Shown: positions 1 through 64,000 of the stretch, piece after piece | Numbering within the stretch: the stretch's first letter is position 1 | How the letters are laid out: every line of letters begins with the position of its first letter | Assembly (NCBI RefSeq): GCF_029945535.1 | Contig: NZ_JAQSCU010000013.1 | Span: 1,522 to 65,521 of the forward strand | Source: Methylotenera sp. | GTDB lineage: Bacteria; Pseudomonadota; Gammaproteobacteria; Burkholderiales; Methylophilaceae | Reading direction: 5' to 3' | DNA length: 64,000 nt | Made by a program: the position numbers and the translations under genes | The notes under the pieces: generated by a model | Databases searched by the model: none | What the model saw: the letters and a program-made list of their open reading frames with translations, nothing else | What the model was told of the DNA's origin: nothing

Positions 1-60
1 AACTGTAACTGTAACTGTAACTGTAACTGTAACTGTAACTGTAACTGTAACTGTAACTGT
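1..60. repeat. Hexanucleotide tandem repeat, ten AACTGT units
   Basis: Bases 1-60 are exactly ten head-to-tail copies of AACTGT, followed by a degenerate continuation (actgactgta). The array is cut by the window edge, so its true length is unknown. It lies downstream of the DUF3631 gene in the mobile element. It could be an iteron-like replication or binding site, or a simple slippage-prone repeat; the sequence alone does not decide. Confidence 0.9.
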
Positions 61-187
61 ACTGACTGTATACATATACGTAACACTGTCACATCCAGCA
101 TTTACGCGCCTCGTTACGTTACGTTATTGTTAATGTTACGGTAACAGTTAGTGTATACGTAACATTAACAACCCCGTCAATTTTGGC
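61..187. other. GTAAC/GTTAC-rich non-coding stretch with inverted repeat
   Basis: No gene is visible here. The stretch is crowded with GTAAC and its complement GTTAC, continuing the GTAAC that is also embedded in the hexamer array to its left. A perfect 11-bp inverted repeat (TTAATGTTACG at 130-140, CGTAACATTAA at 159-169) encloses another GTATAC-containing segment. TATACGTAAC occurs twice, near 68 and 154. The density of one pentamer in both orientations suggests a protein-binding or origin-like region of the element, which is an inference. Confidence 0.5.
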
Positions 188-1516
188 TTACATAGAAATG
201 TTACTTTGTAACTGCAAATTATCGGAGTCTGATAGATAGCGTTCAAAGGCATCGTTAAATTGCGAAGCTTCATATCCCTTTGCAGTTTCATAAGCGCTAA
301 AACGTATTGTCTTGGATGCAATACCATAATCTTTCAGTTTATTTGATAGCTGTCTTGGCGTTAGTTGCTTTCCACGGTTATATGTATACCATGACTTTTC
401 TGTATCCTCACAAAGTGCATTAATTAATTCAGTGGTAGTAATTTTAATAACTTGTTTGGCATAAAATATCTCTTTAATATCGGCCAATAACTCATTCGCG
501 CTGCTTTGCGGGGCTTGCATAATACTAGAAATTGTTAAAGCAACATTTAAAGCTGTTTTTGGCCAGTGATTACCAGCAACGATTGCAATTTGAAGTAAGG
601 GCTCCCAATTGTCTTGTTCTCGATCGCCAAGATCATCAGGAAGCATCGGGCGGGTATTTTTTACTTGTTGATGAAAATCCTCCGCAAATCTTGCAAGCTT
701 CGCAGCTAAGTTTTGAAATGTGTCCGATTCGGCATGCCTTAGCCTTTCCACTTTTTCGTCCGATTTTTTTCGCCTCAGCTCAATGATGATTGAGCGGCTT
801 GTGACAGTTTCAGCTAGTTTTACAGCATTAATACCTGCAATTGCTTTCATTCCCCATACACTAAATTTTTTAGGATCAATATCATCACCTTTCACCACGC
901 ATCGCCACACATGAGCGCTGTCACGTGTATGTCCAGCATTTATTAATCCACGCAATTCTTCGTTATCTGCAAGTACCGTCTCAATTTCATCAATAAACAA
1001 TGTCGGTTTATAGGATTCAATCATACGGAATAACACGCTTTGACTAATGCTACTTGCCTGAGCCGTTCTTGGCGCAAGTTTTCCTAGTACGGTGAGTAAT
1101 TGAGTTTTTCCGCATGCTCTTTCAGGTGCATTAATTAGCAAAATTGGCGCGCAATGAATTTCGTCCAAAAACCAGCATGCACTTACCCATAAAGCCGCTG
1201 CTTGTGCTTGATGAATATCTAGCACAATAAAACGCTGTATGGTCGATGTAATTTCATCTAATAATTCAGCAGGATTTATAGGCGTATGCCAAGATTCGAT
1301 ACCATCAAACTGTGTGTTTTCTTTACTGCTGTTTGATTGAGCCTCTTTAATTTGCTTATCTAGAGTATCAGGTCTAACATTTAATTCTTTTGCTCGCTCT
1401 TTTCTAACACGGTCATATTCCAAAGGTTTAAGCGCTGCAAGCTGCCTGATTACTTCCTCATCGTTGTGGCGAGGCTGATTAATAGCAATTTCTTTATTCT
1501 CAGTTGATACCATCAT
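188..1516 (-). CDS. DUF3631 domain ATPase of mobile element
   Basis: A 442-residue protein of the DUF3631 group, P-loop proteins often found in integrative elements and prophages next to primase or helicase functions. A Walker A-like segment lies around residues 130-139 (APERACGKTQ) and a Walker B segment around 172-178 (TLFIDEI). The N-terminal 20-60 region is charged and probably helical, with a repeat-like KERAKELN stretch. Family members are thought to act in element replication or maintenance, but no biochemical role is firmly established. It is the last gene of the minus-strand series and is followed by the GTAAC-rich region. Two adjacent ATG codons make the start uncertain by one codon. 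Confidence 0.75.
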   Translation of the reverse strand: MMVSTENKEIAINQPRHNDEEVIRQLAALKPLEYDRVRKERAKELNVRPDTLDKQIKEAQSNSSKENTQFDGIESWHTPINPAELLDEITSTIQRFIVLDIHQAQAAALWVSACWFLDEIHCAPILLINAPERACGKTQLLTVLGKLAPRTAQASSISQSVLFRMIESYKPTLFIDEIETVLADNEELRGLINAGHTRDSAHVWRCVVKGDDIDPKKFSVWGMKAIAGINAVKLAETVTSRSIIIELRRKKSDEKVERLRHAESDTFQNLAAKLARFAEDFHQQVKNTRPMLPDDLGDREQDNWEPLLQIAIVAGNHWPKTALNVALTISSIMQAPQSSANELLADIKEIFYAKQVIKITTTELINALCEDTEKSWYTYNRGKQLTPRQLSNKLKDYGIASKTIRFSAYETAKGYEASQFNDAFERYLSDSDNLQLQSNISM

Positions 1517-1563
1517 ATCAATTACCTAAAATTAATCGATTATGGAGCGTTATGATTAAAGTG

Positions 1564-1803
1564 CTAAACATGGCTTTCACCATTAATTTTTTGGCTAGCT
1601 AGTATGCGTGACTTTTCCCATGCTTCTATGTCTGAAATATGCCATGCAGTTGTGTTTTGAGATAATTTTATAGGTGCTGGAAATGTGCCTTTTTTAACCC
1701 ACGCCCAAATACTTGAGCCTGAAACTCCAATACGAGTTTTTAGTTGAGGTAATCTATAAAACTGAGGTGCGACTAACACTTGCGATTTTGATGTATTTTC
1801 CAT
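1564..1803 (-). CDS. AlpA-family DNA-binding regulator
   Basis: A 79-residue protein with the typical AlpA/MerR-like winged helix: PQLKTRIGVSGSSIWAWVKK (about residues 19-38), then the basic FPAPIKLSQNTTAWHISDIEAW wing read across about 41-62. AlpA-type proteins of P4-like elements act as excisionases or as regulators of the integrase and of element genes. It lies 47 bp upstream of the DUF3631 gene, probably co-transcribed. A small perfect inverted repeat 28 bp upstream of its start could be its own operator. The family call is firm; whether it is an excision factor or a transcription regulator cannot be told from sequence. Confidence 0.82.
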   Translation of the reverse strand: MENTSKSQVLVAPQFYRLPQLKTRIGVSGSSIWAWVKKGTFPAPIKLSQNTTAWHISDIEAWEKSRILASQKINGESHV

Positions 1804-1830
1804 TTAAGCGTTCCTTTTGTATTGGATTGC

Positions 1831-1850
1831 ACAAGACGGTATTGTCTTGT
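1831..1850. promoter_or_regulatory. Inverted repeat upstream of alpA-like gene
   Basis: ACAAGAC (1831-1837) and GTCTTGT (1844-1850) form a perfect 7-bp inverted repeat with a 6-nt spacer. It lies 28-47 bp upstream of the AlpA-like start codon, a plausible place for an operator. Function is inferred from position only. Confidence 0.35.
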
Positions 1851-1933
1851 ATGGGTTCGTATTTAATACATCAAACTCTGAGGCGTACGTGGATTCCCTT
1901 TAGCTTAATGAGGATTCCCGTTGCTGATAGTAC

Positions 1934-2785
1934 TTACAGGGGTTTAGTGGGTAAAAGGTCTACACCCTCCTTTAACCATGTTCTAATCGTTTTGGGATCA
2001 AGCGTCTTTCCATGGCTTTTAAGTGCTTTCAAAATATCATTTGTAGTAGTTGATTTAGCCGCTTTTGGCTCGTATCCATAAGCATCAATTGCAATACAAG
2101 CAAATGCTTTAAGTAGGTTTTCAGTTTTTTGGGTGTTATCAGGCGCTTTTTTCTCTAGATTATCAAACTCGGATTTCAGTTTGTAATATTGCTCACGCCA
2201 GTTTGTAGCGGTATGTCCGATTTTTGCTAACTCGCTTATTAACTCACTTGGTAACTCTATTTGCAGTTCTTTTGCCCAGCTAATAAAAATTACCGGTGGT
2301 ATGGTGTTGCCAAATTTATTCCAGCGCGTTGCGCGTAATGCCAAGTCTCTGCGTTTTGCAAATGAAATTGCAAACGCGGACTTGTCTTGTAAAGGCTCAA
2401 TTTTCTTCCAAGTAACTTTATTTGGATCTTTACCAAATGAAAGCGCAATCGCTTCATCTAATGACCAATATGCAGCTTTGCTCCAGTGCAAGAAATCAGC
2501 ATCGGCCTCATGCTGATTATAGAAACGATTTTTTTCTTCCTGAATTGCGTATACCCTTGTCCGTTCAATTTCCTCTGCTATCGATTGCTTATGCAATGCT
2601 AATAATTCATTTACAGGCATTCCGCGCAACGAAGCTTTGAACTCTTCAATTTCTGCTACTTGCTTTGGAAAGTCTGAGTTTTTGTAGTTACTCATGTTAG
2701 CCAATGCAGGGGCCAACGAAGTTATAAGAGCGCCAAATTTCTTTTTCGTGAAATAATCGATTGCCCCATTAACAGGATTGCTCAT
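1934..2785 (-). CDS. Mobile-element hypothetical protein
   Basis: A 283-residue soluble protein without signal peptide or membrane segments. The middle (about residues 94-125, with HWSKAAYWSLDEAIALSFGK) resembles hypothetical proteins found near AlpA regulators in integrative elements. The C-terminal part (about 235-278, with TNDILKALKSHGKTLDPKTI and a WLKEGVDLLP tail) looks like a small helix-turn-helix-type module. A charged coiled-coil-like stretch lies around 208-225. I cannot assign a function. Its place between the restriction genes and the AlpA-like gene, and its shared strand, make it an element gene and not host DNA. Confidence 0.6.
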   Translation of the reverse strand: MSNPVNGAIDYFTKKKFGALITSLAPALANMSNYKNSDFPKQVAEIEEFKASLRGMPVNELLALHKQSIAEEIERTRVYAIQEEKNRFYNQHEADADFLHWSKAAYWSLDEAIALSFGKDPNKVTWKKIEPLQDKSAFAISFAKRRDLALRATRWNKFGNTIPPVIFISWAKELQIELPSELISELAKIGHTATNWREQYYKLKSEFDNLEKKAPDNTQKTENLLKAFACIAIDAYGYEPKAAKSTTTNDILKALKSHGKTLDPKTIRTWLKEGVDLLPTKPL

Positions 2786-2993
2786 GAATTAGAATCTCCT
2801 ATAATTATTTTCACTCATCACCCTAACATCTCATACCTAATTGAATTCCACATTAGCGTATATCAGCCTTAATCTAGTTATTGCTGAATAATTTACTACA
2901 TCACATTAACTGATTTTTTTAGAGGTACATTCAAATGTCTCTGTGGTAATAAGAAACTAATACCCACTGGAGTCAATATCTAATCTACTTGAT

Positions 2994-3542
2994 TTAGGCT
3001 TTATTAACTTGGTTAAGATATTGTTTCATTATTAATATTGATTCATTTAAATGATTTACTAAATCATCTTCAGAAATCTGTTCCTTAGTAAAATTCCTAG
3101 GGTTGATGAATTTATCATTGTATTTTGTACGATTATTGATTCCTGAAATGTTTATATAACTTGAACCTTCTTCACTTTCTGATCTGCTTTTAGTTTTAAA
3201 TGGACCTAAATCTACGGCATTAGGGAACATTGCTCCTGCAACTAGACCTTCTCCATTGCTACCAAAGCAAATTGCTACTGAAATCGAGTTCGAAACCCTT
3301 TTACCTACTGGAACTATTGCGACCCATGGTACTTTCGGGAAGAAGCCGGAGCCATAGGAAATTGTAATGTCCAATTTTTCAAGGCTTGTAGATGGAATTA
3401 ATAATTTTAAAGACTTAGCTACTGTCAGGAGATGCTGAGTAGTAATTTTTGCTTGTCCAGAGCTGGTTTTGAGAGCTTTTCTTGAAAAATTTGTTGCACA
3501 AAAGTTCAGAACATTTTGAATATTCTCAATCAATTTACTCAT
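2994..3542 (-). CDS. Stand-alone McrB N-terminal-like (DUF3578) protein
   Basis: A 182-residue protein matching the pattern of the MrcB_N/DUF3578 domain: a Y-G-x-G segment then the hydrophobic VPWVAIVPVG strand near residues 65-85, and FGSNGEGLVAGAMF near 95-110. In McrB this domain recognises modified DNA and precedes an AAA+ GTPase; here no GTPase follows. It is the third gene after a cytosine methyltransferase and an HNH nuclease, 145 bp downstream of the nuclease. A role in target recognition or modulation of the nuclease is likely but inferred. The ATG at 3542 is preferred over an in-frame TTG one codon upstream. Confidence 0.6.
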   Translation of the reverse strand: MSKLIENIQNVLNFCATNFSRKALKTSSGQAKITTQHLLTVAKSLKLLIPSTSLEKLDITISYGSGFFPKVPWVAIVPVGKRVSNSISVAICFGSNGEGLVAGAMFPNAVDLGPFKTKSRSESEEGSSYINISGINNRTKYNDKFINPRNFTKEQISEDDLVNHLNESILIMKQYLNQVNKA

Positions 3543-3687
3543 CAACTTATCCTAAATATATATCATGATTAAAACTATAAACTCATAATAAAAGTTTCAA
3601 TCCGATTGTTTTTTACAAAATGAATACTTTTCCCAAATATCTCTTATGTCTTAAAGCTTACAGACGGTAATTTTAGTTATTTAGTAG

Positions 3688-4665
3688 CTATTGTTTAAAT
3701 ATATTATCTCTATGGTATTTAAGATAATTTTCTCTACCAGCAATCGGAAGCAAATCTATAACTAGATTTGGTGTGAGGTTAAGTTTTTCAACATTGCTTG
3801 CTGATATCCAAGGTGAAATAAGTATTCGTTTGTCGTCAGCAAAAGTTATTAGACCCGAGTCAAACATGTAGTCAATTGTAGGACTCAGCATAAAGCCATT
3901 TTTTGAATCAAACTTTTCTTTAGTTGATGATTTGGTCCAAGGTTTTATATGACTAGCAATCAATAGTTTTTCGTCATCAATAAGAGTTACAGGGCAGAAC
4001 TGACACTCACGCAGTAAATTGGATCGATACTTACCTTGACCAATCCTAGCTTTAATGACTTGAAGTTTTTCTGCTTGGGTCAGGTCTTGGCTTTCAACTT
4101 CTTCTATCGCACTTTCGATTTCATTAGGGTGCAGAGTAGATCCGAAAATATCCATGTAGTTAGTAAATAATCGTAAATAATAAATGACACTTTTATCAGC
4201 AGCGACCAGCTTCATCATCGAAAGATGGCAAACATTTGGCAGAGAAAGAGTTCTAATCAGCTTGTAATATTTGGATGCTGAATTTATATATATTCTAGGC
4301 CCTTCAATTTGATTTTGATCGTCTATCTCAAACCAAACAATTTCAGGTAAATCGTGAAGCTGCTTAAGCCTTTCCTTGTAGTATTCCGGCAGTTTACTTT
4401 TAAGGCGATAATCTAATTTTGGTGCTAAATACTCGGGTTTTAAAGCATCTAAAAAAAGAAGTAGATCTTGTTTTAATAAAAAGCACCTGGCGTTAAATCC
4501 TCGCCCATTAAAAAAATTTCTTACTGTTTGATTGTCTTGACCTATATATAGCTTTGCTTCCCCATTGGCAGAGCCTAGTTTGTTTGAAGGTGCAACAAAG
4601 GAATCAGCTATAGTAATTTTGTCTATGCTATCAAGTCTTTGGTATTCTTTACCGTCAATATTCAA
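3688..4665 (-). CDS. HNH restriction endonuclease
   Basis: A 325-residue protein whose C-terminal third carries an HNH nuclease domain of the type seen in type II restriction enzymes. It shows a CQFC pair (residues 221-224), the ASHIKPW motif with H239, then N256-G257, D265 and F268-D269. The leader GQGKYRSNLLREC (about 209-221) is typical of this group. The N-terminal 200 residues have no motif I recognise and probably bind DNA. The gene starts 4 bp after the stop codon of the cytosine methyltransferase, so the two are almost certainly translated from one mRNA as a type II restriction-modification pair. Recognition sequence unknown. Confidence 0.85.
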   Translation of the reverse strand: MNIDGKEYQRLDSIDKITIADSFVAPSNKLGSANGEAKLYIGQDNQTVRNFFNGRGFNARCFLLKQDLLLFLDALKPEYLAPKLDYRLKSKLPEYYKERLKQLHDLPEIVWFEIDDQNQIEGPRIYINSASKYYKLIRTLSLPNVCHLSMMKLVAADKSVIYYLRLFTNYMDIFGSTLHPNEIESAIEEVESQDLTQAEKLQVIKARIGQGKYRSNLLRECQFCPVTLIDDEKLLIASHIKPWTKSSTKEKFDSKNGFMLSPTIDYMFDSGLITFADDKRILISPWISASNVEKLNLTPNLVIDLLPIAGRENYLKYHRDNIFKQ

Positions 4666-4669
4666 TATG

Positions 4670-5908
4670 CTATCTTCCGAATCTTGTAATATCCATTTGC
4701 TTTAATATTGCAATTAGTACATCCACAACAATGCTATTGCCAGCCTGTCTATACATCTGCGTATCACTAACACTAATTTTAAACGTATCTCTAAACCCCA
4801 TTAGTCTTAAGCACTCTCTTGGAGTAAGCTTTCTAATACGGCCTTTGTTGTGGGTCACATAGTTATCAACACCAGCTCTGTGCATTTTGTGCATGCTTTG
4901 TAACAATGGTCTAGCTATTTGCAGGTCTGTTTTGTTACTAGTTTTGAATGTTTTTGTTCCACCGGCTAGTACATATGTCTTTACTTTTTCGGAAAGATAA
5001 TACTTTTCTTCCACGTCATTAATATTGAAAATAAAGTCGTCAAAACCTTCGTCTTCATTAGCTCCTTCGAATACAAAGTCACCATGCCAGTTAAATTGTT
5101 GATTTGCTTTTTGACAAAGCGCAATGTCACCATTTATTTGCGTATACTTTTTTTGTCTATTCCAAGATTTCGTTACGAACTTTACCCCTTTATTTCTTAG
5201 GTAATATTTTGATTCTGTGAAATCCTCTAAAAAATCTTGCATAGTATGAGTTAAATCGATTTTTTTTGGAAATTCATAACTCTCGGATTTATCTTTAAAG
5301 CCTACAACAAAAATTCTCTCTCTATGTTGTGGAATTCCATAATCCTTACTGTTCAATAATTGTGTTGATATTTTATAGCCGAGTTGTTTAAAAACATCCT
5401 GAACAACTAACCAAGTTCTACCTTCATCATGATTAATTAGCCCTTTAACATTTTCATAAATGAATACTTTTGGCTCGCACTCATTCACTACTCTTGCAAA
5501 GTCATAAAATAAAGTTCCTCTTATGTCATCTAACCCCAACCTTTTTCCAACCATGGAGAAAGCTTGACAAGGGCTTCCTCCAACTAATAAATCTACTTGA
5601 TTTTTATATTTTGTAGCATCAAAAGTTGTTACATCATCATGCCAGTCAGCCTCGTCGATATTGTAGTTTGCAAAATAACTAGTTTTACAAAATCCATCTA
5701 TATCGCCTGCGAATACAATTTTATGGTCTAAACCTAGGCGGCTTAATGAATGTTCTATTGCACCAATTCCGCTGAATAAGGTTGCAACATTAATTTTTGC
5801 TGAGGTATTTGAAAGATGTTTATCCACCCATGACTCGTGATCGTCATATTGGATTTCAGTTTGCTGGCTGTAAGCAGCTAATTCTTGGAGTTGGATGTTA
5901 AGAGACAT
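4670..5908 (-). CDS. C5-cytosine DNA methyltransferase
   Basis: A 412-residue SAM-dependent DNA methyltransferase making 5-methylcytosine. The motifs are in standard order: motif I LFSGIGAIEHSL (about 44-55), motif IV GGSPCQAFSMVG with catalytic C114, motif VI ENV (152-154), motif VIII QHRERIF (194-200), and C-terminal KLTPRECLRLMGF and QAGNSI (motif X). The target-recognition region lies between about 215 and 340. About 40 extra residues precede motif I. It is the first gene of the cassette and protects host DNA from the HNH nuclease 4 bp downstream. Intergenic spacing to the integrase (168 bp, A+T rich) suggests its own promoter. Confidence 0.93.
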   Translation of the reverse strand: MSLNIQLQELAAYSQQTEIQYDDHESWVDKHLSNTSAKINVATLFSGIGAIEHSLSRLGLDHKIVFAGDIDGFCKTSYFANYNIDEADWHDDVTTFDATKYKNQVDLLVGGSPCQAFSMVGKRLGLDDIRGTLFYDFARVVNECEPKVFIYENVKGLINHDEGRTWLVVQDVFKQLGYKISTQLLNSKDYGIPQHRERIFVVGFKDKSESYEFPKKIDLTHTMQDFLEDFTESKYYLRNKGVKFVTKSWNRQKKYTQINGDIALCQKANQQFNWHGDFVFEGANEDEGFDDFIFNINDVEEKYYLSEKVKTYVLAGGTKTFKTSNKTDLQIARPLLQSMHKMHRAGVDNYVTHNKGRIRKLTPRECLRLMGFRDTFKISVSDTQMYRQAGNSIVVDVLIAILKQMDITRFGR

Positions 5909-6076
5909 AGATTTTTAACTTGCAACTAACCTTATACGTTTAGTGATAATTATATATTAAAAATAGAATCTTTTAACTTTAAGTATTCGTTGATTGTGAG
6001 TTTTAAATAGTACGATTTTTTGCTCATAAGTACTGTAAAAATCAAACCTTTGTTTAAATATTAAATTAATTACAAG

Positions 6077-7300
6077 CTAGATTTTCAGTAACACTTGTTT
6101 CGATGAGAAAGATTGTGTGCTTACTTTTAAATTATCTAAATAATTTGCCCAAACTTGCATCATTGACTTTCGTTGCTCAATGAATTTTGTTCGGTTGTAT
6201 GCTGCTCCAAGTGTGTCTGGTACTTTATGAGCCAATTGATGTTCAATAATATGCGGATCAATGTTCAGACGCTCATGCAGAATTGTGCGTGCCATAGCTC
6301 TAAAGCCATGCCCTGTAATTTGCGTTTTAGTGTCATATCCCATGCGTTTAAGTGCTGCGTTGATAGCACTTTCACTCATTGGTCTAAGTGGAGAATGCCC
6401 CCCAGTAAAGACATATTCACGATGTCCTGAAAATCCATGAATTTCTTTTAGTATCTCTATTGCTTGACGGGGCAGGGGTACTAAGTGGTCTGTTTTTGTT
6501 TTACTTACTAGGTACCTCCATTCACCAGTCTCTAAGTCTATATCTGCCCACTTAGCCATCCTTAGCTCGCTAGGACGTACAAAAACTAAGGGTGCTAGGC
6601 GTAATGCACATTGCACTGTTATTGTGCCCTTAAACCCCTCTATAGCCCTTAATAACTCAGCAACATCGTTAGGTTCTGTAAATGATGCCATATGCTCAGT
6701 TCTAGAGGGGGGTAGAGCCCCCTTTAAATCGACTGTTACATCTCTAAGGGCTCTACCAGTTTGTACTCCATACCTGAATACTTGACCGCATGTTTGTAAC
6801 GCACGATGAGCGGTTTCTAGAATGCCTAATCTTTCAATACGCTTTATTGTATCTAGCACTTGTGGAGCGGTAATATCCGCAATTGGTTTGCTGCCGAGCC
6901 AAGGGAAAATATAATTTTCAAAACGCCTAATGACTTTTTCTCTATGGCTAGCTGCTTTATTTGCCATGTGAGAAGAAAGCCATTCACGCGCTACGACCTC
7001 AAAGCTGTTTTCTGATTTTTCAAATTTAGCAGCTTTAACGGCTTTTTTATTTTCACTAGGGTCAACCCCTTTTGCTAATAAGCTTCTAGCATCTTGTCTG
7101 CGCTCTCTAGCAAGTGCTAAAGACACATCGGGATATACACCCAAAGCGAGCTTTTTTTCTTTCCCATCGAAGCGATATTTTAATCGCCAATATTTTGAGC
7201 CGTTAGGCATCACTTCAAGATACATGCCCCCACCGTCTGAAAGTTTGTAAGCCTTTGATTCAGCTTTACTTTTTCTAACCTGAATATCTGAAAGATTCAT
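6077..7300 (-). CDS. int: P4-family tyrosine integrase
   Basis: A 407-residue site-specific recombinase. The N-terminal 1-80 is the arm-binding DUF4102-type domain (GGGMYLEV...YWRLKYRF), a SAM-like core-binding domain spans about 98-190, and the catalytic domain follows with R242 (RPSEL), a lysine in SKTKTDH near 267-269, H331-x-x-R334 (HGFR), H358 (LAHK) and nucleophile Y368. Length is normal for the family. It inserts and excises the element at tRNA-Met, whose 3' end lies 192 bp upstream. The intervening DNA holds three TTGGGGGCAT sites that suit arm-type binding. All catalytic residues are present, so the enzyme looks active. Confidence 0.95.
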   Translation of the reverse strand: MNLSDIQVRKSKAESKAYKLSDGGGMYLEVMPNGSKYWRLKYRFDGKEKKLALGVYPDVSLALARERRQDARSLLAKGVDPSENKKAVKAAKFEKSENSFEVVAREWLSSHMANKAASHREKVIRRFENYIFPWLGSKPIADITAPQVLDTIKRIERLGILETAHRALQTCGQVFRYGVQTGRALRDVTVDLKGALPPSRTEHMASFTEPNDVAELLRAIEGFKGTITVQCALRLAPLVFVRPSELRMAKWADIDLETGEWRYLVSKTKTDHLVPLPRQAIEILKEIHGFSGHREYVFTGGHSPLRPMSESAINAALKRMGYDTKTQITGHGFRAMARTILHERLNIDPHIIEHQLAHKVPDTLGAAYNRTKFIEQRKSMMQVWANYLDNLKVSTQSFSSKQVLLKI

Positions 7301-7326
7301 CTAAATTAACCTATTAAAAAGTTGCC

Positions 7327-7380
7327 TTGGGGGCATCAAAAATCAATTGGGGGCATAACTATCTGTATTATGCCCCCAAT
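7327..7380. promoter_or_regulatory. Three TTGGGGGCAT sites, candidate integrase arm sites
   Basis: TTGGGGGCAT occurs at 7327-7336 and 7347-7356 in direct orientation, 20 bp apart. The complement occurs at 7370-7379. The last two sit in a perfect 13-bp inverted repeat (7346-7358 and 7368-7380). They lie directly upstream of the integrase start. G-rich direct repeats of this kind near tRNA-inserted elements commonly serve as arm-type integrase sites; that role here is inferred. They could also autoregulate int. Confidence 0.6.
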
Positions 7381-7423
7381 GAGGTTTAAATTGCAATGAA
7401 TTGGAATGTACGAGGATAAACAA

Positions 7424-7458
7424 AAAACCCGCACAAACTGTTTGTTTATGCGGGTTTT
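7424..7458 (-). terminator. Rho-independent terminator after tRNA-Met
   Basis: AAAACCCGCA (7424-7433) pairs with TGCGGGTTTT (7449-7458), with a further CAAAC/GTTTG pairing inside. Read on the minus strand it ends in a U-run, placed 34 bp downstream of the tRNA-Met CCA end. A second perfect 8-bp inverted repeat (7463-7470, 7480-7487) lies between tRNA and terminator. Confidence 0.7.
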
Positions 7459-7491
7459 GTGTACTGTATTGTATTCCGTAATACAGTGAAA

Positions 7492-7568
7492 TGGTGGTGA
7501 AAGAGGGACTTGAACCCTCGACCCCAGGATTATGAATCCTGTGCTCTAACCAGCTGAGCTACATCACC
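7492..7568 (-). tRNA. tRNA-Met (CAT), element insertion site
   Basis: A complete 77-nt cloverleaf with encoded CCA (complement of 7492-7494). The anticodon loop reads TTCATAA, giving anticodon CAT. The acceptor arm starts GGTGATG, the D arm contains GCTCAGCTGGTTAGAGC and the T loop is TTCAAGT. The general pattern fits elongator tRNA-Met better than the lysidine-modified tRNA-Ile2, but the two share CAT and I cannot exclude the latter. Its 3' end faces the integrase, so it probably is the attachment site. The gene is intact, as expected when an element brings its own copy of the tRNA end. Confidence 0.93.
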
Positions 7569-7658
7569 GTTTAAATCGGTTGCCAAAACTTTAGCAAGGG
7601 CGCAATTCTAGTGGTTTAGGCGCAAATTGTCAAAGCTAGTTTGCAGTTTTTGCCCTTA

Positions 7659-7762
7659 ATTTTGCAGCAAATTGACATTGAACAAGGCGCGTGAAACGTA
7701 GGTAGTACAATCAGTACGACAAGTGAGCGCAACGCCGTGCAATGGCGATTTCATGCAAAAGT
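7659..7762 (-). repeat. Dispersed structured element, copy A (after ychF)
   Basis: Starts one base after the ychF stop codon and lies in the ychF sense direction. An imperfect outer stem joins 7740-7762 with 7659-7680. The core, read on the minus strand, contains GGCGTTGC, CACTTG, the inner palindrome GTAC-TGATT-GTAC and GCGCCT. It shares the core with three other elements in this window (20836, 34908, 61299). The outer stem is the weakest of the four. Confidence 0.65.
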
Positions 7763-7763
7763 G

Positions 7764-8849
7764 CTAAACGTTGAACCTGAAGTGCATTACATCGCCATCT
7801 TGCACAATATATTCTTTGCCTTCCAAGCGCATTTTCCCGGCTTCTTTGCTGCCTTGTTCGCCTTTGTTTTTCACGTACTCTTCGTATTGAATCACTTCTG
7901 CACGAATGAAGCCGCGTTCAAAGTCTGTGTGAATGACGCCTGCAGCTTGTGGAGCGGTTGCACCTTTTTTCACTGTCCAAGCACGTACTTCTTGCACGCC
8001 AGCGGTAAAGTAAGTTTGTAGGCCTAGTAAATCATAAGCGGCACGAATTACGCGGTTTAGGCCTGGTTCTTCTTGACCGAGTTCTGATAAGAATAACAAC
8101 TTATCTTCTTCGTCTAACTCAGAAATTTCACCTTCAATTTTTGCGCAAATACATACGACTGGTGCATTTTCTGCTTTGCCTAGCGCAACTACTTTGTCTA
8201 ATAACGGGTTGTTTTCAAAGCCAGATTCATCTACGTTGGCTAAGTACATCACTGGTTTTACGGTAATGAGGCATAGCGGTTTAAGTAGTTGAAGTTCGTC
8301 GGCGTCTAGGTTTAGTGTACGCACAGCTTTGGCTTGGTCTAAACATGGCACTACTTTTTCTAAAACTTTTAATAGTGCAATCGCGTCTTTATCACCGCTT
8401 TTAGCTTTTTTGTTTTCGCGCTGCATGGTTTTTTCTACAGTTTCCATGTCGGCAAGTGCAAGTTCGGTGTTAATTACTTCAATGTCTGACAGTGGATCAA
8501 TTTTGTTTGAAACGTGAATCACGTTGCCATCTTCAAAACAGCGCACCACGTGGACAATAGCATCAGTTTCGCGGATATTAGCTAAGAACTTGTTCCCCAA
8601 ACCCTCGCCTTTTGAAGCGCCCGCTACCAAGCCAGCGATATCAACAAACTCAACAATCGCAGGTTGTACTTTTTGCGGTTTTACGATGTCGATGAGCGCT
8701 TGCATACGCGTGTCAGGCACTTCTACAATGCCTACGTTTGGCTCAATCGTGCAGAAAGGGTAATTCTCTGCCGCAATACCAGCTTTGGTAATAGCGTTGA
8801 ATAGTGTGGACTTGCCCACGTTTGGTAAACCAACAATTCCGCATTTCAT
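7764..8849 (-). CDS. ychF: Redox-regulated ATPase YchF
   Basis: A 361-residue Obg-family P-loop protein, close to the usual length of 363. G1 is GLPNVGKST (residues 7-15), G2 region PFCTIEPN, and G3 [17 protein letters not shown]. The G4 position reads NVDE in place of NKxD, the change that makes YchF prefer ATP over GTP. A helical coiled-coil insert and a C-terminal TGS domain ([17 protein letters not shown]) follow. YchF binds ribosomes and takes part in oxidative-stress response and translation quality. It is last in the pth-ychF series and is followed immediately by repeat copy A. Confidence 0.97.
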
Positions 8850-8874
8850 CTAAATTCCAATCATTTTTACCTTA

Positions 8875-8944
8875 TCATTCCGTGCTTGATATGGAATCTA
8901 GCGTCTTTATGTAAGTCACTAGATTCCGACTTTCGTCGGAATGA
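8875..8944. repeat. Nested inverted repeat between pth and ychF
   Basis: The outer arms TCATTCCG/CGGAATGA (8875-8882, 8937-8944) enclose GGAATCTAG/CTAGATTCC arms, and the right side folds on its own as TTCCGAC-ttt-GTCGGAA. Sequences of the type ATTCCGAC...GTCGGAATGA are common dispersed intergenic hairpins in proteobacteria. It fills the gap between two minus-strand genes and could slow or end transcription of pth. A degenerate trace of a similar sequence is visible near 62235. Confidence 0.6.
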
Positions 8945-8955
8945 CGCAGGTATGT

Positions 8956-9531
8956 TTATTTTTTAGTATGCAACTTTAACATTGCGCTTTCAAATTCGCC
9001 CGCTAGCAATGAATCTATCAACTTGGTGCTTTCATACACTTTTTCGTCTATAGCCGCTTGCTCATCTTTTGTTGGCGCTTTTAGAACAAAATTAACCACT
9101 TCGTTTCGATCGCCTGGGTGACCGATGCCCAATCTCAAGCGCCAGAAGTCTTTTGTGCCTAGTGCAGCCTCAATATCTTTTAAGCCATTGTGACCACCAT
9201 GGCCACCACCAACTTTTAGTTTTAAACCGCCCGCAGGTAAATCCAGTTCATCATGAATCACTAATATTTCAGCGGGTGTGATTTTGTAATAATTTGCTAA
9301 TGTGGCCACTGATTTGCCGCTAGCGTTCATAAACGTAGTTGGTTTAAGCAGCCAAGTATCCGCTTTCGATGCTAACTTGCCAGCTACGCCGAAAAACTTG
9401 GCGTCTAGGGCCAGTTTACTATTGGTTTGTGCGGCGACTTCATCTATCCACCAGAAGCCTGCATTGTGCCGGGTTGCGGTGTATTTTTCGCCAGGATTAC
9501 CTAAGCCAACAAAGAGTTTTATACCAGTCAT
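8956..9531 (-). CDS. pth: Peptidyl-tRNA hydrolase
   Basis: A 191-residue cytosolic enzyme that releases tRNA from peptidyl-tRNA that has fallen off the ribosome. Family signatures are visible: LFVGLGNPGEKYTATRHNAGF at the N-terminus, with the catalytic histidine in RHNAGF, the KPTTFMNASG motif, and DELDLPAG with GGGHGGHNGLKDI. I take the ATG at 9531 as start; a reading frame extends 10 codons further up, but the protein family begins just before LFVGLGNPG. It follows rplY on the same strand, separated by a terminator-like hairpin, the order usual in betaproteobacteria. Confidence 0.96.
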   Translation of the reverse strand: MTGIKLFVGLGNPGEKYTATRHNAGFWWIDEVAAQTNSKLALDAKFFGVAGKLASKADTWLLKPTTFMNASGKSVATLANYYKITPAEILVIHDELDLPAGGLKLKVGGGHGGHNGLKDIEAALGTKDFWRLRLGIGHPGDRNEVVNFVLKAPTKDEQAAIDEKVYESTKLIDSLLAGEFESAMLKLHTKK

Positions 9532-9552
9532 AAAGCAATAGTACCAATAAAA

Positions 9553-9581
9553 AACGCGCACTTCATAGTAAAGTGCGCGTT
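9553..9581 (-). terminator. Rho-independent terminator after rplY
   Basis: AACGCGCACTT (9553-9563) and AAGTGCGCGTT (9571-9581) form a perfect 11-bp stem with a 7-nt loop. On the minus strand it is followed by a U-rich run. It sits between the rplY stop and the pth start, so pth probably also needs its own promoter or read-through. Confidence 0.75.
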
Positions 9582-9599
9582 AGTTAGCATACTTGTAAA

Positions 9600-10208
9600 T
9601 TAAGCAGCTGGTGTTTCTTCAGCAGCATCTGCAACGCCGCCACGTGTTTTAGCAATAGCTGCAACAGCTGCATCGTTACCGTGAGCTAATTGTACAAATT
9701 CAACGCCCTTTGCCAATTTGATTTGTGACAAGTGAATTGAGTGACCCATTTCTAAACCAGCTAAGTCAACTTCAAGGAACTCTGGCAAATCTTTAGCCAA
9801 GCAACTTACGTCAGCTTCAGTCAAAATGTGTGCAACGATACCGCCGCCTGTTTTAACGCCTGGCGCGATGTCAGCATTGATAAAGTGGAATGGCACTTTA
9901 ACGTGGATTTTTTCAGTAGCACTTACACGTTGAAAGTCAATGTGCTGAATAGTGTTACGAACCGGGTGCATTTGGAAGTCACGTAACAATACGTTTTCTT
10001 TTTTGCCTTCTAAGTTCAATGTTAATACTGAAGCATGGAATGCTTCATGACGGAACTCTAAGAATAATTCTTTAGCGTTAATTTCAAGTGTTACGGCTTC
10101 TTTACCAGCACCGTAAACAACACCTGGAACTGTGCCTGCGCGACGAAGACGGCGGCTCGCACCCGTACCTTTTACATCACGCTTTACTGCATTAATTTCG
10201 ATAGACAT
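9600..10208 (-). CDS. rplY: 50S ribosomal protein L25/Ctc
   Basis: A 202-residue L25 of the long CTC/TL5 type. The N-terminal L25 domain (about 1-92; EINAVKRDVKGTGASRRLRR at the start) binds 5S rRNA, and the C-terminal beta domain (about 100-190) is found in the stress-protein form. The Ala/Glu-rich tail (AEETPAA) is ordinary for the family. It is preceded by prs and followed by pth. A terminator lies on each side, so it is probably a mostly single-gene transcript. Confidence 0.97.
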   Translation of the reverse strand: MSIEINAVKRDVKGTGASRRLRRAGTVPGVVYGAGKEAVTLEINAKELFLEFRHEAFHASVLTLNLEGKKENVLLRDFQMHPVRNTIQHIDFQRVSATEKIHVKVPFHFINADIAPGVKTGGGIVAHILTEADVSCLAKDLPEFLEVDLAGLEMGHSIHLSQIKLAKGVEFVQLAHGNDAAVAAIAKTRGGVADAAEETPAA

Positions 10209-10272
10209 TTTACTACTCCTAATTTGATACTACTTTTACTGCTAGGCTTTTGATGGCCTCACTACACAAAAA

Positions 10273-10296
10273 CTGCATACCGCGACCAGTATGCAG
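10273..10296 (-). terminator. Rho-independent terminator after prs
   Basis: CTGCATAC (10273-10280) and GTATGCAG (10289-10296) form a perfect 8-bp stem with an 8-nt loop. On the minus strand it is followed by a U-run (TTTTTG). It stands 13 bp beyond the prs stop codon. Confidence 0.8.
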
Positions 10297-10308
10297 GGTT
10301 AAAAACTT

Positions 10309-11259
10309 TTAATCCATAAACAATGAGCTTACGGAATCTTCACTACTAATTCTACGAATCGTTTCAGCTAATAGTTCTGCTGTGCTTAATTGGCGAATCT
10401 TTTTGCAATTAGCTGATTCAGCACCGAGTGCAATGGTGTTGGTCACTACTAACTCATCTAGTTCTGAGTTCATAATACGATCAGCTGCACCGCCAGATAA
10501 TACTGGGTGTGTGGCGTATGCGATTACTTTCTTGGCGCCAAATTTCTTAAGTGCTGCAGCTGCTTCGCAAAGCGTATTTGCCGTATCAACCATGTCATCC
10601 ATAATGACACAGGTGCGGCCAGTAACGTCACCAATAATGTTCATCACTTTAGCGACGTTTGGTTTTGGGCGACGTTTATCGATAATCGCTAAATCAGAAT
10701 TTAATTGTTTAGCTGCCGCACGCGCACGTACAACACCACCAACATCAGGTGAAACAACCATTAAATTATCATGATTTTGTTTTAATAAATCTGCTAACAA
10801 AATCGGTGTGGCGTAAATATTATCAACAGGGATATCAAAGAAGCCTTGAATTTGATCTGAGTGCAAATCCATCGTTAGTAAACGGTTAACACCAACGCCT
10901 GTGAGCATGTTAGCAACTACTTTAGCGGTAATGGCTACACGTGCTGAGCGCGGACGGCGATCTTGACGTGAGTAACCAAAGTAGGGGATTGCAGCAGTGA
11001 TACGGCCAGCAGAAGAGCGACGTAGCGCGTCCACCATGACCATGACTTCCATTAGGCTGTCATTGGTTGGGTGGCTGGTAGATTGCAATACGAATACATC
11101 TTTACCACGTACGTTTTCAAGCAGTTCAACAGTGGTTTCGCCATCGCTAAATGTGCCAACGTGCGCTTGACCAAGCTGAATGCCTAAGTGCTTAGCTACT
11201 TCTTGCGCAAGCACTGGGTTAGCCGTGCCAGTAAAGACCATTAAGTTGCCGTTAGACAT
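10309..11259 (-). CDS. prs: Ribose-phosphate pyrophosphokinase
   Basis: A 316-residue class I PRPP synthetase (usual length about 315). It transfers pyrophosphate from ATP to ribose 5-phosphate, feeding nucleotide, histidine and tryptophan synthesis. Visible marks are [16 protein letters not shown] (flexible loop and ATP site), [16 protein letters not shown] (flag and catalytic loop), [36 protein letters not shown], and the PRPP-binding [14 protein letters not shown]. It follows tRNA-Gln with a terminator between, the standard betaproteobacterial order. Confidence 0.98.
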
Positions 11260-11373
11260 CTGTTGATTTCCTAATAAACCGTGCTTGTAAACACTGTGCT
11301 TAAAGCCTCAGCATCAAACTATCAATAAAAACTTTGCTATTAGTAAAAATATAGCTATAAAAACTTACAAAAA

Positions 11374-11410
11374 ATAAAAGCGCGTAAATCAAAAATCTAC
11401 ACGCTTTTAT
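11374..11410 (-). terminator. Terminator downstream of tRNA-Gln
   Basis: ATAAAAGCGCGTA (11374-11386) pairs with TACACGCTTTTAT (11398-11410), 12 of 13 bp. On the minus strand a T-rich run follows. It stands 36 bp after the tRNA-Gln 3' end and 115 bp before the prs start. Confidence 0.65.
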
Positions 11411-11445
11411 CTATGAAAAAGCAGCTTTAATCTGCTTTCTAAATT

Positions 11446-11522
11446 TGGCTGAGGAGGAAGGACTCGAACCTTCGGATGCTGGGATCAAAACCCAGTGCCT
11501 TAACCAACTTGGCGACTCCCCA
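11446..11522 (-). tRNA. tRNA-Gln (TTG)
   Basis: A 77-nt cloverleaf with encoded CCA (complement of 11446-11448). The anticodon stem and loop read CTGGG-TTTTGAT-CCCAG, giving anticodon TTG. The acceptor stem TGGGGAG/CTCCTCA has one G-T wobble, and the T loop is TTCGAGT. It stands between ispE and prs, which is conserved in many betaproteobacteria. Confidence 0.96.
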
Positions 11523-11544
11523 ATATTTTAATCAGACTATCTAA

Positions 11545-12429
11545 TCAACTTGTAAAGTTCATTAGCGGGTGCTGATTCAACCCTTTTGCAACAAATCCCT
11601 GAACACCTTTAGGTTTTTGATCACATATATCTACTGCAGTTTTCTTATCTGCTACTTCTAAAAATACCGAAGCACCAGAACCACTCATTCTTGCATCGCC
11701 AAATTGGCTAAGCTTAAATTGATTTAACCAAGTTAAACAATCTAAAACAGCGGGGTATTCACTGCAAACTACTCTTTCCAAGTCATTTATAAATTCAGCA
11801 TTTAAATTACCTGCTGTTAATTTAGCCGTCCCAGAAAAGTCCGACATTGTCTTAGGATTCGTATTTTTTGTCAATTGCTTATTGGCAAATATTTGCGCTG
11901 TTGATACATGTACATTCGGATTCAGCACAACATAGTAGGAATTGTGCAGATTTATCTCCGTTAATTGCTCGCCTATGCCTTCTGCCCAAGCGTTTTTTCC
12001 AAAAATAAAAAAAGGTACATCAGCACCTAATTTCAAGCCTAATGCCATGAGTTCTTTGCGGCTTAAGTTAAGTTGCCACAAGTTGTTTAAAGCTAAAAGC
12101 ACAGTCGCAGCATCTGAGCTACCGCCACCTAAGCCGCCACCCATAGGGATGCGTTTTTCAATCAAAATTTCTACACCAAGTGGGCATTGCGTATATTGCT
12201 GTAACAATTTAGCCGCACGAACACATAAATCTTGCTCTGCAGGAACGCCAGCTACTTCATTGACACGTTTTACAACGCCGTCTGAAGTAGGCTTGAGTTT
12301 TATAGTGTCATATAAGTCGATTAGCTGAAAAACGGTTTGCAGCAAATGGTAGCCATCTGCTCGCTGGCCTGTAATGTGCAGAAATAAATTGATTTTTGCC
12401 GGCGCTAAAAATGATTGAAAGTCTTGCAT
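11545..12429 (-). CDS. ispE: 4-diphosphocytidyl-2-C-methyl-D-erythritol kinase
   Basis: A 294-residue GHMP kinase of the non-mevalonate isoprenoid pathway, phosphorylating the 2-hydroxyl of CDP-methylerythritol. The substrate loop APAKINLFLHITGQRADGYH is at residues 9-28. The glycine-rich ATP motif PMGGGLGGGSSDAATVLLAL lies around 91-110, and MSGSGASVFLE near 263-273. In relatives ispE directly follows lolB; here a carbonic anhydrase gene stands between them. tRNA-Gln follows 22 bp downstream. Confidence 0.97.
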   Translation of the reverse strand: MQDFQSFLAPAKINLFLHITGQRADGYHLLQTVFQLIDLYDTIKLKPTSDGVVKRVNEVAGVPAEQDLCVRAAKLLQQYTQCPLGVEILIEKRIPMGGGLGGGSSDAATVLLALNNLWQLNLSRKELMALGLKLGADVPFFIFGKNAWAEGIGEQLTEINLHNSYYVVLNPNVHVSTAQIFANKQLTKNTNPKTMSDFSGTAKLTAGNLNAEFINDLERVVCSEYPAVLDCLTWLNQFKLSQFGDARMSGSGASVFLEVADKKTAVDICDQKPKGVQGFVAKGLNQHPLMNFTS

Positions 12430-12524
12430 AGATGCGTATTTTAGCGCATCTAGCCTGCCGTTAGATTGACCAAACTAATTTTAATTAGCAGTTTTAATAT
12501 TTATGCAAAATTGTTGCATCTGCA

Positions 12525-13799
12525 CTACTCAATAATCACCCTGCCATTCAAAGCTTGCACCGGACGGTTGTTACTGTGATGCACAGCTTTCTTAAAGGCG
12601 TCAATTTGCTCTTTTGAAGCGGTGATAGGATTTTTCATTAATAGCCAGCGTACGCCCTCGCTGCAAGGAGGTGTGGTTAATGAGCCGCTAAAGCGGTAAT
12701 AGTTTTTATTATCTGGCATGAACTCACTGGGCATGACGCGATTTTTTAGTGCGATTGGTTCGCCTTCTTCTTCGGGTAGTTGTTCCCAAAGTTTAGCTAA
12801 TGCTGGGTTAGCTTTTCCTTCGGTGAACATTACGCCTATCACCGCTAGGTTGCCTTTAGCATCAGCATGCACAAAGTGCGCTTCCAGCGGAAAAGACTTG
12901 CCGTGTATTGTGTTTTCGCTAGGTGCATGGAAATGCACTTGCTTCATTTGGAAGGCACCGTTATCGAGTGCAAGCATATTGCCTTCTTTAAAATTAATTT
13001 GCACGGTATGGCCATTGTTGAAAATATCTTTTGCGGGGAATTTCTGTATCGCCTTTAAAGATTTAATCGCTGCATGAATGCTGTCTTCAATATTGATTGG
13101 CGATTGATTGCGACCTGCATCGCAGGTCGCAAATTCAGGGCTGAGTTTTGCCCAATTCTCAGGGCCTTCTTTGCCTTCGTAGGCCCAGTGTGGTTTGTGG
13201 CCGCCTTTTTTAATATCGGCAGGTTTTATTGCTGTCGATTTGGCTGTGACGGCGGCAGTTTTAGTGTCGGTTGGTTTTTCTGCTACTGGTTTGGCCGGCG
13301 CTTCAGGCTTTGTTGTAGATTTTTGCGTTTCTACATTGGTTTTGGCAGCAGCAGGTTTTGTCGCCACAGCCGTAATGGTAGGTTTTTCTGCCTGGCAAAC
13401 ATAGCGCATGGCTATATCCATGTCTGTTTCTGGCACAGGTTCTATAAACTCGGCACTTTTAGCATCGATGCCTGCTGAATAAACCAACTCGCTATTTAAA
13501 TATTGAAAAACTTGAGAAGTCGCAGATTTTTGTGCTGAGCAGTCAAAAAACCAGAGTAATTTGGATAAGTTATATTGTTTGTCTATGGTTTCTGGATTTT
13601 TTTGAAGGGTTTTGTATTCAACCTTCACCCAAGCTCTTTTATATTTATCTTGCTGCAATATAGATTGCTTATCCAGCATTATTTTTTCAATATTGTTGTC
13701 GCTAAGCTTGACCCATTGTGCTGCTTGGCTATTGTTGCATATAGCAAAACAGAATATGAATAGTGCGATTAATTTTTTCATTGTATCTACGTTCATCAT
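12525..13799 (-). CDS. Secreted alpha-carbonic anhydrase with N-terminal extension
   Basis: A protein of about 424 residues in three parts. A signal peptide (LIALFIFCFAICNNSQA) is followed by a CNP1/surface-adhesin E-like domain of about 110 residues (WVKLSDNN...MRYVCQ). A 60-residue linker rich in Ala, Lys, Pro and Thr leads to an alpha-class carbonic anhydrase domain (HKPHWAYEG onward). The three zinc histidines are present in QVHFHAPSE and EAHFVHAD (about H289, H291, H308), and the disulfide cysteines in TCDAGRNQSPI and TTPPCSEG. It would hydrate CO2 in the periplasm. Start at 13799 is chosen for its GAAGG 8 nt upstream; 13781 is an alternative. It interrupts the usual lolB-ispE pair. Confidence 0.88.
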   Translation of the reverse strand: MMNVDTMKKLIALFIFCFAICNNSQAAQWVKLSDNNIEKIMLDKQSILQQDKYKRAWVKVEYKTLQKNPETIDKQYNLSKLLWFFDCSAQKSATSQVFQYLNSELVYSAGIDAKSAEFIEPVPETDMDIAMRYVCQAEKPTITAVATKPAAAKTNVETQKSTTKPEAPAKPVAEKPTDTKTAAVTAKSTAIKPADIKKGGHKPHWAYEGKEGPENWAKLSPEFATCDAGRNQSPINIEDSIHAAIKSLKAIQKFPAKDIFNNGHTVQINFKEGNMLALDNGAFQMKQVHFHAPSENTIHGKSFPLEAHFVHADAKGNLAVIGVMFTEGKANPALAKLWEQLPEEEGEPIALKNRVMPSEFMPDNKNYYRFSGSLTTPPCSEGVRWLLMKNPITASKEQIDAFKKAVHHSNNRPVQALNGRVIIE

Positions 13800-13966
13800 A
13801 ATTGGAGCCTTCAACAAATTTATTTCAGCCTAAATTATGCGGAAATAGTGATGGTTTTTAATGATAAAGTACGGCTGGGTTTAGACCTTAATTCCTAGAT
13901 TTGGAATATTGGGCTTGAAGTTTGAATGATTAAAAGCTAGCGTGAGCTTGAATCAATTGCTTTGAG

Positions 13967-14629
13967 TTAATTGGAGGTATTTGAGTTCGCAATGCTTGAA
14001 TTTGTAATACGAGACCAACTTTCAACCAATAATTTCAAATAGACCTTTTCGTTTCTAAGTAAGATTTTACTCGGCAAAAAGTGACCATTTTGATCGGTAT
14101 AGTTTTCGTATTGAATATCCCAGCCATCTTGCTTTAAGGTGCTCAAATAACCTTGTTCATTCCATGTGCTGGCTTGAATGGCGCTGCTACTCGGACGTCC
14201 TAGTGACCAATCTGCAAGACCGGCTAGTGGCAATTGCCATCCCAACGTTTTTTGAGTGAGTGTTTCAGCATCTGCGGCGGTAATACTGTTTCCTTTAGCA
14301 TCTTCTAGAGTGACGTTCTCAGAGGTTTTTTTAATGCTCGCCAGTTGCCCACCGAGGGGTGAGTACAAGGCGATGTCATCGTTTATTTTGCTGTGCTGCC
14401 AAGTCAGGCTGCCAGAGAAGCCTTTACCTTCTGCTTGCACGCCAATGCGACCTTTAATGCTGAATTGGTCTATGCCAGCAATATCCTGCAAATGCGCTTG
14501 ATGGCGATCTTGGGAGGCTGAGTTAGGGTTAACATCAGGCTTAGGTAGACTAGTGCAACCCGTCACCGTAGTAACAAAGCTTAAGGCAATAAATAAACGA
14601 ACGAACTTCATTTGTAAATCTTGCTTCAT
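13967..14629 (-). CDS. lolB: Outer-membrane lipoprotein receptor LolB
   Basis: A 220-residue lipoprotein that takes lipoproteins from LolA and inserts them into the outer membrane. A lipoprotein signal (RLFIALSFVTTVTGC, cysteine at 25) is followed by QFSIKGRIGVQAEGKGFSGS and LGWQLPLAGLADWSLGR, both typical of LolB. It is preceded on the same strand by the TPR lipoprotein gene with 23 bp between. The start region is an imperfect 18-bp tandem duplication that gives two in-frame ATG codons (14629 and 14611). Neither has a strong ribosome-binding site, so the true start is open. Confidence 0.92.
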   Translation of the reverse strand: MKQDLQMKFVRLFIALSFVTTVTGCTSLPKPDVNPNSASQDRHQAHLQDIAGIDQFSIKGRIGVQAEGKGFSGSLTWQHSKINDDIALYSPLGGQLASIKKTSENVTLEDAKGNSITAADAETLTQKTLGWQLPLAGLADWSLGRPSSSAIQASTWNEQGYLSTLKQDGWDIQYENYTDQNGHFLPSKILLRNEKVYLKLLVESWSRITNSSIANSNTSN

Positions 14630-14641
14630 CTGTAAATCTTA
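14606..14641 (-). repeat. Tandem 18-bp duplication over the lolB start
   Basis: Bases 14606-14623 and 14624-14641 are two head-to-tail 18-bp copies differing at two positions. Each copy contains AAGATTTACA followed by ATG AAG on the minus strand, so both the leader and the start codon are doubled, in frame. Confidence 0.75.
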
Positions 14642-14652
14642 AGTGAAAAGAA

Positions 14653-16401
14653 TTACGATTTGAATTTATTGGCTGTTGTAATCAATACTTCGTTATCTGG
14701 ATTTTTGCTAAGTGCATCGGTCCAGAGTTTTTTAGCCTCATCATGCTTACCTTTTTGCCATAAAACCTCACCTAAATGTGCGGCTATTTCAGGGTCTTGA
14801 TTCACTTGGTAAGCTTGTTCCAAGTATGTGATTGCCTTATCTAACTTACCTTTTCTGTAGTACGCCCAACCAAGACTATCTAACATGTAATGATCATTTG
14901 GGCTGATAGTTAAGGCTTTTTCTATTAGCGTGACGGCTTCATCTAGCTTGATGTTGCGATCAGCGAATGAGTAGCCCAGTGCATTGTAAGCTGCAGCAAA
15001 GTCAGGCTTCGCTGCGATGGTTTTGCGTAATTCGCTTTCCATAATATCTAGTTTGTTAACTCGTTCAGCAGATAGTGCGTAGTCGTAAACCAACTCTGGA
15101 GTATTGGGGAGGTTTTTAACGGCTTTATCCAGTAAATCAAACGCATCTTTATCGCGCTTAGCTTTTGCTAGCAACGAAGCTTCTGTTTGAATAACGATGA
15201 TTTGCTGCTCAGTCGTTAAATCTTCCAAAGCATCAAGCTTTTCAATGGCTTTATCAACTGATTGAGTGCGTGCGATGATGTTCGTCAAACCAATCTGAGC
15301 TTCTAAAAAGCGTGGCCCTGGCTGCACTTTGCTATACCAAGCCATTGCATCCGCATCGCGATTTTGTTTTTCAGTGACTTGTGCTAAGTAAATATATAGT
15401 TGGTCTGTATCTTTAAAATCCTGTGTTAGAGATTGCTGAAAATAACCCTCAGCACCTGCAAAGTCGCCAGCTTGAAACGATAGTAAGCCAATAACAGCCG
15501 TTACTTCTGGACTATTTTTGCCATATTGCAATATGGTTGGATATTGTTTTTTCGCGGCATCATATTGCTTTTGATTCACCATGATTTTAGCCATGTTGAC
15601 GCGAACTTCATTTGATTCAGGATATTGATCTAAGAATGATTGATAAAAATCTATGCCAGATTGAGGCGCTTGATTAAATAATATTTGTCCCTTGAGTAAC
15701 GCTGCAACATTCCAGCCTGGCTTAAGCGCTTCGGCTTTATCAAGTGCCTGTAGCGCTACGTTGTTTTGGTTTGCCGCATAGGCCGATTGTGCAATTGCGA
15801 ATTGCGCTTCAGCCAAATCTGGATATGGTGCGGCAAGTGACTGAACCAGATTCAACACGCCAGCTTTGTTTTTGCTGCGGCTAAGCAGGTTGTTAAGGTA
15901 TAAAAAACCGCCAGCACGTGTCTCTTCCTTGTCAAAAAGTTTCGCTAAGTAGGGTTTGGCTGCATCTAATTGGTCTGTCGCGATGAGTATTTCAGTCATG
16001 GCTTGTTGCGCTTCGTTAGAAGTCGGATCAAGTTCAGACCAAAGCTTTATTGCAGGTACTGTCATGCCAGGTACGTTACCGTAAGCCGCAACTTTGGCGG
16101 CGCGCTCTGCCAAGCTGGCATCTTGGGAGGTTTTTGCTAGCTCATAAAAAACTTTGCTTGAAGTTGCTAAATCACCGCGTTGCCCCGCAACTTCAGCCAC
16201 TAGATATTTAAAAACAAAATCCGCTTCAGCATTGAACTGATTGGCTTGTGCCGATTTATTGGCTGGTCCACCTGTCACTGTCGCGCAACCACTCATGCAC
16301 AAGGCGCTAGCTATTAGGCTTGTGCCGATGATGTTTTTAATCTTGAACAAAGTTCTGTTTGAATGGAGTTTAGTTTCAGATAGATGAGGCATTGGGCGCA
16401 T
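14653..16401 (-). CDS. TPR-repeat outer-membrane lipoprotein
   Basis: A 582-residue lipoprotein. The N-terminus has a short basic region, a hydrophobic stretch (IIGTSLIASALCMSGC) and a lipobox ending at C39. The rest is built of helical tetratricopeptide repeats, clearest at the C-terminus (AAYNALGYSFADRN, YMLDSLGWAYYRKGKLDKAI, EIAAHLGEVLWQKGKHDEAK). It stands just upstream of lolB, an arrangement seen in many betaproteobacteria. A scaffold role at the outer membrane is likely, but no specific function is established. The ABC transporter cluster is divergent from it. Confidence 0.85.
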   Translation of the reverse strand: MRPMPHLSETKLHSNRTLFKIKNIIGTSLIASALCMSGCATVTGGPANKSAQANQFNAEADFVFKYLVAEVAGQRGDLATSSKVFYELAKTSQDASLAERAAKVAAYGNVPGMTVPAIKLWSELDPTSNEAQQAMTEILIATDQLDAAKPYLAKLFDKEETRAGGFLYLNNLLSRSKNKAGVLNLVQSLAAPYPDLAEAQFAIAQSAYAANQNNVALQALDKAEALKPGWNVAALLKGQILFNQAPQSGIDFYQSFLDQYPESNEVRVNMAKIMVNQKQYDAAKKQYPTILQYGKNSPEVTAVIGLLSFQAGDFAGAEGYFQQSLTQDFKDTDQLYIYLAQVTEKQNRDADAMAWYSKVQPGPRFLEAQIGLTNIIARTQSVDKAIEKLDALEDLTTEQQIIVIQTEASLLAKAKRDKDAFDLLDKAVKNLPNTPELVYDYALSAERVNKLDIMESELRKTIAAKPDFAAAYNALGYSFADRNIKLDEAVTLIEKALTISPNDHYMLDSLGWAYYRKGKLDKAITYLEQAYQVNQDPEIAAHLGEVLWQKGKHDEAKKLWTDALSKNPDNEVLITTANKFKS

Positions 16402-16716
16402 AAGTTATTTTGTAATTATTAAAAATGAGTGGGAATAAGCTTTAAAAATAAGGTTTAATAGTCGCGGCAAATTAATATGTAAGATAATAAGCCATTACTA
16501 CAGTATTGTACTGTCCTATTTCTTAGTCCGTGACAGGTGCTGCAAGTTCCTCCATAATTATGGATTGACTGCAATGAATGTCAATAGAACTTTCCTATAT
16601 TGCGCTTCTCAAACGCAGAAGTAATTTTTGGCGCTGACAGGTTGTGATTTTTAAAGATAACTGATTGATTTTTAGTCACAATAACCTGTATTTTTGTAAT
16701 GACAAATAGAGTAACT
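16402..16716. other. Divergent intergenic region with 14-bp palindrome
   Basis: This 315-bp region separates the divergent TPR and ABC transporter genes and must carry both promoters. It holds a perfect 14-bp palindrome, TCCATAATTATGGA, at 16551-16564, and an ACAGT/ACTGT inverted repeat near 16500-16514. I see no RNA gene or convincing small ORF. The palindrome is a candidate operator by position only. Confidence 0.4.
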
Positions 16717-17667
16717 ATGAATAATTTTACAGTAGAGGCAACTGAACTCACACGGCTATACGGTGGCAGGGAAGCCGTCAGCAATGTGAGTTTTACTTTA
16801 AGCAAAGGTCAAGTTTTGGGCTTTTTAGGCCCAAACGGTGCTGGTAAATCGACTACCATGAAAATGCTGACAGGTAATCTTGCGCCAAGTAATGGCTCAG
16901 TCAAGATTTGTGGTATTGATATGATGGAGAGCCCAAAAGAAGCCAAAGCGCTTATTGGTTACTTGCCTGAAATGCGCCCTTTATATAAAGAGTTGACTGT
17001 AGATGAATATTTAACTATCGCGGCTAGATTGCATAGAGTCAGTTCTGGCAGTATCAAAAAAGCGGTGGAAGTGGCAAAAGAGCGCTGTGGTTTAGGTCAC
17101 ATGAGCAAGCGTCTGATTGAAAACCTTTCAAATGGTTATCAACAACGCGTCGGTATTGCCCAAGCCATTATTCATAATCCAATGGTTGTCATTCTAGATG
17201 AACCAACAGTTGGTTTAGATCCAATTCAAATTCGTGATATTCGTGCATTGATTCGTGAAGTAGGTGCTGAACGTAGCGTCATTATCTCTACCCATATTTT
17301 GCCTGAGGTTGAAATGGTATGTGACCATGTGCAAATTATTGATAAGGGTAAGCTAGTATTTAACGGTGCAATTGATGTGCTTAAAAAGCATCGCATTGGC
17401 AATAAATTATTAATCGGTATGCACAACGCGCCATCTGCAGATGAAATGTTGAAAATTGCTGGTGTCACTGAAGCTGAAAATGTCTCTGCTGGTTTAATGC
17501 GCGTTCGCTTTGCTGATGACACTGCACCTGCTGAATCTATCGTGCAGACAGCGGTTAAAAATGGTTGGGGCTTGTATCAAATTGCGCCTGATCAAACTAG
17601 TCTGGAAGATGTATTCGTGCAACTCACCTATCAAGAACAGCCTGTTGCTGAACAGCCTGCCGCGTAA
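16717..17667 (+). CDS. Gld-like ABC transporter ATP-binding protein
   Basis: A 316-residue ABC ATPase of the GldA/CcmA-like export group. Walker A is GPNGAGKST, the Q-loop follows, the signature is LSNGYQQRVGIAQAI, Walker B VVILDEPTVGLDP and the H-loop STHI. A C-terminal extension of about 85 residues follows the ATPase core. The ATG at 16717 is preferred over one six codons upstream (16699) because the family begins close to it. It pairs with the permease 15 bp downstream and the GldG-like protein after it. The substrate is unknown. Confidence 0.9.
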   Translation: MNNFTVEATELTRLYGGREAVSNVSFTLSKGQVLGFLGPNGAGKSTTMKMLTGNLAPSNGSVKICGIDMMESPKEAKALIGYLPEMRPLYKELTVDEYLTIAARLHRVSSGSIKKAVEVAKERCGLGHMSKRLIENLSNGYQQRVGIAQAIIHNPMVVILDEPTVGLDPIQIRDIRALIREVGAERSVIISTHILPEVEMVCDHVQIIDKGKLVFNGAIDVLKKHRIGNKLLIGMHNAPSADEMLKIAGVTEAENVSAGLMRVRFADDTAPAESIVQTAVKNGWGLYQIAPDQTSLEDVFVQLTYQEQPVAEQPAA

Positions 17668-17682
17668 ACTTAAGGTCTCATC

Positions 17683-18429
17683 ATGATTATCAATGTAGCA
17701 AGAAAAGAACTTAAAAGTATGTTTGCCTCGCCTATGGGCTGGGTAATTTTATCCTTACTGATGTTTTCATTCGGTACATACTACTTAAACGGCGTGAATG
17801 ATTATTTTGCCGTGATGTCGGGTGCAATGCGCCCTGCAGAACGCACAGGCGTAACGCAGTTCGTCGGGCAAATGGTCTATGGCTTTGCGTCATTTATGGT
17901 GTTATTTGCTGTGCCCTTATTGTCTATGCGATTGATTTCTGAAGAGCGTCGCAGCCAAACGTTACCATTCTTATTCAGCGCGCCAATTTCACTCACAGAA
18001 ATCGTAATGGGTAAATTTCTAGGTTTAGTAGCATTTTTAAGTATCTTGGTCGTATTTATTGCGTTAATGTTATCTACGCTTAATATTTGGGCTGACATTG
18101 ATTTTGGCTTCATCATTGCCAACTCGATCGGTTTGTTGCTCATGATTGCTAGCTTTTCTGCACTAGGTTTGTATTTTTCAAGCATGACGCAGCAACCAGT
18201 GATTGCAGCAATCTTAACGTTTATCGCTTTATTCGCTTTAATGTTTTTGGATCGCTTTTTTGCAGGTGACCCAAGCAATATGCTAGCAAGCTTGTCGCTT
18301 ACTCGACACTTTCAATCGTTCTCAGGTGGTTTAATTGACTCGGGTGATATTGCCTACTTCTTGTTATTTATCATCACATTTCTAACGTTAACTGTACGTC
18401 GTTTAGATGCCGACCGCTTACGCGGCTAA
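17683..18429 (+). CDS. ABC-2 type permease, GldF-like
   Basis: A 248-residue membrane protein with about six transmembrane segments (for example ASFMVLFAVPLLSMRLISEE and LGLVAFLSILVVFIALML). The motif RLISEERRSQTLPFLFSAPI after the second segment is typical of GldF/ABC-2 permeases of the NosY group. It is translated 15 bp after its ATPase and is followed by the GldG-like gene. It should form the membrane channel of this exporter. Confidence 0.9.
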   Translation: MIINVARKELKSMFASPMGWVILSLLMFSFGTYYLNGVNDYFAVMSGAMRPAERTGVTQFVGQMVYGFASFMVLFAVPLLSMRLISEERRSQTLPFLFSAPISLTEIVMGKFLGLVAFLSILVVFIALMLSTLNIWADIDFGFIIANSIGLLLMIASFSALGLYFSSMTQQPVIAAILTFIALFALMFLDRFFAGDPSNMLASLSLTRHFQSFSGGLIDSGDIAYFLLFIITFLTLTVRRLDADRLRG

Positions 18430-18477
18430 TCGAACTTAGTTTCATATTAAACCCAGCAGAATATTAGGTCTTGTAAA

Positions 18478-19863
18478 ATGAATATCAATCGTAAATTACG
18501 TTTTCAATTGTTAGTGCAAAACAGTTTTTTTGTCGTACTGTTTTTATTGCTGGTGATTCTGCTTGGCTATTTAGCGAGTCAATATCGTGTTGCAAAAGAC
18601 ATCACACAAGCTAACCGCAACATTCTTACGCAAGGCAGTGTTAACGTGCTTAAGCAGATGAACGCACCTATTAATATTACGGTGTTTGCGACTAAAGATG
18701 ATGCATCAGGTGGCGACAACTTCCGTAAAGGAATGATTGATTTTGTAGCGCGCTATCAACGTGAAAAGAAAAACATCAACCTCACTTTTGTAAACCCGTC
18801 TATTGAGCCAAAGCTGGCACAAGATGCTGGTGTTAAAGAGGATGGCGAAGTGATTGTTGAGTACAACAAACGCACCGAACATATTATTCCGCCAATTGCT
18901 GAACAAGAAATGACCAACTTATTGGTGCGATTGTCACGTACTAACCAGCAAGCTGTGATGTATTTGGATGGTCATGGCGAGCGTAATTTATTAGGCGTAA
19001 AGAACTTTGATTTGGGCGAGTTCGGTAAACAATTAGAGAAAAAAGGCTTTAAATTTGCCAATCCAGATTTAACCATCGCGCAAAGCGTACCAAGTAATGG
19101 TTCGATGCTTGTGATTGCTAGTCCTCAAGTGGACGTCAGTGAAGTTGAAGCGAAGAAAATCAAAGCTTATCTTGAGGCGGGCGGTAATTTATTTTGGTTG
19201 CTAGATGACGACAATTATCGCGGCATGAAAGAAGTCGCAGATTATCTAGGCTTGCATGTTTCGCCTGGTATCGCGTTAGATATGGCTTCAGCACAGTATG
19301 GCGCTGATGCGCGCGTTTCATTTGCGAGTTTGTATGGTGAGCATGCAATTACTACTAACTTTATGTTACGCACTTTGTTCCCAGAGGCGCATGAAGTCAG
19401 CGCGCAAGGTACAGATGAAAATGGCTGGAAAGTCAGTAATCTAGTTGAAGTTGCACCAAATGGTTGGTTAGCATCAGAAAAATTAGCTAAAGATGCTAAA
19501 CCTACATTTAACGAGAAAAAAGACAAACGTGGCCCAATCAACATCGGCGTAGCTTTAGAGCGTACCTATGGCAAAAAAGGTCAGCGCGTAGTTGTGATGG
19601 GTAACGGTAACTTCTTATCTAATACCTTTATTACTAATGGCGGAAACCTAGACTTAGGCGTCAATATGGTGAACTGGCTTGCGGGCGACGATAAGCTCAT
19701 TACCATACAGCCAATGCCACTTAAAGATATTAATGTGACTATTCCAGATACTGATACAGGCCGCATGGTTGCTTGGACTGTGTTCCATGGCTTTCAATAC
19801 TTCATCCCGTTTGGCATGATGATTGCGGGCTTCTATTTCTGGTGGAAACGCAGAAAAGCTTAA
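18478..19863 (+). CDS. GldG-family ABC auxiliary protein
   Basis: A 461-residue protein with one transmembrane segment near the N-terminus (FFVVLFLLLVILLGYLASQY) and one near the C-terminus (FIPFGMMIAGFYFWWKRRK). Between them is a large periplasmic domain of the ABC_transp_aux/GldG type, with YLDGHGERNL and a GGNLFWLLDDDNY segment. Such proteins accompany GldA/GldF transporters. In Bacteroidetes the trio is linked to gliding; in proteobacteria the role is not established. It belongs to the operon 16717-20834. Confidence 0.86.
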   Translation: MNINRKLRFQLLVQNSFFVVLFLLLVILLGYLASQYRVAKDITQANRNILTQGSVNVLKQMNAPINITVFATKDDASGGDNFRKGMIDFVARYQREKKNINLTFVNPSIEPKLAQDAGVKEDGEVIVEYNKRTEHIIPPIAEQEMTNLLVRLSRTNQQAVMYLDGHGERNLLGVKNFDLGEFGKQLEKKGFKFANPDLTIAQSVPSNGSMLVIASPQVDVSEVEAKKIKAYLEAGGNLFWLLDDDNYRGMKEVADYLGLHVSPGIALDMASAQYGADARVSFASLYGEHAITTNFMLRTLFPEAHEVSAQGTDENGWKVSNLVEVAPNGWLASEKLAKDAKPTFNEKKDKRGPINIGVALERTYGKKGQRVVVMGNGNFLSNTFITNGGNLDLGVNMVNWLAGDDKLITIQPMPLKDINVTIPDTDTGRMVAWTVFHGFQYFIPFGMMIAGFYFWWKRRKA

Positions 19864-19922
19864 GCTAGTAAGTATTTAAGTAAGTGAGTTTTAAGTTTAA
19901 ATTGAGATAAATTAAGGTATAC

Positions 19923-20834
19923 ATGAAAAAACGCTGGTTACTTAATTTGGTGATGTTGTGTGTAGTGGCAAGTTTGGTGGCATTTTTATATTTGCGTCCT
20001 AAACAAACTGCAGAACAAGAAGCCAGCTATGATATCTCTGCATATAAGCTAGCTGAATTCAATGCAATTAGTGTGGAGTTCCCAGCTAAAGCGGCAGTTA
20101 AGTTGGACAAAGTGAGCGGTTTCTGGCGTTTGAGTGCGCCGATTAACATGCGCGCGGACCAAGCTTCAGTGCAACGTATTTTGTCTATTATTGCAGCAAG
20201 ATCAAAAGATAAAATTACCAATCCTGATTTAGAAAAATTCGGTTTAAACAACCCTGCGCTTAAATTGAAGCTTATTAGAGACAAAAACAGCCAAGATAAA
20301 AACAGTGTAGAAGAATTCACATTCGGCACACACAACCCTGTGACTGATGAGCAATATGTTGCTCACAGAAATGCAGTGTATTTGGTGTCTAACAACTATG
20401 CTGAAGCGGCTTCTACACAGGTTATTGAGTTGATTGATAAGTCACCACTAAAACCAACTGAGAAAATAGCCGGTTTTGATTTTAGTCACTTAGAGCAATG
20501 GTCAGACACAAGGTTGAATGTTGATTTAGCTGATGGAAAATGGAACGTTTCAATCGCAGCAGCCAAGCCACAACAGAACGAAATGAACGAGTGGTTAGAT
20601 TTTTCATGGGTGCATAATCCAGCGAAATCTGTAGAAATGTATACGCCAGATCGTAAAATCACTTACCCATATGTAATGATTAAATTAGCGGACGGCAGCA
20701 AAGTGCGTTTTGATAAGATTCAGGAGTCACCTGATTTACTGTTAGCCCGTCCAGACGAAGGTTTGATCTACAACTTCCCGGCGGATGCTGGTTTCACGAT
20801 GTTGAATCCACCAATTAACATTCCTAGCAAGTAA
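19923..20834 (+). CDS. DUF4340 domain protein
   Basis: A 303-residue protein anchored by an N-terminal membrane segment (LLNLVMLCVVASLVAFLYL) with the rest probably periplasmic. It contains DUF4340 features: FWRLSAPINMRADQASVQRI (about residues 65-84), FGLNNPALKLKL, and FTFGTHNPVTDEQYVAHRN. DUF4340 genes commonly stand after gldG-like genes, so it is probably part of the same exporter. Its stop codon is followed one base later by structured repeat copy C. Confidence 0.85.
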   Translation: MKKRWLLNLVMLCVVASLVAFLYLRPKQTAEQEASYDISAYKLAEFNAISVEFPAKAAVKLDKVSGFWRLSAPINMRADQASVQRILSIIAARSKDKITNPDLEKFGLNNPALKLKLIRDKNSQDKNSVEEFTFGTHNPVTDEQYVAHRNAVYLVSNNYAEAASTQVIELIDKSPLKPTEKIAGFDFSHLEQWSDTRLNVDLADGKWNVSIAAAKPQQNEMNEWLDFSWVHNPAKSVEMYTPDRKITYPYVMIKLADGSKVRFDKIQESPDLLLARPDEGLIYNFPADAGFTMLNPPINIPSK

Positions 20835-20835
20835 T

Positions 20836-20933
20836 TCCATTTCTTTATCAACACTGTCGTTGTTGCCTTCACCTTGCCGTGCTATAGCACTGTCTTCGGC
20901 TTGTCGCCTAGACATTATTAATAAAGAAATGGA
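20836..20933 (+). repeat. Dispersed structured element, copy C (before mutM)
   Basis: Starts one base after the DUF4340 stop codon. The outer stem 20836-20851 with 20918-20933 pairs at 15 of 16 positions. The core contains GTCGTTG, TTGCC, a perfect inner palindrome GTGCTATAGCAC (20879-20890), ACTGTC and TCGCCTAG. The right arm of the outer stem includes most of GGAG at 20931-20934, the probable ribosome-binding site of mutM. It is one of four related elements in the window. Confidence 0.75.
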
Positions 20934-20942
20934 GTAAAGTTT

Positions 20943-21758
20943 ATGCCAGAACTCCCAGAGGTAGAAACCACCCGCCGTGGGCTTTTGCCTCTTGTCGGCA
21001 AGGTGGTTAAATCGGTTACCATTCGCCATCCTACGCTGCGCTGGCCTATCCCTCAGACTCTGCTTCAAACATTACCCAATCAAACACTACGCGGCCTTAC
21101 ACGTCGCGCAAAGTACATTTTGTGTGAGTACGACACTGGTGTTTTGTTGTTGCACCTAGGCATGTCTGGACGTGTTCAATTGCTGGATACAAATTATCCA
21201 CCAGAAAAGCATGACCATTTCGATATTGAGTTTACTGATGGTCAAGTATTGCGGCTGCGCGACCCACGTCGCTTTGGCGCAGTATTGTGGATAGATAACA
21301 AAGATAATCACCATGTGCTGTTGAATAGCCTAGGTCCAGAGCCGCTAGAAGAGGGCTTCAACGCTAAATATCTGCACACTGCATTAAGTAATAAAACGCT
21401 AGCTATCAAAAATGCCATTATGGATGGCCATATCGTGGTGGGTGTAGGTAATATCTATGCCTCTGAGTCGCTATTTCGAGCACGCATTCATCCAGAAACA
21501 TCAGCTAGCAAACTGACTTTAAGGCAGTGTGAGAGGTTAGTGGTGGAAATCAAAAGTACTTTAAATGATGCCTTGTCTGCGGGCGGTAGCAGTCTGCGAG
21601 ATTTTTTTGGCGTTGACGGCAATATTGGCTATTTTCAGCAAGAGTACTTTGTCTATGCGCGCACTGATGAACCATGCAAAGTCTGCACAAAGCCGATTAA
21701 ATGTATACGCTTAGGTCAACGCTCTACATTTTATTGCGAGAAGTGTCAGAAGCGATAG
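20943..21758 (+). CDS. mutM: Formamidopyrimidine-DNA glycosylase
   Basis: A 271-residue base-excision repair enzyme that removes 8-oxoguanine and other oxidised purines and nicks the abasic site. The N-terminal MPELPEVETTRRGL gives the catalytic Pro and Glu after Met removal. The lysine loop (RRAKYIL) and helix-two-turn-helix region (VGVGNIYASESLFRA) are present. The C-terminal zinc finger CKVC...CEKC is complete. A GGAG lies 8 nt before the ATG and inside the right arm of repeat copy C, so its translation may depend on that structure. It is convergent with ubiB. Confidence 0.97.
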   Translation: MPELPEVETTRRGLLPLVGKVVKSVTIRHPTLRWPIPQTLLQTLPNQTLRGLTRRAKYILCEYDTGVLLLHLGMSGRVQLLDTNYPPEKHDHFDIEFTDGQVLRLRDPRRFGAVLWIDNKDNHHVLLNSLGPEPLEEGFNAKYLHTALSNKTLAIKNAIMDGHIVVGVGNIYASESLFRARIHPETSASKLTLRQCERLVVEIKSTLNDALSAGGSSLRDFFGVDGNIGYFQQEYFVYARTDEPCKVCTKPIKCIRLGQRSTFYCEKCQKR

Positions 21759-21797
21759 ATTAAGTTTATTTCTGAGTTCTAGAATTAAGCTTTAAAT

Positions 21798-23342
21798 CTA
21801 TAAGCACCAAAATATCAATAATCCCGCCACTTGAAGCAATACGAGCAGGCTTACAGCTAGGGTTAATCTTTTTTGCCAACGCGCCTGATTTTCTTGAGTT
21901 TTAATTAATGCATCAATGGCCTGTCTGATAGGCGCATCTTGTTCGGCACGCGTTTGCTGTGTTAAAAACTGATGTACTAAGCGCGGCATTTGCGGCAGAT
22001 TTTTTGCAACATAAGGCAGCTCTTTTTTCATTGTTTTTACAATGCTGCGCCAACCTATTTGTTCGCTCATCCAACGTTTTAAAAATGGTTTAGCTGTTTG
22101 CCACAAGTCTATATCAGGATCTAAATCACGGCCTAAGCCCTCAATATTCAGTAAGGTTTTTTGCAACATGACAAGCTGTGGCTGAATAATCACACCGAAC
22201 TTACGCGACATTTGAAATAAGCTTAATAACGTGCGCCCAAATGAAATATCTTTAAGTGGCTTGTCGAATATTGGCTCACATATTGCACGTACAGCGGTTT
22301 CTAGTGCTTCAACATTGGTATTTTTTGGTACCCAACCAGATTCAATATGCGCAACTGCTACGTCACGATAATCGCCATTGAAAAAGGCTAGAAAATTGCG
22401 CGCGAGATAGTATTTATCATTATCTGTCAGCGTGCCCATAATACCGAAATCGAGCGCGATATAACGCCCATCATCGGCTACTTGAATATTGCCAGGGTGC
22501 ATGTCGGCATGAAAGAAACCATCGCGAAATACTTGTGTGAAAAATATTTCTACGCCATCGTGCGCAAGCTTAGGGATGTCTATGCCTTTGGCGCGCAGCA
22601 CGTCAACTTTGCTAATGGGCGTACCCACCATACGCTGCATTACCATCACTTGCTGGCGGCACCAGTCCCAATGCACATGTGGAACTAATAAGCGCTTATC
22701 TGGGAAGTTGCTGGACAGTCGCGTACAGTTGGCGGCTTCTAGCGTTAAATCTAACTCGCTATGGGTATGTTCTGCAAACTCTGCAACGACTTCACGTGGT
22801 TTTAAGCGTTTAACCTCGGCGGATATACCTTGCAATAACCATGCGGCGGTATCTAAAAGTTCTAAATCATGATTAATAACTTTTGCAATGCCGGGGCGCA
22901 ATACCTTTACGGCAACTGGCGTGCCATCGAGTAAGTAAGCAAAATGCACTTGTGCGACAGATGCGCTGGCAATCGCTTTCTCTTCAAAGCTTGAAAACAC
23001 TTGATTAAGCGGTAAGTTAAACGCTTCATGTATAACTGACTCGATTTCAGTAAACGCAACGGGAGGTACTTGGTCTTGTAGTTTGGCAAGTTCATCAGCA
23101 ATATCTAGCGGAATTAAGTCGCGCCGAGTGGATAGCATCTGCCCGAATTTGACAAAAATTGGACCTAATGCCTCGAGCGCTAACCTTAGACGTTCGCCGC
23201 GAGGTTTGCTTTTGTCACGCCAAAATAGTAAAACATTGATGATGCTCTGAAGTGGTTTTAATTTGGTATGGCTTAAAATGAATTCATCTAGGCCAAAACG
23301 TAGTGCAATATAAATAATATAAAAGAGCCGAAAAATGCGCAT
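21798..23342 (-). CDS. ubiB: Ubiquinone biosynthesis protein UbiB
   Basis: A 514-residue atypical kinase-like ATPase of the ABC1/UbiB family, needed for aerobic ubiquinone synthesis. The family KxGQ motif is in [11 protein letters not shown] (about residues 64-74). An Ala-rich loop ([11 protein letters not shown]) replaces the usual Gly-rich loop. VKVLRPG carries the lysine, and HADMHPGNI and ALDFGIMG match catalytic-loop and metal motifs. One or two C-terminal membrane segments ([20 protein letters not shown]) anchor it. It is third in the ubiE-ubiJ-ubiB operon. Confidence 0.97.
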
Positions 23343-23381
23343 ATGTTTAGTCGTTGCTATCTACAGCATTGCTGTTTTTGT

Positions 23382-23990
23382 TTAATTTTCTAATAGACCG
23401 TTGTCTAAGTTGGCTTTGATATTCTTAGCCAGCTTGGCTAGCTTTTTTTCAAAGCGCGCTACATCTGCACCTAAGGTATCAACTTCCGCATTGAATTGCT
23501 CAACATGACGCTTTTTGGCTATAAGTGGCATTTCTTCTTGCCAATACTCGCTCAACATTTCTGCCAGATTGACGCTAGTTTCTTTCAATTTATTTGCTGC
23601 ATCACGTGTAAATGTACCGATTTTATTTGCAGGAATATCGCCAATCAAATTGCTTAAATCATCCTCGTAATCCCAACGCATATTCGAGAATACTTTGGCT
23701 AACTCTGCGGCTAGATGCGTATCACCTTCAATATTAATTTGCCTTTTTGCGGCTTCGTCTTTAGCGAGCAGGCGTAACAGTAAGCTCGGCGGAATCGTTA
23801 CCACGGCATCGGGAATGTTAGTTTCACCCGCCATGGCTAAATTGCCACTCTCTAATATCACTAAACTAGCTGAGATAAAGCTCACATTAATCTGTATAGA
23901 TTTACCTGCAAATGGCTTTAGCAGATTACTTGCCCAACTATTTTGCGAGATTAGATGTTGCAATAAACGCGTTGACAGTGCTTTGAGCAT
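23382..23990 (-). CDS. ubiJ: Ubiquinone accessory factor UbiJ (SCP2 domain)
   Basis: A 202-residue protein with an N-terminal SCP2-like lipid-binding domain (about 15-115) and a C-terminal helical, charged coiled-coil part (FNAEVDTLGADVARFEKKLA). UbiJ holds the hydrophobic ubiquinone intermediates in the soluble Ubi complex. I use the ATG at 23990, one base after the ubiE stop, and not the ORF start inside ubiE. This close junction with ubiE, and ubiB after it, is the classical order. Confidence 0.92.
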   Translation of the reverse strand: MLKALSTRLLQHLISQNSWASNLLKPFAGKSIQINVSFISASLVILESGNLAMAGETNIPDAVVTIPPSLLLRLLAKDEAAKRQINIEGDTHLAAELAKVFSNMRWDYEDDLSNLIGDIPANKIGTFTRDAANKLKETSVNLAEMLSEYWQEEMPLIAKKRHVEQFNAEVDTLGADVARFEKKLAKLAKNIKANLDNGLLEN

Positions 23991-23991
23991 A

Positions 23992-24756
23992 TTAAGTTTT
24001 ATAACCTTTATGCAAAGCAACTACCCCTGCGGCAAGATTGTAGTAATCGACTTTGCTCAAGCCTGCATCAGTCATCATTTGCTTGAGCGTTTCTTGGTCT
24101 GGATGCATGCGGATAGATTCAGCCAAATATTGATAACTCTCTGCATCTTTAGCGAGAATTTTGCCCATAAAGGGTAATAGCTTGAATGAATATACATCGT
24201 ATATTTTAGAAAGCGGCTGCCACACTTTTGAAAATTCAAGTACCAGCAATCTACCGCCCACTTTAAGCACGCGCTGCATTTCTGCTAAGGCTTTATCTTT
24301 GTGTGTCATGTTGCGCAAACCAAACGCGACTATTACGCAGTCAAAGTGGTTGTCGGGGAAGGGCAGTTTTTCTGCATCGCACTGTAACGCTGGCACGCTT
24401 AAACCGGCATCCAGCATGCGGTCACGTCCAACAGCCAACATGGAGGCGTTAATGTCGGTCAGTATGACTTGGCCGTCAGCACCAACTTTTTTTGCGAATA
24501 ACTTGGATAAATCGCCGCTGCCACCCGCAATATCTAACACTTTATCACCTGCTTTTACACCACTTATTTCTATAGCAAAGCGCTTCCAACCTCTATGCAA
24601 GCCTGCTGACATGACATCGTTCATCAGGTCATATTTGCTCGCCACAGAATGAAAAACCTCACCTACTTTTTTTGCTTTTTCATTTTCAGCAACGGTTTTA
24701 AAGCCAAAGTGTGTGTTTTGATTGCCGTCTTGATTTATGTTGTGTTCAGTCGTCAT
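23992..24756 (-). CDS. ubiE: Ubiquinone/menaquinone C-methyltransferase UbiE
   Basis: A 254-residue class I SAM methyltransferase acting on the ubiquinone (demethoxy) ring. Motif I is [15 protein letters not shown] (about residues 74-88). Family signatures include [21 protein letters not shown] near 31-51 and [14 protein letters not shown] near 137-150. The C-terminal [16 protein letters not shown] is also typical. It leads the ubi operon, with DUF971 15 bp upstream on the same strand. Confidence 0.97.
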
Positions 24757-24771
24757 TTAACGTTATCCGTA

Positions 24772-25149
24772 TTAACTTTCTTTGCGTTTAATACCAGCAG
24801 CGCTTAATCTGCCTAAATATTCTAGCCAAAGCGCTTCATAGTCTCGGCCCAGGTCATATAAGTAGTCCCATGAATATAAACCTGTATTATGACCGTCAGA
24901 GAATGTAAGCTTGACCGCATAATTACCAACTGGTTCGATAGCTGTGATATTCACATCTTCTTTACCAACTTGTAATACTTCTTGCCCAGGACCATGTCCT
25001 TTTACCTCCGCCGAAGGAGAGTAAACACGTAGAAATTCGCAAGATAACTGGCATTCCATATTGTTATCAAACTTGATCTCTAACAGACGCGAAGCTTGGT
25101 GCAATCGAATGTCAATTGGACGAGGAGTGTTGTTGGTTAAGCCGCTCAT
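24772..25149 (-). CDS. DUF971 domain protein
   Basis: A 125-residue protein with a DUF971 domain (gamma-butyrobetaine hydroxylase-like N-terminal fold), showing IRLHQASRLLEIKFDN, CEFLRVYSPSAEVKGHG and GLYSWDYLYDLGRDYEALW. Such proteins often stand upstream of ubiE in betaproteobacteria; an iron-sulfur cluster role has been suggested for relatives but is not established here. The ATG at 25149 has AAAAGAG upstream and fits the family start; the open frame runs 27 codons further up without support. Confidence 0.9.
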   Translation of the reverse strand: MSGLTNNTPRPIDIRLHQASRLLEIKFDNNMECQLSCEFLRVYSPSAEVKGHGPGQEVLQVGKEDVNITAIEPVGNYAVKLTFSDGHNTGLYSWDYLYDLGRDYEALWLEYLGRLSAAGIKRKES

Positions 25150-25345
25150 GATGACTCTTTTAGGTAAAATAAGATGATAACAGAATGGCATGGCTTGATG
25201 ATGATGCATCAGTGCGCCGTTCGTCATCAAATTTAGCCCGTCTATCTAAATTTTATTTTAAATGTAAATAATAGTTAATTGATTCGGTTGATTATTATAT
25301 AAATAATGATAAAGTTCTATTAAGTAAAAATAGGTAAGGATTGAC

Positions 25346-27316
25346 ATGGCTCAAGAAAAATCTAATGGCAAGCTGGCGAATCAATTTGCAGCATATACCG
25401 AATGGCGCAAAGCCTTGGTTGATACTATATCTGATTATAGGAGTTGGCTGAATGAGCAAGAACTCAATGACGGTCAAGTTGATCAACGTATACAGCATCT
25501 GTTAGATAGACTTCGTGAAGATAAATTAAACGTTGCATTTGTAGCGGAATTTTCTCGTGGTAAATCTGAGCTTATTAATGCAATCTTCTTTGCAGGTTAC
25601 GGTACAAGGTTATTGCCTTCAAGCGCAGGCCGCACAACCATGTGCCCGACAGAGTTGCTCTACGACAAAACTAAGCCAAGTTCAATTATGTTGTTGCCAA
25701 TTGAAACGCGCTTATCTGATGCCACCACCACAGAATATAAACGTTATCCAGAAGAGTGGAAAACAGTCACCTTTGACATTGAGTCTAACGAAAGCATGGT
25801 CAGCGCTTTTAAAGAGGTGAGTAATACTAAAGCTGTGTCAGTCTTAGAAGCTGAAAAATATGGCTTGTTTGATCCAAACAGTGCAGATGACGCGCTAAGC
25901 GTTAACAAGGACGGCACTATTGATGTGCCAAGTTGGCGCTATGCGATGATTAACTTCCCGCATCCGCTACTTGAGCAAGGCTTGGTTATTTTAGATACAC
26001 CAGGTTTGAATGCAATTGGTACCGAGCCTGAATTAACCTTGAATATGTTGCCAAATGCCCATGCTGTATTATTTATATTGGCTGCGGATACTGGTGTGAC
26101 TAAATCGGAAATTGATGTGTGGCGCCAATACATTAGCGGCACACGCTGGAAGCAAAAGGGTCGTTTAGCTGTACTTAATAAAATTGATGGCCTCTGGGAC
26201 GAGCTAAAAGACGAAGAAGAAATTCAAAAGGAACTGACTAAGCAAATCAAATCAAGTGCAGATTTATTGGGCTTAGAAACCAACCAAATATTCCCTATTT
26301 CTGCCCAAAAGGGTTTGTTAGCTAAGGTTAACAACGATCCAGAGTTACTCGAAAAGAGTCGTATTTTAGAGCTAGAGCGTGCTTTGTCTGACGAACTGAT
26401 TCCATCTAAAAAAGAAATCGTTCGTGATAATACGCAAAACGAAATCGAAGATTTAATCGCCAATTCTCACTTGATTTTAGATGCGCGTATTTCAGGCATC
26501 AATGATCAGCTGCTTGAGTTGCGTGGCTTGCGTGGTAAGAATGAAGACGTTGTTGAACACATGATGAATAAGGTCAAGGTTGATAAAGAGAACTTCGAGA
26601 AAGGTCTACAGCGCTTTCAAGCCTTGCGTAGTATTTTCTCTCAACATACCAATCGCTTGTTCACACTTTTAGGCATGGAAGCGCTTAAAACGCATGTGCA
26701 TTCGACACGTGAGACTATGCAGAGCGCAAGTTTCACTAAAACTATTCGTGATGCGATGGATAATTTTTTCAGTGAGTTGAAAACACGCTTGGTTTCATCT
26801 GATGCACAAATAGATGAAATTAAAAAAATGATGGATGTAATGTATGAGAAGTTCTCTAAAGAGCATGGTCTGCGCAAGTCCGATCCACCTGCTTTTTCAA
26901 CATTACGCTATCAAAAAGAACTGGCTAAATTAGAACGTGCATATAAAGAGCAATTTAATACTGCATTTAATATGATTGCCAATGAGAAAATGACGCTTAC
27001 CACTAAATTCTTTGAAACGCTGGCTAGTCGTGTGATTCATGTGTATGAAGTGGCAAATCGTGATATTGAAAATTGGCTAAAAGCAGTGATTTCGCCAATG
27101 GAGTCACAAGTGCGTGAGCATCAATTGCAATTGCGTCGTCGTTTAGAAAGTATTAAACGTATTTATAAAGCGACTGATACTTTGGAAGACCGTATTTTAG
27201 AGTTAGAAGCGATTGAGAAGAGTATACAAGCCCAGTTGGATGACCTGAAAGTATTGCGTATGCACATGAAAAATGCGCTAGCGTTTGAGCCAGTTGAAAT
27301 TGAAATGGCTGCGTAA
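25346..27316 (+). CDS. Bacterial dynamin-like GTPase
   Basis: A 656-residue large GTPase of the dynamin family. G1 is AEFSRGKSEL (about residues 67-76), where dynamins usually have G at the first position and ST after GK. G2 lies in AGRTTMCPTEL (94-104), G3 is DTPG (217-220) and G4 NKID (278-281). The C-terminal half is long helical, coiled-coil-rich and charged, as in stalk regions. No transmembrane segment is obvious. Bacterial dynamins bend or repair membranes; some work in pairs, but here a single gene stands alone, divergent from DUF971 and convergent with rpoH. The specific role is unknown. Confidence 0.88.
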   Translation: MAQEKSNGKLANQFAAYTEWRKALVDTISDYRSWLNEQELNDGQVDQRIQHLLDRLREDKLNVAFVAEFSRGKSELINAIFFAGYGTRLLPSSAGRTTMCPTELLYDKTKPSSIMLLPIETRLSDATTTEYKRYPEEWKTVTFDIESNESMVSAFKEVSNTKAVSVLEAEKYGLFDPNSADDALSVNKDGTIDVPSWRYAMINFPHPLLEQGLVILDTPGLNAIGTEPELTLNMLPNAHAVLFILAADTGVTKSEIDVWRQYISGTRWKQKGRLAVLNKIDGLWDELKDEEEIQKELTKQIKSSADLLGLETNQIFPISAQKGLLAKVNNDPELLEKSRILELERALSDELIPSKKEIVRDNTQNEIEDLIANSHLILDARISGINDQLLELRGLRGKNEDVVEHMMNKVKVDKENFEKGLQRFQALRSIFSQHTNRLFTLLGMEALKTHVHSTRETMQSASFTKTIRDAMDNFFSELKTRLVSSDAQIDEIKKMMDVMYEKFSKEHGLRKSDPPAFSTLRYQKELAKLERAYKEQFNTAFNMIANEKMTLTTKFFETLASRVIHVYEVANRDIENWLKAVISPMESQVREHQLQLRRRLESIKRIYKATDTLEDRILELEAIEKSIQAQLDDLKVLRMHMKNALAFEPVEIEMAA

Positions 27317-27342
27317 TTTAACAGTGTTCGTTAATAGAAAAT

Positions 27343-27369
27343 AAAAAAGGCTGCATTGCAGCCTTTTTT
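27343..27369. terminator. Bidirectional terminator between dynamin gene and rpoH
   Basis: AAAAAAGGCTGCA (27343-27355) and TGCAGCCTTTTTT (27357-27369) form a GC-rich hairpin flanked by A-run and T-run. It can end both the plus-strand dynamin transcript and the minus-strand rpoH transcript. Confidence 0.9.
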
Positions 27370-27395
27370 ATTTAACTCTTACTAAAACCTAAATA

Positions 27396-28253
27396 TTAAC
27401 GACTAGCTAACATCAAAGTCTTCATTTTTTGCATAGCTTTTTGCTCGATTTGGCGAATACGCTCAGCAGAAACGCCGAACTCATCAGCTAGTTCATGTAA
27501 AGTTTTGCCGCCTTGATCTTGCAACCAGCGCGCTTCAACAACACGACGGCTTCTGTCATCTAAGTTCTGAAGCGCATTAGCTAAACCTGTGGTTTCAGCC
27601 ATTTCAGTTTGCTTAGACTGCAAAGCTTCTAGTGGCTCTAAACCTTCGTCAGGTAAGTAAGCTATTGGGCTGTACTGCTCATCGCTATCATCGTCAATAT
27701 TTGCTTCAAGCGAAATCTCATGTCCATTTAAGCGCGCTTCCATTTCCAGCACTTCTTCAGGCTTAACATTCAACTCTCTAGCAATATGCGCTACTTCAGC
27801 TGGTTGCAAACTATTTAAACCAGTTTTCATACTACGTAAATTAAAGAATAGTTTACGTTGTGCTTTGGTTGTCGCAATTTTTACCATACGCCAATTGCGC
27901 ACAATATACTCGTGCATTTCAGCTTTAATCCAATGCATCGCAAAAGACACTAAGCGCACACCACGCTCTGGGTCAAAGCGTTTTACTGCCTTCATCAGAC
28001 CGATATTACCTTCTTGAATTAAGTCTGATTGAGGCAGGCCGTAACCGTTGTAGCCACGCGCGATACTGGCGACTAAGCGCAGATGCGAGACAATTAACTG
28101 GCGCGCAGCTTCTAAATCATTGTCAGCTCTAAACTTCACGGCAAGTGAATACTCCTCTTCTGCGGACAGAACTGGATATGCCTTAATCACCCTAGAGTAA
28201 TGCTCTAGGCTGTCAGATGCGGTTAATACTGGTAATGTTAATGCGTTACTCAT
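27396..28253 (-). CDS. rpoH: RNA polymerase heat-shock sigma factor RpoH
   Basis: A 285-residue sigma-32. Region 2 contains LVASIARGYNGYGLPQSDLIQEG and RLVSFAMHWIKAEMHEYIVRNWR. The RpoH box motif QRKLFFNLR is present around residues 132-140. Region 4 ends with LHELADEFGVSAERIRQIEQ. The ATG at 28253 has a GGAGG upstream; the frame extends six codons to a TTG. A CIRCE operator lies 30 bp upstream, indicating HrcA repression of rpoH. It follows ftsY-ftsE-ftsX on the same strand. Confidence 0.97.
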   Translation of the reverse strand: MSNALTLPVLTASDSLEHYSRVIKAYPVLSAEEEYSLAVKFRADNDLEAARQLIVSHLRLVASIARGYNGYGLPQSDLIQEGNIGLMKAVKRFDPERGVRLVSFAMHWIKAEMHEYIVRNWRMVKIATTKAQRKLFFNLRSMKTGLNSLQPAEVAHIARELNVKPEEVLEMEARLNGHEISLEANIDDDSDEQYSPIAYLPDEGLEPLEALQSKQTEMAETTGLANALQNLDDRSRRVVEARWLQDQGGKTLHELADEFGVSAERIRQIEQKAMQKMKTLMLASR

Positions 28254-28282
28254 TGAACTTATTTCCTCCAATAGCTAATATA

Positions 28283-28309
28283 TTAGCACTCTTGCTATTA
28301 GAGTGCTAG
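28283..28309. promoter_or_regulatory. CIRCE operator (HrcA site) before rpoH
   Basis: TTAGCACTC (28283-28291), nine bases, then GAGTGCTAG (28301-28309). The CIRCE consensus is TTAGCACTC-N9-GAGTGCTAA, so 17 of 18 arm bases match and the spacer is exact. It lies between ftsX and rpoH, 30 bp upstream of the rpoH start codon on the minus strand, within reach of a promoter or leader. hrcA itself is not in the window. Confidence 0.93.
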
Positions 28310-28343
28310 TGGCTAAATGGTTCAAATAATAGGTAAAAATAGC

Positions 28344-29264
28344 TTAATTAATTTTAATTGAGGCTATAGAGCGAGAAACCGCGAGATATGATCCCAGCCA
28401 GCCAATGAAAATGGCGAAGCCGATGATGCCGACAAAAAGCTGACCGTTGAATAAAGGCAAGCTGAAGTCGCTGCTGTACAAGCTGGATAGTTGTTGCACC
28501 GATAGATTGAACACCTTAACCGCCAACACCAGCATGATGATTGCAAGCAGCCCGCCAAATAAGCCGTACAGAATGCCAGCATACAAAAATGGAATTCGAA
28601 TAAAGCTATTAGTGGCTCCTATTAACTTACTCACAATGACTTCATCTTTTTGCGTGAGTATTTGCATGCGTATGGTGTTGCCTATAATAACTAGCAAAGC
28701 GACAGCAAGTAGGGCGGTTACAAATAATATGATTTTTTTGCCTAGTGCTAATAGCGCAGATAGGCGCTTTGCCCAGTCGGTATTCAACAGTACATGTTCA
28801 ACACCAGGAATGCTTTGAAGCTCTTTTTTTAGTGCCTCTAGCGTCTCTGGCTCAGTAGATTTAGCTTGAATAAAGAATGCATCTGGTAGCGGGTTTTTTT
28901 CTAAATCGGCAATTTTACTGTCTGTTTCATTGTCAGCTTCGGCTTTACTCTTAAGTGCCTGCCATGCATTTTCTTTGGTGACTAAATGAAAGTTTTTAAT
29001 AGAATCGTTTTTTGCTAAAACCTCGCCGATTTCAGTCACGGCATCTTTATCTGCATCAAGCTTTAGAAAAAGACTAATCTCTGTTTCATCTTGCATGTGA
29101 TTGGTAAATTTTGATAAATGATCTACACCTAAATAAAACAGCCCAGGCACACACAGTGCAACGGCAATCACTAGACTGATCATAAATGTAGATAATGCAT
29201 TATTTTGCATACGACCAAGCACCAGTTTAATGGTTTGTATGTGCTGGTTGAGCCAGTTATTCAT
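28344..29264 (-). CDS. ftsX: Cell division protein FtsX
   Basis: A 306-residue membrane protein with four transmembrane segments (TFMISLVIAVALCVPGLFYL, IILFVTALLAVALLVIIG, ILYGLFGGLLAIIMLVL, VGIIGFAIFIGWLGSYL) and a periplasmic domain between the first and second. With FtsE it forms an ABC-like complex that controls peptidoglycan hydrolases at the septum. The ATG at 29264 has GGAG six bases upstream and overlaps the ftsE end by 8 bp; the frame opens five codons earlier. Confidence 0.96.
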   Translation of the reverse strand: MNNWLNQHIQTIKLVLGRMQNNALSTFMISLVIAVALCVPGLFYLGVDHLSKFTNHMQDETEISLFLKLDADKDAVTEIGEVLAKNDSIKNFHLVTKENAWQALKSKAEADNETDSKIADLEKNPLPDAFFIQAKSTEPETLEALKKELQSIPGVEHVLLNTDWAKRLSALLALGKKIILFVTALLAVALLVIIGNTIRMQILTQKDEVIVSKLIGATNSFIRIPFLYAGILYGLFGGLLAIIMLVLAVKVFNLSVQQLSSLYSSDFSLPLFNGQLFVGIIGFAIFIGWLGSYLAVSRSIASIKIN

Positions 29265-29943
29265 GATGAACTCCATCAAGCCCAGATTGAGTATGCGTCA
29301 GTTGACCTTGATTAAGATGTAGCACACGGTTTTGAACAGCACTCATACCGAGTGCATCGTGCGTGGCTACGATTACCGTTACGCCAACTTGGTGGAATGC
29401 ATGAAAAATTGCCATAATATCTGCCGCGTAACTGGCATCTAAATTGCCCGTTGGTTCATCTGCAATCAATATAGAAGGGCGACTTACCACTGCACGTGCA
29501 ATGGCTAAACGCTGTTGTTCGCCACCGGATAGTGTTATCGGCATGGCTTTTTCTTTTTGCAGTAAACCAACTTTATCTAAAGCTGCGCGCACACGTTTTG
29601 CAGCTTCATTGCCAGTGATGCCGTTGATGTGCAACGGTAGAATCACATTTTCGAAGCAGTTGCGGTCATACAGCAACTTATGGTCTTGAAAAATCAAACC
29701 AAATTTGCGACGCATAAATGGGATGGCGGAAGGTTTAAGTTTGCTAATATTTTGGTTAGCAATCAGTACCGTGCCACTAGTCGGTTTTTCAGTCGCCGCA
29801 ATCAGCTTGAGTAACGTGCTTTTACCTGCACCAGAATGTCCTGTCACAAATACCAGCTCACCAGCTTCAATGGTAAAGCTGGCGTTTTTTAAGGCTTCGT
29901 TGCTACTGGGGTAGCGCTTGGTGACTTGGTCAAATTTAATCAT
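29257..29943 (-). CDS. ftsE: Cell division ATP-binding protein FtsE
   Basis: A 228-residue ABC ATPase. Walker A is GHSGAGKST, the signature [19 protein letters not shown], Walker [13 protein letters not shown] and the H-loop [22 protein letters not shown] at the start is typical of FtsE. It works with FtsX at the divisome and is translated with it by overlap. ftsY lies 36 bp upstream on the same strand. Confidence 0.97.
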
Positions 29944-29979
29944 TGGACAGATTATATCGTTAAATGGTGAATGAAATTA

Positions 29980-30981
29980 TTAATCAATCATTGCATCAAT
30001 AAAATCAGCAGCAATAAACGGTCGTAAGTCATCTATGCTTTCGCCGATACCAATATAGCGGATTGGGATCGGGCGTGCTTCAGCAATCGCCGCAATGACG
30101 CCGCCTTTAGCGGTACCATCTAGCTTACTAAGAACCAAGCCTGTAACACCTAGTGCGTCGTCGAAGGTTTTTACTTGCGTCACGGCATTTTGGCCAGTGT
30201 TAGCGTCTAGCACTAACAACACTTCATGTGGCGCACCAGGCAATGCTTTATCCATTACGCGCTTCACTTTAGCAATTTCGTCCATTAGATGCATTTGTGT
30301 GGGCAAGCGACCTGCAGTGTCTGCCAGTACGATGTCGATATTTTTAGCTTTTGCAGAGTTAATGGCATCAAACATCACGGCAGCAGCATCACCACTGGTT
30401 TGCGAAACCACATGTACACCATTGCGCTCCCCCCAAATTTGCAATTGCTCGCGTGCTGCAGCTCTAAATGTATCACCTGCGGCAATAAGTACAGATTTGC
30501 CTTCTGCTTGAAATGCATGAGCAAGTTTGCCAATTGAGGTTGTTTTACCTGCGCCATTCACACCCGCTAGCATAATCACAAATGGCTTGTGACCGCTGGT
30601 ATCGAGCGGCTTTTGTAGTGGTGTGAGTAAATCAGACATCGCTTCTTTTAGCGCAGCTTTGAGCTGAACTGTATCATCTAGACTTTGCACTTTTACGCGG
30701 TTTTTGATGTCGGCAAGCAGGTTTTTAGTAGCATTCACGCCTACATCTGAAGTAATTAAAATGGTTTCTAGTTCTTCATAAACTTCTGCGTCGATTTTTC
30801 CGCCACCAAACAAGCTAGCGAGTTGGTTACCAAGCTGTTTACGTGTTTTGCTGAGGCTTTGTTTTAGACGCTCACTCCAACTTTGTGTGGCTACTGGCGC
30901 CTCGGTGATTGCTGTATCTACTTGCTCAGTAGTGTCTTCGTGTTCAGGTTGGGCTGGTTTTTTTTTGAAAAAATCGAACAT
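29980..30981 (-). CDS. ftsY: Signal recognition particle receptor FtsY
   Basis: A 333-residue SRP GTPase. A short acidic A-domain (about residues 10-35, rich in E and T) is followed by the N domain and the G domain with GVNGAGKTTSIGKLA (G1), DTFRAAAREQL (G2), DTAGR (G3) and TKLD-like SKLDGTAKGG (G4). It guides ribosomes making membrane proteins to the translocon. The acidic domain is much shorter than in E. coli, usual for betaproteobacteria. It leads the ftsY-ftsE-ftsX cluster. Confidence 0.97.
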   Translation of the reverse strand: MFDFFKKKPAQPEHEDTTEQVDTAITEAPVATQSWSERLKQSLSKTRKQLGNQLASLFGGGKIDAEVYEELETILITSDVGVNATKNLLADIKNRVKVQSLDDTVQLKAALKEAMSDLLTPLQKPLDTSGHKPFVIMLAGVNGAGKTTSIGKLAHAFQAEGKSVLIAAGDTFRAAAREQLQIWGERNGVHVVSQTSGDAAAVMFDAINSAKAKNIDIVLADTAGRLPTQMHLMDEIAKVKRVMDKALPGAPHEVLLVLDANTGQNAVTQVKTFDDALGVTGLVLSKLDGTAKGGVIAAIAEARPIPIRYIGIGESIDDLRPFIAADFIDAMID

Positions 30982-31076
30982 AGCTACTCAATAATTTGGC
31001 TGATTTGATAAGCGCTATTTTATCTTAATTTTCAGGTCATGCCGTGAAGTTACTTTTAATCCTTAGTTGAGAAGTG

Positions 31077-31505
31077 TTACTTATGGCGACTTTCAATCAG
31101 TTCGAAGACGCCCATGCCAACTAACATAGAAATTAGAAATACAATGCCTTTGATGCTACCCGTGCCGAATAACACAAATGCAGGTGCAGGGCAGATGCCA
31201 GCTAAACCCCAGCCAATGCCGAATATTAGCGCACCAAGCACTAAATTCTTATCAATTGCGCGCAAAGTAGGAATGTTCATAGGTAAGCCTAAAACGCTGC
31301 TTGTACGTTTACCTGCAATTTTAAACGCCATAAAGCCAACGGCTATTGCACCGCCCATCACGAGCGCTAAAGAAGGATCCCATAGTGCAGTAATATCTAA
31401 AAAGGCTAATACTTTGGCGGGGTTCGCCATACCCGCTAGCATAAGTCCAAAGCCAAATATAAGACCAGAAAGCAATGCGGTAATAACACTTAAACGACTT
31501 TTCAT
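31077..31505 (-). CDS. YeeE/YedE half-transporter, second unit (DUF6691-like)
   Basis: A 142-residue membrane protein with about four helices. It shows GLIFGFGLMLAGMANPAKVLAFLD and FGIGWGLAGICPAPAF, with the conserved cysteine of the YeeE/YedE sulfur-transport family. It starts 8 bp after its partner ends, and the two together equal one full-length YeeE. Relatives import thiosulfate or other sulfur compounds. The open frame extends 37 codons into the partner gene, but the ATG at 31505 fits the family start. Confidence 0.88.
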   Translation of the reverse strand: MKSRLSVITALLSGLIFGFGLMLAGMANPAKVLAFLDITALWDPSLALVMGGAIAVGFMAFKIAGKRTSSVLGLPMNIPTLRAIDKNLVLGALIFGIGWGLAGICPAPAFVLFGTGSIKGIVFLISMLVGMGVFELIESRHK

Positions 31506-31513
31506 TTTTACAA

Positions 31514-31945
31514 TCAACCCAGTAAGTGACGCGCAATAAATACAGTTAAGAAGCCTGTGCCCATAAAGGCGAGCGTGGCGATGATGGAGCGTGGCGATAA
31601 GCGAGAAATTCCACATACGCCATGGCCGCTGGTGCAGCCTGAGCCTAGACGTGCGCCAAAGCCAACAATTAACCCAGCAACGACAAGTAAGCCGTAATTT
31701 GCATCAATGGTGATTTCAGGTAATTTTCCGAATAGAAGCCAAATAATAGGCGCGATAATTAACCCAAAAGTAAAAGCAATGCGCCAAGCTACGTCACCTT
31801 TAGCAGGTTTAAATAGTCCGCCGATAATGCCAGTGATGCCAGCAATGCGGCCGTTTAATAATATTAAAAGTGCTACGGAAATGCCGATTAGCCCACCACC
31901 AGCTAGTGCAGACCAAGGCGTGAAGTGATTCCAGTAGATTGTCAT
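31514..31945 (-). CDS. YeeE/YedE half-transporter, first unit
   Basis: A 143-residue membrane protein with four hydrophobic segments. The motif [25 protein letters not shown], read across residues 94-118, is the hallmark of YeeE/YedE sulfur transporters, whose cysteines relay thiosulfate. It forms an operon with the second half downstream. A FadL-type porin gene lies upstream on the same strand beyond a terminator. Split two-gene versions are common in proteobacteria. Confidence 0.9.
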
Positions 31946-31973
31946 AAGTGTTTATTAGCGTTAAATAATAAAG

Positions 31974-32000
31974 AAGCCGCACATATTATATGCGCGGCTT
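31974..32000 (-). terminator. Terminator after FadL-type gene
   Basis: AAGCCGC (31974-31980) and GCGGCTT (31994-32000) pair, with a second A+T-rich pairing inside the loop. On the minus strand a T-rich stretch follows. It lies 24 bp past the porin stop codon and 29 bp before the YeeE start. Confidence 0.7.
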
Positions 32001-32023
32001 TGTTACTTGGGTTATTAGTTAAA

Positions 32024-33271
32024 CTAAAGCTGCCAGCCGTAAGCAATGCCCAGTGAGTCTTGATACATTTTTAAGTTGGCTTCACCGCCGCCAAAGCCTT
32101 GGAGCGAGCCATTTCCATTGACCTTTTCTTCAAATGCGTGAATATATGAGAGTGAAACTTCAGATTTATTGGCAAGTACCCAAGTTGCACCTAGTGTTGC
32201 ATGATCTTGAACCACTCCAGGAGCGAGTATTTTGAACAAAGTATCCGTTTGACGAATCGGTTGTGTTGAGTGATTGTAGCCTGCTCTAAGTGTGAGTGCA
32301 TCGCTATAGGCATAGCTGGCGCCTAACTTTGTCGCTGTCACGTCACGCCATCCAAACCCCGCTCCATTATCAGAACCTAGGCCATTTCCGAGATTTGATA
32401 AAGAAGCATTAGCAATAGAATTAACATCACTGTAATTTATACGCTCTACATCCGCTGCTAGTGTGAGTTGTGGTGTCGCTTTGACTGCAATACCAATGCC
32501 ATACGTCGAAGGGATGTCAAAATCACCTTGCTCGGCAAACAGGCCTTTGTATTTGTCAAACTTGCTCATGTAGGTACGGCTTTGGTAGCTTGCACCCAAG
32601 CTCACTACGTCATTGATTTGTCCAATCCAGCCTAAATGCAGACCTGCGCCGTAAGAGTTGTCGTGACCATTGTTAGTCAGATCACTGGGGGATGAGCTTG
32701 CTGGGGCAAAACCTTGCAGCCCCTTCGCTTCAAACCGTTGATAAGCTAAGTTTAGAGAGGCGCCTATGGTTTGAGTTGGGGTAAGTTTCCAAGTGACGGT
32801 AGGCGCAACGAATACCTGTATCAAATCAACACCTGCACTCCCTGTACTGCCGAATAAAGGAATGCCATTTTTATAATCGGTATTCATCCCACCGTTACCA
32901 TAAACACTCACGCCTAACGTTAAGTTGGGGTTAATTTGACGATTGTAACCAAACTCTGGAATGATAAAGTTTTCAGTATCGTTAGCGTCATAGGTGTTAT
33001 TGATATTTGGTATAGGCGCGCCGTTACCAGTGATCTGACTTTCACGTTGCGGCCTGAACCAAGTCACACCGAAATCAACACGGTCACCAATTAAACCCAT
33101 ACCGGCTGGGTTTGCTGCTGCAGCAAGTGCATCTTGTGGTAATGCAATGCCCACGCCACCCATCCCTTGAGATTTAACGCCATAACCATGTGCAAAGTAG
33201 CCATCGGTGGCTTTGGCCTCGGCAGATGCTGCAATAATAATGAGAGGTAGGAGTTTTAGTGTAAGTTTCAT
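32024..33271 (-). CDS. FadL/TodX-family outer-membrane transporter
   Basis: A 415-residue outer-membrane beta-barrel protein. A signal peptide (LKLLPLIIIAASAEAKA) is followed by the family N-terminus TDGYFAHGYGVKSQGMGGVG and ALPQDALAAAANPAGMG, corresponding to the hatch NPA motif. The rest alternates hydrophobic and polar residues as in a 14-strand barrel and ends in an aromatic-rich C-terminus (YGWQL). FadL relatives take up long-chain fatty acids or aromatic hydrocarbons; the substrate here is unknown. Confidence 0.92.
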   Translation of the reverse strand: MKLTLKLLPLIIIAASAEAKATDGYFAHGYGVKSQGMGGVGIALPQDALAAAANPAGMGLIGDRVDFGVTWFRPQRESQITGNGAPIPNINNTYDANDTENFIIPEFGYNRQINPNLTLGVSVYGNGGMNTDYKNGIPLFGSTGSAGVDLIQVFVAPTVTWKLTPTQTIGASLNLAYQRFEAKGLQGFAPASSSPSDLTNNGHDNSYGAGLHLGWIGQINDVVSLGASYQSRTYMSKFDKYKGLFAEQGDFDIPSTYGIGIAVKATPQLTLAADVERINYSDVNSIANASLSNLGNGLGSDNGAGFGWRDVTATKLGASYAYSDALTLRAGYNHSTQPIRQTDTLFKILAPGVVQDHATLGATWVLANKSEVSLSYIHAFEEKVNGNGSLQGFGGGEANLKMYQDSLGIAYGWQL

Positions 33272-33543
33272 TGCTTGCCTTTGTTGCGGTGATTAATTGT
33301 ATGTCGCTAACTTTAGTCACTAATTTAAATAAGATAAAATACTTTATTAGGATATGCATATAATTATTTAGAATAATATAAATTGCGTTTTAGCTTGGTA
33401 TTTTTCTGTGATGAACTAACGCGTAACTATTCATGTCACACAGCTGGTTTAGAATGATGGAGACTTTAAAACCTTAGCCAAGCTATAATCAGACAAGATT
33501 TATTTAGAAGATAGTCATTAACAAGAATTTGGAGAAGTACAAG

Positions 33544-34905
33544 GTGCGTATCAAAAGCTTATTGATTTTAATATTAGCAATGCCAATTACCGTTTTTGCA
33601 GAAAGTTCAATACAGGAGTTCAAACTTGATAATGGTTTAAAACTTGTGGTGCAAGAAGATCATCGTTCGCCGGTAGTGGTTTCGCAGGTATGGTATCGCG
33701 CCGGTAGCATGGATGAAGTGAATGGTAAAACTGGCGTAGCGCACGTGCTAGAACATATGATGTTTAAAGGCACTAAAAAAGTGAAAGCAGGTCAGTTCTC
33801 ACGCTTAATCGCAGCAGCAGGCGGTAAGGAGAATGCCTTTACTGGTGCTGATTACACTTGTTACTTTCAGCAACTTGAAAAGTCACAATTACCACTATCT
33901 TTTGAGTTAGAAGCTGACCGCATGGCGAATCTACAACTGACTAAAGAAGAGTTTGATAAAGAAATTAAAGTGGTGATGGAAGAGCGTCGTTGGCGCACCG
34001 ATGATAAGCCGCAAGCCATGGTGAATGAGGCTTTTCAAGGTACGGTTTATCGCGCCCACCCATACGCACGACCTGTTGTAGGTTTTATGAACGATCTGGA
34101 AAATATGACTTATGAAGACGCGCGTGAGTGGTATCACAACTGGTATGCGCCTAATAATGCCACGCTAGTCGTTGTGGGGGATGTAAAAGCAGGTGATGTT
34201 TACAAGCTTGCCCAACAATATTTTGGCAAACTAACGCCAAAAGTATTGCCTGCTCGCAAGCCACAAGTAGAGCCGCCACAAATTGGCGAGCGCCGCATTA
34301 TAGTTAAAGCACCCGCTAAACAGCCTTATATTCTCATGGGTTACCATGTACCTGCATTGAATAACCCAGAGTCAGACTGGGAGCCGTATGCACTAGAGGT
34401 GTTAGCAGGCGTGTTAAGTGGAAATCCCGCTGCGCGACTTAATCAAAGCTTGGTGCGAGATACGCAGTTGGCTGTTGATGTGAGTGCAGGTTATGACCTT
34501 TTGGAACGCGGACGTTTGAGCTTGTTTGAGTTAGACGGCACGCCAAGCGAAGGCAAAACCGTGAATGAAGTAGAAGCGGCTTTGTTGCAACAAATAGAAA
34601 AAATCAAAACATCTGGTGTGACCACTGAAGAGCTTGATCGCGTTAAAGCGGGCGTAATTGCCTCAGACGTTTATCAGCGCGACTCTATGTTTTACCAAGC
34701 CATGCAGATAGGTACGGTGGAAACGATAGGGTTCTCTTGGAGAATTTTAGATGGTTACCAAGCAAAATTGCGCGCGGTGACGTCAGAACAAGTGCAAGCA
34801 GTCGCTAAGAAATATCTAGTTAAAGATAATTTAACCATTGCGACTTTAGATCCGCAGCCGATAGATCCGAATGCGAAGCCGCAAGGCAAGCCCCATGTAC
34901 ATTGA
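33544..34905 (+). CDS. M16 zinc peptidase, active subunit
   Basis: A protein of about 453 residues with signal peptide (IKSLLILILAMPITVFA) and an M16 peptidase fold. The inverted zinc motif HxxEH is intact (AHVLEHMMFKG, near residues 66-76) and the downstream glutamate lies in VMEERRWRTDD. A GTG start at 33544 with GGAG nine bases upstream is preferred over a TTG five codons earlier. It is periplasmic. The next gene encodes a matching subunit without zinc ligands, so the two probably form a heterodimer. Confidence 0.92.
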   Translation: MRIKSLLILILAMPITVFAESSIQEFKLDNGLKLVVQEDHRSPVVVSQVWYRAGSMDEVNGKTGVAHVLEHMMFKGTKKVKAGQFSRLIAAAGGKENAFTGADYTCYFQQLEKSQLPLSFELEADRMANLQLTKEEFDKEIKVVMEERRWRTDDKPQAMVNEAFQGTVYRAHPYARPVVGFMNDLENMTYEDAREWYHNWYAPNNATLVVVGDVKAGDVYKLAQQYFGKLTPKVLPARKPQVEPPQIGERRIIVKAPAKQPYILMGYHVPALNNPESDWEPYALEVLAGVLSGNPAARLNQSLVRDTQLAVDVSAGYDLLERGRLSLFELDGTPSEGKTVNEVEAALLQQIEKIKTSGVTTEELDRVKAGVIASDVYQRDSMFYQAMQIGTVETIGFSWRILDGYQAKLRAVTSEQVQAVAKKYLVKDNLTIATLDPQPIDPNAKPQGKPHVH

Positions 34906-34907
34906 GC

Positions 34908-35012
34908 GTCAATTGAAAATAGCGTCGCAATACGTTGTTGCACAACACCTCGTGTATAAAACATACACGTCGGCATTGAGCGCCTAGTCTTGCTTAGCCA
35001 TTTTCAATTGAC
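34908..35012 (+). repeat. Dispersed structured element, copy B (between M16 genes)
   Basis: Begins 2 bp after the stop codon of the first M16 gene. Outer stem 34908-34923 with 34997-35012 pairs at 15 of 16 positions. The inner hairpin CGTGTAT/ATACACG (34951-34957, 34963-34969) is perfect. The core shares GTTGTTGCAC and GCGCCTAG with the other copies. It lies in the sense direction of the preceding gene. Confidence 0.75.
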
Positions 35013-35076
35013 TGAGTTAAGTTAATTTTAAAGTTCGTCATTTCCGCGTAGGTGAGAATCCAGTTAAGGTAATAAA

Positions 35077-36387
35077 ATGAAAATAATTCAAATTTTAACA
35101 ATTGTAGTGAGTAGCTTAGTTGCGCTTAACAGTAACGCTGCAGTCAAAATCCAGCAATGGCAAACCAGCACAGGTACTGAGGTTTATTTTGTAGAAAATC
35201 ATGATCTGCCGATTGTCGATTTAAGCGTCAATTTTGCTGCAGGTAGCGCGCATGATACCGCTGAGAAATCAGGCGTAGCTGGTATTACCAAATACATGAT
35301 GACATTGGGTGCGGATGGCATGACTGATGAAGTCATCGCCAATAAAATGGCGGATATTGGTGCTATTTTGAGTGGGGATTTTGATGCTGATCGCTCAGGG
35401 TTTAAATTACGTACTTTAAGCAGCACACGTGAACAAACGCTTGCGCTAGAGGTATTTACAAAAGTTCTACAAAAACCAGACTTTCCAGAAGTGGTGTTAG
35501 CGCGTGAAAAAGCACGGATTATTTCTGGCTTGCAAGAAGCTGAAACGCAACCAGAAAGTATTTCAAACAAGGCTTTTATGAAAGCGCTGTATGGCTCGCA
35601 CCCGTATAGCTTGGATGAAAGTGGTGAGGTAGATACCGTTGCTAAAATTAAGCGTGAAGATTTACAGAATTTCTACAGCCAATATTACGGTGCAAAGGGC
35701 GCAGTGATTGCCATGATTGGCGATTTAACACGCGAACAAGCAAATAAGATTGCTGAGAATATATCGAGCGGACTACCAAAATCAGTCGTGATTGCGCCGA
35801 TTCCACCTGTAGCATATCCGACTAAAGCAGTAGAGCAGCGCATTGTGCATCCTGCATCACAATCCCATATTCTATTAGGTTACCCTGGCATTAAACGTGG
35901 TGACCCAGATTTACTTCCCTTATATGTTGGTAACTACATTTTAGGTGGAGGTGGCTTTGTGTCGCGTTTAACTGAAGAAGTCCGTGAAAAACGTGGTTTG
36001 GTATACAGCGTCTACAGTTACTTTATGCCGATGGCAGAATTAGGCCCATTCCAAATTGGCTTACAGACCAAAAAAGACCAAGCAGATGATGCTTTGAAGT
36101 TAGTGCGTGAAACTTTAGATAAATTTCTCAAAGATGGCGTTACAGAGTCTGAGTTAAAAGCCGCAAAGGCCAATATTATTGGTGGCTTTCCTATGCGCAT
36201 TGATAGCAATGGCAAGATTTTGGACTATTTAGCTGTGATTGGTTTTTACAAATTGCCGCTTAGCTATCTAGATGACTACAACGCAAAAGTAGCCAGCGTC
36301 ACTACCGCGCAAATTAAAGAAGCATTTAATCGCAGACTTAAAGCTGAGAATTTTGTAACAATTATTGTCGGTGATGCTGCAAAGTAG
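35077..36387 (+). CDS. M16 peptidase-like subunit lacking zinc motif
   Basis: A 436-residue secreted M16-family protein (signal IIQILTIVVSSLVALNSNA). At the place of the HxxEH motif the sequence reads GVAGITKYMM, so zinc binding is lost. The C-terminal substrate-binding signature GGFVSRLTEEVREKRGLVYSVYS is intact. It should serve as the non-catalytic partner of the upstream M16 peptidase, as in mitochondrial and other two-chain M16 enzymes. Repeat copy B lies between the two. Confidence 0.9.
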   Translation: MKIIQILTIVVSSLVALNSNAAVKIQQWQTSTGTEVYFVENHDLPIVDLSVNFAAGSAHDTAEKSGVAGITKYMMTLGADGMTDEVIANKMADIGAILSGDFDADRSGFKLRTLSSTREQTLALEVFTKVLQKPDFPEVVLAREKARIISGLQEAETQPESISNKAFMKALYGSHPYSLDESGEVDTVAKIKREDLQNFYSQYYGAKGAVIAMIGDLTREQANKIAENISSGLPKSVVIAPIPPVAYPTKAVEQRIVHPASQSHILLGYPGIKRGDPDLLPLYVGNYILGGGGFVSRLTEEVREKRGLVYSVYSYFMPMAELGPFQIGLQTKKDQADDALKLVRETLDKFLKDGVTESELKAAKANIIGGFPMRIDSNGKILDYLAVIGFYKLPLSYLDDYNAKVASVTTAQIKEAFNRRLKAENFVTIIVGDAAK

Positions 36388-36470
36388 GGTTTTGAAGTAG
36401 CTTCATAAATTTGCCAAGGTCTTTAGTAGTAAAATGCTGGTTTTATATCTAGCAAAACCAGCATACCCAG

Positions 36471-37043
36471 ATGGCAACACAAAAACTAAATACCGTGCGC
36501 ATTAATGCGGGCGAGTGGCGAAGCCGCTTAATCAAGTTCCCTGATGCGACAGGCTTGCGCCCTACACCAGAGCGCGTGCGGCAAACGGTATTTAATTGGC
36601 TTGGGCAGGAGTTAACAGGTCAAAACTGTTTGGACTTATTTGCAGGTACTGGCGTGATGGGTTTTGAAGCACTATCTCGCGGTGCAAGCTCTGTCACCTT
36701 AGTAGAGAAGTCCACTCCCTCCTATAAAGCCATGCTTGAGAATAAGCAGCTATTAAAAGCCGAACAAGCGCAGGTTTTGCATCAAGATGCCATGCTTTTT
36801 CTGAATGCTAATCAACAAAAATTCAACCTGATTTTCTTAGACCCACCTTACAATCAGCAATGGCTCCCAAAAGTATTGCCTTTGCTCTTGCAGCATTTAA
36901 AGCCTGATGGGTTTGTGTACGCAGAAGCGGAATATGCATTAGATGAGAATGCCGAGTTTGCAGCAGGCTGGCAAGTCGTCAAGCAAAGCAAAGCGGGTAA
37001 TGTGTTTTATCATCTGTTAAAATTAACCCATACTAACGACTAA
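36471..37043 (+). CDS. rsmD: 16S rRNA (guanine966-N2)-methyltransferase
   Basis: A 190-residue SAM-dependent RNA methyltransferase. The N-terminal VRINAGEWRSRLIKFPDATGLRPTPERVRQTVFNWL is the RsmD signature, read across residues 9-44. The SAM motif is CLDLFAGTGVMGFEALSRGA, and the catalytic motif FLDPPYNQQW matches (D/N)PP(Y/F). It modifies G966 of 16S rRNA on the 30S subunit. coaD follows almost directly, the usual pairing. Confidence 0.96.
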   Translation: MATQKLNTVRINAGEWRSRLIKFPDATGLRPTPERVRQTVFNWLGQELTGQNCLDLFAGTGVMGFEALSRGASSVTLVEKSTPSYKAMLENKQLLKAEQAQVLHQDAMLFLNANQQKFNLIFLDPPYNQQWLPKVLPLLLQHLKPDGFVYAEAEYALDENAEFAAGWQVVKQSKAGNVFYHLLKLTHTND

Positions 37044-37795
<752 letters not shown>

Positions 37796-37825
37796 TAGTT
37801 ACACAATAACGAAAAAGGAATTTAT

Positions 37826-38215
37826 ATGCGCATGCTACACACCATGCTCCGTGTTGGTAATCTGGAGCGATCAATCAAGTTCTATACCGAAGTTTTAGGC
37901 ATGAAAGTACTACGCCATAACGACTTTCCAGATGGCAAGTTCACTTTGGCATTTGTAGGCTATGGCGCAGAAAGTGACCATACAGTGCTTGAGCTTACTT
38001 ATAACTATGGCGTAGAAAGCTACGATATGGGCAAAGCTTATGGACATATCGCATTAGAAGTTGATGATGCGTATAAAGCTTGTGAGGCTGTACGAAATGC
38101 AGGTGGAAAAGTCGTGCGTGAAGCAGGACCAATGATGCACGGCACCACTGTAATTGCTTTTGTTGAGGACCCAGATGGCTATAAAGTTGAATTCATCCAA
38201 GCTGGAACTTATTAA
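37826..38215 (+). CDS. gloA: Lactoylglutathione lyase (glyoxalase I)
   Basis: A 129-residue metal-dependent enzyme that isomerises the methylglyoxal-glutathione adduct. It starts [20 protein letters not shown] with the first metal histidine in [26 protein letters not shown] (Glu), [10 protein letters not shown] (His) and [20 protein letters not shown] ending (Glu) supply the other ligands. The length matches the Ni-type bacterial enzyme. It has a ribosome-binding site AAAAAGGA upstream. Confidence 0.97.
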
Positions 38216-38249
38216 GTTAAATTGTTTGTAAATTAGTCGCTTAAAACTC

Positions 38250-38498
38250 ATGACTACTTCTTGGTTTTTATACCTGCTGGAATGCAATAACGGCGCTTAT
38301 TACGCAGGTATTACCAATGATGTAGAAGCGCGCTTCGCCACTCATGTATCAGGCAAAGGCGCGCGTTATACTCGCGCGAACCCACCAATCAAAATTATCG
38401 CTTCAAAACCATATCCAGATAGATCTAGCGCCAGTGTGGCAGAGGCGCAATTGAAGAGTCTACCGAGAAATAAAAAGCTGCAATATTTTAATGAATAA
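38250..38498 (+). CDS. GIY-YIG domain protein (UPF0213/YhbQ-like)
   Basis: An 82-residue single-domain protein of the GIY-YIG nuclease superfamily: [20 protein letters not shown] with the YLL and YYAG halves of the motif, then [20 protein letters not shown]. Such small proteins are related to YhbQ, for which weak nuclease activity is known. The final 8 bp overlap the next gene. Cellular role unclear. Confidence 0.88.
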
Positions 38499-38751
38499 CA
38501 CCGAGTTGAATATAGCGGAACTAAAATTAGCCGTGCAAGCTGCGCTCGATGGTGACTGGGACAATGCACATAATATCGCTCAAGACTATAAAAATACCAC
38601 TGCCAATTGGCTGCATGCTGTACTGCATAAAATTGAAGGTGACGAGTGGAACAGCAAGTATTGGTATGCTAAAACAGCGGGTAAAAAGTTTGAAGATTTT
38701 ACTGATATCACTAAAGAGTTGAACGCGATTCTGACAAGTTTAAGTTTATAA
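38491..38751 (+). CDS. Small conserved hypothetical protein
   Basis: An 86-residue acidic, helical protein without signal peptide. It contains [16 protein letters not shown] and [20 protein letters not shown], the kind of sequence found in small uncharacterised proteobacterial proteins. It overlaps the GIY-YIG gene by 8 bp and ends at a strong terminator, so it is a genuine gene of that unit. No function can be assigned. Confidence 0.7.
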
Positions 38752-38779
38752 AAAAGCCCGCAGTTACGGGCTTTTTTTT
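38750..38779. terminator. Bidirectional terminator after 38751
   Basis: AAAAAAGCCCG (38750-38760) and CGGGCTTTTTTTT (38767-38779) form a hairpin with an A-run before and a T-run after. It serves the plus-strand unit ending at 38751 and, less directly, creD on the minus strand. Confidence 0.85.
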
Positions 38780-38828
38780 GTAACTAACTAATCAAGATGC
38801 CTGGTAATCAATCCATTATTCACAATAT

Positions 38829-40187
38829 TTATATGTTGTTAAATGAAGGGGATTCTTTAGCGCTGATTTGATACCAATCCACCTTACGTGTAATCACCAT
38901 AGTCACAGCCAGTAAGCCGAACACCAGCAATGAGCCCATAAGTAATGCATTATCCTCTGAGGCTAATATTGCGTACAAGGCGCCGTAAAGAGACGTTAGC
39001 AAGACAGCGAACAGCATACCATTAGCTTTACTTTTGAGTACATAGCTCAGGTAGTAGCCCAATAAGCTTACGCAGGCTAAGCTGGCTGAAAAGTAGGCTG
39101 CTGCAAAGCTGATATGTTCTGATAGCGAAATAAGTAGTAGGTAAAACAAAGCCATAGCTAAGCCAACAAAGGTGTACTGTGCTGGGTGGATGCGTAATTG
39201 TTTTAAGATTTCAAAAATAAAGAAGCCCGCAAAAGTTAACCCTATGAAAAGTAGTCCGTATTTAGTTGCGCGGTCGGCTTGGCTGTAGACGTTAATTGGT
39301 TCTACAAAGCCTATATTGAGTGTTTCTAATTCATTTTTTCTTTCACCGCTTTCAAGATTGCTAATTAATGAAGCTTGGTTGCTGCTAGAAAGTGAAGAGA
39401 CCGCCCATTGTGCTTGAAAGCCTGCTGGTGAGATTTTTTGAGTGGCTGGGTCTGGTAAGAAGCTACCGCCAAAATGAGGGTGCTGCCAGCTCGATTGCAA
39501 ATTAATCACGTTGTTTTCCGCGATAGGCACGTAGTTGTAATTTTCCATGCCGCGCAGGTTCAGCTTGAATTCAAAAGCAATATTTTGTTCGTAAGTATTT
39601 TCAATCTGACCAACTTGCACGTGAACGCCATTACCTAATAATCGAACATTACTACCTTGCTCAAAATTAAGCGTGCGGCTATTCCAAGTAAATTCTGGCT
39701 GCCCGCTAATGCCACGTGGGTCGCTAATGCCGATAGCGATGTAAGCAGGCTGAATGCTAAGGGTGCTGTTCTGGCGTTGCGCACTAATGCCTAAATGAGC
39801 AGGGAGTTTAAATGTACCTTTAAAATTTCCGCCTAATTCATACGTCAGCGCTTTATAAATACCTAGCTTTTTAAACTGATTGGTGAAACCACCTCTCAAT
39901 TCTAGATTTTCAGGCAGAATAAACTTCCAGTGTTGCTCACGTACATTGACGGTTTTTTTAATGCCGTTTTCCGTGGTGCTTTCTGCGTATTCCTCAATAT
40001 ATGGCACTACTAATAATGGGCCAGTAATGGTTTGCTCGCCAGCAGAGCTTTTTGCGATTTCCTGTTTAACTTCATTTTGCCGATTTTGTCGTTCTGAAAT
40101 TAGCGAGTTGATGTACATCACCGCCCACGACATGACCATGGTGAGAAGAAAAATTCCGATGACTTTAAAAATAAATGCCCGATTCAT
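38829..40187 (-). CDS. creD: Inner membrane protein CreD
   Basis: A 452-residue membrane protein of the CreD/CET family, close to the E. coli length (450). One N-terminal transmembrane segment, a large periplasmic domain (QTITGPLLVVPYIEEY, about residues 52-67, at its start), then four or more C-terminal segments (YGLLFIGLTFAGFFIFEILK, YTFVGLAMALFYLLLIS). CreD is the main target of CreBC and affects envelope integrity and beta-lactam or colicin sensitivity. A cre-tag lies 70 bp upstream. Confidence 0.95.
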   Translation of the reverse strand: MNRAFIFKVIGIFLLTMVMSWAVMYINSLISERQNRQNEVKQEIAKSSAGEQTITGPLLVVPYIEEYAESTTENGIKKTVNVREQHWKFILPENLELRGGFTNQFKKLGIYKALTYELGGNFKGTFKLPAHLGISAQRQNSTLSIQPAYIAIGISDPRGISGQPEFTWNSRTLNFEQGSNVRLLGNGVHVQVGQIENTYEQNIAFEFKLNLRGMENYNYVPIAENNVINLQSSWQHPHFGGSFLPDPATQKISPAGFQAQWAVSSLSSSNQASLISNLESGERKNELETLNIGFVEPINVYSQADRATKYGLLFIGLTFAGFFIFEILKQLRIHPAQYTFVGLAMALFYLLLISLSEHISFAAAYFSASLACVSLLGYYLSYVLKSKANGMLFAVLLTSLYGALYAILASEDNALLMGSLLVFGLLAVTMVITRKVDWYQISAKESPSFNNI

Positions 40188-40256
40188 GATGAACTCCGAA
40201 TGTGTAATGTGGAGTTAGCAGAATAGTGGGCACAGGTGAAGTGTTGATGTGCTTGT

Positions 40257-40272
40257 GTGAAGTGAGCGTGAA
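40257..40272 (-). promoter_or_regulatory. cre-tag (CreB site) before creD
   Basis: On the minus strand this reads TTCAC-GCTCAC-TTCAC, exactly the TTCAC-N6-TTCAC direct repeat bound by phosphorylated CreB in E. coli. It lies 70-85 bp upstream of creD. A further TTCAC lies at 40236-40240, and a TATTCT that could be a -10 box at 40220-40225. Placement suits an activator site. Confidence 0.85.
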
Positions 40273-40280
40273 GTATTGAG

Positions 40281-41738
40281 TTATTTTTTTTGTAATGTGA
40301 TGGTGGCAACTGCGCCATGTATGTCGCCATTTGGTTGTTGTGTGTTTTCTAACGTGACCGAGCCGCCATGCAGCTTAACAACTTCTTGTACAAAGTTTAA
40401 CCCTAGCCCCGTGCTTTTTTGCCCAGCATTGATTGAAAAATCAGGGCGAGGTAATGAGTAAAACTTATCAAACACCTTGTCTAGAGCATAGTCAGGGATT
40501 CCGCTTCCTATATCGTTTATAGTGAGTTTTATTTGCGTTTGGCTAGTTTCAGTCGCTACGTTAATTTCACCATTTTGGGGACTAAAATCAAGCGCATTCT
40601 CTAGTATGTTATATATCGCCTGACCGAGTAAAAATGTATCAGCTTGAATCTCAATTGGATTAAGTGGTGAAAATTTAAACTGGGCATGATTTTGTGCGGC
40701 TTTGTTAGTTAAGTGCATAATCTGCGTTTGCACTAAATCATTTAAATTTACGTTAGTTAAATGTTGTAATTGTTGTTGATGTTCTAAGGTTGCCAAGCCC
40801 AGCATGTTTTGAATTATGGTCTGTACGCGATTTGATTGCGTTTTAATTTGCGCTAAAAAATGCGCTTGGGTTTCTGGTGGCATGCTGGGTGAAATAAGCT
40901 CTAAAGCTGCTTGAATGGCCGTAATTGGGCTTTTTAACTCATGTGTTAAGTGCTGAACGGAGTCTTGAATATATTGTTTGCCATCTAACTCGCCACGCAT
41001 GGTTTGCATGGCTTTGGCGAGTTCAGTGAGTTCGTCATTACTGGATGTAGGCGGCGCAGCTTTTTCACCATTTGTAACTTTTACTGCATAGTCGCGCAAT
41101 GCGTTAATTTTTCGGGTAAATCGCCATGTGAACAGCACGCCGATAATGAGTGAAAGCCCAAACAGTAAAGCGCCCCAACGAATGATTTTATTTTGCGCAC
41201 GCTCAATAAATGGCAATAGCGTGCGGTTAGCCTTAGCTACCGTGAGTGAGCCGATAATCTTACCGCCGACTTTAATCGGCGCCGCAATGTACATAATCGT
41301 GTCGCTTTCTTCATCGCCAATCACAACGGGGCTCGAGCGTACACCGTACTTGCCTTTAAGCGTGAGATAAACATCGTTCCATTTGGAATAATCTTGGCCT
41401 AGTGCTAGATTCGCCGAATCAAAAATAACAATGCCATTGGTGTCGGTAATATAAACGCGGTAGTCTGCAGACTGTTTTTTGATACCCCAAATATTCGCTT
41501 TGGTGGCGTGTGACTGATATTTAATGAGGCTTTGTGCAAAGTTGCCAGTCTGAATCGTGTCGGTTTTTACATCGTTGGCTGCAAGTTCAGCCAGAACGTT
41601 TGCTGTATCTACCAGCGTATCTTCCATGGCTTGGCGTACGCCAGGTTTAACTTCATCGACAAACACATACAGCACAAACCAAGCCGCAAGGCCCACCAGT
41701 AAGAAATAACCTAAGAAAATTTTAAGACTAATTTTCAT
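40281..41738 (-). CDS. creC: Sensor histidine kinase CreC
   Basis: A 485-residue sensor kinase. Two transmembrane segments (residues about 7-26 and 186-206) bracket a periplasmic sensor domain. HAMP follows, then the H-box VQHLTHELKSPITAIQAALE, N-box (IYNILENALDFSP), G1 (INDIGSGIPDYALDKVFDKF) and G2 (GLGLNFVQEVVKLHGG). It phosphorylates CreB. creB is upstream with 21 bp between, and creD downstream with its own regulatory region. Confidence 0.95.
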   Translation of the reverse strand: MKISLKIFLGYFLLVGLAAWFVLYVFVDEVKPGVRQAMEDTLVDTANVLAELAANDVKTDTIQTGNFAQSLIKYQSHATKANIWGIKKQSADYRVYITDTNGIVIFDSANLALGQDYSKWNDVYLTLKGKYGVRSSPVVIGDEESDTIMYIAAPIKVGGKIIGSLTVAKANRTLLPFIERAQNKIIRWGALLFGLSLIIGVLFTWRFTRKINALRDYAVKVTNGEKAAPPTSSNDELTELAKAMQTMRGELDGKQYIQDSVQHLTHELKSPITAIQAALELISPSMPPETQAHFLAQIKTQSNRVQTIIQNMLGLATLEHQQQLQHLTNVNLNDLVQTQIMHLTNKAAQNHAQFKFSPLNPIEIQADTFLLGQAIYNILENALDFSPQNGEINVATETSQTQIKLTINDIGSGIPDYALDKVFDKFYSLPRPDFSINAGQKSTGLGLNFVQEVVKLHGGSVTLENTQQPNGDIHGAVATITLQKK

Positions 41739-41759
41739 GATTCATTTTCATGGGAATTT

Positions 41760-42434
41760 TTAAGCCTGCAGGCTATAGCCCATACCACGATGGGTAATGA
41801 TGGCTTCAGTTTGCGTATCAACCGCGCGTAGTTTCGCACGCAAAGTTTTAATATGCGCATCCACAGTGCGCTCCAACGTATTCTCGGCATTCACCCAAAC
41901 AATATCCATCAATTGATTACGTGAGAATACGCGTTGCGGTTGCTGAATCAAAGTTTTAAGCAGTAAGAATTCATAACGCGTTAAATCTAACAGTTGACTA
42001 CGGTATTGAATGCGATTGGCTAACTCATCCACTATAAATGAATTATTTTTATCACGAGTTTCTTGTTTTAACACTGTGCGGCGCAGTATTGCGTTCACAC
42101 GCGCTACAACCTCGCGAGGACTAAACGGCTTGGTGACATAGTCATCGGCGCCTATTTCTAAGCCAACAATACGATCAATTTCATGATTGCGTGCGGTTAA
42201 AAATAGTATGGGAATGTTAGATTCAGCACGAATCAGTTTGCATACATCAAAGCCTGTCATGTCTGGCAGGCCTACGTCTAAAATCACAAAGTCAAAAGTC
42301 TGCTGTTTAATTTGCGTCATCGCATCGCCACCTAAAAGCTTGTGTGTGGTGGCGATACCTGCCTCCTTAAAAGCATAAATCAGCGTTTCAGCGATTGCAG
42401 GTTCGTCTTCAATAATCAGTACATGGAGTGGCAT
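41760..42434 (-). CDS. creB: Response regulator CreB
   Basis: A 224-residue OmpR-type regulator. The receiver domain has acidic residues in VLIIEDEPAIAE, phospho-acceptor Asp in FVILDVGLPDMTGFDV (near 55), and K in VTKPFSPRE. The C-terminal winged helix ends with RTVDAHIKTLRAKLR and ITHRGMGYSL. With the cre-tag found before creD the name is well supported. The upstream neighbour is a thioredoxin-like gene, 26 bp away on the same strand. Confidence 0.95.
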   Translation of the reverse strand: MPLHVLIIEDEPAIAETLIYAFKEAGIATTHKLLGGDAMTQIKQQTFDFVILDVGLPDMTGFDVCKLIRAESNIPILFLTARNHEIDRIVGLEIGADDYVTKPFSPREVVARVNAILRRTVLKQETRDKNNSFIVDELANRIQYRSQLLDLTRYEFLLLKTLIQQPQRVFSRNQLMDIVWVNAENTLERTVDAHIKTLRAKLRAVDTQTEAIITHRGMGYSLQA

Positions 42435-42460
42435 GCCAGTATTTTAGATGAGAAAAGCTT

Positions 42461-42799
42461 TTAATGTGATGTTTCATTACTTATCTGATATAAGACATCG
42501 CTAATGGCTTGCTCATCATTCGGGCGTACTAGGCGACTAAGTTCGATACCATCTTTTAGAAATACTAATGTGGGCCAGAGTTTGACTGCATACAGACGTC
42601 CTAATCTCTGCCCTTTACCATCCTCAATCTTGATATGTTTCACATTAGGATAATTAAGTAGGGCTTTAGCTATGATTGCTTGAGCGGCTTGGCAATAAGT
42701 ACACCAATTGGCGCCAAACTCAATGACAGTAAGACCATTTAATTGCTCGATTTCTGCTTTATTCATTGAGTATTTTGCATCATGATTATTTAGGTTCAT
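42461..42799 (-). CDS. Thioredoxin-like protein with CTYC site
   Basis: A 112-residue thioredoxin-fold protein without signal peptide. The redox site is WCTYC where thioredoxin has WCGPC, and the cis-proline loop is LWPTLVFLKDGIELSR. It may be a cytosolic thiol-disulfide reductase. An internal ATG 11 codons downstream would also fit. It could lead the creBCD transcript, which is only inferred from strand and spacing. Confidence 0.85.
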   Translation of the reverse strand: MNLNNHDAKYSMNKAEIEQLNGLTVIEFGANWCTYCQAAQAIIAKALLNYPNVKHIKIEDGKGQRLGRLYAVKLWPTLVFLKDGIELSRLVRPNDEQAISDVLYQISNETSH

Positions 42800-42886
42800 T
42801 GCAGGGCTTGCTTAAAATTGTTTCGATTTCCGGATTCATAGGCATAGCAGTGACTTAGCGCTTATATCCCCACACACCTCACAATG

Positions 42887-42906
42887 TTATCCACAGAAAT
42901 TGTGGA
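42887..42906. promoter_or_regulatory. DnaA-box-like site with inverted repeat before parE
   Basis: TTATCCACA (42887-42895) equals the DnaA-box consensus. It overlaps a perfect TCCACA-GAAAT-TGTGGA inverted repeat (42890-42906). It lies in the 288-bp region between the thioredoxin-like gene and parE. As a single site it could be a regulatory DnaA target or chance. Confidence 0.35.
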
Positions 42907-43087
42907 GACTCATTATCACCAGAATCCTTATTGCAGTTATATCGCAAATCTCTGTTAAAGTGAATTTTTAATCGCAACTCGCTCAAAAAGTTAATTTGTT
43001 CTTTAAAATAGCGCCAAGTCAATTAAACTTCAATAAATTAAGCTGGATTTAATTAGACGTGCAACATCAATTTCAAAGGTTAGAGTA

Positions 43088-45073
43088 ATGGCAGAAAAAG
43101 AATACGACGCAGACTCGGTAAAGGTTCTGAGAGGATTAGAACCTGTACGTGCCAGACCCGGCATGTACACACGCACAGAATCTCCTACGCACATTGTGCA
43201 AGAGGTGATTGATAACGCGGCCGATGAAGCATTGGGTGGTCATGCGACCACTATTCAAGTCACTATTTTTAAAGATGGTGCGGTTGAAGTCACTGATAAC
43301 GGTCGTGGTATTCCTGTTGAAATTCCAAAAGGTGAAACACAGCCGGCCGTTGAGCTTGTCTTCGTACAATTGCACGCTGGCGGTAAGTTTGATAAAGAAG
43401 ACGAAAATAGTTCGTATCGCTTTTCAGGCGGTCTGCATGGAGTAGGGGTTTCTGTCACCAATGCGCTATCTACAAGATTAGACGTGACGGTTAAGCGTGA
43501 TGGCAAAGTGCATAGCCTTTCTTTTGAAAATGGCAACTGCGTTACGCCGTTAACAGAAACAGGCAAGTGCCTTAAAAAAGATACTGGTACCACGGTAAAG
43601 TGCTGGCCTGACCCTAAATACTTTGATTCGCCCAAGGTTTCACTTCAGCAGCTAGAGCATCTTATTAAATCAAAGGCGGTGTTGCTGCGTGGTGTAAGCG
43701 TGACGTTGTCAATTGAAGGCAATGACGGCTTTGAAGAACGCTCTTGGACTTACGTTGACGGCTTGCCGCAATATTTGGATGAGTTAATCGGCGAGCGCGA
43801 GTACGAGGATGACGAAACGCCGATTCCTATCATCTCGGGTGAGTTTTACCATAATGAGAATACTGATGGTATATCAAAAGGCGAGGGCGCGATTTGGGCG
43901 TTATCTTTTGGATCAGGTGGCGGGCGCGGTGAGTCTTATGTGAACCTGATTCCTACGCTCTCTGGCGGTACGCACGAGGCTGGTATGCGTAATGGGGTAT
44001 TTGAGGCGGTTAAGTCGTTTATGGAGCATCACAGCATGATGCAACGCGGCGTTAAAGTCTCATCAGAAGATGTATGGAATAACGTGTGCTATGTATTGGC
44101 GGCAAAAGTGTTGGATCCGCAATTTCAAGGTCAAACCAAAGAGAAGCTGACCAACCGCGATGCCATGAAAATGGTGGCGTCTGCCGTGAAGCCTTATATG
44201 GAAACTTGGCTAAGTCAAAACGTAGACCATGCAAAGCGCATTTCTGACTTGGTGAACCGTTCTGCGGCGGCACGTAATAAATCTACGCAAAAAATTGAAA
44301 AGCGTAAATCAAGCGGCATTAATCTGATGCCAGCAAAATTGACTGATTGTGAAGCGGCAGGGACGATGGAAGCGGAATTGTTCTTAGTAGAAGGTGATTC
44401 CGCTGGCGGTAGCGCGAAGATGGGGCGCAATAATGAGTTCCAATCCTTACTGCCTTTGCGCGGTAAGGTCTTAAATACATGGGAAGTTGACGCAGGGCGC
44501 ATCTTCGGCAACTCCGAAGTGCATGACATATTTGTGGCGCTAGGTATTGAGCCGCACACACTTAAAGATAATCCGGACTTTTCGGGTTTGCGTTACGGTA
44601 AATTATGCATATTGTCTGATGCGGACGTTGATGGTTCGCACATACAGGTGCTATTACTCACAATGCTATTGAGGCACGCACCTAAGCTGATAGAGCGCGG
44701 TCATGTGTATATCTCACAGCCGCCGCTGTACCGCATTGACGTGCCAGCACAAGGTAAAACGAAGCCATTACGTAAAATCTACGTGTCAGATGATGCTGAG
44801 AAAATGTCTACGATAGAAAAGCTCAAGCGCGAAGGTATCGCTGAAGAAAAGCTAGGCATACAGCGTTTCAAAGGTCTTGGCGAAATGAACCCAGAGCAGT
44901 TGTGGGAAACCACCTTGTGCCCAGATACGCGTCGTTTGGTACAGGTACGTTTGCCCGAAGGCGAAGTCGCAGGTGCACTTAAAATGTTTGATATGTTGAT
45001 GGCTAAGAATGAATCTGCAGCCAGAAAAGAATGGATAGAACGTCGCGGTAATGATGTAGAGGCGGATGTTTAA
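43088..45073 (+). CDS. parE: DNA topoisomerase IV subunit B
   Basis: A 661-residue type II topoisomerase ATPase subunit. The GHKL region has [13 protein letters not shown] and DNGRGIPVE, and the start [21 protein letters not shown] is typical of ParE and not GyrB. The TOPRIM domain shows [14 protein letters not shown] and [10 protein letters not shown]. The C-terminal [18 protein letters not shown] is present. Length suits ParE, as GyrB would be near 800. The stop overlaps the parC start (TAATG). Confidence 0.96.
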
Positions 45074-47370
45074 TGGATACAACGATAAATACAAACATGT
45101 TAGAAAATAATAATGAAGAAAATGCAGTGCCAATTGGCGAATATGCAGAAGAAGCTTATTTAGCTTATGCTGTTTCCGTAGTGAAAGGTCGTGCGCTGCC
45201 TTCTGTTGAAGATGGCCAAAAACCTGTGCAGCGCCGCATTCTGTTTGCAATGAAAGAAATGGGCTTGGTGGCTGGCGTTAAACCAGTCAAATCAGCTCGC
45301 GTGGTTGGTAATGTACTCGGTATGTACCATCCGCATGGCGATAGCTCTGCGTATGAGGCGGCGGTTCGTTTGGCGCAAGATTTTACGTTACGTTACCCGC
45401 TGATTGATGGGCAAGGTAATTTCGGCTCACGTGATGGCGATGGTGCCGCTGCAATGCGATACACCGAGATGCGCTTATCACCTATTGCTGATTTGTTATT
45501 GTCCGAAATTGATCGCGGCACAGTCGATTTCCAAAGTAATTATGATGGCGCTTTTCAAGAGCCCGTGTTGCTGCCAGCTCGTTTACCAATGATGCTGTTG
45601 AATGGCGCTTCTGGTATTGCTGTGGGTATGGCGACTGAAATGATTCCGCACAATATGCGCGAAATCGCCAATGCGGTATTGCATGTGATGGACAACCCAG
45701 ACGCTACCACTGCTGATTTTATGCAGCATGTGCCTGGCCCAGATTTTCCAGGTGGTGGTCAGCTGATTACACAAACTGCAGACATTCTTTCTACCTATGA
45801 AACAGGTCGCGGTTCATTAAGGCTGCGCGCTAGATGGATAGTCGAGCCGATGGCGCGCGGACAATGGCGCATAATCATTCATGAATTGCCGCATGGGGTT
45901 TCTGTGGAAACGATACAAGATGAAATTCTTGCCATATCGAATCCTAAACCGAAAAAAGACAAAAAAACCATAGATCAAGATCAGTTGCTAGTGAAGCAAT
46001 CTGCCTTGAGCATGATAGATACGGTGAAAAGCGAAGGCAAAAAAGATGTTCGTCTGATTATCGAACCAAAAACCAGTAAGGTTTCCAGCGATGAGTTGAT
46101 GGCGTTCTTGCTGCTACACACCAGCATGGAAGTCTCATGCCCAGTGAATATGGTCATGATAGGCACCGATGGTCGCCCTGCGCAAAAAGGCATGATTGCG
46201 ATTCTTAAAGAGTGGATTGCCTTCCGCCTGAATGTGGTGCGCAGACGCTGTCAGTTTGATTTAGACAAAATCAACAAACGTATCCATATTCTAGAAGGAC
46301 GCATGATCGCCTTCTTGCATATAGATGAAGTGATTCGCGTGATTCGTAACTCAGATGAACCGAAAACGGATTTGATTGCAGCGTTTCAATTAAGTGAAAT
46401 ACAAGCCGAAGATATTCTGGAAATCAGGCTACGTCAGTTAGCTAGATTAGAAGGCTTTAAAATTGAAAAAGAATTAAAAGATTTACGCGAAGAAGCCGAC
46501 GGTTTGCAGAATATCTTAGGTAGCGATAATAAATTACGCAAACTCACTGCAAAAGAAATCAAGCAAGATGCGGAAAAATATGGCGATGACCGCCGAACTT
46601 TAATCGAGCCAGTAGAGCGAGCGCAAGGCGGTCAAAAAGCCTTTGTGGTAGATGAACCTGTGACTATTCTTATCTCTAAGAATGGTTGGATTAGAGCTAG
46701 ACAAGGCCATGGCGTTGAGCGCGAGTCTATTGCGTGGAAATCAGGCGACGGCGAGTTTGCTGTGATTGAGACACGCACAGTGCTACCGATTGTCCTATTA
46801 GATACCAACGGCAGATGTTATGCCTTTGATGCATCTACAGTGCCAGGCGGTAAGGGCGATGGTATTCCGCTCAGTTCAATCATTGAAGTGCAAAACGGCG
46901 CTAAATTAGCGCATGCGCTTTCCGGAAAAGACGATGACCGATATTTATTCGCCACATCGAATAGCTACGGATTTGTTGCGCCTTTGAAAGGCTTAGTGGC
47001 AAGACCTAAAGCAGGTAAAGCTTTTATGAAGCCAGAGGATGGTGCCTTGGTATTGCCACCAATCAAATTGGATGAGCGTACGCACGTTGCGGTGACTTCA
47101 TCCGAAAATAAATTCTTGGTGTTCCCTATCAGCGAAGTGAACGAGTACCCAAATGGCGGCAAGGGCGTACGTATGATGGATATTCCAGATAAGGCCTCAT
47201 TGTCTCGTATTGAGCTAAGTGATGGACTTTCAGCTAATGTGATTGTTAGAGGTAAAGTGAAAGTACTTGAGGGAGAAGCTCTAAGTAAATTTTTGCTCAA
47301 ACGTGCTAGAAAAGGGCATGACGTGAAGGAAACTAAAGCTCCAGTAAAGCGCCAAGTTTCACTCTTTTAA
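45073..47370 (+). CDS. parC: DNA topoisomerase IV subunit A
   Basis: A 765-residue DNA-cleaving subunit. The quinolone-resistance region reads [19 protein letters not shown], and the catalytic tyrosine is Y130 in [12 protein letters not shown] GyrA-box-like sequence is absent and the C-terminal beta-propeller is short, which supports ParC. It decatenates daughter chromosomes with ParE. Translation is coupled to parE by a one-base overlap. A bidirectional terminator follows. Confidence 0.95.
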
Positions 47371-47414
47371 TCTATAGTTGAATTTGGTTTCTCATTTCAA
47401 TGAAGCCTTAAAAT

Positions 47415-47442
47415 AAAACAGCCCGCTATTGCGGGCTGTTTT
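47415..47442. terminator. Bidirectional terminator between parC and dnaJ
   Basis: AAAACAGCCCGC (47415-47426), loop TATT, GCGGGCTGTTTT (47431-47442): a perfect 12-bp stem ending in T-runs on both strands. It ends parC from the left and dnaJ from the right. Confidence 0.93.
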
Positions 47443-47456
47443 GTTTTAAGAGTAGT

Positions 47457-48578
47457 TTAACCAAAGAAATCTTTTGCTTTATCTACCCAGCTTTTATTTT
47501 TTGGGCTATGTTTACCAGAGTCCGCTTGAGTGCTGGTTTCAAATTCACGAAGTAAATCTTTCTGTTTTTCCGTTAATTTAACTGGTGTTTCCACAACTAC
47601 GTGCACCATCAAATCACCACTTTCAGATTGGCGTAGCGGTTTAATGCCTTTACCACGTAACCTGAATACGCCACCGGTTTGCGTTTCAGCTGGAATTTTC
47701 ATTTTGGCAGAGCCGCCTAAGGTTGGCACTTCGATTTCGCCACCTAAAGCTGCTGTACTAAAGCTAATTGGCATTTCGCAGTGTAAGTTTCCGCCTTCAC
47801 GTTGGAAAATGTTGTGCTCTTTTAGGTGAATCACAACATATAAATCACCGGTTGGGCCGCCATTCACGCCGCCTTCACCTTCGCCGCTTAAACGAATTCT
47901 ATCGCCTTCATCTACACCAGCTGGAATTTTTACTGAGAGCGTTTTGTTCTGTTTGGTTCTGCCCGCGCCGCTACAAGTTGGGCAAGGGTCTTTGACCATT
48001 TTGCCATTACCGTGGCATTTTGGACAGGTTTGTTGTACCGAAAAAAAGCCTTGCTGCATACGTACTTGGCCGTGGCCCGCACAGGTCGTACATGTTACAG
48101 GCTGCGTACCAGGGCGTGCGCCCGATCCCTTACAGGTTTCACAAGTAGATTGCACAGGAATACGAATTTTAGATTCAGTACCTTTTGCTGCATCTTCAAG
48201 TGAGATTTCCATGTTATAGCGTAAGTCAGCGCCGCGATATACGTTGTTGCGTTGTCCACCAGCGCGACCACCACCGAAAATATCGCCAAAAATATCACCA
48301 AAGGCATCACCGAAACCTGCGCCACCAAAGCCGCCTGCACCGCCACCTTGCTCTACACCTGCATGGCCGTATTGATCGTAAGCTGCACGCTTTTGGTCAT
48401 CAGACAGCATTTCATAAGCTTCTTTAGCTTCTTTGAACTGTTCTTCTGCTTTTGGGTTATCTGGATTACGATCTGGGTGGTGCTTCATCGCAAGTTTGCG
48501 ATAAGACTTCTTAATCTCTTCTTCTGAAGCGTCTTTATTAACGCCCAATATTTCGTAATAATCTCTTTTAGTTGCCAT
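47457..48578 (-). CDS. dnaJ: Chaperone DnaJ
   Basis: A 373-residue class A J-protein. The J domain has [20 protein letters not shown] and HHPDRNP with the HPD motif (about 33-35). A G/F-rich region ([17 protein letters not shown]) follows, then four zinc repeats of CxxCxGxG type beginning CETCKGSG. The C-terminal substrate-binding domains close the protein. It stimulates DnaK ATPase. It lies 106 bp after dnaK, with a perfect hairpin in the gap. Confidence 0.98.
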
Positions 48579-48625
48579 AATTCAGTCAGTATTTAGTTGT
48601 TGTTAGCAGGGTGTTGATAGCGAAA

Positions 48626-48658
48626 AGTCGTTAGCATCATTGTGTGATGCTAACGACT
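48626..48658. promoter_or_regulatory. Perfect 14-bp hairpin between dnaK and dnaJ
   Basis: AGTCGTTAGCATCA (48626-48639), loop TTGTG, TGATGCTAACGACT (48645-48658). No T-run follows, so it is not a standard terminator. It could protect the dnaK 3' end or lower dnaJ expression relative to dnaK. Confidence 0.6.
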
Positions 48659-48684
48659 ATAAGCTAAAGACTAAAAATTGTGAA

Positions 48685-50610
48685 TTAGTCTTTTTTCACT
48701 TCTTCAAACTCAGCATCTACCACGTCACCATCGACTGTTTTTTCAGTTTCTTGGCTAGGTTGAGCACTTTGTGTGTTGGCTTCAGCTTGCTCAGCAGCAT
48801 AGACTTTTTCACCTAGTTTTTGTGATGCTTCAGTCAATACTGTTGTTTTAGCTTCAATCGCATCTTTATCATCTGATTGCAACACTTCTTCAACACCTTT
48901 AATAGCCGCTTCAATGGCTTCTTTTTCAGCAGCATCTAATTTATCGCCATGTTCAGCCAATGATTTTTTCACGCTATGTACCATGCCATCTGCAGCATTA
49001 CGTGCATCAACTAATTCACGGTATTTCTTATCTTCATCTGCATATTTAATGGCATCTTCTTCCATTTGTTGAATTTCAGCTTCAGACAAGCCGCTATTCG
49101 CTTTAATGGTAATTTTATTTTCTTTACCAGTGGCTTTATCTTTAGCAGAAACATGCAAAATACCGTTGGCATCGATATCAAATGTCACTTCAATTTGTGG
49201 CATACCACGTGGTGCTGGTGGAATATCGCTTAAGTTAAATTGACCAAGCGATTTATTCGCAGCAGCTTTTTCACGCTCACCTTGCAACACTTGAATCGTC
49301 ACAGCATTTTGGTTGTCATCAGCTGTAGAGAATGTTTGTGATGCTTTGGTTGGAATCGTTGTGTTTTTCTTAATCACTTTAGTCATTACACCACCAAGTG
49401 TTTCGATACCTAGTGATAATGGGGTTACATCAAGCAATAATACATCTTTAACATCACCTTTTAACACACCACCTTGAATCGCAGCACCAACAGCTACTGC
49501 TTCATCTGGGTTAACGTCTTTACGAGGTTCTTTACCAAAAATCTCTTTTACTTTCTCTTGTACTTTTGGCATGCGGCTTTGACCACCAACCAAAATTACA
49601 TCGGTAATATCGTCAATTGAAACGCCCGCGTCTTTAATCGCTACACGGCATGGTGCCATTGTGCGTTCAATTAAATCTTCTACTAAGCTTTCTAATTTTG
49701 CACGCGTGATTTTTACGACTAAGTGTTTAGGGCCTGTTGCATCGGCAGTAATGTATGGCAAATTCACTTCAGTTTGCGTTGCGCCAGAAAGCTCAATTTT
49801 TGCTTTCTCAGCCGCTTCTTTCAAACGTTGTTTTGCCAATAAGTCGTTGCGTAGATCTAAGCCGCCATTTTCTTTTTTGAATTCATCTGCTAAAAAGTCG
49901 ATTAGACGGTTATCAAAGTCTTCACCACCCAAGAATGTATCACCGTTGGTTGAAAGCACTTCAAATTGATGTTCGCCATCAATGCTTGAAATTTCGATGA
50001 TAGAAACGTCAAATGTACCGCCACCCAAGTCATACACAGCAATTTTACGATCGCCTTCTTGTTTGTCTAAACCAAACGCAAGTGCAGCTGCAGTTGGCTC
50101 GTTGATGATGCGTTTAACATCTAAACCTGCAATACGGCCTGCATCTTTAGTCGCTTGACGTTGGCTATCGTTAAAGTAAGCTGGCACAGTAATCACCGCT
50201 TCAGTCACTTCTTCGCCTAAATAGTCTTCAGCCGTTTTTTTCATTTTGCGTAACACTTCAGCAGAAATTTGCGGAGGTGCCATTTTTACGCCACGAATTT
50301 CAACCCATGCATCGCCGTTATCCGCTTTTGCAATGGTGTACGGCATTAAACCGATGTCTTTTTGTACTTCTTTTTCGTCAAAACGACGACCAATCAGACG
50401 CTTAACTGCGTATAGCGTATTTTTAGGGTTAGTCACCGCTTGGCGTTTTGCTGGAGCGCCAGCCAAAATCTCACCATCTTCTTGATACGCAATAATAGAA
50501 GGTGTAGTGCGTGTACCTTCAGCATTTTCAATAACGCGAGGTTTTCCACCCTCCATCACAGCTACGCAAGAGTTCGTTGTTCCTAAGTCAATACCAATAA
50601 TTTTTCCCAT
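48685..50610 (-). CDS. dnaK: Chaperone DnaK (Hsp70)
   Basis: A 641-residue Hsp70. It starts [20 protein letters not shown], with phosphate motifs [15 protein letters not shown] and [12 protein letters not shown]. The linker is [19 protein letters not shown]. The C-terminal tail ends [12 protein letters not shown], the cochaperone-binding EEVKK type. It works with DnaJ and GrpE, which flank it. CTTGAA at 50717-50722 (complement) upstream might be part of a secondary sigma-32 promoter, but a matching -10 is poor. Confidence 0.99.
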
Positions 50611-50790
50611 AATTCCTATTCCTTATTTTTTACTAATTAATTTGCTGCATTACTTTGCGGTAAACAGCGGTGTTAAATTTTTACCTTGAAGCTATTGTGG
50701 TGATTGTTTTTGTTATTTCAAGGGTCTGAGATTGCTAAATTTAATTAAGATTTTGATTTAATTGAAAATCTAGCTTAATTTTTCAATCAA

Positions 50791-51315
50791 TTACTTAGCC
50801 ACCATCACTAAAGCTGGGCGTAGTACGCGATCATTTAGTGTGTAACCCTTTTGCAATACAGATGTCACTGTATTAGGCTCGCCACTATTTTCCAGCATAC
50901 TGATGGCTTGATGTTTATTAGGATCAAACTTTTCACCTAATGGATTAATTTCAGCAATGTTGAATTTATCAAATACAGAAGCTAATTGATTGGTGGTGAT
51001 TTGCACGCCATCTTTATAGCTTTGCACGTCAGCCGCTTCTATCAGCAAGGCAGCATCTAAACTATCTTTTACAGCAAGTAATTCATTTGAGAATTTTTCT
51101 AACGCAAACTTGCGCGCTTTTTCAATATCGTCCATCGCGCGTCGACGAATATTTTCACCATCAGCTTTTACGTATAAAACTGCGGCTTGCGCTTCTTTGA
51201 GTTGAGCTTCTAGTTCACCAATACGATCATCTAATGAGCCTGCAGCGCCACTTTGTTGTAAATCTTCTTCAGATTGTGAGATGTTGTTTTGTGAGTCCTG
51301 TGTATTTTCAGTCAT
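50791..51315 (-). CDS. grpE: Nucleotide exchange factor GrpE
   Basis: A 174-residue GrpE. The acidic N-terminal tail ([20 protein letters not shown]) leads to a long helix ([33 protein letters not shown]) read over residues 33-65, and a C-terminal beta domain ending [21 protein letters not shown]. It exchanges ADP on DnaK. It is first in the grpE-dnaK-dnaJ series, behind a sigma-32-like promoter. hrcA, often adjacent in other bacteria, is absent here. Confidence 0.97.
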
Positions 51316-51362
51316 GAAGTTTCCCTAATTATTTGTCAGTAACGATTTAGAACAATGAACAG

Positions 51363-51391
51363 ATAATGGAGGCATTTTTTTAAATCTCAAG
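51363..51391 (-). promoter_or_regulatory. Sigma-32-like promoter of grpE
   Basis: On the minus strand CTTGAG (51386-51391) is followed after 14 bp by CTCCATTAT (51363-51371). The RpoH consensus is CTTGAAA, 13-15 bp, CCCCATnT. Its -10 element ends 48 bp upstream of grpE. No CIRCE element is present in this interval. Confidence 0.7.
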
Positions 51392-51444
51392 CATTCAAAT
51401 AAAAAAAATGAAATTAAAGGGTAGCATCTAGTTGTAAAGGCACA

Positions 51445-52338
51445 TTAGAGTGCTGGTGGGGGGGGCTGGTTGCGAACTTTATAGCGATCATACATCCATA
51501 AGTACTGGGCGGGGCATTGCTGAATGGTACGTTCAATTTCTGCATTCAGTAAAGTGGGTGTATCAATACCTTCAGCATTTACTGCACGAATATGAATGTT
51601 ATAGCCACGTCCGAAACTTAAACGCTCTCCAAACGCCATAAATACTTGAGCGCCAGTCTTTTGTGCTAATTTTGAGGCAAGCGTCATAGTGTAGGCTTGG
51701 CGACCAAAGAATGGTGCCCATTCGCCTTCCCCTGCCAAGGGGGCTTGATCGGGTAAAATGCCAATAGCTTCACCACGTTTAAGTGCTTGTAATAGCTGCT
51801 TCACGCCTTGCGCATTGGCAGGTGCTAAAGTGATTTGCCCTCGCTCTCTTCCATCTGTAATAAGAGGTAGCAGCCATTTTTGGCGTGGAGGGCGGTAAAG
51901 TACCGCCATAGGGTGGTGTGCGCCGTAGTAAAGTGATGTAATTTCAAAACAACCTAAATGCGGAGTAAGAAAGATCACACCTTTGCTCGTTTGTAGTGCC
52001 TGTTCAACCGCTTCCCAACCAAATACTCGTTTTACCCAGTTTATAACTTCACTTTGAGGTTTAAACCAAATGGCAAATGTTTCTAGTGCACCTTTACTAT
52101 TTTCTAAAGTGCTTTTAAAAAGTAGTTGGTTGAACTGAGTTTTATTCGTGGCTAAAGCACATTGCTTAAGATTACGTATAGCATGGTCACGATGATCTTT
52201 ATTAAATAGGTAACTCATTAAACCCAGCATTGCACCAAGGCCATGAATGACTGGTAGGGGTAAATATCGCAAAAGTTTTAGGCAGGCTACTGCAAGTAAG
52301 ATGACATTGCTTTTAAAAGTAGATTTTTTTGAATTCAT
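51445..52338 (-). CDS. Lipid A biosynthesis acyltransferase (LpxL/LpxM family)
   Basis: A 297-residue inner-membrane acyltransferase with an N-terminal hydrophobic anchor (VILLAVACLKLLRYLPLP). The catalytic HxxxxE motif is in LTPHLGCFEITSLYYG (about 125-140), followed by the substrate motif VLYRPPRQKW and GILPDQAPLAGEGEWAPFFG. It adds a secondary acyl chain to Kdo-lipid A. Which position it acts on cannot be told. It is divergent from waaC. Confidence 0.92.
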   Translation of the reverse strand: MNSKKSTFKSNVILLAVACLKLLRYLPLPVIHGLGAMLGLMSYLFNKDHRDHAIRNLKQCALATNKTQFNQLLFKSTLENSKGALETFAIWFKPQSEVINWVKRVFGWEAVEQALQTSKGVIFLTPHLGCFEITSLYYGAHHPMAVLYRPPRQKWLLPLITDGRERGQITLAPANAQGVKQLLQALKRGEAIGILPDQAPLAGEGEWAPFFGRQAYTMTLASKLAQKTGAQVFMAFGERLSFGRGYNIHIRAVNAEGIDTPTLLNAEIERTIQQCPAQYLWMYDRYKVRNQPPPPAL

Positions 52339-52643
52339 TCGAAATCGTATTTAATACGTTAAGTTGTACGGTTGCTGTGAGTTACAATAACACAAGTATT
52401 ATGCATGAGGTTATCCAGAGCTAAAATGTTGCAATAAGGTAGTTTGTGTTGGGAAGTCTAGATAAACATTAACCGCTAGGGTTAAGGTTTGATAATAATC
52501 TAGTTAGGCAAGGATTGAAGAGGTTGTGTAATCACAGTCATTTGCCTAAGAATGTGTTAAAAAATCCAGAAACACTCCCAATCAAAGTGCTGGAGAGAAT
52601 GCTAAATAAGTTGCTGTCTATTTACCTCTATTAAGGTTTTTTC
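52339..52643. other. Divergent intergenic region, lpxL-like / waaC
   Basis: A 305-bp A+T-rich interval that must carry promoters for both flanking LPS genes. I see no RNA gene, no clear terminator and no strong inverted repeat. A TAAGG seven bases before the waaC TTG is its likely ribosome-binding site. Confidence 0.45.
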
Positions 52644-53672
52644 TTGAATATTCTGATAGTAAAACTCTCATCTTTGGGAGATGTATTGCATAACTTGCCA
52701 ATTTTTTGGGATTTGCGAGCGCAGTACCCGGAAGCCAATATTGATTGGGTAGTAGAAGAGGCTTATGTGCACCTAATCGAGCCATTACAAAAGAATGCTG
52801 AATTTAAGGGTATCAATCGCATTATCCCGCTTGGATTTCGACGATGGAAGAAAAGTCTTTTTAGCAAAAAGACTTTTATGGAGATTAGCGAGTTTCGCAG
52901 GAATTTTCAGTATGTCAGCTATGATTTGGTGATTGAAACTCAAGGTTTGCTAAAGTCTGCCGTCGTTAGTCGTTTAGCAAAACGTAATGTAGGTGGGACA
53001 ATTACTGGTCTTGGTAATGCTACTGAAGGTTCGGGGTATGAACCCATCGCGAGATGGTTTTATACGCATTGTGTGCAAGTGCCAAAGCAATGCCACGCTG
53101 TGGAGCGCTCACGCTTGGTCGCTGCGGCTGCGATGAATATTTCTACTGTATTAAGTACGCCAAAATTCTATCCACAGGCATTTGTGGAAATGCTCGCTAA
53201 AAATAATCAAAAAATAAATGCTAATTTTAATGTGCCGTATATCCTGATTTTTCATGCAACCGCGCGCGAAGGGAAAATGTGGAGTGAAAGTCACTGGGTT
53301 GAGATAGGTCAACACTTAGCTGCGAAAGGCTACCGTGTGATTTTGCCATGGGGCAATTTAGCAGAAAAAGCGGTGAGTGAGAGGTTGTGTCGACACATTG
53401 CAAATGCTGTGGTGCCAGAGGCTTTCAATTTGACACAGGCTTTTACTATTGTGGCTGGCGCACAGATAGTCCTTGGTGTGGATACAGGGCTTACTCATCT
53501 TTCAGCGATTATGTGTAAACCTACTATAGAGCTTTATTGTGATTCCCCACGTTGGAAAACAGAAGGTTTTTGGAGTGAAAAGATTAGAAACTTAGGTGAT
53601 GTTGGTCAGCCACCAAGTGTGCCGCAAGTAATAGCCGCTATCGAACAGGTACAACCTCAATATCAACCTTAA
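52644..53672 (+). CDS. waaC: LPS heptosyltransferase I
   Basis: A 342-residue family 9 glycosyltransferase (GT-B fold) adding the first heptose to Kdo2-lipid A at the inner membrane. The start MNILIVKLSSLGDVLHNLPI and TIVAGAQIVLGVDTGLTHLS are characteristic of WaaC. The initiation codon is TTG (52644), with TAAGG upstream. Its last 35 bp overlap the convergent GT9 gene. Confidence 0.94.
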   Translation: MNILIVKLSSLGDVLHNLPIFWDLRAQYPEANIDWVVEEAYVHLIEPLQKNAEFKGINRIIPLGFRRWKKSLFSKKTFMEISEFRRNFQYVSYDLVIETQGLLKSAVVSRLAKRNVGGTITGLGNATEGSGYEPIARWFYTHCVQVPKQCHAVERSRLVAAAAMNISTVLSTPKFYPQAFVEMLAKNNQKINANFNVPYILIFHATAREGKMWSESHWVEIGQHLAAKGYRVILPWGNLAEKAVSERLCRHIANAVVPEAFNLTQAFTIVAGAQIVLGVDTGLTHLSAIMCKPTIELYCDSPRWKTEGFWSEKIRNLGDVGQPPSVPQVIAAIEQVQPQYQP

Positions 53673-54777
53673 TAAGTCGCCTAAATGCCTGAATGACACG
53701 CTTAGCCTCAAGGGTGTCTAAACATTGGCTATAACTATTATTATTATCATCGCAACCCGCTTTGTGACAAGGCACACACTCACCGCGGCCTTGAAGTAGC
53801 AATACATTGCTCACCATTTGATATTCTGGAGAATACCGTTGCCAAGGGCTTTTGCTTTCATGATAGCCCATTGGCCATGGTGCCCATTTTACGGGGTTGG
53901 TAGGACCAAAAATTGCTAATGTGGGCGTTCCACAAGCGGCTGCGAGATGTGTTGTAGCGGTGTCTGGGCCAACATACGCAGCTGCATGATTTAAAAGCGT
54001 ACTCATTTCTGCAAAACTGGTTTTTCCAGCTAGGCTGGTTACAAAGCCAGTTTCGTTTCCTACAAAATGCTTAGTAAGTTGAAGAGCATAATTCTGTTCT
54101 GCAATCGCAGGCCCACCTGTAATAATGACGTGGTGTCCTAAGTTGATTGCGTGCTCTATTAAGGCAATCCAGCCACTATCTGTCCACTGTTTATAATGCC
54201 ACATTGGCATTGGATGGATGATGGTGTAAGGAATCTCTGTTAAATTGAACCTCAACTGTTCATTAAGGTGTGTTATTGCATCGCTTGAGTCAGCTTTTGT
54301 GGGCGTTAATGCATACTGTCTTTCAATACCCATGAGGTCAGCTAAATGTAAGTTTTGCACGACGGTATGCGTATTTTCTTCATCCAGTAAACTCCAGCGC
54401 AGACAAGATAGTTTCTTCCACCAATGCTTTTTCTTAAGGTTTGGAATTAAACCAATACGTTTTTTCCCAGCTATAAACGCGTATTGGTGTGCTCTATCGT
54501 TGCCCTGTGTGGTAACCGCGAGGTCATATTTCCTGAATAAAGTTTTTATTAGTTTTAAATATGCGCCTAAAGACGGGTGGTTGTCGCTTTCAATAATATT
54601 ATTGCAATCTGGGTTTCCCATTAATATGCTACTGGTATTACGATAGACTAGTACGTCAATAATTGCATTTGGCCAAGCTGTACGCATTGATTTTAGTAAA
54701 GGAGTAGACAATAAGACATCGCCAATTTGTTGCGTGGCAATGAGTATCACTTTTTTTGGTGGGGTGTCTTTAAACAT
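53638..54777 (-). CDS. Family 9 glycosyltransferase (heptosyltransferase-like)
   Basis: A 379-residue GT9 protein: KKVILIATQQIGDVLLSTPLLKS at the start, LNHAAAYVGPDTATTHLAAACGTPTLAIFG in the second Rossmann domain. It resembles WaaQ/WaaF-type heptosyltransferases. A cysteine-rich tail (GECVPCHKAGCDDNNNSYSQC) is a known feature of some relatives. It is the last gene of the minus-strand LPS operon and overlaps waaC tail to tail. Confidence 0.9.
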   Translation of the reverse strand: MFKDTPPKKVILIATQQIGDVLLSTPLLKSMRTAWPNAIIDVLVYRNTSSILMGNPDCNNIIESDNHPSLGAYLKLIKTLFRKYDLAVTTQGNDRAHQYAFIAGKKRIGLIPNLKKKHWWKKLSCLRWSLLDEENTHTVVQNLHLADLMGIERQYALTPTKADSSDAITHLNEQLRFNLTEIPYTIIHPMPMWHYKQWTDSGWIALIEHAINLGHHVIITGGPAIAEQNYALQLTKHFVGNETGFVTSLAGKTSFAEMSTLLNHAAAYVGPDTATTHLAAACGTPTLAIFGPTNPVKWAPWPMGYHESKSPWQRYSPEYQMVSNVLLLQGRGECVPCHKAGCDDNNNSYSQCLDTLEAKRVIQAFRRLIKVDIEVVPVR

Positions 54778-54794
54778 GAATGAAGTACCAGTGG

Positions 54795-55709
54795 TTAAAT
54801 GAATTTTCGTTTCATTTTATTTAGCCAGAGTTTCATTTTAAATTTAAACGTATTGCTAGGTAGATTGAGCGGACCACTCCAGCTTTGTCCCCTGCGTAAA
54901 TAGTATTGAGTGAACAGATTAGAGCTTATGCCCCATTTACGCAAAAATAAATGGCTGCCATTTTTTTTAAAAGTAAGTTTTCCGGTAGATTTAGACATGA
55001 AGTGATAAACGCGACTTTGACTTATGCCCTTAAAGTCTCTCACGCCAAACTCCCAAAGTTTCATTGAAAAGTCAGGATCAGAATACATACCAGGTGAAAA
55101 GTCCGTACTATATCCACCAACTAAGTCCCATAACATTGTAGGCAGCACACTTGGTGGCCATGTGGCACCGTTCCAGTCATCCTTAATCGGTTTAGAGAAG
55201 TGTTCCAGAAGTGTGGTTTCGTTAAAGTTTTCAGGGTTGCTACCAAAATCAAATGGTGCGATTACACACATATTTCCTGATTCACGTGGTTCTATCATGG
55301 TGCAAGATAGGAAAAAATAGGGGGAAGTTTGTTTCTTTACCTCTTCGTACAACCAAAAATCCCAATCTGGGCAAGCATACATATCGTCATTAAAATAGAC
55401 CAACAATTTACTTGTGGCGAGTGTACGAGCTATATTCATGGCATAACAAATACCAATGTTTTCTACTGAATGAGTATAGTCTAAGCCTTGTTCTTTCACC
55501 CAAGACAGCGAGCCATCTATTCCCTCATTAAGATGGATAATAATTTGATGTGAGTAACGGGAGTTTTTTCTCAGGCTATTGATACAGGTTTTTAAAAAGT
55601 CTAAATTATTCCAACTTGGAATAACGATTGAAAACACTTCGTCTGTTGAGTTGATTGTGCCGTGGTGTTTGCTAACTGTAGGCGCTTTAGATAAAAAGGA
55701 AGCTTGCAT
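54795..55709 (-). CDS. Family 2 glycosyltransferase
   Basis: A 304-residue GT2 protein: FSIVIPSWNNLDFLKTCINS at the fold start (residues 27-46) and the metal-binding VYFNDDMYACPDWD near 103-116. The C-terminal part (GGYSTDFSPGMYSDPDFSMKL) holds the catalytic-acid region. The sugar is unknown. Its ATG overlaps the stop of the upstream GT2 gene by one base (TAATG). Confidence 0.88.
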   Translation of the reverse strand: MQASFLSKAPTVSKHHGTINSTDEVFSIVIPSWNNLDFLKTCINSLRKNSRYSHQIIIHLNEGIDGSLSWVKEQGLDYTHSVENIGICYAMNIARTLATSKLLVYFNDDMYACPDWDFWLYEEVKKQTSPYFFLSCTMIEPRESGNMCVIAPFDFGSNPENFNETTLLEHFSKPIKDDWNGATWPPSVLPTMLWDLVGGYSTDFSPGMYSDPDFSMKLWEFGVRDFKGISQSRVYHFMSKSTGKLTFKKNGSHLFLRKWGISSNLFTQYYLRRGQSWSGPLNLPSNTFKFKMKLWLNKMKRKFI

Positions 55710-56473
55710 TAAATTTTTTTATTTAAAAAATAGAGTTGTAAGTATTTATAATAAGTCGTTTCTGCATTATTAAACGCTAACATCAAACCGTGTGAACCAT
55801 CTAAAAACCCTCGTTTAATAATATAGGTCCGAATGAATGCCCACATGCCATGCCCTATAGCGCCACATAGGTTTGTACGTTTGTTTTTAGCATAGAGTTC
55901 TGCTGCACCTAACATTGCATAACGTTGCATTTTATCTAAGACCTCATCAAGATTTTGATAACTAAGATGTAGTAAAGATTGTTTTAAATAACCAGCGGGC
56001 ATAGCTATCAATAAGCTTTCGTGTACTAAATGATTACTAAATTTTGCACTGTCGCGTTTAAATAGGCGTGCCACATAGTCTGGTCGCCAGCCTGAGTGTT
56101 GGATGAATCGACCACAAAAGCTGGATAGTCTCGGCATAAAATAGATGTCGAATTGTGGAGATTTTAATACATCTTGAATTTCACTCTGCAAAGTAGCATC
56201 TATACGTTCATCAGCGTCTAAAGATAGCACCCAGTCTTTAGTTGCATAAGCTAAGGCGCGATTCTTTTGTACTCCAAAACCTTGCCAGTCTGCCGAGGTA
56301 TAAACGAGGGAAGTAAATTCCCGAGCGATACTAAGCGTTTCGTCAGTACTACCGGAATCTAATACAATAATTTCATCTGCCCAAGCCACTGAAGTCAAAC
56401 AGTCACGAATATCATGCGCTTCATTTTTGGTGATGATGATGACTGAAAGGCTAAGACTTTTTATGGAGTTCAT
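55709..56473 (-). CDS. Family 2 glycosyltransferase, WaaE/KdtX-like
   Basis: A 254-residue GT2 enzyme: LSVIIITKNEAHDIRDCLTSV and EIIVLDSGSTDETLSIA, then LSLDADERID with the DxD motif. The middle (IQHSGWRPDYVARLFKRDSAKF) is typical of the WaaE/KdtX LPS-core glucosyltransferases. I use the ATG at 56473, just past the upstream stop, and not a TTG four codons earlier. It is translationally linked to both neighbours. Confidence 0.9.
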   Translation of the reverse strand: MNSIKSLSLSVIIITKNEAHDIRDCLTSVAWADEIIVLDSGSTDETLSIAREFTSLVYTSADWQGFGVQKNRALAYATKDWVLSLDADERIDATLQSEIQDVLKSPQFDIYFMPRLSSFCGRFIQHSGWRPDYVARLFKRDSAKFSNHLVHESLLIAMPAGYLKQSLLHLSYQNLDEVLDKMQRYAMLGAAELYAKNKRTNLCGAIGHGMWAFIRTYIIKRGFLDGSHGLMLAFNNAETTYYKYLQLYFLNKKI

Positions 56474-56475
56474 TT

Positions 56476-57330
56476 TTATTGCCAAACAAAACTACCCTTA
56501 ACACGGGTGCCATGCATAGACATAGAATATTCCATCAGTTCTTTGGATAACCAGTGTCTTTTTTGACGACTCTTTCTCATTTTATTTAGTTTACGTGTGA
56601 ACCAACTATGTTTGAGTAAGCGGTAGTTATAACGATAACCTAGACCATCTTTTTCTGATAAGCCGCGCTCTTGCTTCATCGCACTTTGGGTGATGGAGCC
56701 AAAATGGTGCAGCCAAGTTGCACCAGTCATCGCGCCAGTAATATTGGCTTTAGCCATCTCGTTAAAAAACATGGTGTCTTCAAAGCCTAATAGTTTAGGG
56801 ATTGGTTGAAAGTACCCAATATCTAACCAAACTGATTGATGCACCGCTAAGCAAACAGCATGATGCCCACCTACTCGCATCGCATCTTGCATTTTTAAAT
56901 TTGATTGTTTAGCAAACTCATCCAGATCATAATCAAGAATACCATTGGAAATGGAGTTTGTTGTGAGAGGTCCTTCTATCAATGAAGGTGAAATCACTTT
57001 TATATTATTTTTTTCAGCAGCTTCGATTAAATTTTCAATCCAATGCTCAGTAACGATTACATCATTATTCATAATAATCGTCCACTCCGCCTGTAAAGCA
57101 AGTGCACCCTGATTCCAGGCTGTGCCACAACCCAGGTTAGTTTTATTGAGTATAAGTCCACCTAATGGTAATGATTCAAGATAACTACGAGTGCTGTCTG
57201 TTGAAGCATTATCCACAACAACTAGACGACTTAAATCTAACTTATGCTTGATCATGCTGTCGATACACATTTTTGTGTATTCCACTTGGTTATAACAAGC
57301 AAAGGTGATTGCGTATTTTTGAGGGTTCAT
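56476..57330 (-). CDS. Family 2 glycosyltransferase
   Basis: A 284-residue GT2 protein: YAITFACYNQVEYTKMCIDS and VVVDNASTDSTRSYLESLPL at the N-terminus, and TIIMNNDVIVTEHWI with the acidic metal site. The last third is basic (RKLNKMRKSRQKRHW). It overlaps the end of the O-antigen ligase gene by four bases (ATGA). The target sugar is unknown, presumably in LPS core or O-antigen. Confidence 0.88.
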   Translation of the reverse strand: MNPQKYAITFACYNQVEYTKMCIDSMIKHKLDLSRLVVVDNASTDSTRSYLESLPLGGLILNKTNLGCGTAWNQGALALQAEWTIIMNNDVIVTEHWIENLIEAAEKNNIKVISPSLIEGPLTTNSISNGILDYDLDEFAKQSNLKMQDAMRVGGHHAVCLAVHQSVWLDIGYFQPIPKLLGFEDTMFFNEMAKANITGAMTGATWLHHFGSITQSAMKQERGLSEKDGLGYRYNYRLLKHSWFTRKLNKMRKSRQKRHWLSKELMEYSMSMHGTRVKGSFVWQ

Positions 57331-58646
57331 GATATCCGACCATTAAAGTGCATTGCGTCATGGGACTTGTAAAATAGAATTTGGCCACAAAATATTGCTA
57401 AAGTTAAGCCATAAAATGAAGCAGAATAACGTAAGTTAAGTACCTCCATACTTAAGCTACTAATAAACTGACAGGTTAAAAAAGCCAATGCAAGGAAAGC
57501 AACATCTCGTATTTTTTTATTTGCACTACGAAGATTCTTAACAAAAAATATAGCAGGTATAAAAAATAATGCTAATGTAGATATTAAACCCCAAATGCCT
57601 GATCTGACCATGTTAGCTGTAATATCATTATGAAATCCAGCAGTGAGCGCGGTCATTTTAGTTGGCATTTCTGCAAAGTCCAGCGCAGAGTCGTTAATAA
57701 CACTTTCAAAATTACCATCACCCCAACCACTTAGCGGCTTTTTTTCAAGTAAAAAAACTGCAATCCTTGCGAAGGATATTCTAGCGCCAACCGAACTGTC
57801 TTTATTTTGGTCGTTCCAGTGATAATTTGAGATTTCGTTAGCGGCCATTTCCGCACGCTGTTGGACTGTTGTAGATAAAAAGTAACTGAAAATGATTACT
57901 GTAATGATGCCTATGCCAGCAATAAATTTTTTCTTAAAAGTAAATATTCCATTATCAAAATAGATCCAAATTAGCCCAATTATTGGAATTGCCAGCCATC
58001 CCGTTCTGCTACCTGAAGCAATGGATAGATAGATGCCTGAACCAAATCCAATCAATTTATATAAAATGAGTAATTTAGAATAATGACGGTGTAATTTTAT
58101 AGAAATTAAACTCATCAAACCAAATGTGAGACTTAAGCTGCCAAACTCTAATGGATCAACAGCTTGAGTAGATAATCGAGTTGCACCCCAAAACAAGTTC
58201 GGGTGAGTTACTATATTCGCTAGTGCTAATAGGGTTACTATTGGAAATATGTAGCTTAAAAGTTCAACTACACGAGGGCTGTTTTTTAACATTGCCCAGA
58301 TCACAAAAATGCAAATTAAAATGTGCAAAGGGCTATCATAGTAATCCCAAGCGAATTGCCCTCTAAAGGATTGCCCCAATAGAATCGCAATAATGGGAAG
58401 TGAGAAAGTGATTGATAGTAATTTAATATCGAAAGCATTTTTATAGGAATCAGCCGATTTGAGAATATAGCTTTTATTTCTAAAAAAAACATAAATAGCA
58501 AGTAGTGCGCATACGGCAACTATTCGCGTCATCCAGCCGGAAACTGTAAGTAGAAACAGTGGAGATATTGCTAGGCTGAGTGTGAAAAGTTGCTCAGCAG
58601 ATACGTTTTTGATTGAGTCAAGAGCGTTGATTTGGTTTTTAAGCAT
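57327..58646 (-). CDS. O-antigen ligase-like membrane protein
   Basis: A 439-residue polytopic protein with 10-12 transmembrane segments. The periplasmic loop around residues 290-340 has GWGDGNFESVINDSALDF and TAGFHNDITANMVRSGIWGL, the His-containing Wzy_C/WaaL loop. It either ligates O-antigen to lipid A-core or polymerises it; the two cannot be separated by sequence. It sits in the same operon as four glycosyltransferases. Confidence 0.88.
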   Translation of the reverse strand: MLKNQINALDSIKNVSAEQLFTLSLAISPLFLLTVSGWMTRIVAVCALLAIYVFFRNKSYILKSADSYKNAFDIKLLSITFSLPIIAILLGQSFRGQFAWDYYDSPLHILICIFVIWAMLKNSPRVVELLSYIFPIVTLLALANIVTHPNLFWGATRLSTQAVDPLEFGSLSLTFGLMSLISIKLHRHYSKLLILYKLIGFGSGIYLSIASGSRTGWLAIPIIGLIWIYFDNGIFTFKKKFIAGIGIITVIIFSYFLSTTVQQRAEMAANEISNYHWNDQNKDSSVGARISFARIAVFLLEKKPLSGWGDGNFESVINDSALDFAEMPTKMTALTAGFHNDITANMVRSGIWGLISTLALFFIPAIFFVKNLRSANKKIRDVAFLALAFLTCQFISSLSMEVLNLRYSASFYGLTLAIFCGQILFYKSHDAMHFNGRIS

Positions 58647-58670
58647 AGGCGAGATTTGTGGTTAATTGAT

Positions 58671-59309
58671 CTAAGTTCGGGATTTAGCGTATGCAAGTAA
58701 ATCTGAAACGTCTTGAGTGCAAAGTTTGTCCATCACTTTGCTAATTTCTTCTTGAGGCCAATCCCACCAAGCTGCAGCTAGTAAATCATTTCTAGTTGCT
58801 TCATCAAATCTCCATTTTATTAGTTTAGCGGGGTTGCCTGCCATTACAGCATAAGGTTCAACATCTCGGCTAACAACTGCCCCATTAGCAATGACAGCGC
58901 CATGACCAATAGTGACACCTGATAAAATAATACAGTTTGCACACAGCCATACATCACTGCCAACAACCACATCTCCGCGGCTACCGCCCTTTATATATCC
59001 CTTTTTATATTGGGCATCCATTTCAAAGAAAAACGGAAATGGGTAATTACTTACCCAGTCCGTTCTATGCTGTCCCCCGAGAAATATTTGTACATTGCTT
59101 GCGATGGAGCAATATGCACCAATTTTTAATGTGCTGCCTTCATTGTTGTCATGAACAATGGGCATCCCGTGGCTCGCAGTGCCGACCGTATAATTAGGGT
59201 AGCGTTTTTTAAACTTTTCTTGCTGGCGAGCATGGTTTTGGAGTTTACTTTTGTCAGTTTTATAGTTAGTAAAACTTGCCCAAATTATTTTTAAATAGTT
59301 TTTAAACAT
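58671..59309 (-). CDS. CatB-type O-acetyltransferase
   Basis: A 212-residue left-handed beta-helix acetyltransferase. Hexapeptide repeats are visible in IGAYCSIASNVQIFLGGQHR and VVVGSDVWLCANCIILSGVTIGHGAVIANG, and the ending VSRDVEPYAVMAGNPAKLIKW is typical of CatB/xenobiotic acetyltransferases. The catalytic histidine is probably H76 in GGQHRTDW. It is the first gene of the minus-strand LPS operon, so a sugar O-acetylation is likely. Confidence 0.88.
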   Translation of the reverse strand: MFKNYLKIIWASFTNYKTDKSKLQNHARQQEKFKKRYPNYTVGTASHGMPIVHDNNEGSTLKIGAYCSIASNVQIFLGGQHRTDWVSNYPFPFFFEMDAQYKKGYIKGGSRGDVVVGSDVWLCANCIILSGVTIGHGAVIANGAVVSRDVEPYAVMAGNPAKLIKWRFDEATRNDLLAAAWWDWPQEEISKVMDKLCTQDVSDLLAYAKSRT

Positions 59310-59331
59310 TATTGCCGCAGTATATGTCGTA

Positions 59332-59361
59332 GATGCCTAGTCTAAATAGAATCTAGGCATC
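59332..59361. promoter_or_regulatory. Inverted repeat in divergent region before edd
   Basis: GATGCCTAG (59332-59340) and CTAGGCATC (59353-59361) form a perfect 9-bp inverted repeat with 12 bp between. A second, CCCT-aatttc-AGGG, follows directly. It lies between the divergent acetyltransferase and edd genes. A regulator-binding site is plausible but it does not match a known operator I recognise. Confidence 0.4.
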
Positions 59362-59485
59362 AATTATGCCCTAATTTCAGGGTGTTTGTTTAGATATTGG
59401 CTAATAGAAGACACCATTCGTTTGACGATAAGCCCTGCATTGAGGATAATTGAGTCAGTACATTAATTTTCTGGTCTTATATAAA

Positions 59486-61300
59486 ATGAAGCAATCCCAT
59501 ATAGAAGTTACCGAACGTATTATTGAGGTTAGTCGTCCTACGCGTTCTGCCTATTTAAACCGCTTAGATGACATTGCCAATCGTCAGCGTGGCGCTGATC
59601 GATTAGGTTGCGCCAATGTGGCGCATGCGTTTGCGGCGATGCCAGCGAATGATAAATTGCGTGTAGTGGTAGAAAAAGCGCCTAATATTGGCATTGTCAC
59701 GGCTTATAATGAAATGCTGTCTGCGCATCAGCCTTATGTTAATTACCCTAATGTTATTCGTGATGAGGCGCATAAGTATGGTGCTACGGTGCAGGTTGCA
59801 GGTGGCGTGCCTGCTATGTGCGATGGTATTACGCAGGGTGAGCCCGGCATGGAGATGTCCTTATTCAGCCGTGATGTGATTGCGATGAGTACTGCTATCG
59901 CGCTTTCACATGATGTATTTGATGCGGCAATGTTGCTTGGTGTGTGCGATAAAATCGTGCCTGGCTTGCTAATTGGTGCTTTGAAGTTTGGCCATTTGCC
60001 CTGCATATTTGTGCCTGCTGGTCCAATGAGTACCGGCTTAGACAACACAGCTAAATCTAAAGTGCGTGAAAAATATGCGCAAGGTTTGGTTGGGCGTGAG
60101 GAGTTGTTAGCTTCTGAATCTGCCGCTTATCACGGAGCAGGTACTTGTACATTTTACGGTACTGCTAACAGCAATCAAATGTTGCTAGAAGCAATGGGCT
60201 TGCATGTACCAGGCGCCGCATTTATTCACCCCGCTGATGGCATGCGTGAAGATTTAACGCGTGAAGCTGTGAGATTGGTATTGGATATGACCAAACCACA
60301 AAGCTTCACGCCAATTGGTCGTCTAGTTGATGAGCATGTGATTGTAAATGCAATGGTGGCCTTGCTGGCTACTGGCGGCTCAACTAATCACCTAATTCAT
60401 TGGGTTGCAGTTGCCCGCGCTGCAGGCATTATTATCGACTGGACAGATTTTTACCATTTAGCCAAAACTACGCCGTTATTGGCAAGCGTTTACCCTAATG
60501 GTAAAGCGGATGTTAATCAGTTTCAAGAGGCTGGCGGCCCGGGTTTTGTGATTCGCGAGTTGATTGAGGGTGGCTATATGTACCCAGACGTATTTACCGT
60601 CACTAAAGGAGGCTTGCATGATTTTGGCAAAAAGCCAACTAAAGAAGATGGTAAATTAGTTTGGAAATCATTCCCTGAAGAAAGTGGTGATGAAACCATT
60701 GTTCGTACTGTTGAACATCCGTTCAGTGAAACGGGCGGTTTACGTTTACTTAAAGGCAATTTAGGCCGTAGCGTGATTAAAATTTCAGCTGTGCCTGCAG
60801 ACCGCCATATTATTGAAGCACCAGCGATTGTCTTTGATGCGCAAGAGGAGTTGTTAGACGCGTTTGATCGCGGAGAGCTGGAAAAAGACTTTATCGCGGT
60901 AGTGCGTTTTCAAGGACCTAAAGCGAATGGTATGCCAGAGTTACATAAACTCACACCTCCGCTTGCAGTGCTACAAAACAAAGGCTTTATGGTGGCAATT
61001 GTTACAGATGGTCGTATGAGCGGCGCATCGGGTAAAATTCCAGCGGCAATTCATTTAACACCAGAAGCGTCAGCAGGCGGTCCATTAGCTAAGGTGCGTA
61101 CTGGCGATATTATTCGCTTAAATGCAACAGTAGGTATGGTGAACGTGCTGGTAGATGAAGATGAGTGGGCGGAACGTGAAGTGGAAGAGTTATCTGATAC
61201 TAAGCGTCATAGCAATGCACATGGCTTTGGGCGTGAATTGTTTGGTGGGATGCGCAGGAATGTGCTCTCAGCCGAAGAAGGTGCAGTTACTTGGTTATAA
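59486..61300 (+). CDS. edd: 6-phosphogluconate dehydratase
   Basis: A 604-residue [4Fe-4S] dehydratase of the IlvD/Edd family, converting 6-phosphogluconate to KDPG. Cluster cysteines lie in [33 protein letters not shown] and [16 protein letters not shown]. The ATG at 59486 aligns with known Edd starts ([16 protein letters not shown]); a TTG 12 codons earlier is possible. No good ribosome-binding site precedes either. It works with eda downstream. Its stop codon overlaps structured repeat copy D. Confidence 0.97.
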
Positions 61301-61396
61301 CTTTGCAAATCAACCGATAACGTCGTTGCATTCACTTGCCGTACTAATCGTACTGTCTGGGTTTATGCGCCTAGTTCTCGATTGATTATCAAAGTT
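61299..61396 (+). repeat. Dispersed structured element, copy D (after edd)
   Basis: Starts within the edd stop codon. Outer stem 61299-61317 with 61378-61396 pairs at 16 of 19 positions. The core has GTCGTTGC, CACTTGCC, inner palindrome GTAC-TAATC-GTAC (61341-61353), ACTGTC and TGCGCCTAG. It lies in the sense direction of edd and is the clearest representative of the four. Confidence 0.75.
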
Positions 61397-61445
61397 TGAA
61401 TCCGCTTTGAAGCTCAATTAAACTAAATAATATTCAATATAAGAT

Positions 61446-61480
61446 ACCCCTCTACCTTTTAGGGAGAGGGTTAGGGTGAG
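61446..61480. repeat. Common AGGGAGAGGGTTAGGGTGAGGG-type intergenic repeat
   Basis: An imperfect inverted repeat joins CCCCTCTACCT with AGGGAGAGGG, followed by TTAGGGTGAGGG. Sequences of this form are scattered between genes in many proteobacteria. It lies between edd and eda, 60-100 bp before eda. Confidence 0.6.
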
Positions 61481-61542
61481 GGTGAAATCCCACTTAATGA
61501 AAGTACCCATAACAATTTTAATTAACTAGGTAGATAAGAAAT

Positions 61543-62169
61543 ATGAACACATTAGATTTAGCCAAACAAGGCCCAGTTATTCCAGTGATTGTGATTAATA
61601 ACGTTGAAGATGCTGTGCCAATGGCTGAAGCATTACTTGAAGGTGGTATTCGCGTGTTGGAAGTAACATTGCGTTCTTCTTGTGCGTTACAAGCGATGGA
61701 GCAAATCGCTAAACACGTACCAGATGCCATTATGGGTTCAGGTACAGTGCGAAACTTAAAAGATGCACAAGCCTCACTTGATGTCGGTTGTAAATTTGCA
61801 GTGAGTCCTGGTTACACAAGTGAGCTTGGTCTATTCGCACGTAAAATTGGTTTGTCTTTGTTGCCAGGTGTTTCTACAGGCTCTGAAATCATGATGGCAA
61901 ACGCAGATGACTATTACTTCTTAAAGTTATTTCCAGCAGTTGCTGTGGGTGGTATTAATTTGCTTAAAGGCTTTTCTGGTCCATTTGGCGATGTGAAATT
62001 CTGTCCTACAGGTGGTGTAACTGTTGAATCAGCACCTCAATTCTTAGCGTTACCAAACGTTGTAGTTTGTGGCGGCACATGGCTTACTCCAGCGGATGCT
62101 GTGGCGCGTAAAGATTGGGCGCATATTACAAAATTGGCTAAAGAAGCAAGCGCCATTAAAGCCGCATAA
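61543..62169 (+). CDS. eda: KDPG/KHG aldolase
   Basis: A 208-residue class I aldolase cleaving KDPG to pyruvate and glyceraldehyde 3-phosphate. The catalytic glutamate is E40 in VLEVTLRS and the Schiff-base lysine K128 in YYFLKLFPA. MGSGTVRN and KFCPTGGVT are also present. It lies 242 bp after edd, with two intergenic repeats between, so it probably has separate control. A terminator follows. Confidence 0.97.
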   Translation: MNTLDLAKQGPVIPVIVINNVEDAVPMAEALLEGGIRVLEVTLRSSCALQAMEQIAKHVPDAIMGSGTVRNLKDAQASLDVGCKFAVSPGYTSELGLFARKIGLSLLPGVSTGSEIMMANADDYYFLKLFPAVAVGGINLLKGFSGPFGDVKFCPTGGVTVESAPQFLALPNVVVCGGTWLTPADAVARKDWAHITKLAKEASAIKAA

Positions 62170-62192
62170 GTTTATTTAACTTAAATTCAACT

Positions 62193-62219
62193 GGGCTGGG
62201 CAATTGCCTAGCCCTTTTT
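62193..62219 (+). terminator. Rho-independent terminator after eda
   Basis: GGGCTGGGC (62193-62201), loop AATT, GCCTAGCCC (62206-62214), then five T. It stands 24 bp after the eda stop codon. Confidence 0.9.
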
Positions 62220-62258
62220 GTTTATAAGACTTTGTCATTCTGACTTTAGGAATACTTT

Positions 62259-62921
62259 TTGAAAATTGATATTACAAAATATAAGACCATCGTGTTTGAC
62301 TGTGATGGTGTCGTACTTGATTCCAATGTTGTTAAAACAGAGGCTTACTTTCGTACTGCAAAGAATTTAGGCGCGACAGATGCCGAGGCTCAAGCGCTAG
62401 TGGATTATCACGTTAATTTAGGCGGTATTTCGCGATACCATAAATTTGATTATTACATACGTGAGATTTTGCATCAGCCCGTCACAGATAGTGCTATTCA
62501 AGTTTTATTAGATGGGTTCAGTAAGGAGCTGGAAGTTGGCTTAATGCAATGCGATCTAGCAAAAGGGTTATTTGATTTGCGAACAGCTACACAGAATGCC
62601 AATTGGATGATACTTTCAGGTGGCGATCAGCAAGAAATTCGCACACTTTTTGCTAAGCGCAAGATTGACCATATGTTCGATGGCGGTTTATTTGGCAGCC
62701 CCGATAATAAAGATGAGGTATTGGCACGTGAGAAATCTAGCGCTAATATCCAGTTTCCAGCTTTATTCCTAGGTGATAGTAAGTATGACTTTGAGGCTGC
62801 AGATCGGGCAGGATTGGATTTTATTTTCCTTAGTGATTGGACTGAAGTGCCAGACTGGCAAGCATTTTGCCAAGAAAATAAGCTAACTGTACTAAATAAT
62901 ATTGCTCAATTAATTAGCTAA
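62259..62921 (+). CDS. HAD-superfamily phosphatase
   Basis: A 220-residue HAD hydrolase: motif I VFDCDGVVLDSN (D14, D16), motif II in MILSGGDQQEI, and motif IV FLGDSKYDFEAA. The helical cap lies between residues 25 and 85, as in phosphoglycolate phosphatase relatives. The start codon is TTG with AGGA upstream. The substrate is unknown; it stands between eda and an LpxO-like gene. Confidence 0.85.
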   Translation: MKIDITKYKTIVFDCDGVVLDSNVVKTEAYFRTAKNLGATDAEAQALVDYHVNLGGISRYHKFDYYIREILHQPVTDSAIQVLLDGFSKELEVGLMQCDLAKGLFDLRTATQNANWMILSGGDQQEIRTLFAKRKIDHMFDGGLFGSPDNKDEVLAREKSSANIQFPALFLGDSKYDFEAADRAGLDFIFLSDWTEVPDWQAFCQENKLTVLNNIAQLIS

Positions 62922-63032
62922 GTAATTTGTTTTAAGTTTAAATAAACATATCGTTTATGCTGATTTGGCTATCACTTTGATCACGGTAGTATAATAATCA
63001 GCAGTTCAATCATAAGGTTAAGTATATTTAGT

Positions 63033-63932
63033 ATGAAATACTTCATAGTTGCATTGTTCTTAACTGCGGTAGGCTTTATTCATTTCCGTGGAAAAGTTCG
63101 TCATCCTATTCTTAAACAGTTATTTGATCACTCGGCTTTTGTCGCGCCATTCAATTTGTTTATGTACATATTTTCTAAAGTGCCGACCACGCCGTACTTG
63201 TCCGCAAGCCATTTTCCTGAAATGCAAGCGGTAACAGATTCATGGCAGGTTATTCGCGAAGAAGCGCTCAATATGCGCGAACAAGAGCGTATCGCAGCTT
63301 CAAAAAACAACAATGATGCAGGTTTTAATTCATTCTTTAAAACTGGCTGGAAACGGTTCTATTTAAAATGGTATGACGCGCAACACCCTTCTGCAGCACT
63401 TTACTGCCCTAAAACAGTGGAAATTTTAAGCAAAATCCCAAGTATTAAAGCGGCGATGTTTGCAGAGTTGCCGCCTGGTGCGAAATTGAATCCGCACCGT
63501 GATCCATACGGTGGATCACTACGTTACCACTTGGGTTTAACCACGCCGAATCATGACGAGTGCTTTATTAATGTAGATGGCGTGCCTTATAGCTGGCGGG
63601 ATGGCGAAGCCGTGATGTTTGATGAAACTTACATACACGAAGCGTATAACCGTACAGACCAAGATCGGATTATTCTGTTTTGTGATGTTGAGCGCCCCAT
63701 GCGTTACCGCTGGGCGCAGGCCGTTAACCGCTTTTTAGCCAAAAATATTGTTACGGCGGCAAGCTCGCCCAATGATGATGGTGATCAAACGGGTTTTATT
63801 AATAAGGTTTTCTATATTGCTTGGGTAATTGGGCAGTATCGCCGTCGTTTTAAAAGTTGGAATAAAACGGTTTATAAAATCACCAAATTTTCTTTAATCG
63901 TTTTGGTGATTTACTTAATTTGGAAAATATAG
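63033..63932 (+). CDS. LpxO-like Asp/Asn beta-hydroxylase
   Basis: A 299-residue Fe(II)/2-oxoglutarate dioxygenase of the aspartyl/asparaginyl hydroxylase family. Iron ligands are in NPHRDPYGG (H155, D157) and YIHEAYN (H202), and the oxoglutarate arginine near RIILFCDVERP. N-terminal and C-terminal hydrophobic anchors suggest inner-membrane location. It is like LpxO, which 2-hydroxylates lipid A acyl chains. The lipid A assignment is an inference from similarity and from the LPS genes nearby. Confidence 0.85.
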   Translation: MKYFIVALFLTAVGFIHFRGKVRHPILKQLFDHSAFVAPFNLFMYIFSKVPTTPYLSASHFPEMQAVTDSWQVIREEALNMREQERIAASKNNNDAGFNSFFKTGWKRFYLKWYDAQHPSAALYCPKTVEILSKIPSIKAAMFAELPPGAKLNPHRDPYGGSLRYHLGLTTPNHDECFINVDGVPYSWRDGEAVMFDETYIHEAYNRTDQDRIILFCDVERPMRYRWAQAVNRFLAKNIVTAASSPNDDGDQTGFINKVFYIAWVIGQYRRRFKSWNKTVYKITKFSLIVLVIYLIWKI

Positions 63933-63952
63933 TTTAAAAGTGCTGTGATGCT

Positions 63953-64000
63953 ATGCCAATGATTGAATCGAAGCTAAAGTCTTTCTTTCCTAAACGGATA
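63953..64000 (+). CDS. Possible start of a further gene, cut by window edge
   Basis: An open frame begins ATG CCA ATG ATT GAA and stays open to the last base (MPMIESKLKSFFPKRI). It follows the LpxO-like gene by 20 bp on the same strand. Only 16 codons are visible, so neither identity nor reality as a gene can be established. Confidence 0.3.
   Translation, partial: MPMIESKLKSFFPKRI

Follow-up and report, generated by a model that had tools for sequence, protein, structure and literature searches.

Hairpin elements behind four Methylotenera stop codons are probably old copies of a mobile repeat with a Correia core

The window analysed here, a 64,000-nucleotide stretch of a Methylotenera sp. 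contig (NZ_JAQSCU010000013.1, positions 1,522 to 65,521), contains four structured elements that each begin where a protein-coding gene ends, which raises the question of whether they are RNA-level 3'-end signals of these genes or copies of a mobile DNA repeat. A preliminary description of the sequence had offered both readings, and the four elements, their positions and their common core are all confirmed by our analysis.

Four elements and their relatives

Each element consists of a core of approximately 59 nt that is common to the four, enclosed by inverted arms of approximately 20-25 nt that differ from locus to locus. As originally described, each lies 3' of a stop codon in the direction of its own gene, the codon being TAG at e1, TAA at e2, TGA at e3 and TAA at e4. 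The elements and their neighbouring genes, the latter called as simple open frames, are as follows.

7657..7763, minus strand: element e1; left arm 7740-7763, core 7680-7739, right arm 7657-7679; immediately 3' of the YchF gene's TAG at 7764-7766
7764..8849, minus strand: gene 5' of e1, YchF-type GTPase (Pfam PF06071)
20835..20934, plus strand: element e2, 100 bp; left arm 20835-20855, core 20856-20914, right arm 20915-20934; flanked by TAA 20832-20834 (the stop codon) and TAA 20935-20937
19923..20834, plus strand: gene 5' of e2, DUF4340 protein (PF14238)
20943-21758: gene 3' of e2, Fpg/MutM-type DNA glycosylase (PF01149)
34906..35012, plus strand: element e3, 107 bp; left arm 34906-34930, core 34931-34990 (a variant with a longer inner hairpin), right arm 34991-35012; flanked by TGA 34903-34905 (the stop codon) and TGA 35013-35015
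33529..34905, plus strand: gene 5' of e3, peptidase M16 (PF05193, PF00675)
35077-36387: gene 3' of e3, also peptidase M16
61301..61394, plus strand: element e4; left arm 61301-61318, core 61319-61377, right arm 61378-61394; after the edd TAA at 61298-61300 and ahead of eda
59450..61300, plus strand: gene 5' of e4, 6-phosphogluconate dehydratase-type (Edd; PF00920, PF24877)
61543-62169: gene 3' of e4, KDPG aldolase (Eda; PF01081)

A model search of the genome, which the preliminary description had proposed, recovered all four cores in 3.0 Mb (E 1e-13 to 1.4e-9) along with three further copies outside the training set of the four-core model (E 1e-8 to 2.2e-5). By covariance model, there are 8 confident copies in this genome, 0-16 per genome across 52 genomes of the genus, and 12-85 in each of seven other genomes and one Neisseria gonorrhoeae record. 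Tandem copies occur among these elements. The outer stems had been called unrelated in sequence, which holds between the loci of this genome but not more widely, as e2 together with its arms recurs elsewhere in several genomes of the genus at 77-84% identity.

Rfam at its gathering score returned only two tRNAs in the window and no family matching the elements, and the preliminary description had recognised no named family. The core nonetheless belongs to one. Using blastn, it aligned over all 59 bases at 78.3% identity to at least 40 places in each of two N. gonorrhoeae records (E 2e-3); in one of these the core was seen inside the Correia inverted repeat, and covariance model R2 gave 68 matches in that record. 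Judged from these matches, the window elements share their core with the Neisseria Correia element (CREE/NEMIS), the letters and variants of whose repeat are given in PMC5039591. The 26-bp Correia repeat itself (tatagtggattaa...) was not found as arms in the window or in the genus copies, whose arms differ.

Insertion as DNA and target duplication

The history of e2 can be read from orthologous loci, of which 29 were readable: three carry the element, and in ten the stop codon is followed by 5 nt and an ATG. The spacing is 108 nt in this genome versus 5 nt at the empty sites, and the difference of 103 equals the 100-bp element plus a duplicated TAA. Element e2 is a 100-bp insertion with TAA duplicated. 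Two other origins are ruled out at this locus: the protein end is identical with and without the element, which excludes a stop codon made by gene truncation, and arms copied from host DNA are incompatible with empty sites that lack both arms and with the recurrence of e2-like arms elsewhere. The suggestion that the repeat builds its own flanking inverted copy therefore fails at e2, the sole clear empty site, where both arms arrived with the element; given the coupled change of the arms described below, they may later have been re-copied from each other.

A recent burst in another genome (G658) gives the same picture. Its 22 copies share the core, have ends of the GAGCGGCTAACACAACCC type beginning with GAG, and in 21 of 22 cases are bracketed by the same triplet, TAA or TTA. 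The precise insertion and short target duplication expected of a MITE are thus found both at the e2 empty sites and in this burst, and the mobile-repeat branch of the original proposal is supported by empty sites, target duplication and bursts. Our first count of duplications had been low (3 T-N-A repeats among 171 copies) because the arm ends had been set by pairing. Among 119 stop-adjacent copies, the right-flank triplet matches the stop codon in only 7 and is the reverse complement of it in 19; either most of the old target duplications have been lost or the arms have extended into the stop. We found no transposase for the elements, and a search with one end motif gave, among the matches listed, no IS-sized pair of ends, the pairs lying mostly ~90-130 bp apart. 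From the target and end motifs, our guess is that the mobilising enzyme is IS5-like.

Taken together, these data make it probable that e1 to e4 are old representatives of a non-autonomous, MITE-like DNA repeat with a Correia core, which targeted T-N-A sites and was then retained selectively by orientation. As seen at e2 and in the burst, a unit of ~100-112 bp with inverted ends inserts as DNA and duplicates a 3-bp T-N-A target (TAA, TTA and probably TGA). Since TAA and TGA stop codons fit this target, insertion behind a stop leaves the protein unchanged. Many insertions would then be lost, while sense copies directly behind stop codons would persist and be inherited with the gene; the lack of antisense copies implies that the cell is sensitive to which way the core is transcribed. 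Finally, the two arms would drift together and stay complementary, a pattern visible in the copies whose cause is more likely DNA-level arm copying or bottom-strand selection than selection for pairing in the sense mRNA.

Coupled arms and docking at stop codons

The preliminary description had placed the covariation in the inner hairpin. This hairpin does differ among the four elements in the way stated, but across 36 distinct rows, which come from many genomes, it is a near-invariant GTAC/GTAC, with a both-sided change in one of four pairs in a single row; covariation lies instead in the lower core helix and in the outer arms. In the arms, double changes outnumber single ones in 13 of 13 sets, although shared ancestry inflates the double counts, and this includes Watson-Crick changes among dispersed copies within one genome (40 double to 27 single in Andreprevotia, 51 to 19 in Chitiniphilus). 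Template switching, a quasi-palindrome correction that keeps arms complementary neutrally and makes covariation uninformative on function, would produce this excess as well as the scarcity of G.U intermediates, and we rate it only somewhat short of an even chance. Neutral copying, however, predicts equal numbers of A.C and G.U mismatches, whereas we observed 95 versus 36 in the genus, 48 versus 15 elsewhere, and 21 versus 4 in antisense-lying copies, with an A.C excess in 23 gene groups against 3 with the reverse and 4 ties (p 8.8e-5).

A preference for stop codons in the sense direction, as originally suggested, is borne out in the genus, where 109 of 143 copies are so placed compared to 3 of 143 at the mirrored position; control positions further out hold 0 and 0 copies on the left and 4 and 6 on the right. 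By gene group, 28 of 37 are docked, against a uniform-placement expectation of 5.07 that is a rough guide, being computed within the 28 groups that docking itself had selected, and the majority stop codon is TAA in 17 of these groups, TGA in 7 and TAG in 4. In a third of the gene groups the copies are of some kind other than sense-stop, and antisense elements occur at IscU, in 15 copies, and at a GTPase gene, in 3. Five other betaproteobacterial genomes have 8/12, 12/16, 8/15, 6/16 and 6/9 sense copies (mirrored 2, 2, 0, 3 and 1). Docking was not seen in N. gonorrhoeae (0/11 sense, 2/11 mirrored), Regiella (1/12 and 0/12) or the genome G657 (0/7). At 30 edd loci we classified 23 as carrying a copy, 3 as degenerate, 2 as remnants and 2 as empty, and copies behind groEL stop codons are found in the genus and at 8 of 28 sampled loci, in five genera, of another family.

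These patterns could also reflect a domesticated RNA element, in which a hairpin of the sense mRNA, beginning at the stop codon, determines where the message ends or how stable it is, perhaps through RNase III cleavage in the absence of ribosomes or an exonuclease block, so that sense copies are kept. Such a role would suit the sense position behind many housekeeping genes, the groEL copies, and the identity of orthologous copies, which is 0.74-0.79 in the core versus 0.38-0.66 in the flank that follows and 0.41-0.60 for third codon positions, values that hold only for copies which the core model detected and that are inflated, for the flank, by gapped alignment of unalignable DNA. Correia RNA in Neisseria is, moreover, a reported RNase III substrate, with cleavage or binding described alongside promoters and, in the long form, an IHF site (excerpts of PMC2649163). 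Against it, A.C is favoured over G.U even in antisense-lying copies, which argues against sense-mRNA arm pairing as the selected trait; of 129 copies, 81 fold better as the antisense strand and 47 as the sense strand; and copies degenerate or are lost at the same loci. Given the rarity of T runs and the mismatch bias, the RNA-level 3'-end function first suggested is unproven, and we lean against it while regarding it as possible.

Alternatively, a coupling to transcription or translation termination could steer insertion itself to stop codons with a single orientation, as the use of all three stop codons and the rarity of mirrored insertions in six genomes might suggest. We think this improbable, as the only recent burst sampled contains both orientations at stops (9 sense and 6 antisense among 22; 5 and 5 at frames of 250 or more codons) and has a plain TAA/TTA DNA target. 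This sample of one genome and 22 copies differs in orientation from the genus copies (Fisher p 6.7e-5) and gene groups (p 0.04), and weakly from a one-per-genome family sample (p 0.063) and six other taxa (p 0.083). Target choice alone explains only part of the docking, since 9 of the 22 copies lie at stops of 250+-codon frames versus ~15% of T-W-A sites in that genome (24/156). Ordinary intrinsic terminators, though likewise hairpins 3' of genes, are rejected as very unlikely, with 10 of 129 copies having a T run (at least six T in the 9 nt 3' of the right arm) and a co-directional next gene in 109 of 145.

Returning to the mobile element with orientation-selective retention, a more speculative extension, which we hold doubtful, is that a Correia-type element has repeatedly been domesticated as a stop-docked, orientation-dependent 3'-end element of housekeeping genes (edd, aspS, leuA, dnaE, groEL and ychF) across Betaproteobacteria, its arms staying complementary because one is continually re-copied from the other. 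If true, the function of the domesticated element would be tied to shape and not to sequence. The sense-only docking of old copies amounts to a natural experiment, genome-wide in scale, on the effects of a hairpin placed immediately after a stop codon. The recent burst, with its clean 3-bp duplications, offers a harmless system for testing which enzyme mobilises the element, how its target is chosen and what it does to host mRNAs.

Comparison with known repeats

REP/RAYT palindromes have a GTAG motif beside the hairpin and a RAYT gene, and E. coli REP/BIME palindromes lie close 3' of stop codons; our elements resemble the latter in being palindromes near stop codons but have another core. IS5-type MITEs include a TNA target group, which the G658 copies resemble in their 3-bp TAA/TTA duplication and ends beginning with GAG. 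From published descriptions alone, the elements are also similar to BRE, a beta-proteobacterial repeat element that is ~90 bp long, repeated, intergenic and sometimes tandem (Hot et al. 2011; excerpts of PMC3110155). BRE was the sole related lead among the matches listed in a literature search for Correia outside Neisseria or elements at stop codons, which is no proof of absence from print.

The closest likeness is to the Correia element, which excerpts of PMC2649163 describe as restricted to Neisseria; its core is now placed in many genomes outside that genus. Shared features are the whole-length core with inverted repeats around it, a similar size (a 104-108-bp form) and several variants of the arms, with the two ends frequently symmetrical (92/123 in FA1090), both according to the same excerpts, and an intergenic location with no known transposase. 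The 3-bp T-N-A duplication of the elements described here (TAA at e2, TGA at e3, TAA or TTA in 21 of 22 burst copies) contains or resembles TA and may differ from the TA termini tabulated for Correia (PMC2229807). The elements differ in their sense docking at stop codons, absent from the 11 gonococcal copies tested, and, in Methylotenera, in being few per genome and inherited at fixed loci.

Core architecture and distribution of the family

Re-reading of the sequence bore out the positions and common core assigned to the four window elements in the preliminary description; the genes upstream of them, named from Pfam, are listed with each element.

7657..7763, minus strand: element e1, behind a YchF GTPase gene
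20835..20934, plus strand: element e2, behind a DUF4340 protein gene
34906..35012, plus strand: element e3, behind a peptidase M16 gene
61301..61394, plus strand: element e4, behind an Edd gene

Read 5' to 3', the core of about 59 nt consists of CGTTGC, CACTTGCC, a GTAC/GTAC hairpin, TGTCTGCG and GCGCCTAG, and inverted arms of about 20-25 nt flank it on both sides. None of the four elements matched Rfam at the gathering score. A covariance-model search, as the preliminary description had proposed, recovered further copies in this genome and in its relatives. The model built from the four window cores found seven confident copies in the Methylotenera sp. genome, three of them new, and the model built from 37 matches found eight confident copies and two weak ones. 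Across the genus, 52 genomes carry 0 to 16 matches each, and 42 of them have at least one with an E-value of 0.01 or lower. Matches also occur in 85 of 250 genomes from another family within the order and in 13 of 370 in a broad class sample, this genome included. The exact core pattern matched 28 stretches over named genomes, in Methylotenera, Methylobacillus, Methylophilales, Silvimonas, Andreprevotia, Chitiniphilus, Pseudogulbenkiania, Rhodocyclaceae, an unassigned betaproteobacterium and the gammaproteobacterium Regiella, and eight of these taxa or their relatives carry from at least 12 to at least 85 copies per record (lower bounds for most). Tandem copies about 105-109 bp apart also occur (stretches L079/L107, L118, L143, L156 and L252), up to four of them in Silvimonas L252. 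Remoter relatives (L360-L377) keep CGTTGC..CTTG and CTGCG..GCGCCTTG and have a different inner hairpin and near-perfect arms; some adjacent copies among them face opposite ways.

Docking at stop codons

From 100 fetched stretches and loci found by searches we located 150 genus matches, 145 of them unique. For 121 of the 145 the nearest upstream gene runs in sense. Its stop codon sits at the left arm's outer end, finishing 12-29 nt ahead of the core, in 111 of those 121; the right end of the 145 copies shows no comparable stop-codon clustering. In a frame-based count made without gene calls (two copies skipped), a 100-codon frame stops at the left end in 109 of 143 copies; the mirrored position on the right scores 3, and more distant control windows score 0, 0, 4 and 6. 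The previously described preference for stop codons and sense orientation holds. The upstream proteins form 37 groups, 28 of which include a docked sense copy; further groups named with Pfam support are aspartyl-tRNA synthetase type, LeuA, TonB-like, DnaE, Ppnp, GroEL, P-II and MotA/ExbB. Two groups are informative exceptions with antisense copies: one of IscU genes (Pfam NifU_N), with 15 copies, and one of GTPase genes, with 3. In those 15 IscU copies (genus group G2, e.g. L129, L158 and L193) the antisense element lies immediately upstream of iscU, adjoining its ribosome-binding site.

Among 99 matches in other taxa (5 skipped), sense versus mirrored docking was 12 to 2 of 16 in Andreprevotia, 8 to 0 of 15 in Silvimonas, 6 to 3 of 16 in Chitiniphilus, 6 to 1 of 9 in Methylobacillus, 3 to 1 of 3 in Pseudogulbenkiania and 8 to 2 of 12 in the betaproteobacterium Emb289P4bin18, where one control window also held 3 of 12. 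Docking was scarce in Regiella (1 to 0 of 12), and N. gonorrhoeae had no sense docking (0 to 2 of 11 copies). A one-per-genome sample of 28 loci from the other family gave 21 to 3. Eight of these loci, from five genera, lie behind groEL genes (L417, L420, L424, L429, L430, L432, L436 and L439), one of them outside the 21 owing to a frame too short to count; groEL stop codons carry elements in the genus too (L155, L178, L181, L182 and L183). Further genomes of that family gave 0 of 7 (G657), 2 of 5, 1 of 4, 1 of 2, 1 of 2 and 1 of 1. A subfamily with GGAGGCGGCAATACAGGCCCTCA-type arms (L464-L477; genomes G657, G445 and G573) lies mostly away from stop codons.

Insertion, target duplication and orientation

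The elements insert with target duplication. At the e2 locus, 29 of 30 orthologous loci were readable; three hold the core and ten are empty, with the stop codon, 5 nt and then the next ATG. Genome G035 joins query positions 1-275 straight to 374-681, and the e2 insert comprises 100 bp plus a repeated TAA. TGA stands on both sides of e3. Read by eye, since an automatic motif flag missed several carriers, the e3 loci hold a recognisable copy in 15 of 30 cases and none in 15, and the e4 loci hold a copy in 23, a degenerate copy in 3, a remnant in 2 and none in 2. Just downstream of e1, a phage-type integrase gene (6077-7300, minus strand) beside a tRNA (7495-7568, minus strand) possibly marks an integrated element.

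A recent burst in genome G658 left 22 copies with one common core, 21 of which have identical TAA or TTA at both ends of a 111-112-bp unit. Stops of 250-codon frames make up about 15% (24/156) of the T-W-A sites in the copy regions versus 9 of 22 copies, and the target rule thus accounts for part of the docking; selection against insertions within genes probably accounts for more. Of the 22 fresh copies, 9 meet a stop codon in sense and 6 in antisense, with two included in both counts, whereas old copies are sense-only, which points to retention. This orientation contrast is supported against the genus copies (p 6.7e-5) and the gene groups (p 0.04), and is not significant against the one-per-genome family sample (p 0.063) or six other taxa (p 0.083). 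Copies may be retained in sense because the transcript matters.

Coupled arms, folding strand and the Correia core

The two arms change together. Both-sided changes affect 13 of 22 predicted pairs at the edd stop (25 copies) and 23 of 40 behind dnaE (8 copies). When the core sets the register, double changes outnumber single changes in all 13 sets, including within single genomes. In the 37-row core alignment, 54 cells have both-sided changes, compared with 16.5 after shuffling and no more than 14 after sliding; the number of further pair types in that alignment is not above shuffles. We infer copying between the arms, as well as the type of transposase.

Arm mismatches speak against an RNA reading. 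A.C exceeds G.U in 117 genus copies scored as sense loci (74 to 32), at antisense-lying loci (21 to 4) and in other taxa (48 to 15), against a near-equal expectation from composition (0.116 to 0.101), and A.C holds the majority in 23 gene groups versus 3 for G.U, with 4 ties. There is no such bias in N. gonorrhoeae (A.C 10, G.U 7) or Emb289 (3, 4). Variable core pairs, summed by hand, show the opposite of the arms (G.U 34, A.C 22). Of 129 copies, 81 fold better as the antisense strand. Together with the arm mismatches, this strand bias suggests that the bottom strand of the element is the one that folds, whether as DNA or as RNA. In core alignment A2, columns 10 and 92 hold a conserved T-G opposition, replaced almost only by C-T and only once, in alignment A3, by a stable pair; it may reflect contact with a protein instead of base pairing.

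A blastn search of a plasmid collection with the e4 core returned two N. gonorrhoeae records, both chromosome-sized though filed as plasmids, at 78.3% identity over all 59 bases. In N. gonorrhoeae stretch L074 the same core is enclosed by TATAGTGGATTAAATTTAAA-type arms, which are those of the published Correia repeat as spelled out in PMC5039591. By sequence, then, the core of the family is the core of the Correia element (CREE/NEMIS), a small mobile repeat of Neisseria. The core is common to both, whereas the Correia repeat arms are absent from the window elements, which we therefore name Correia-type rather than Correia elements.
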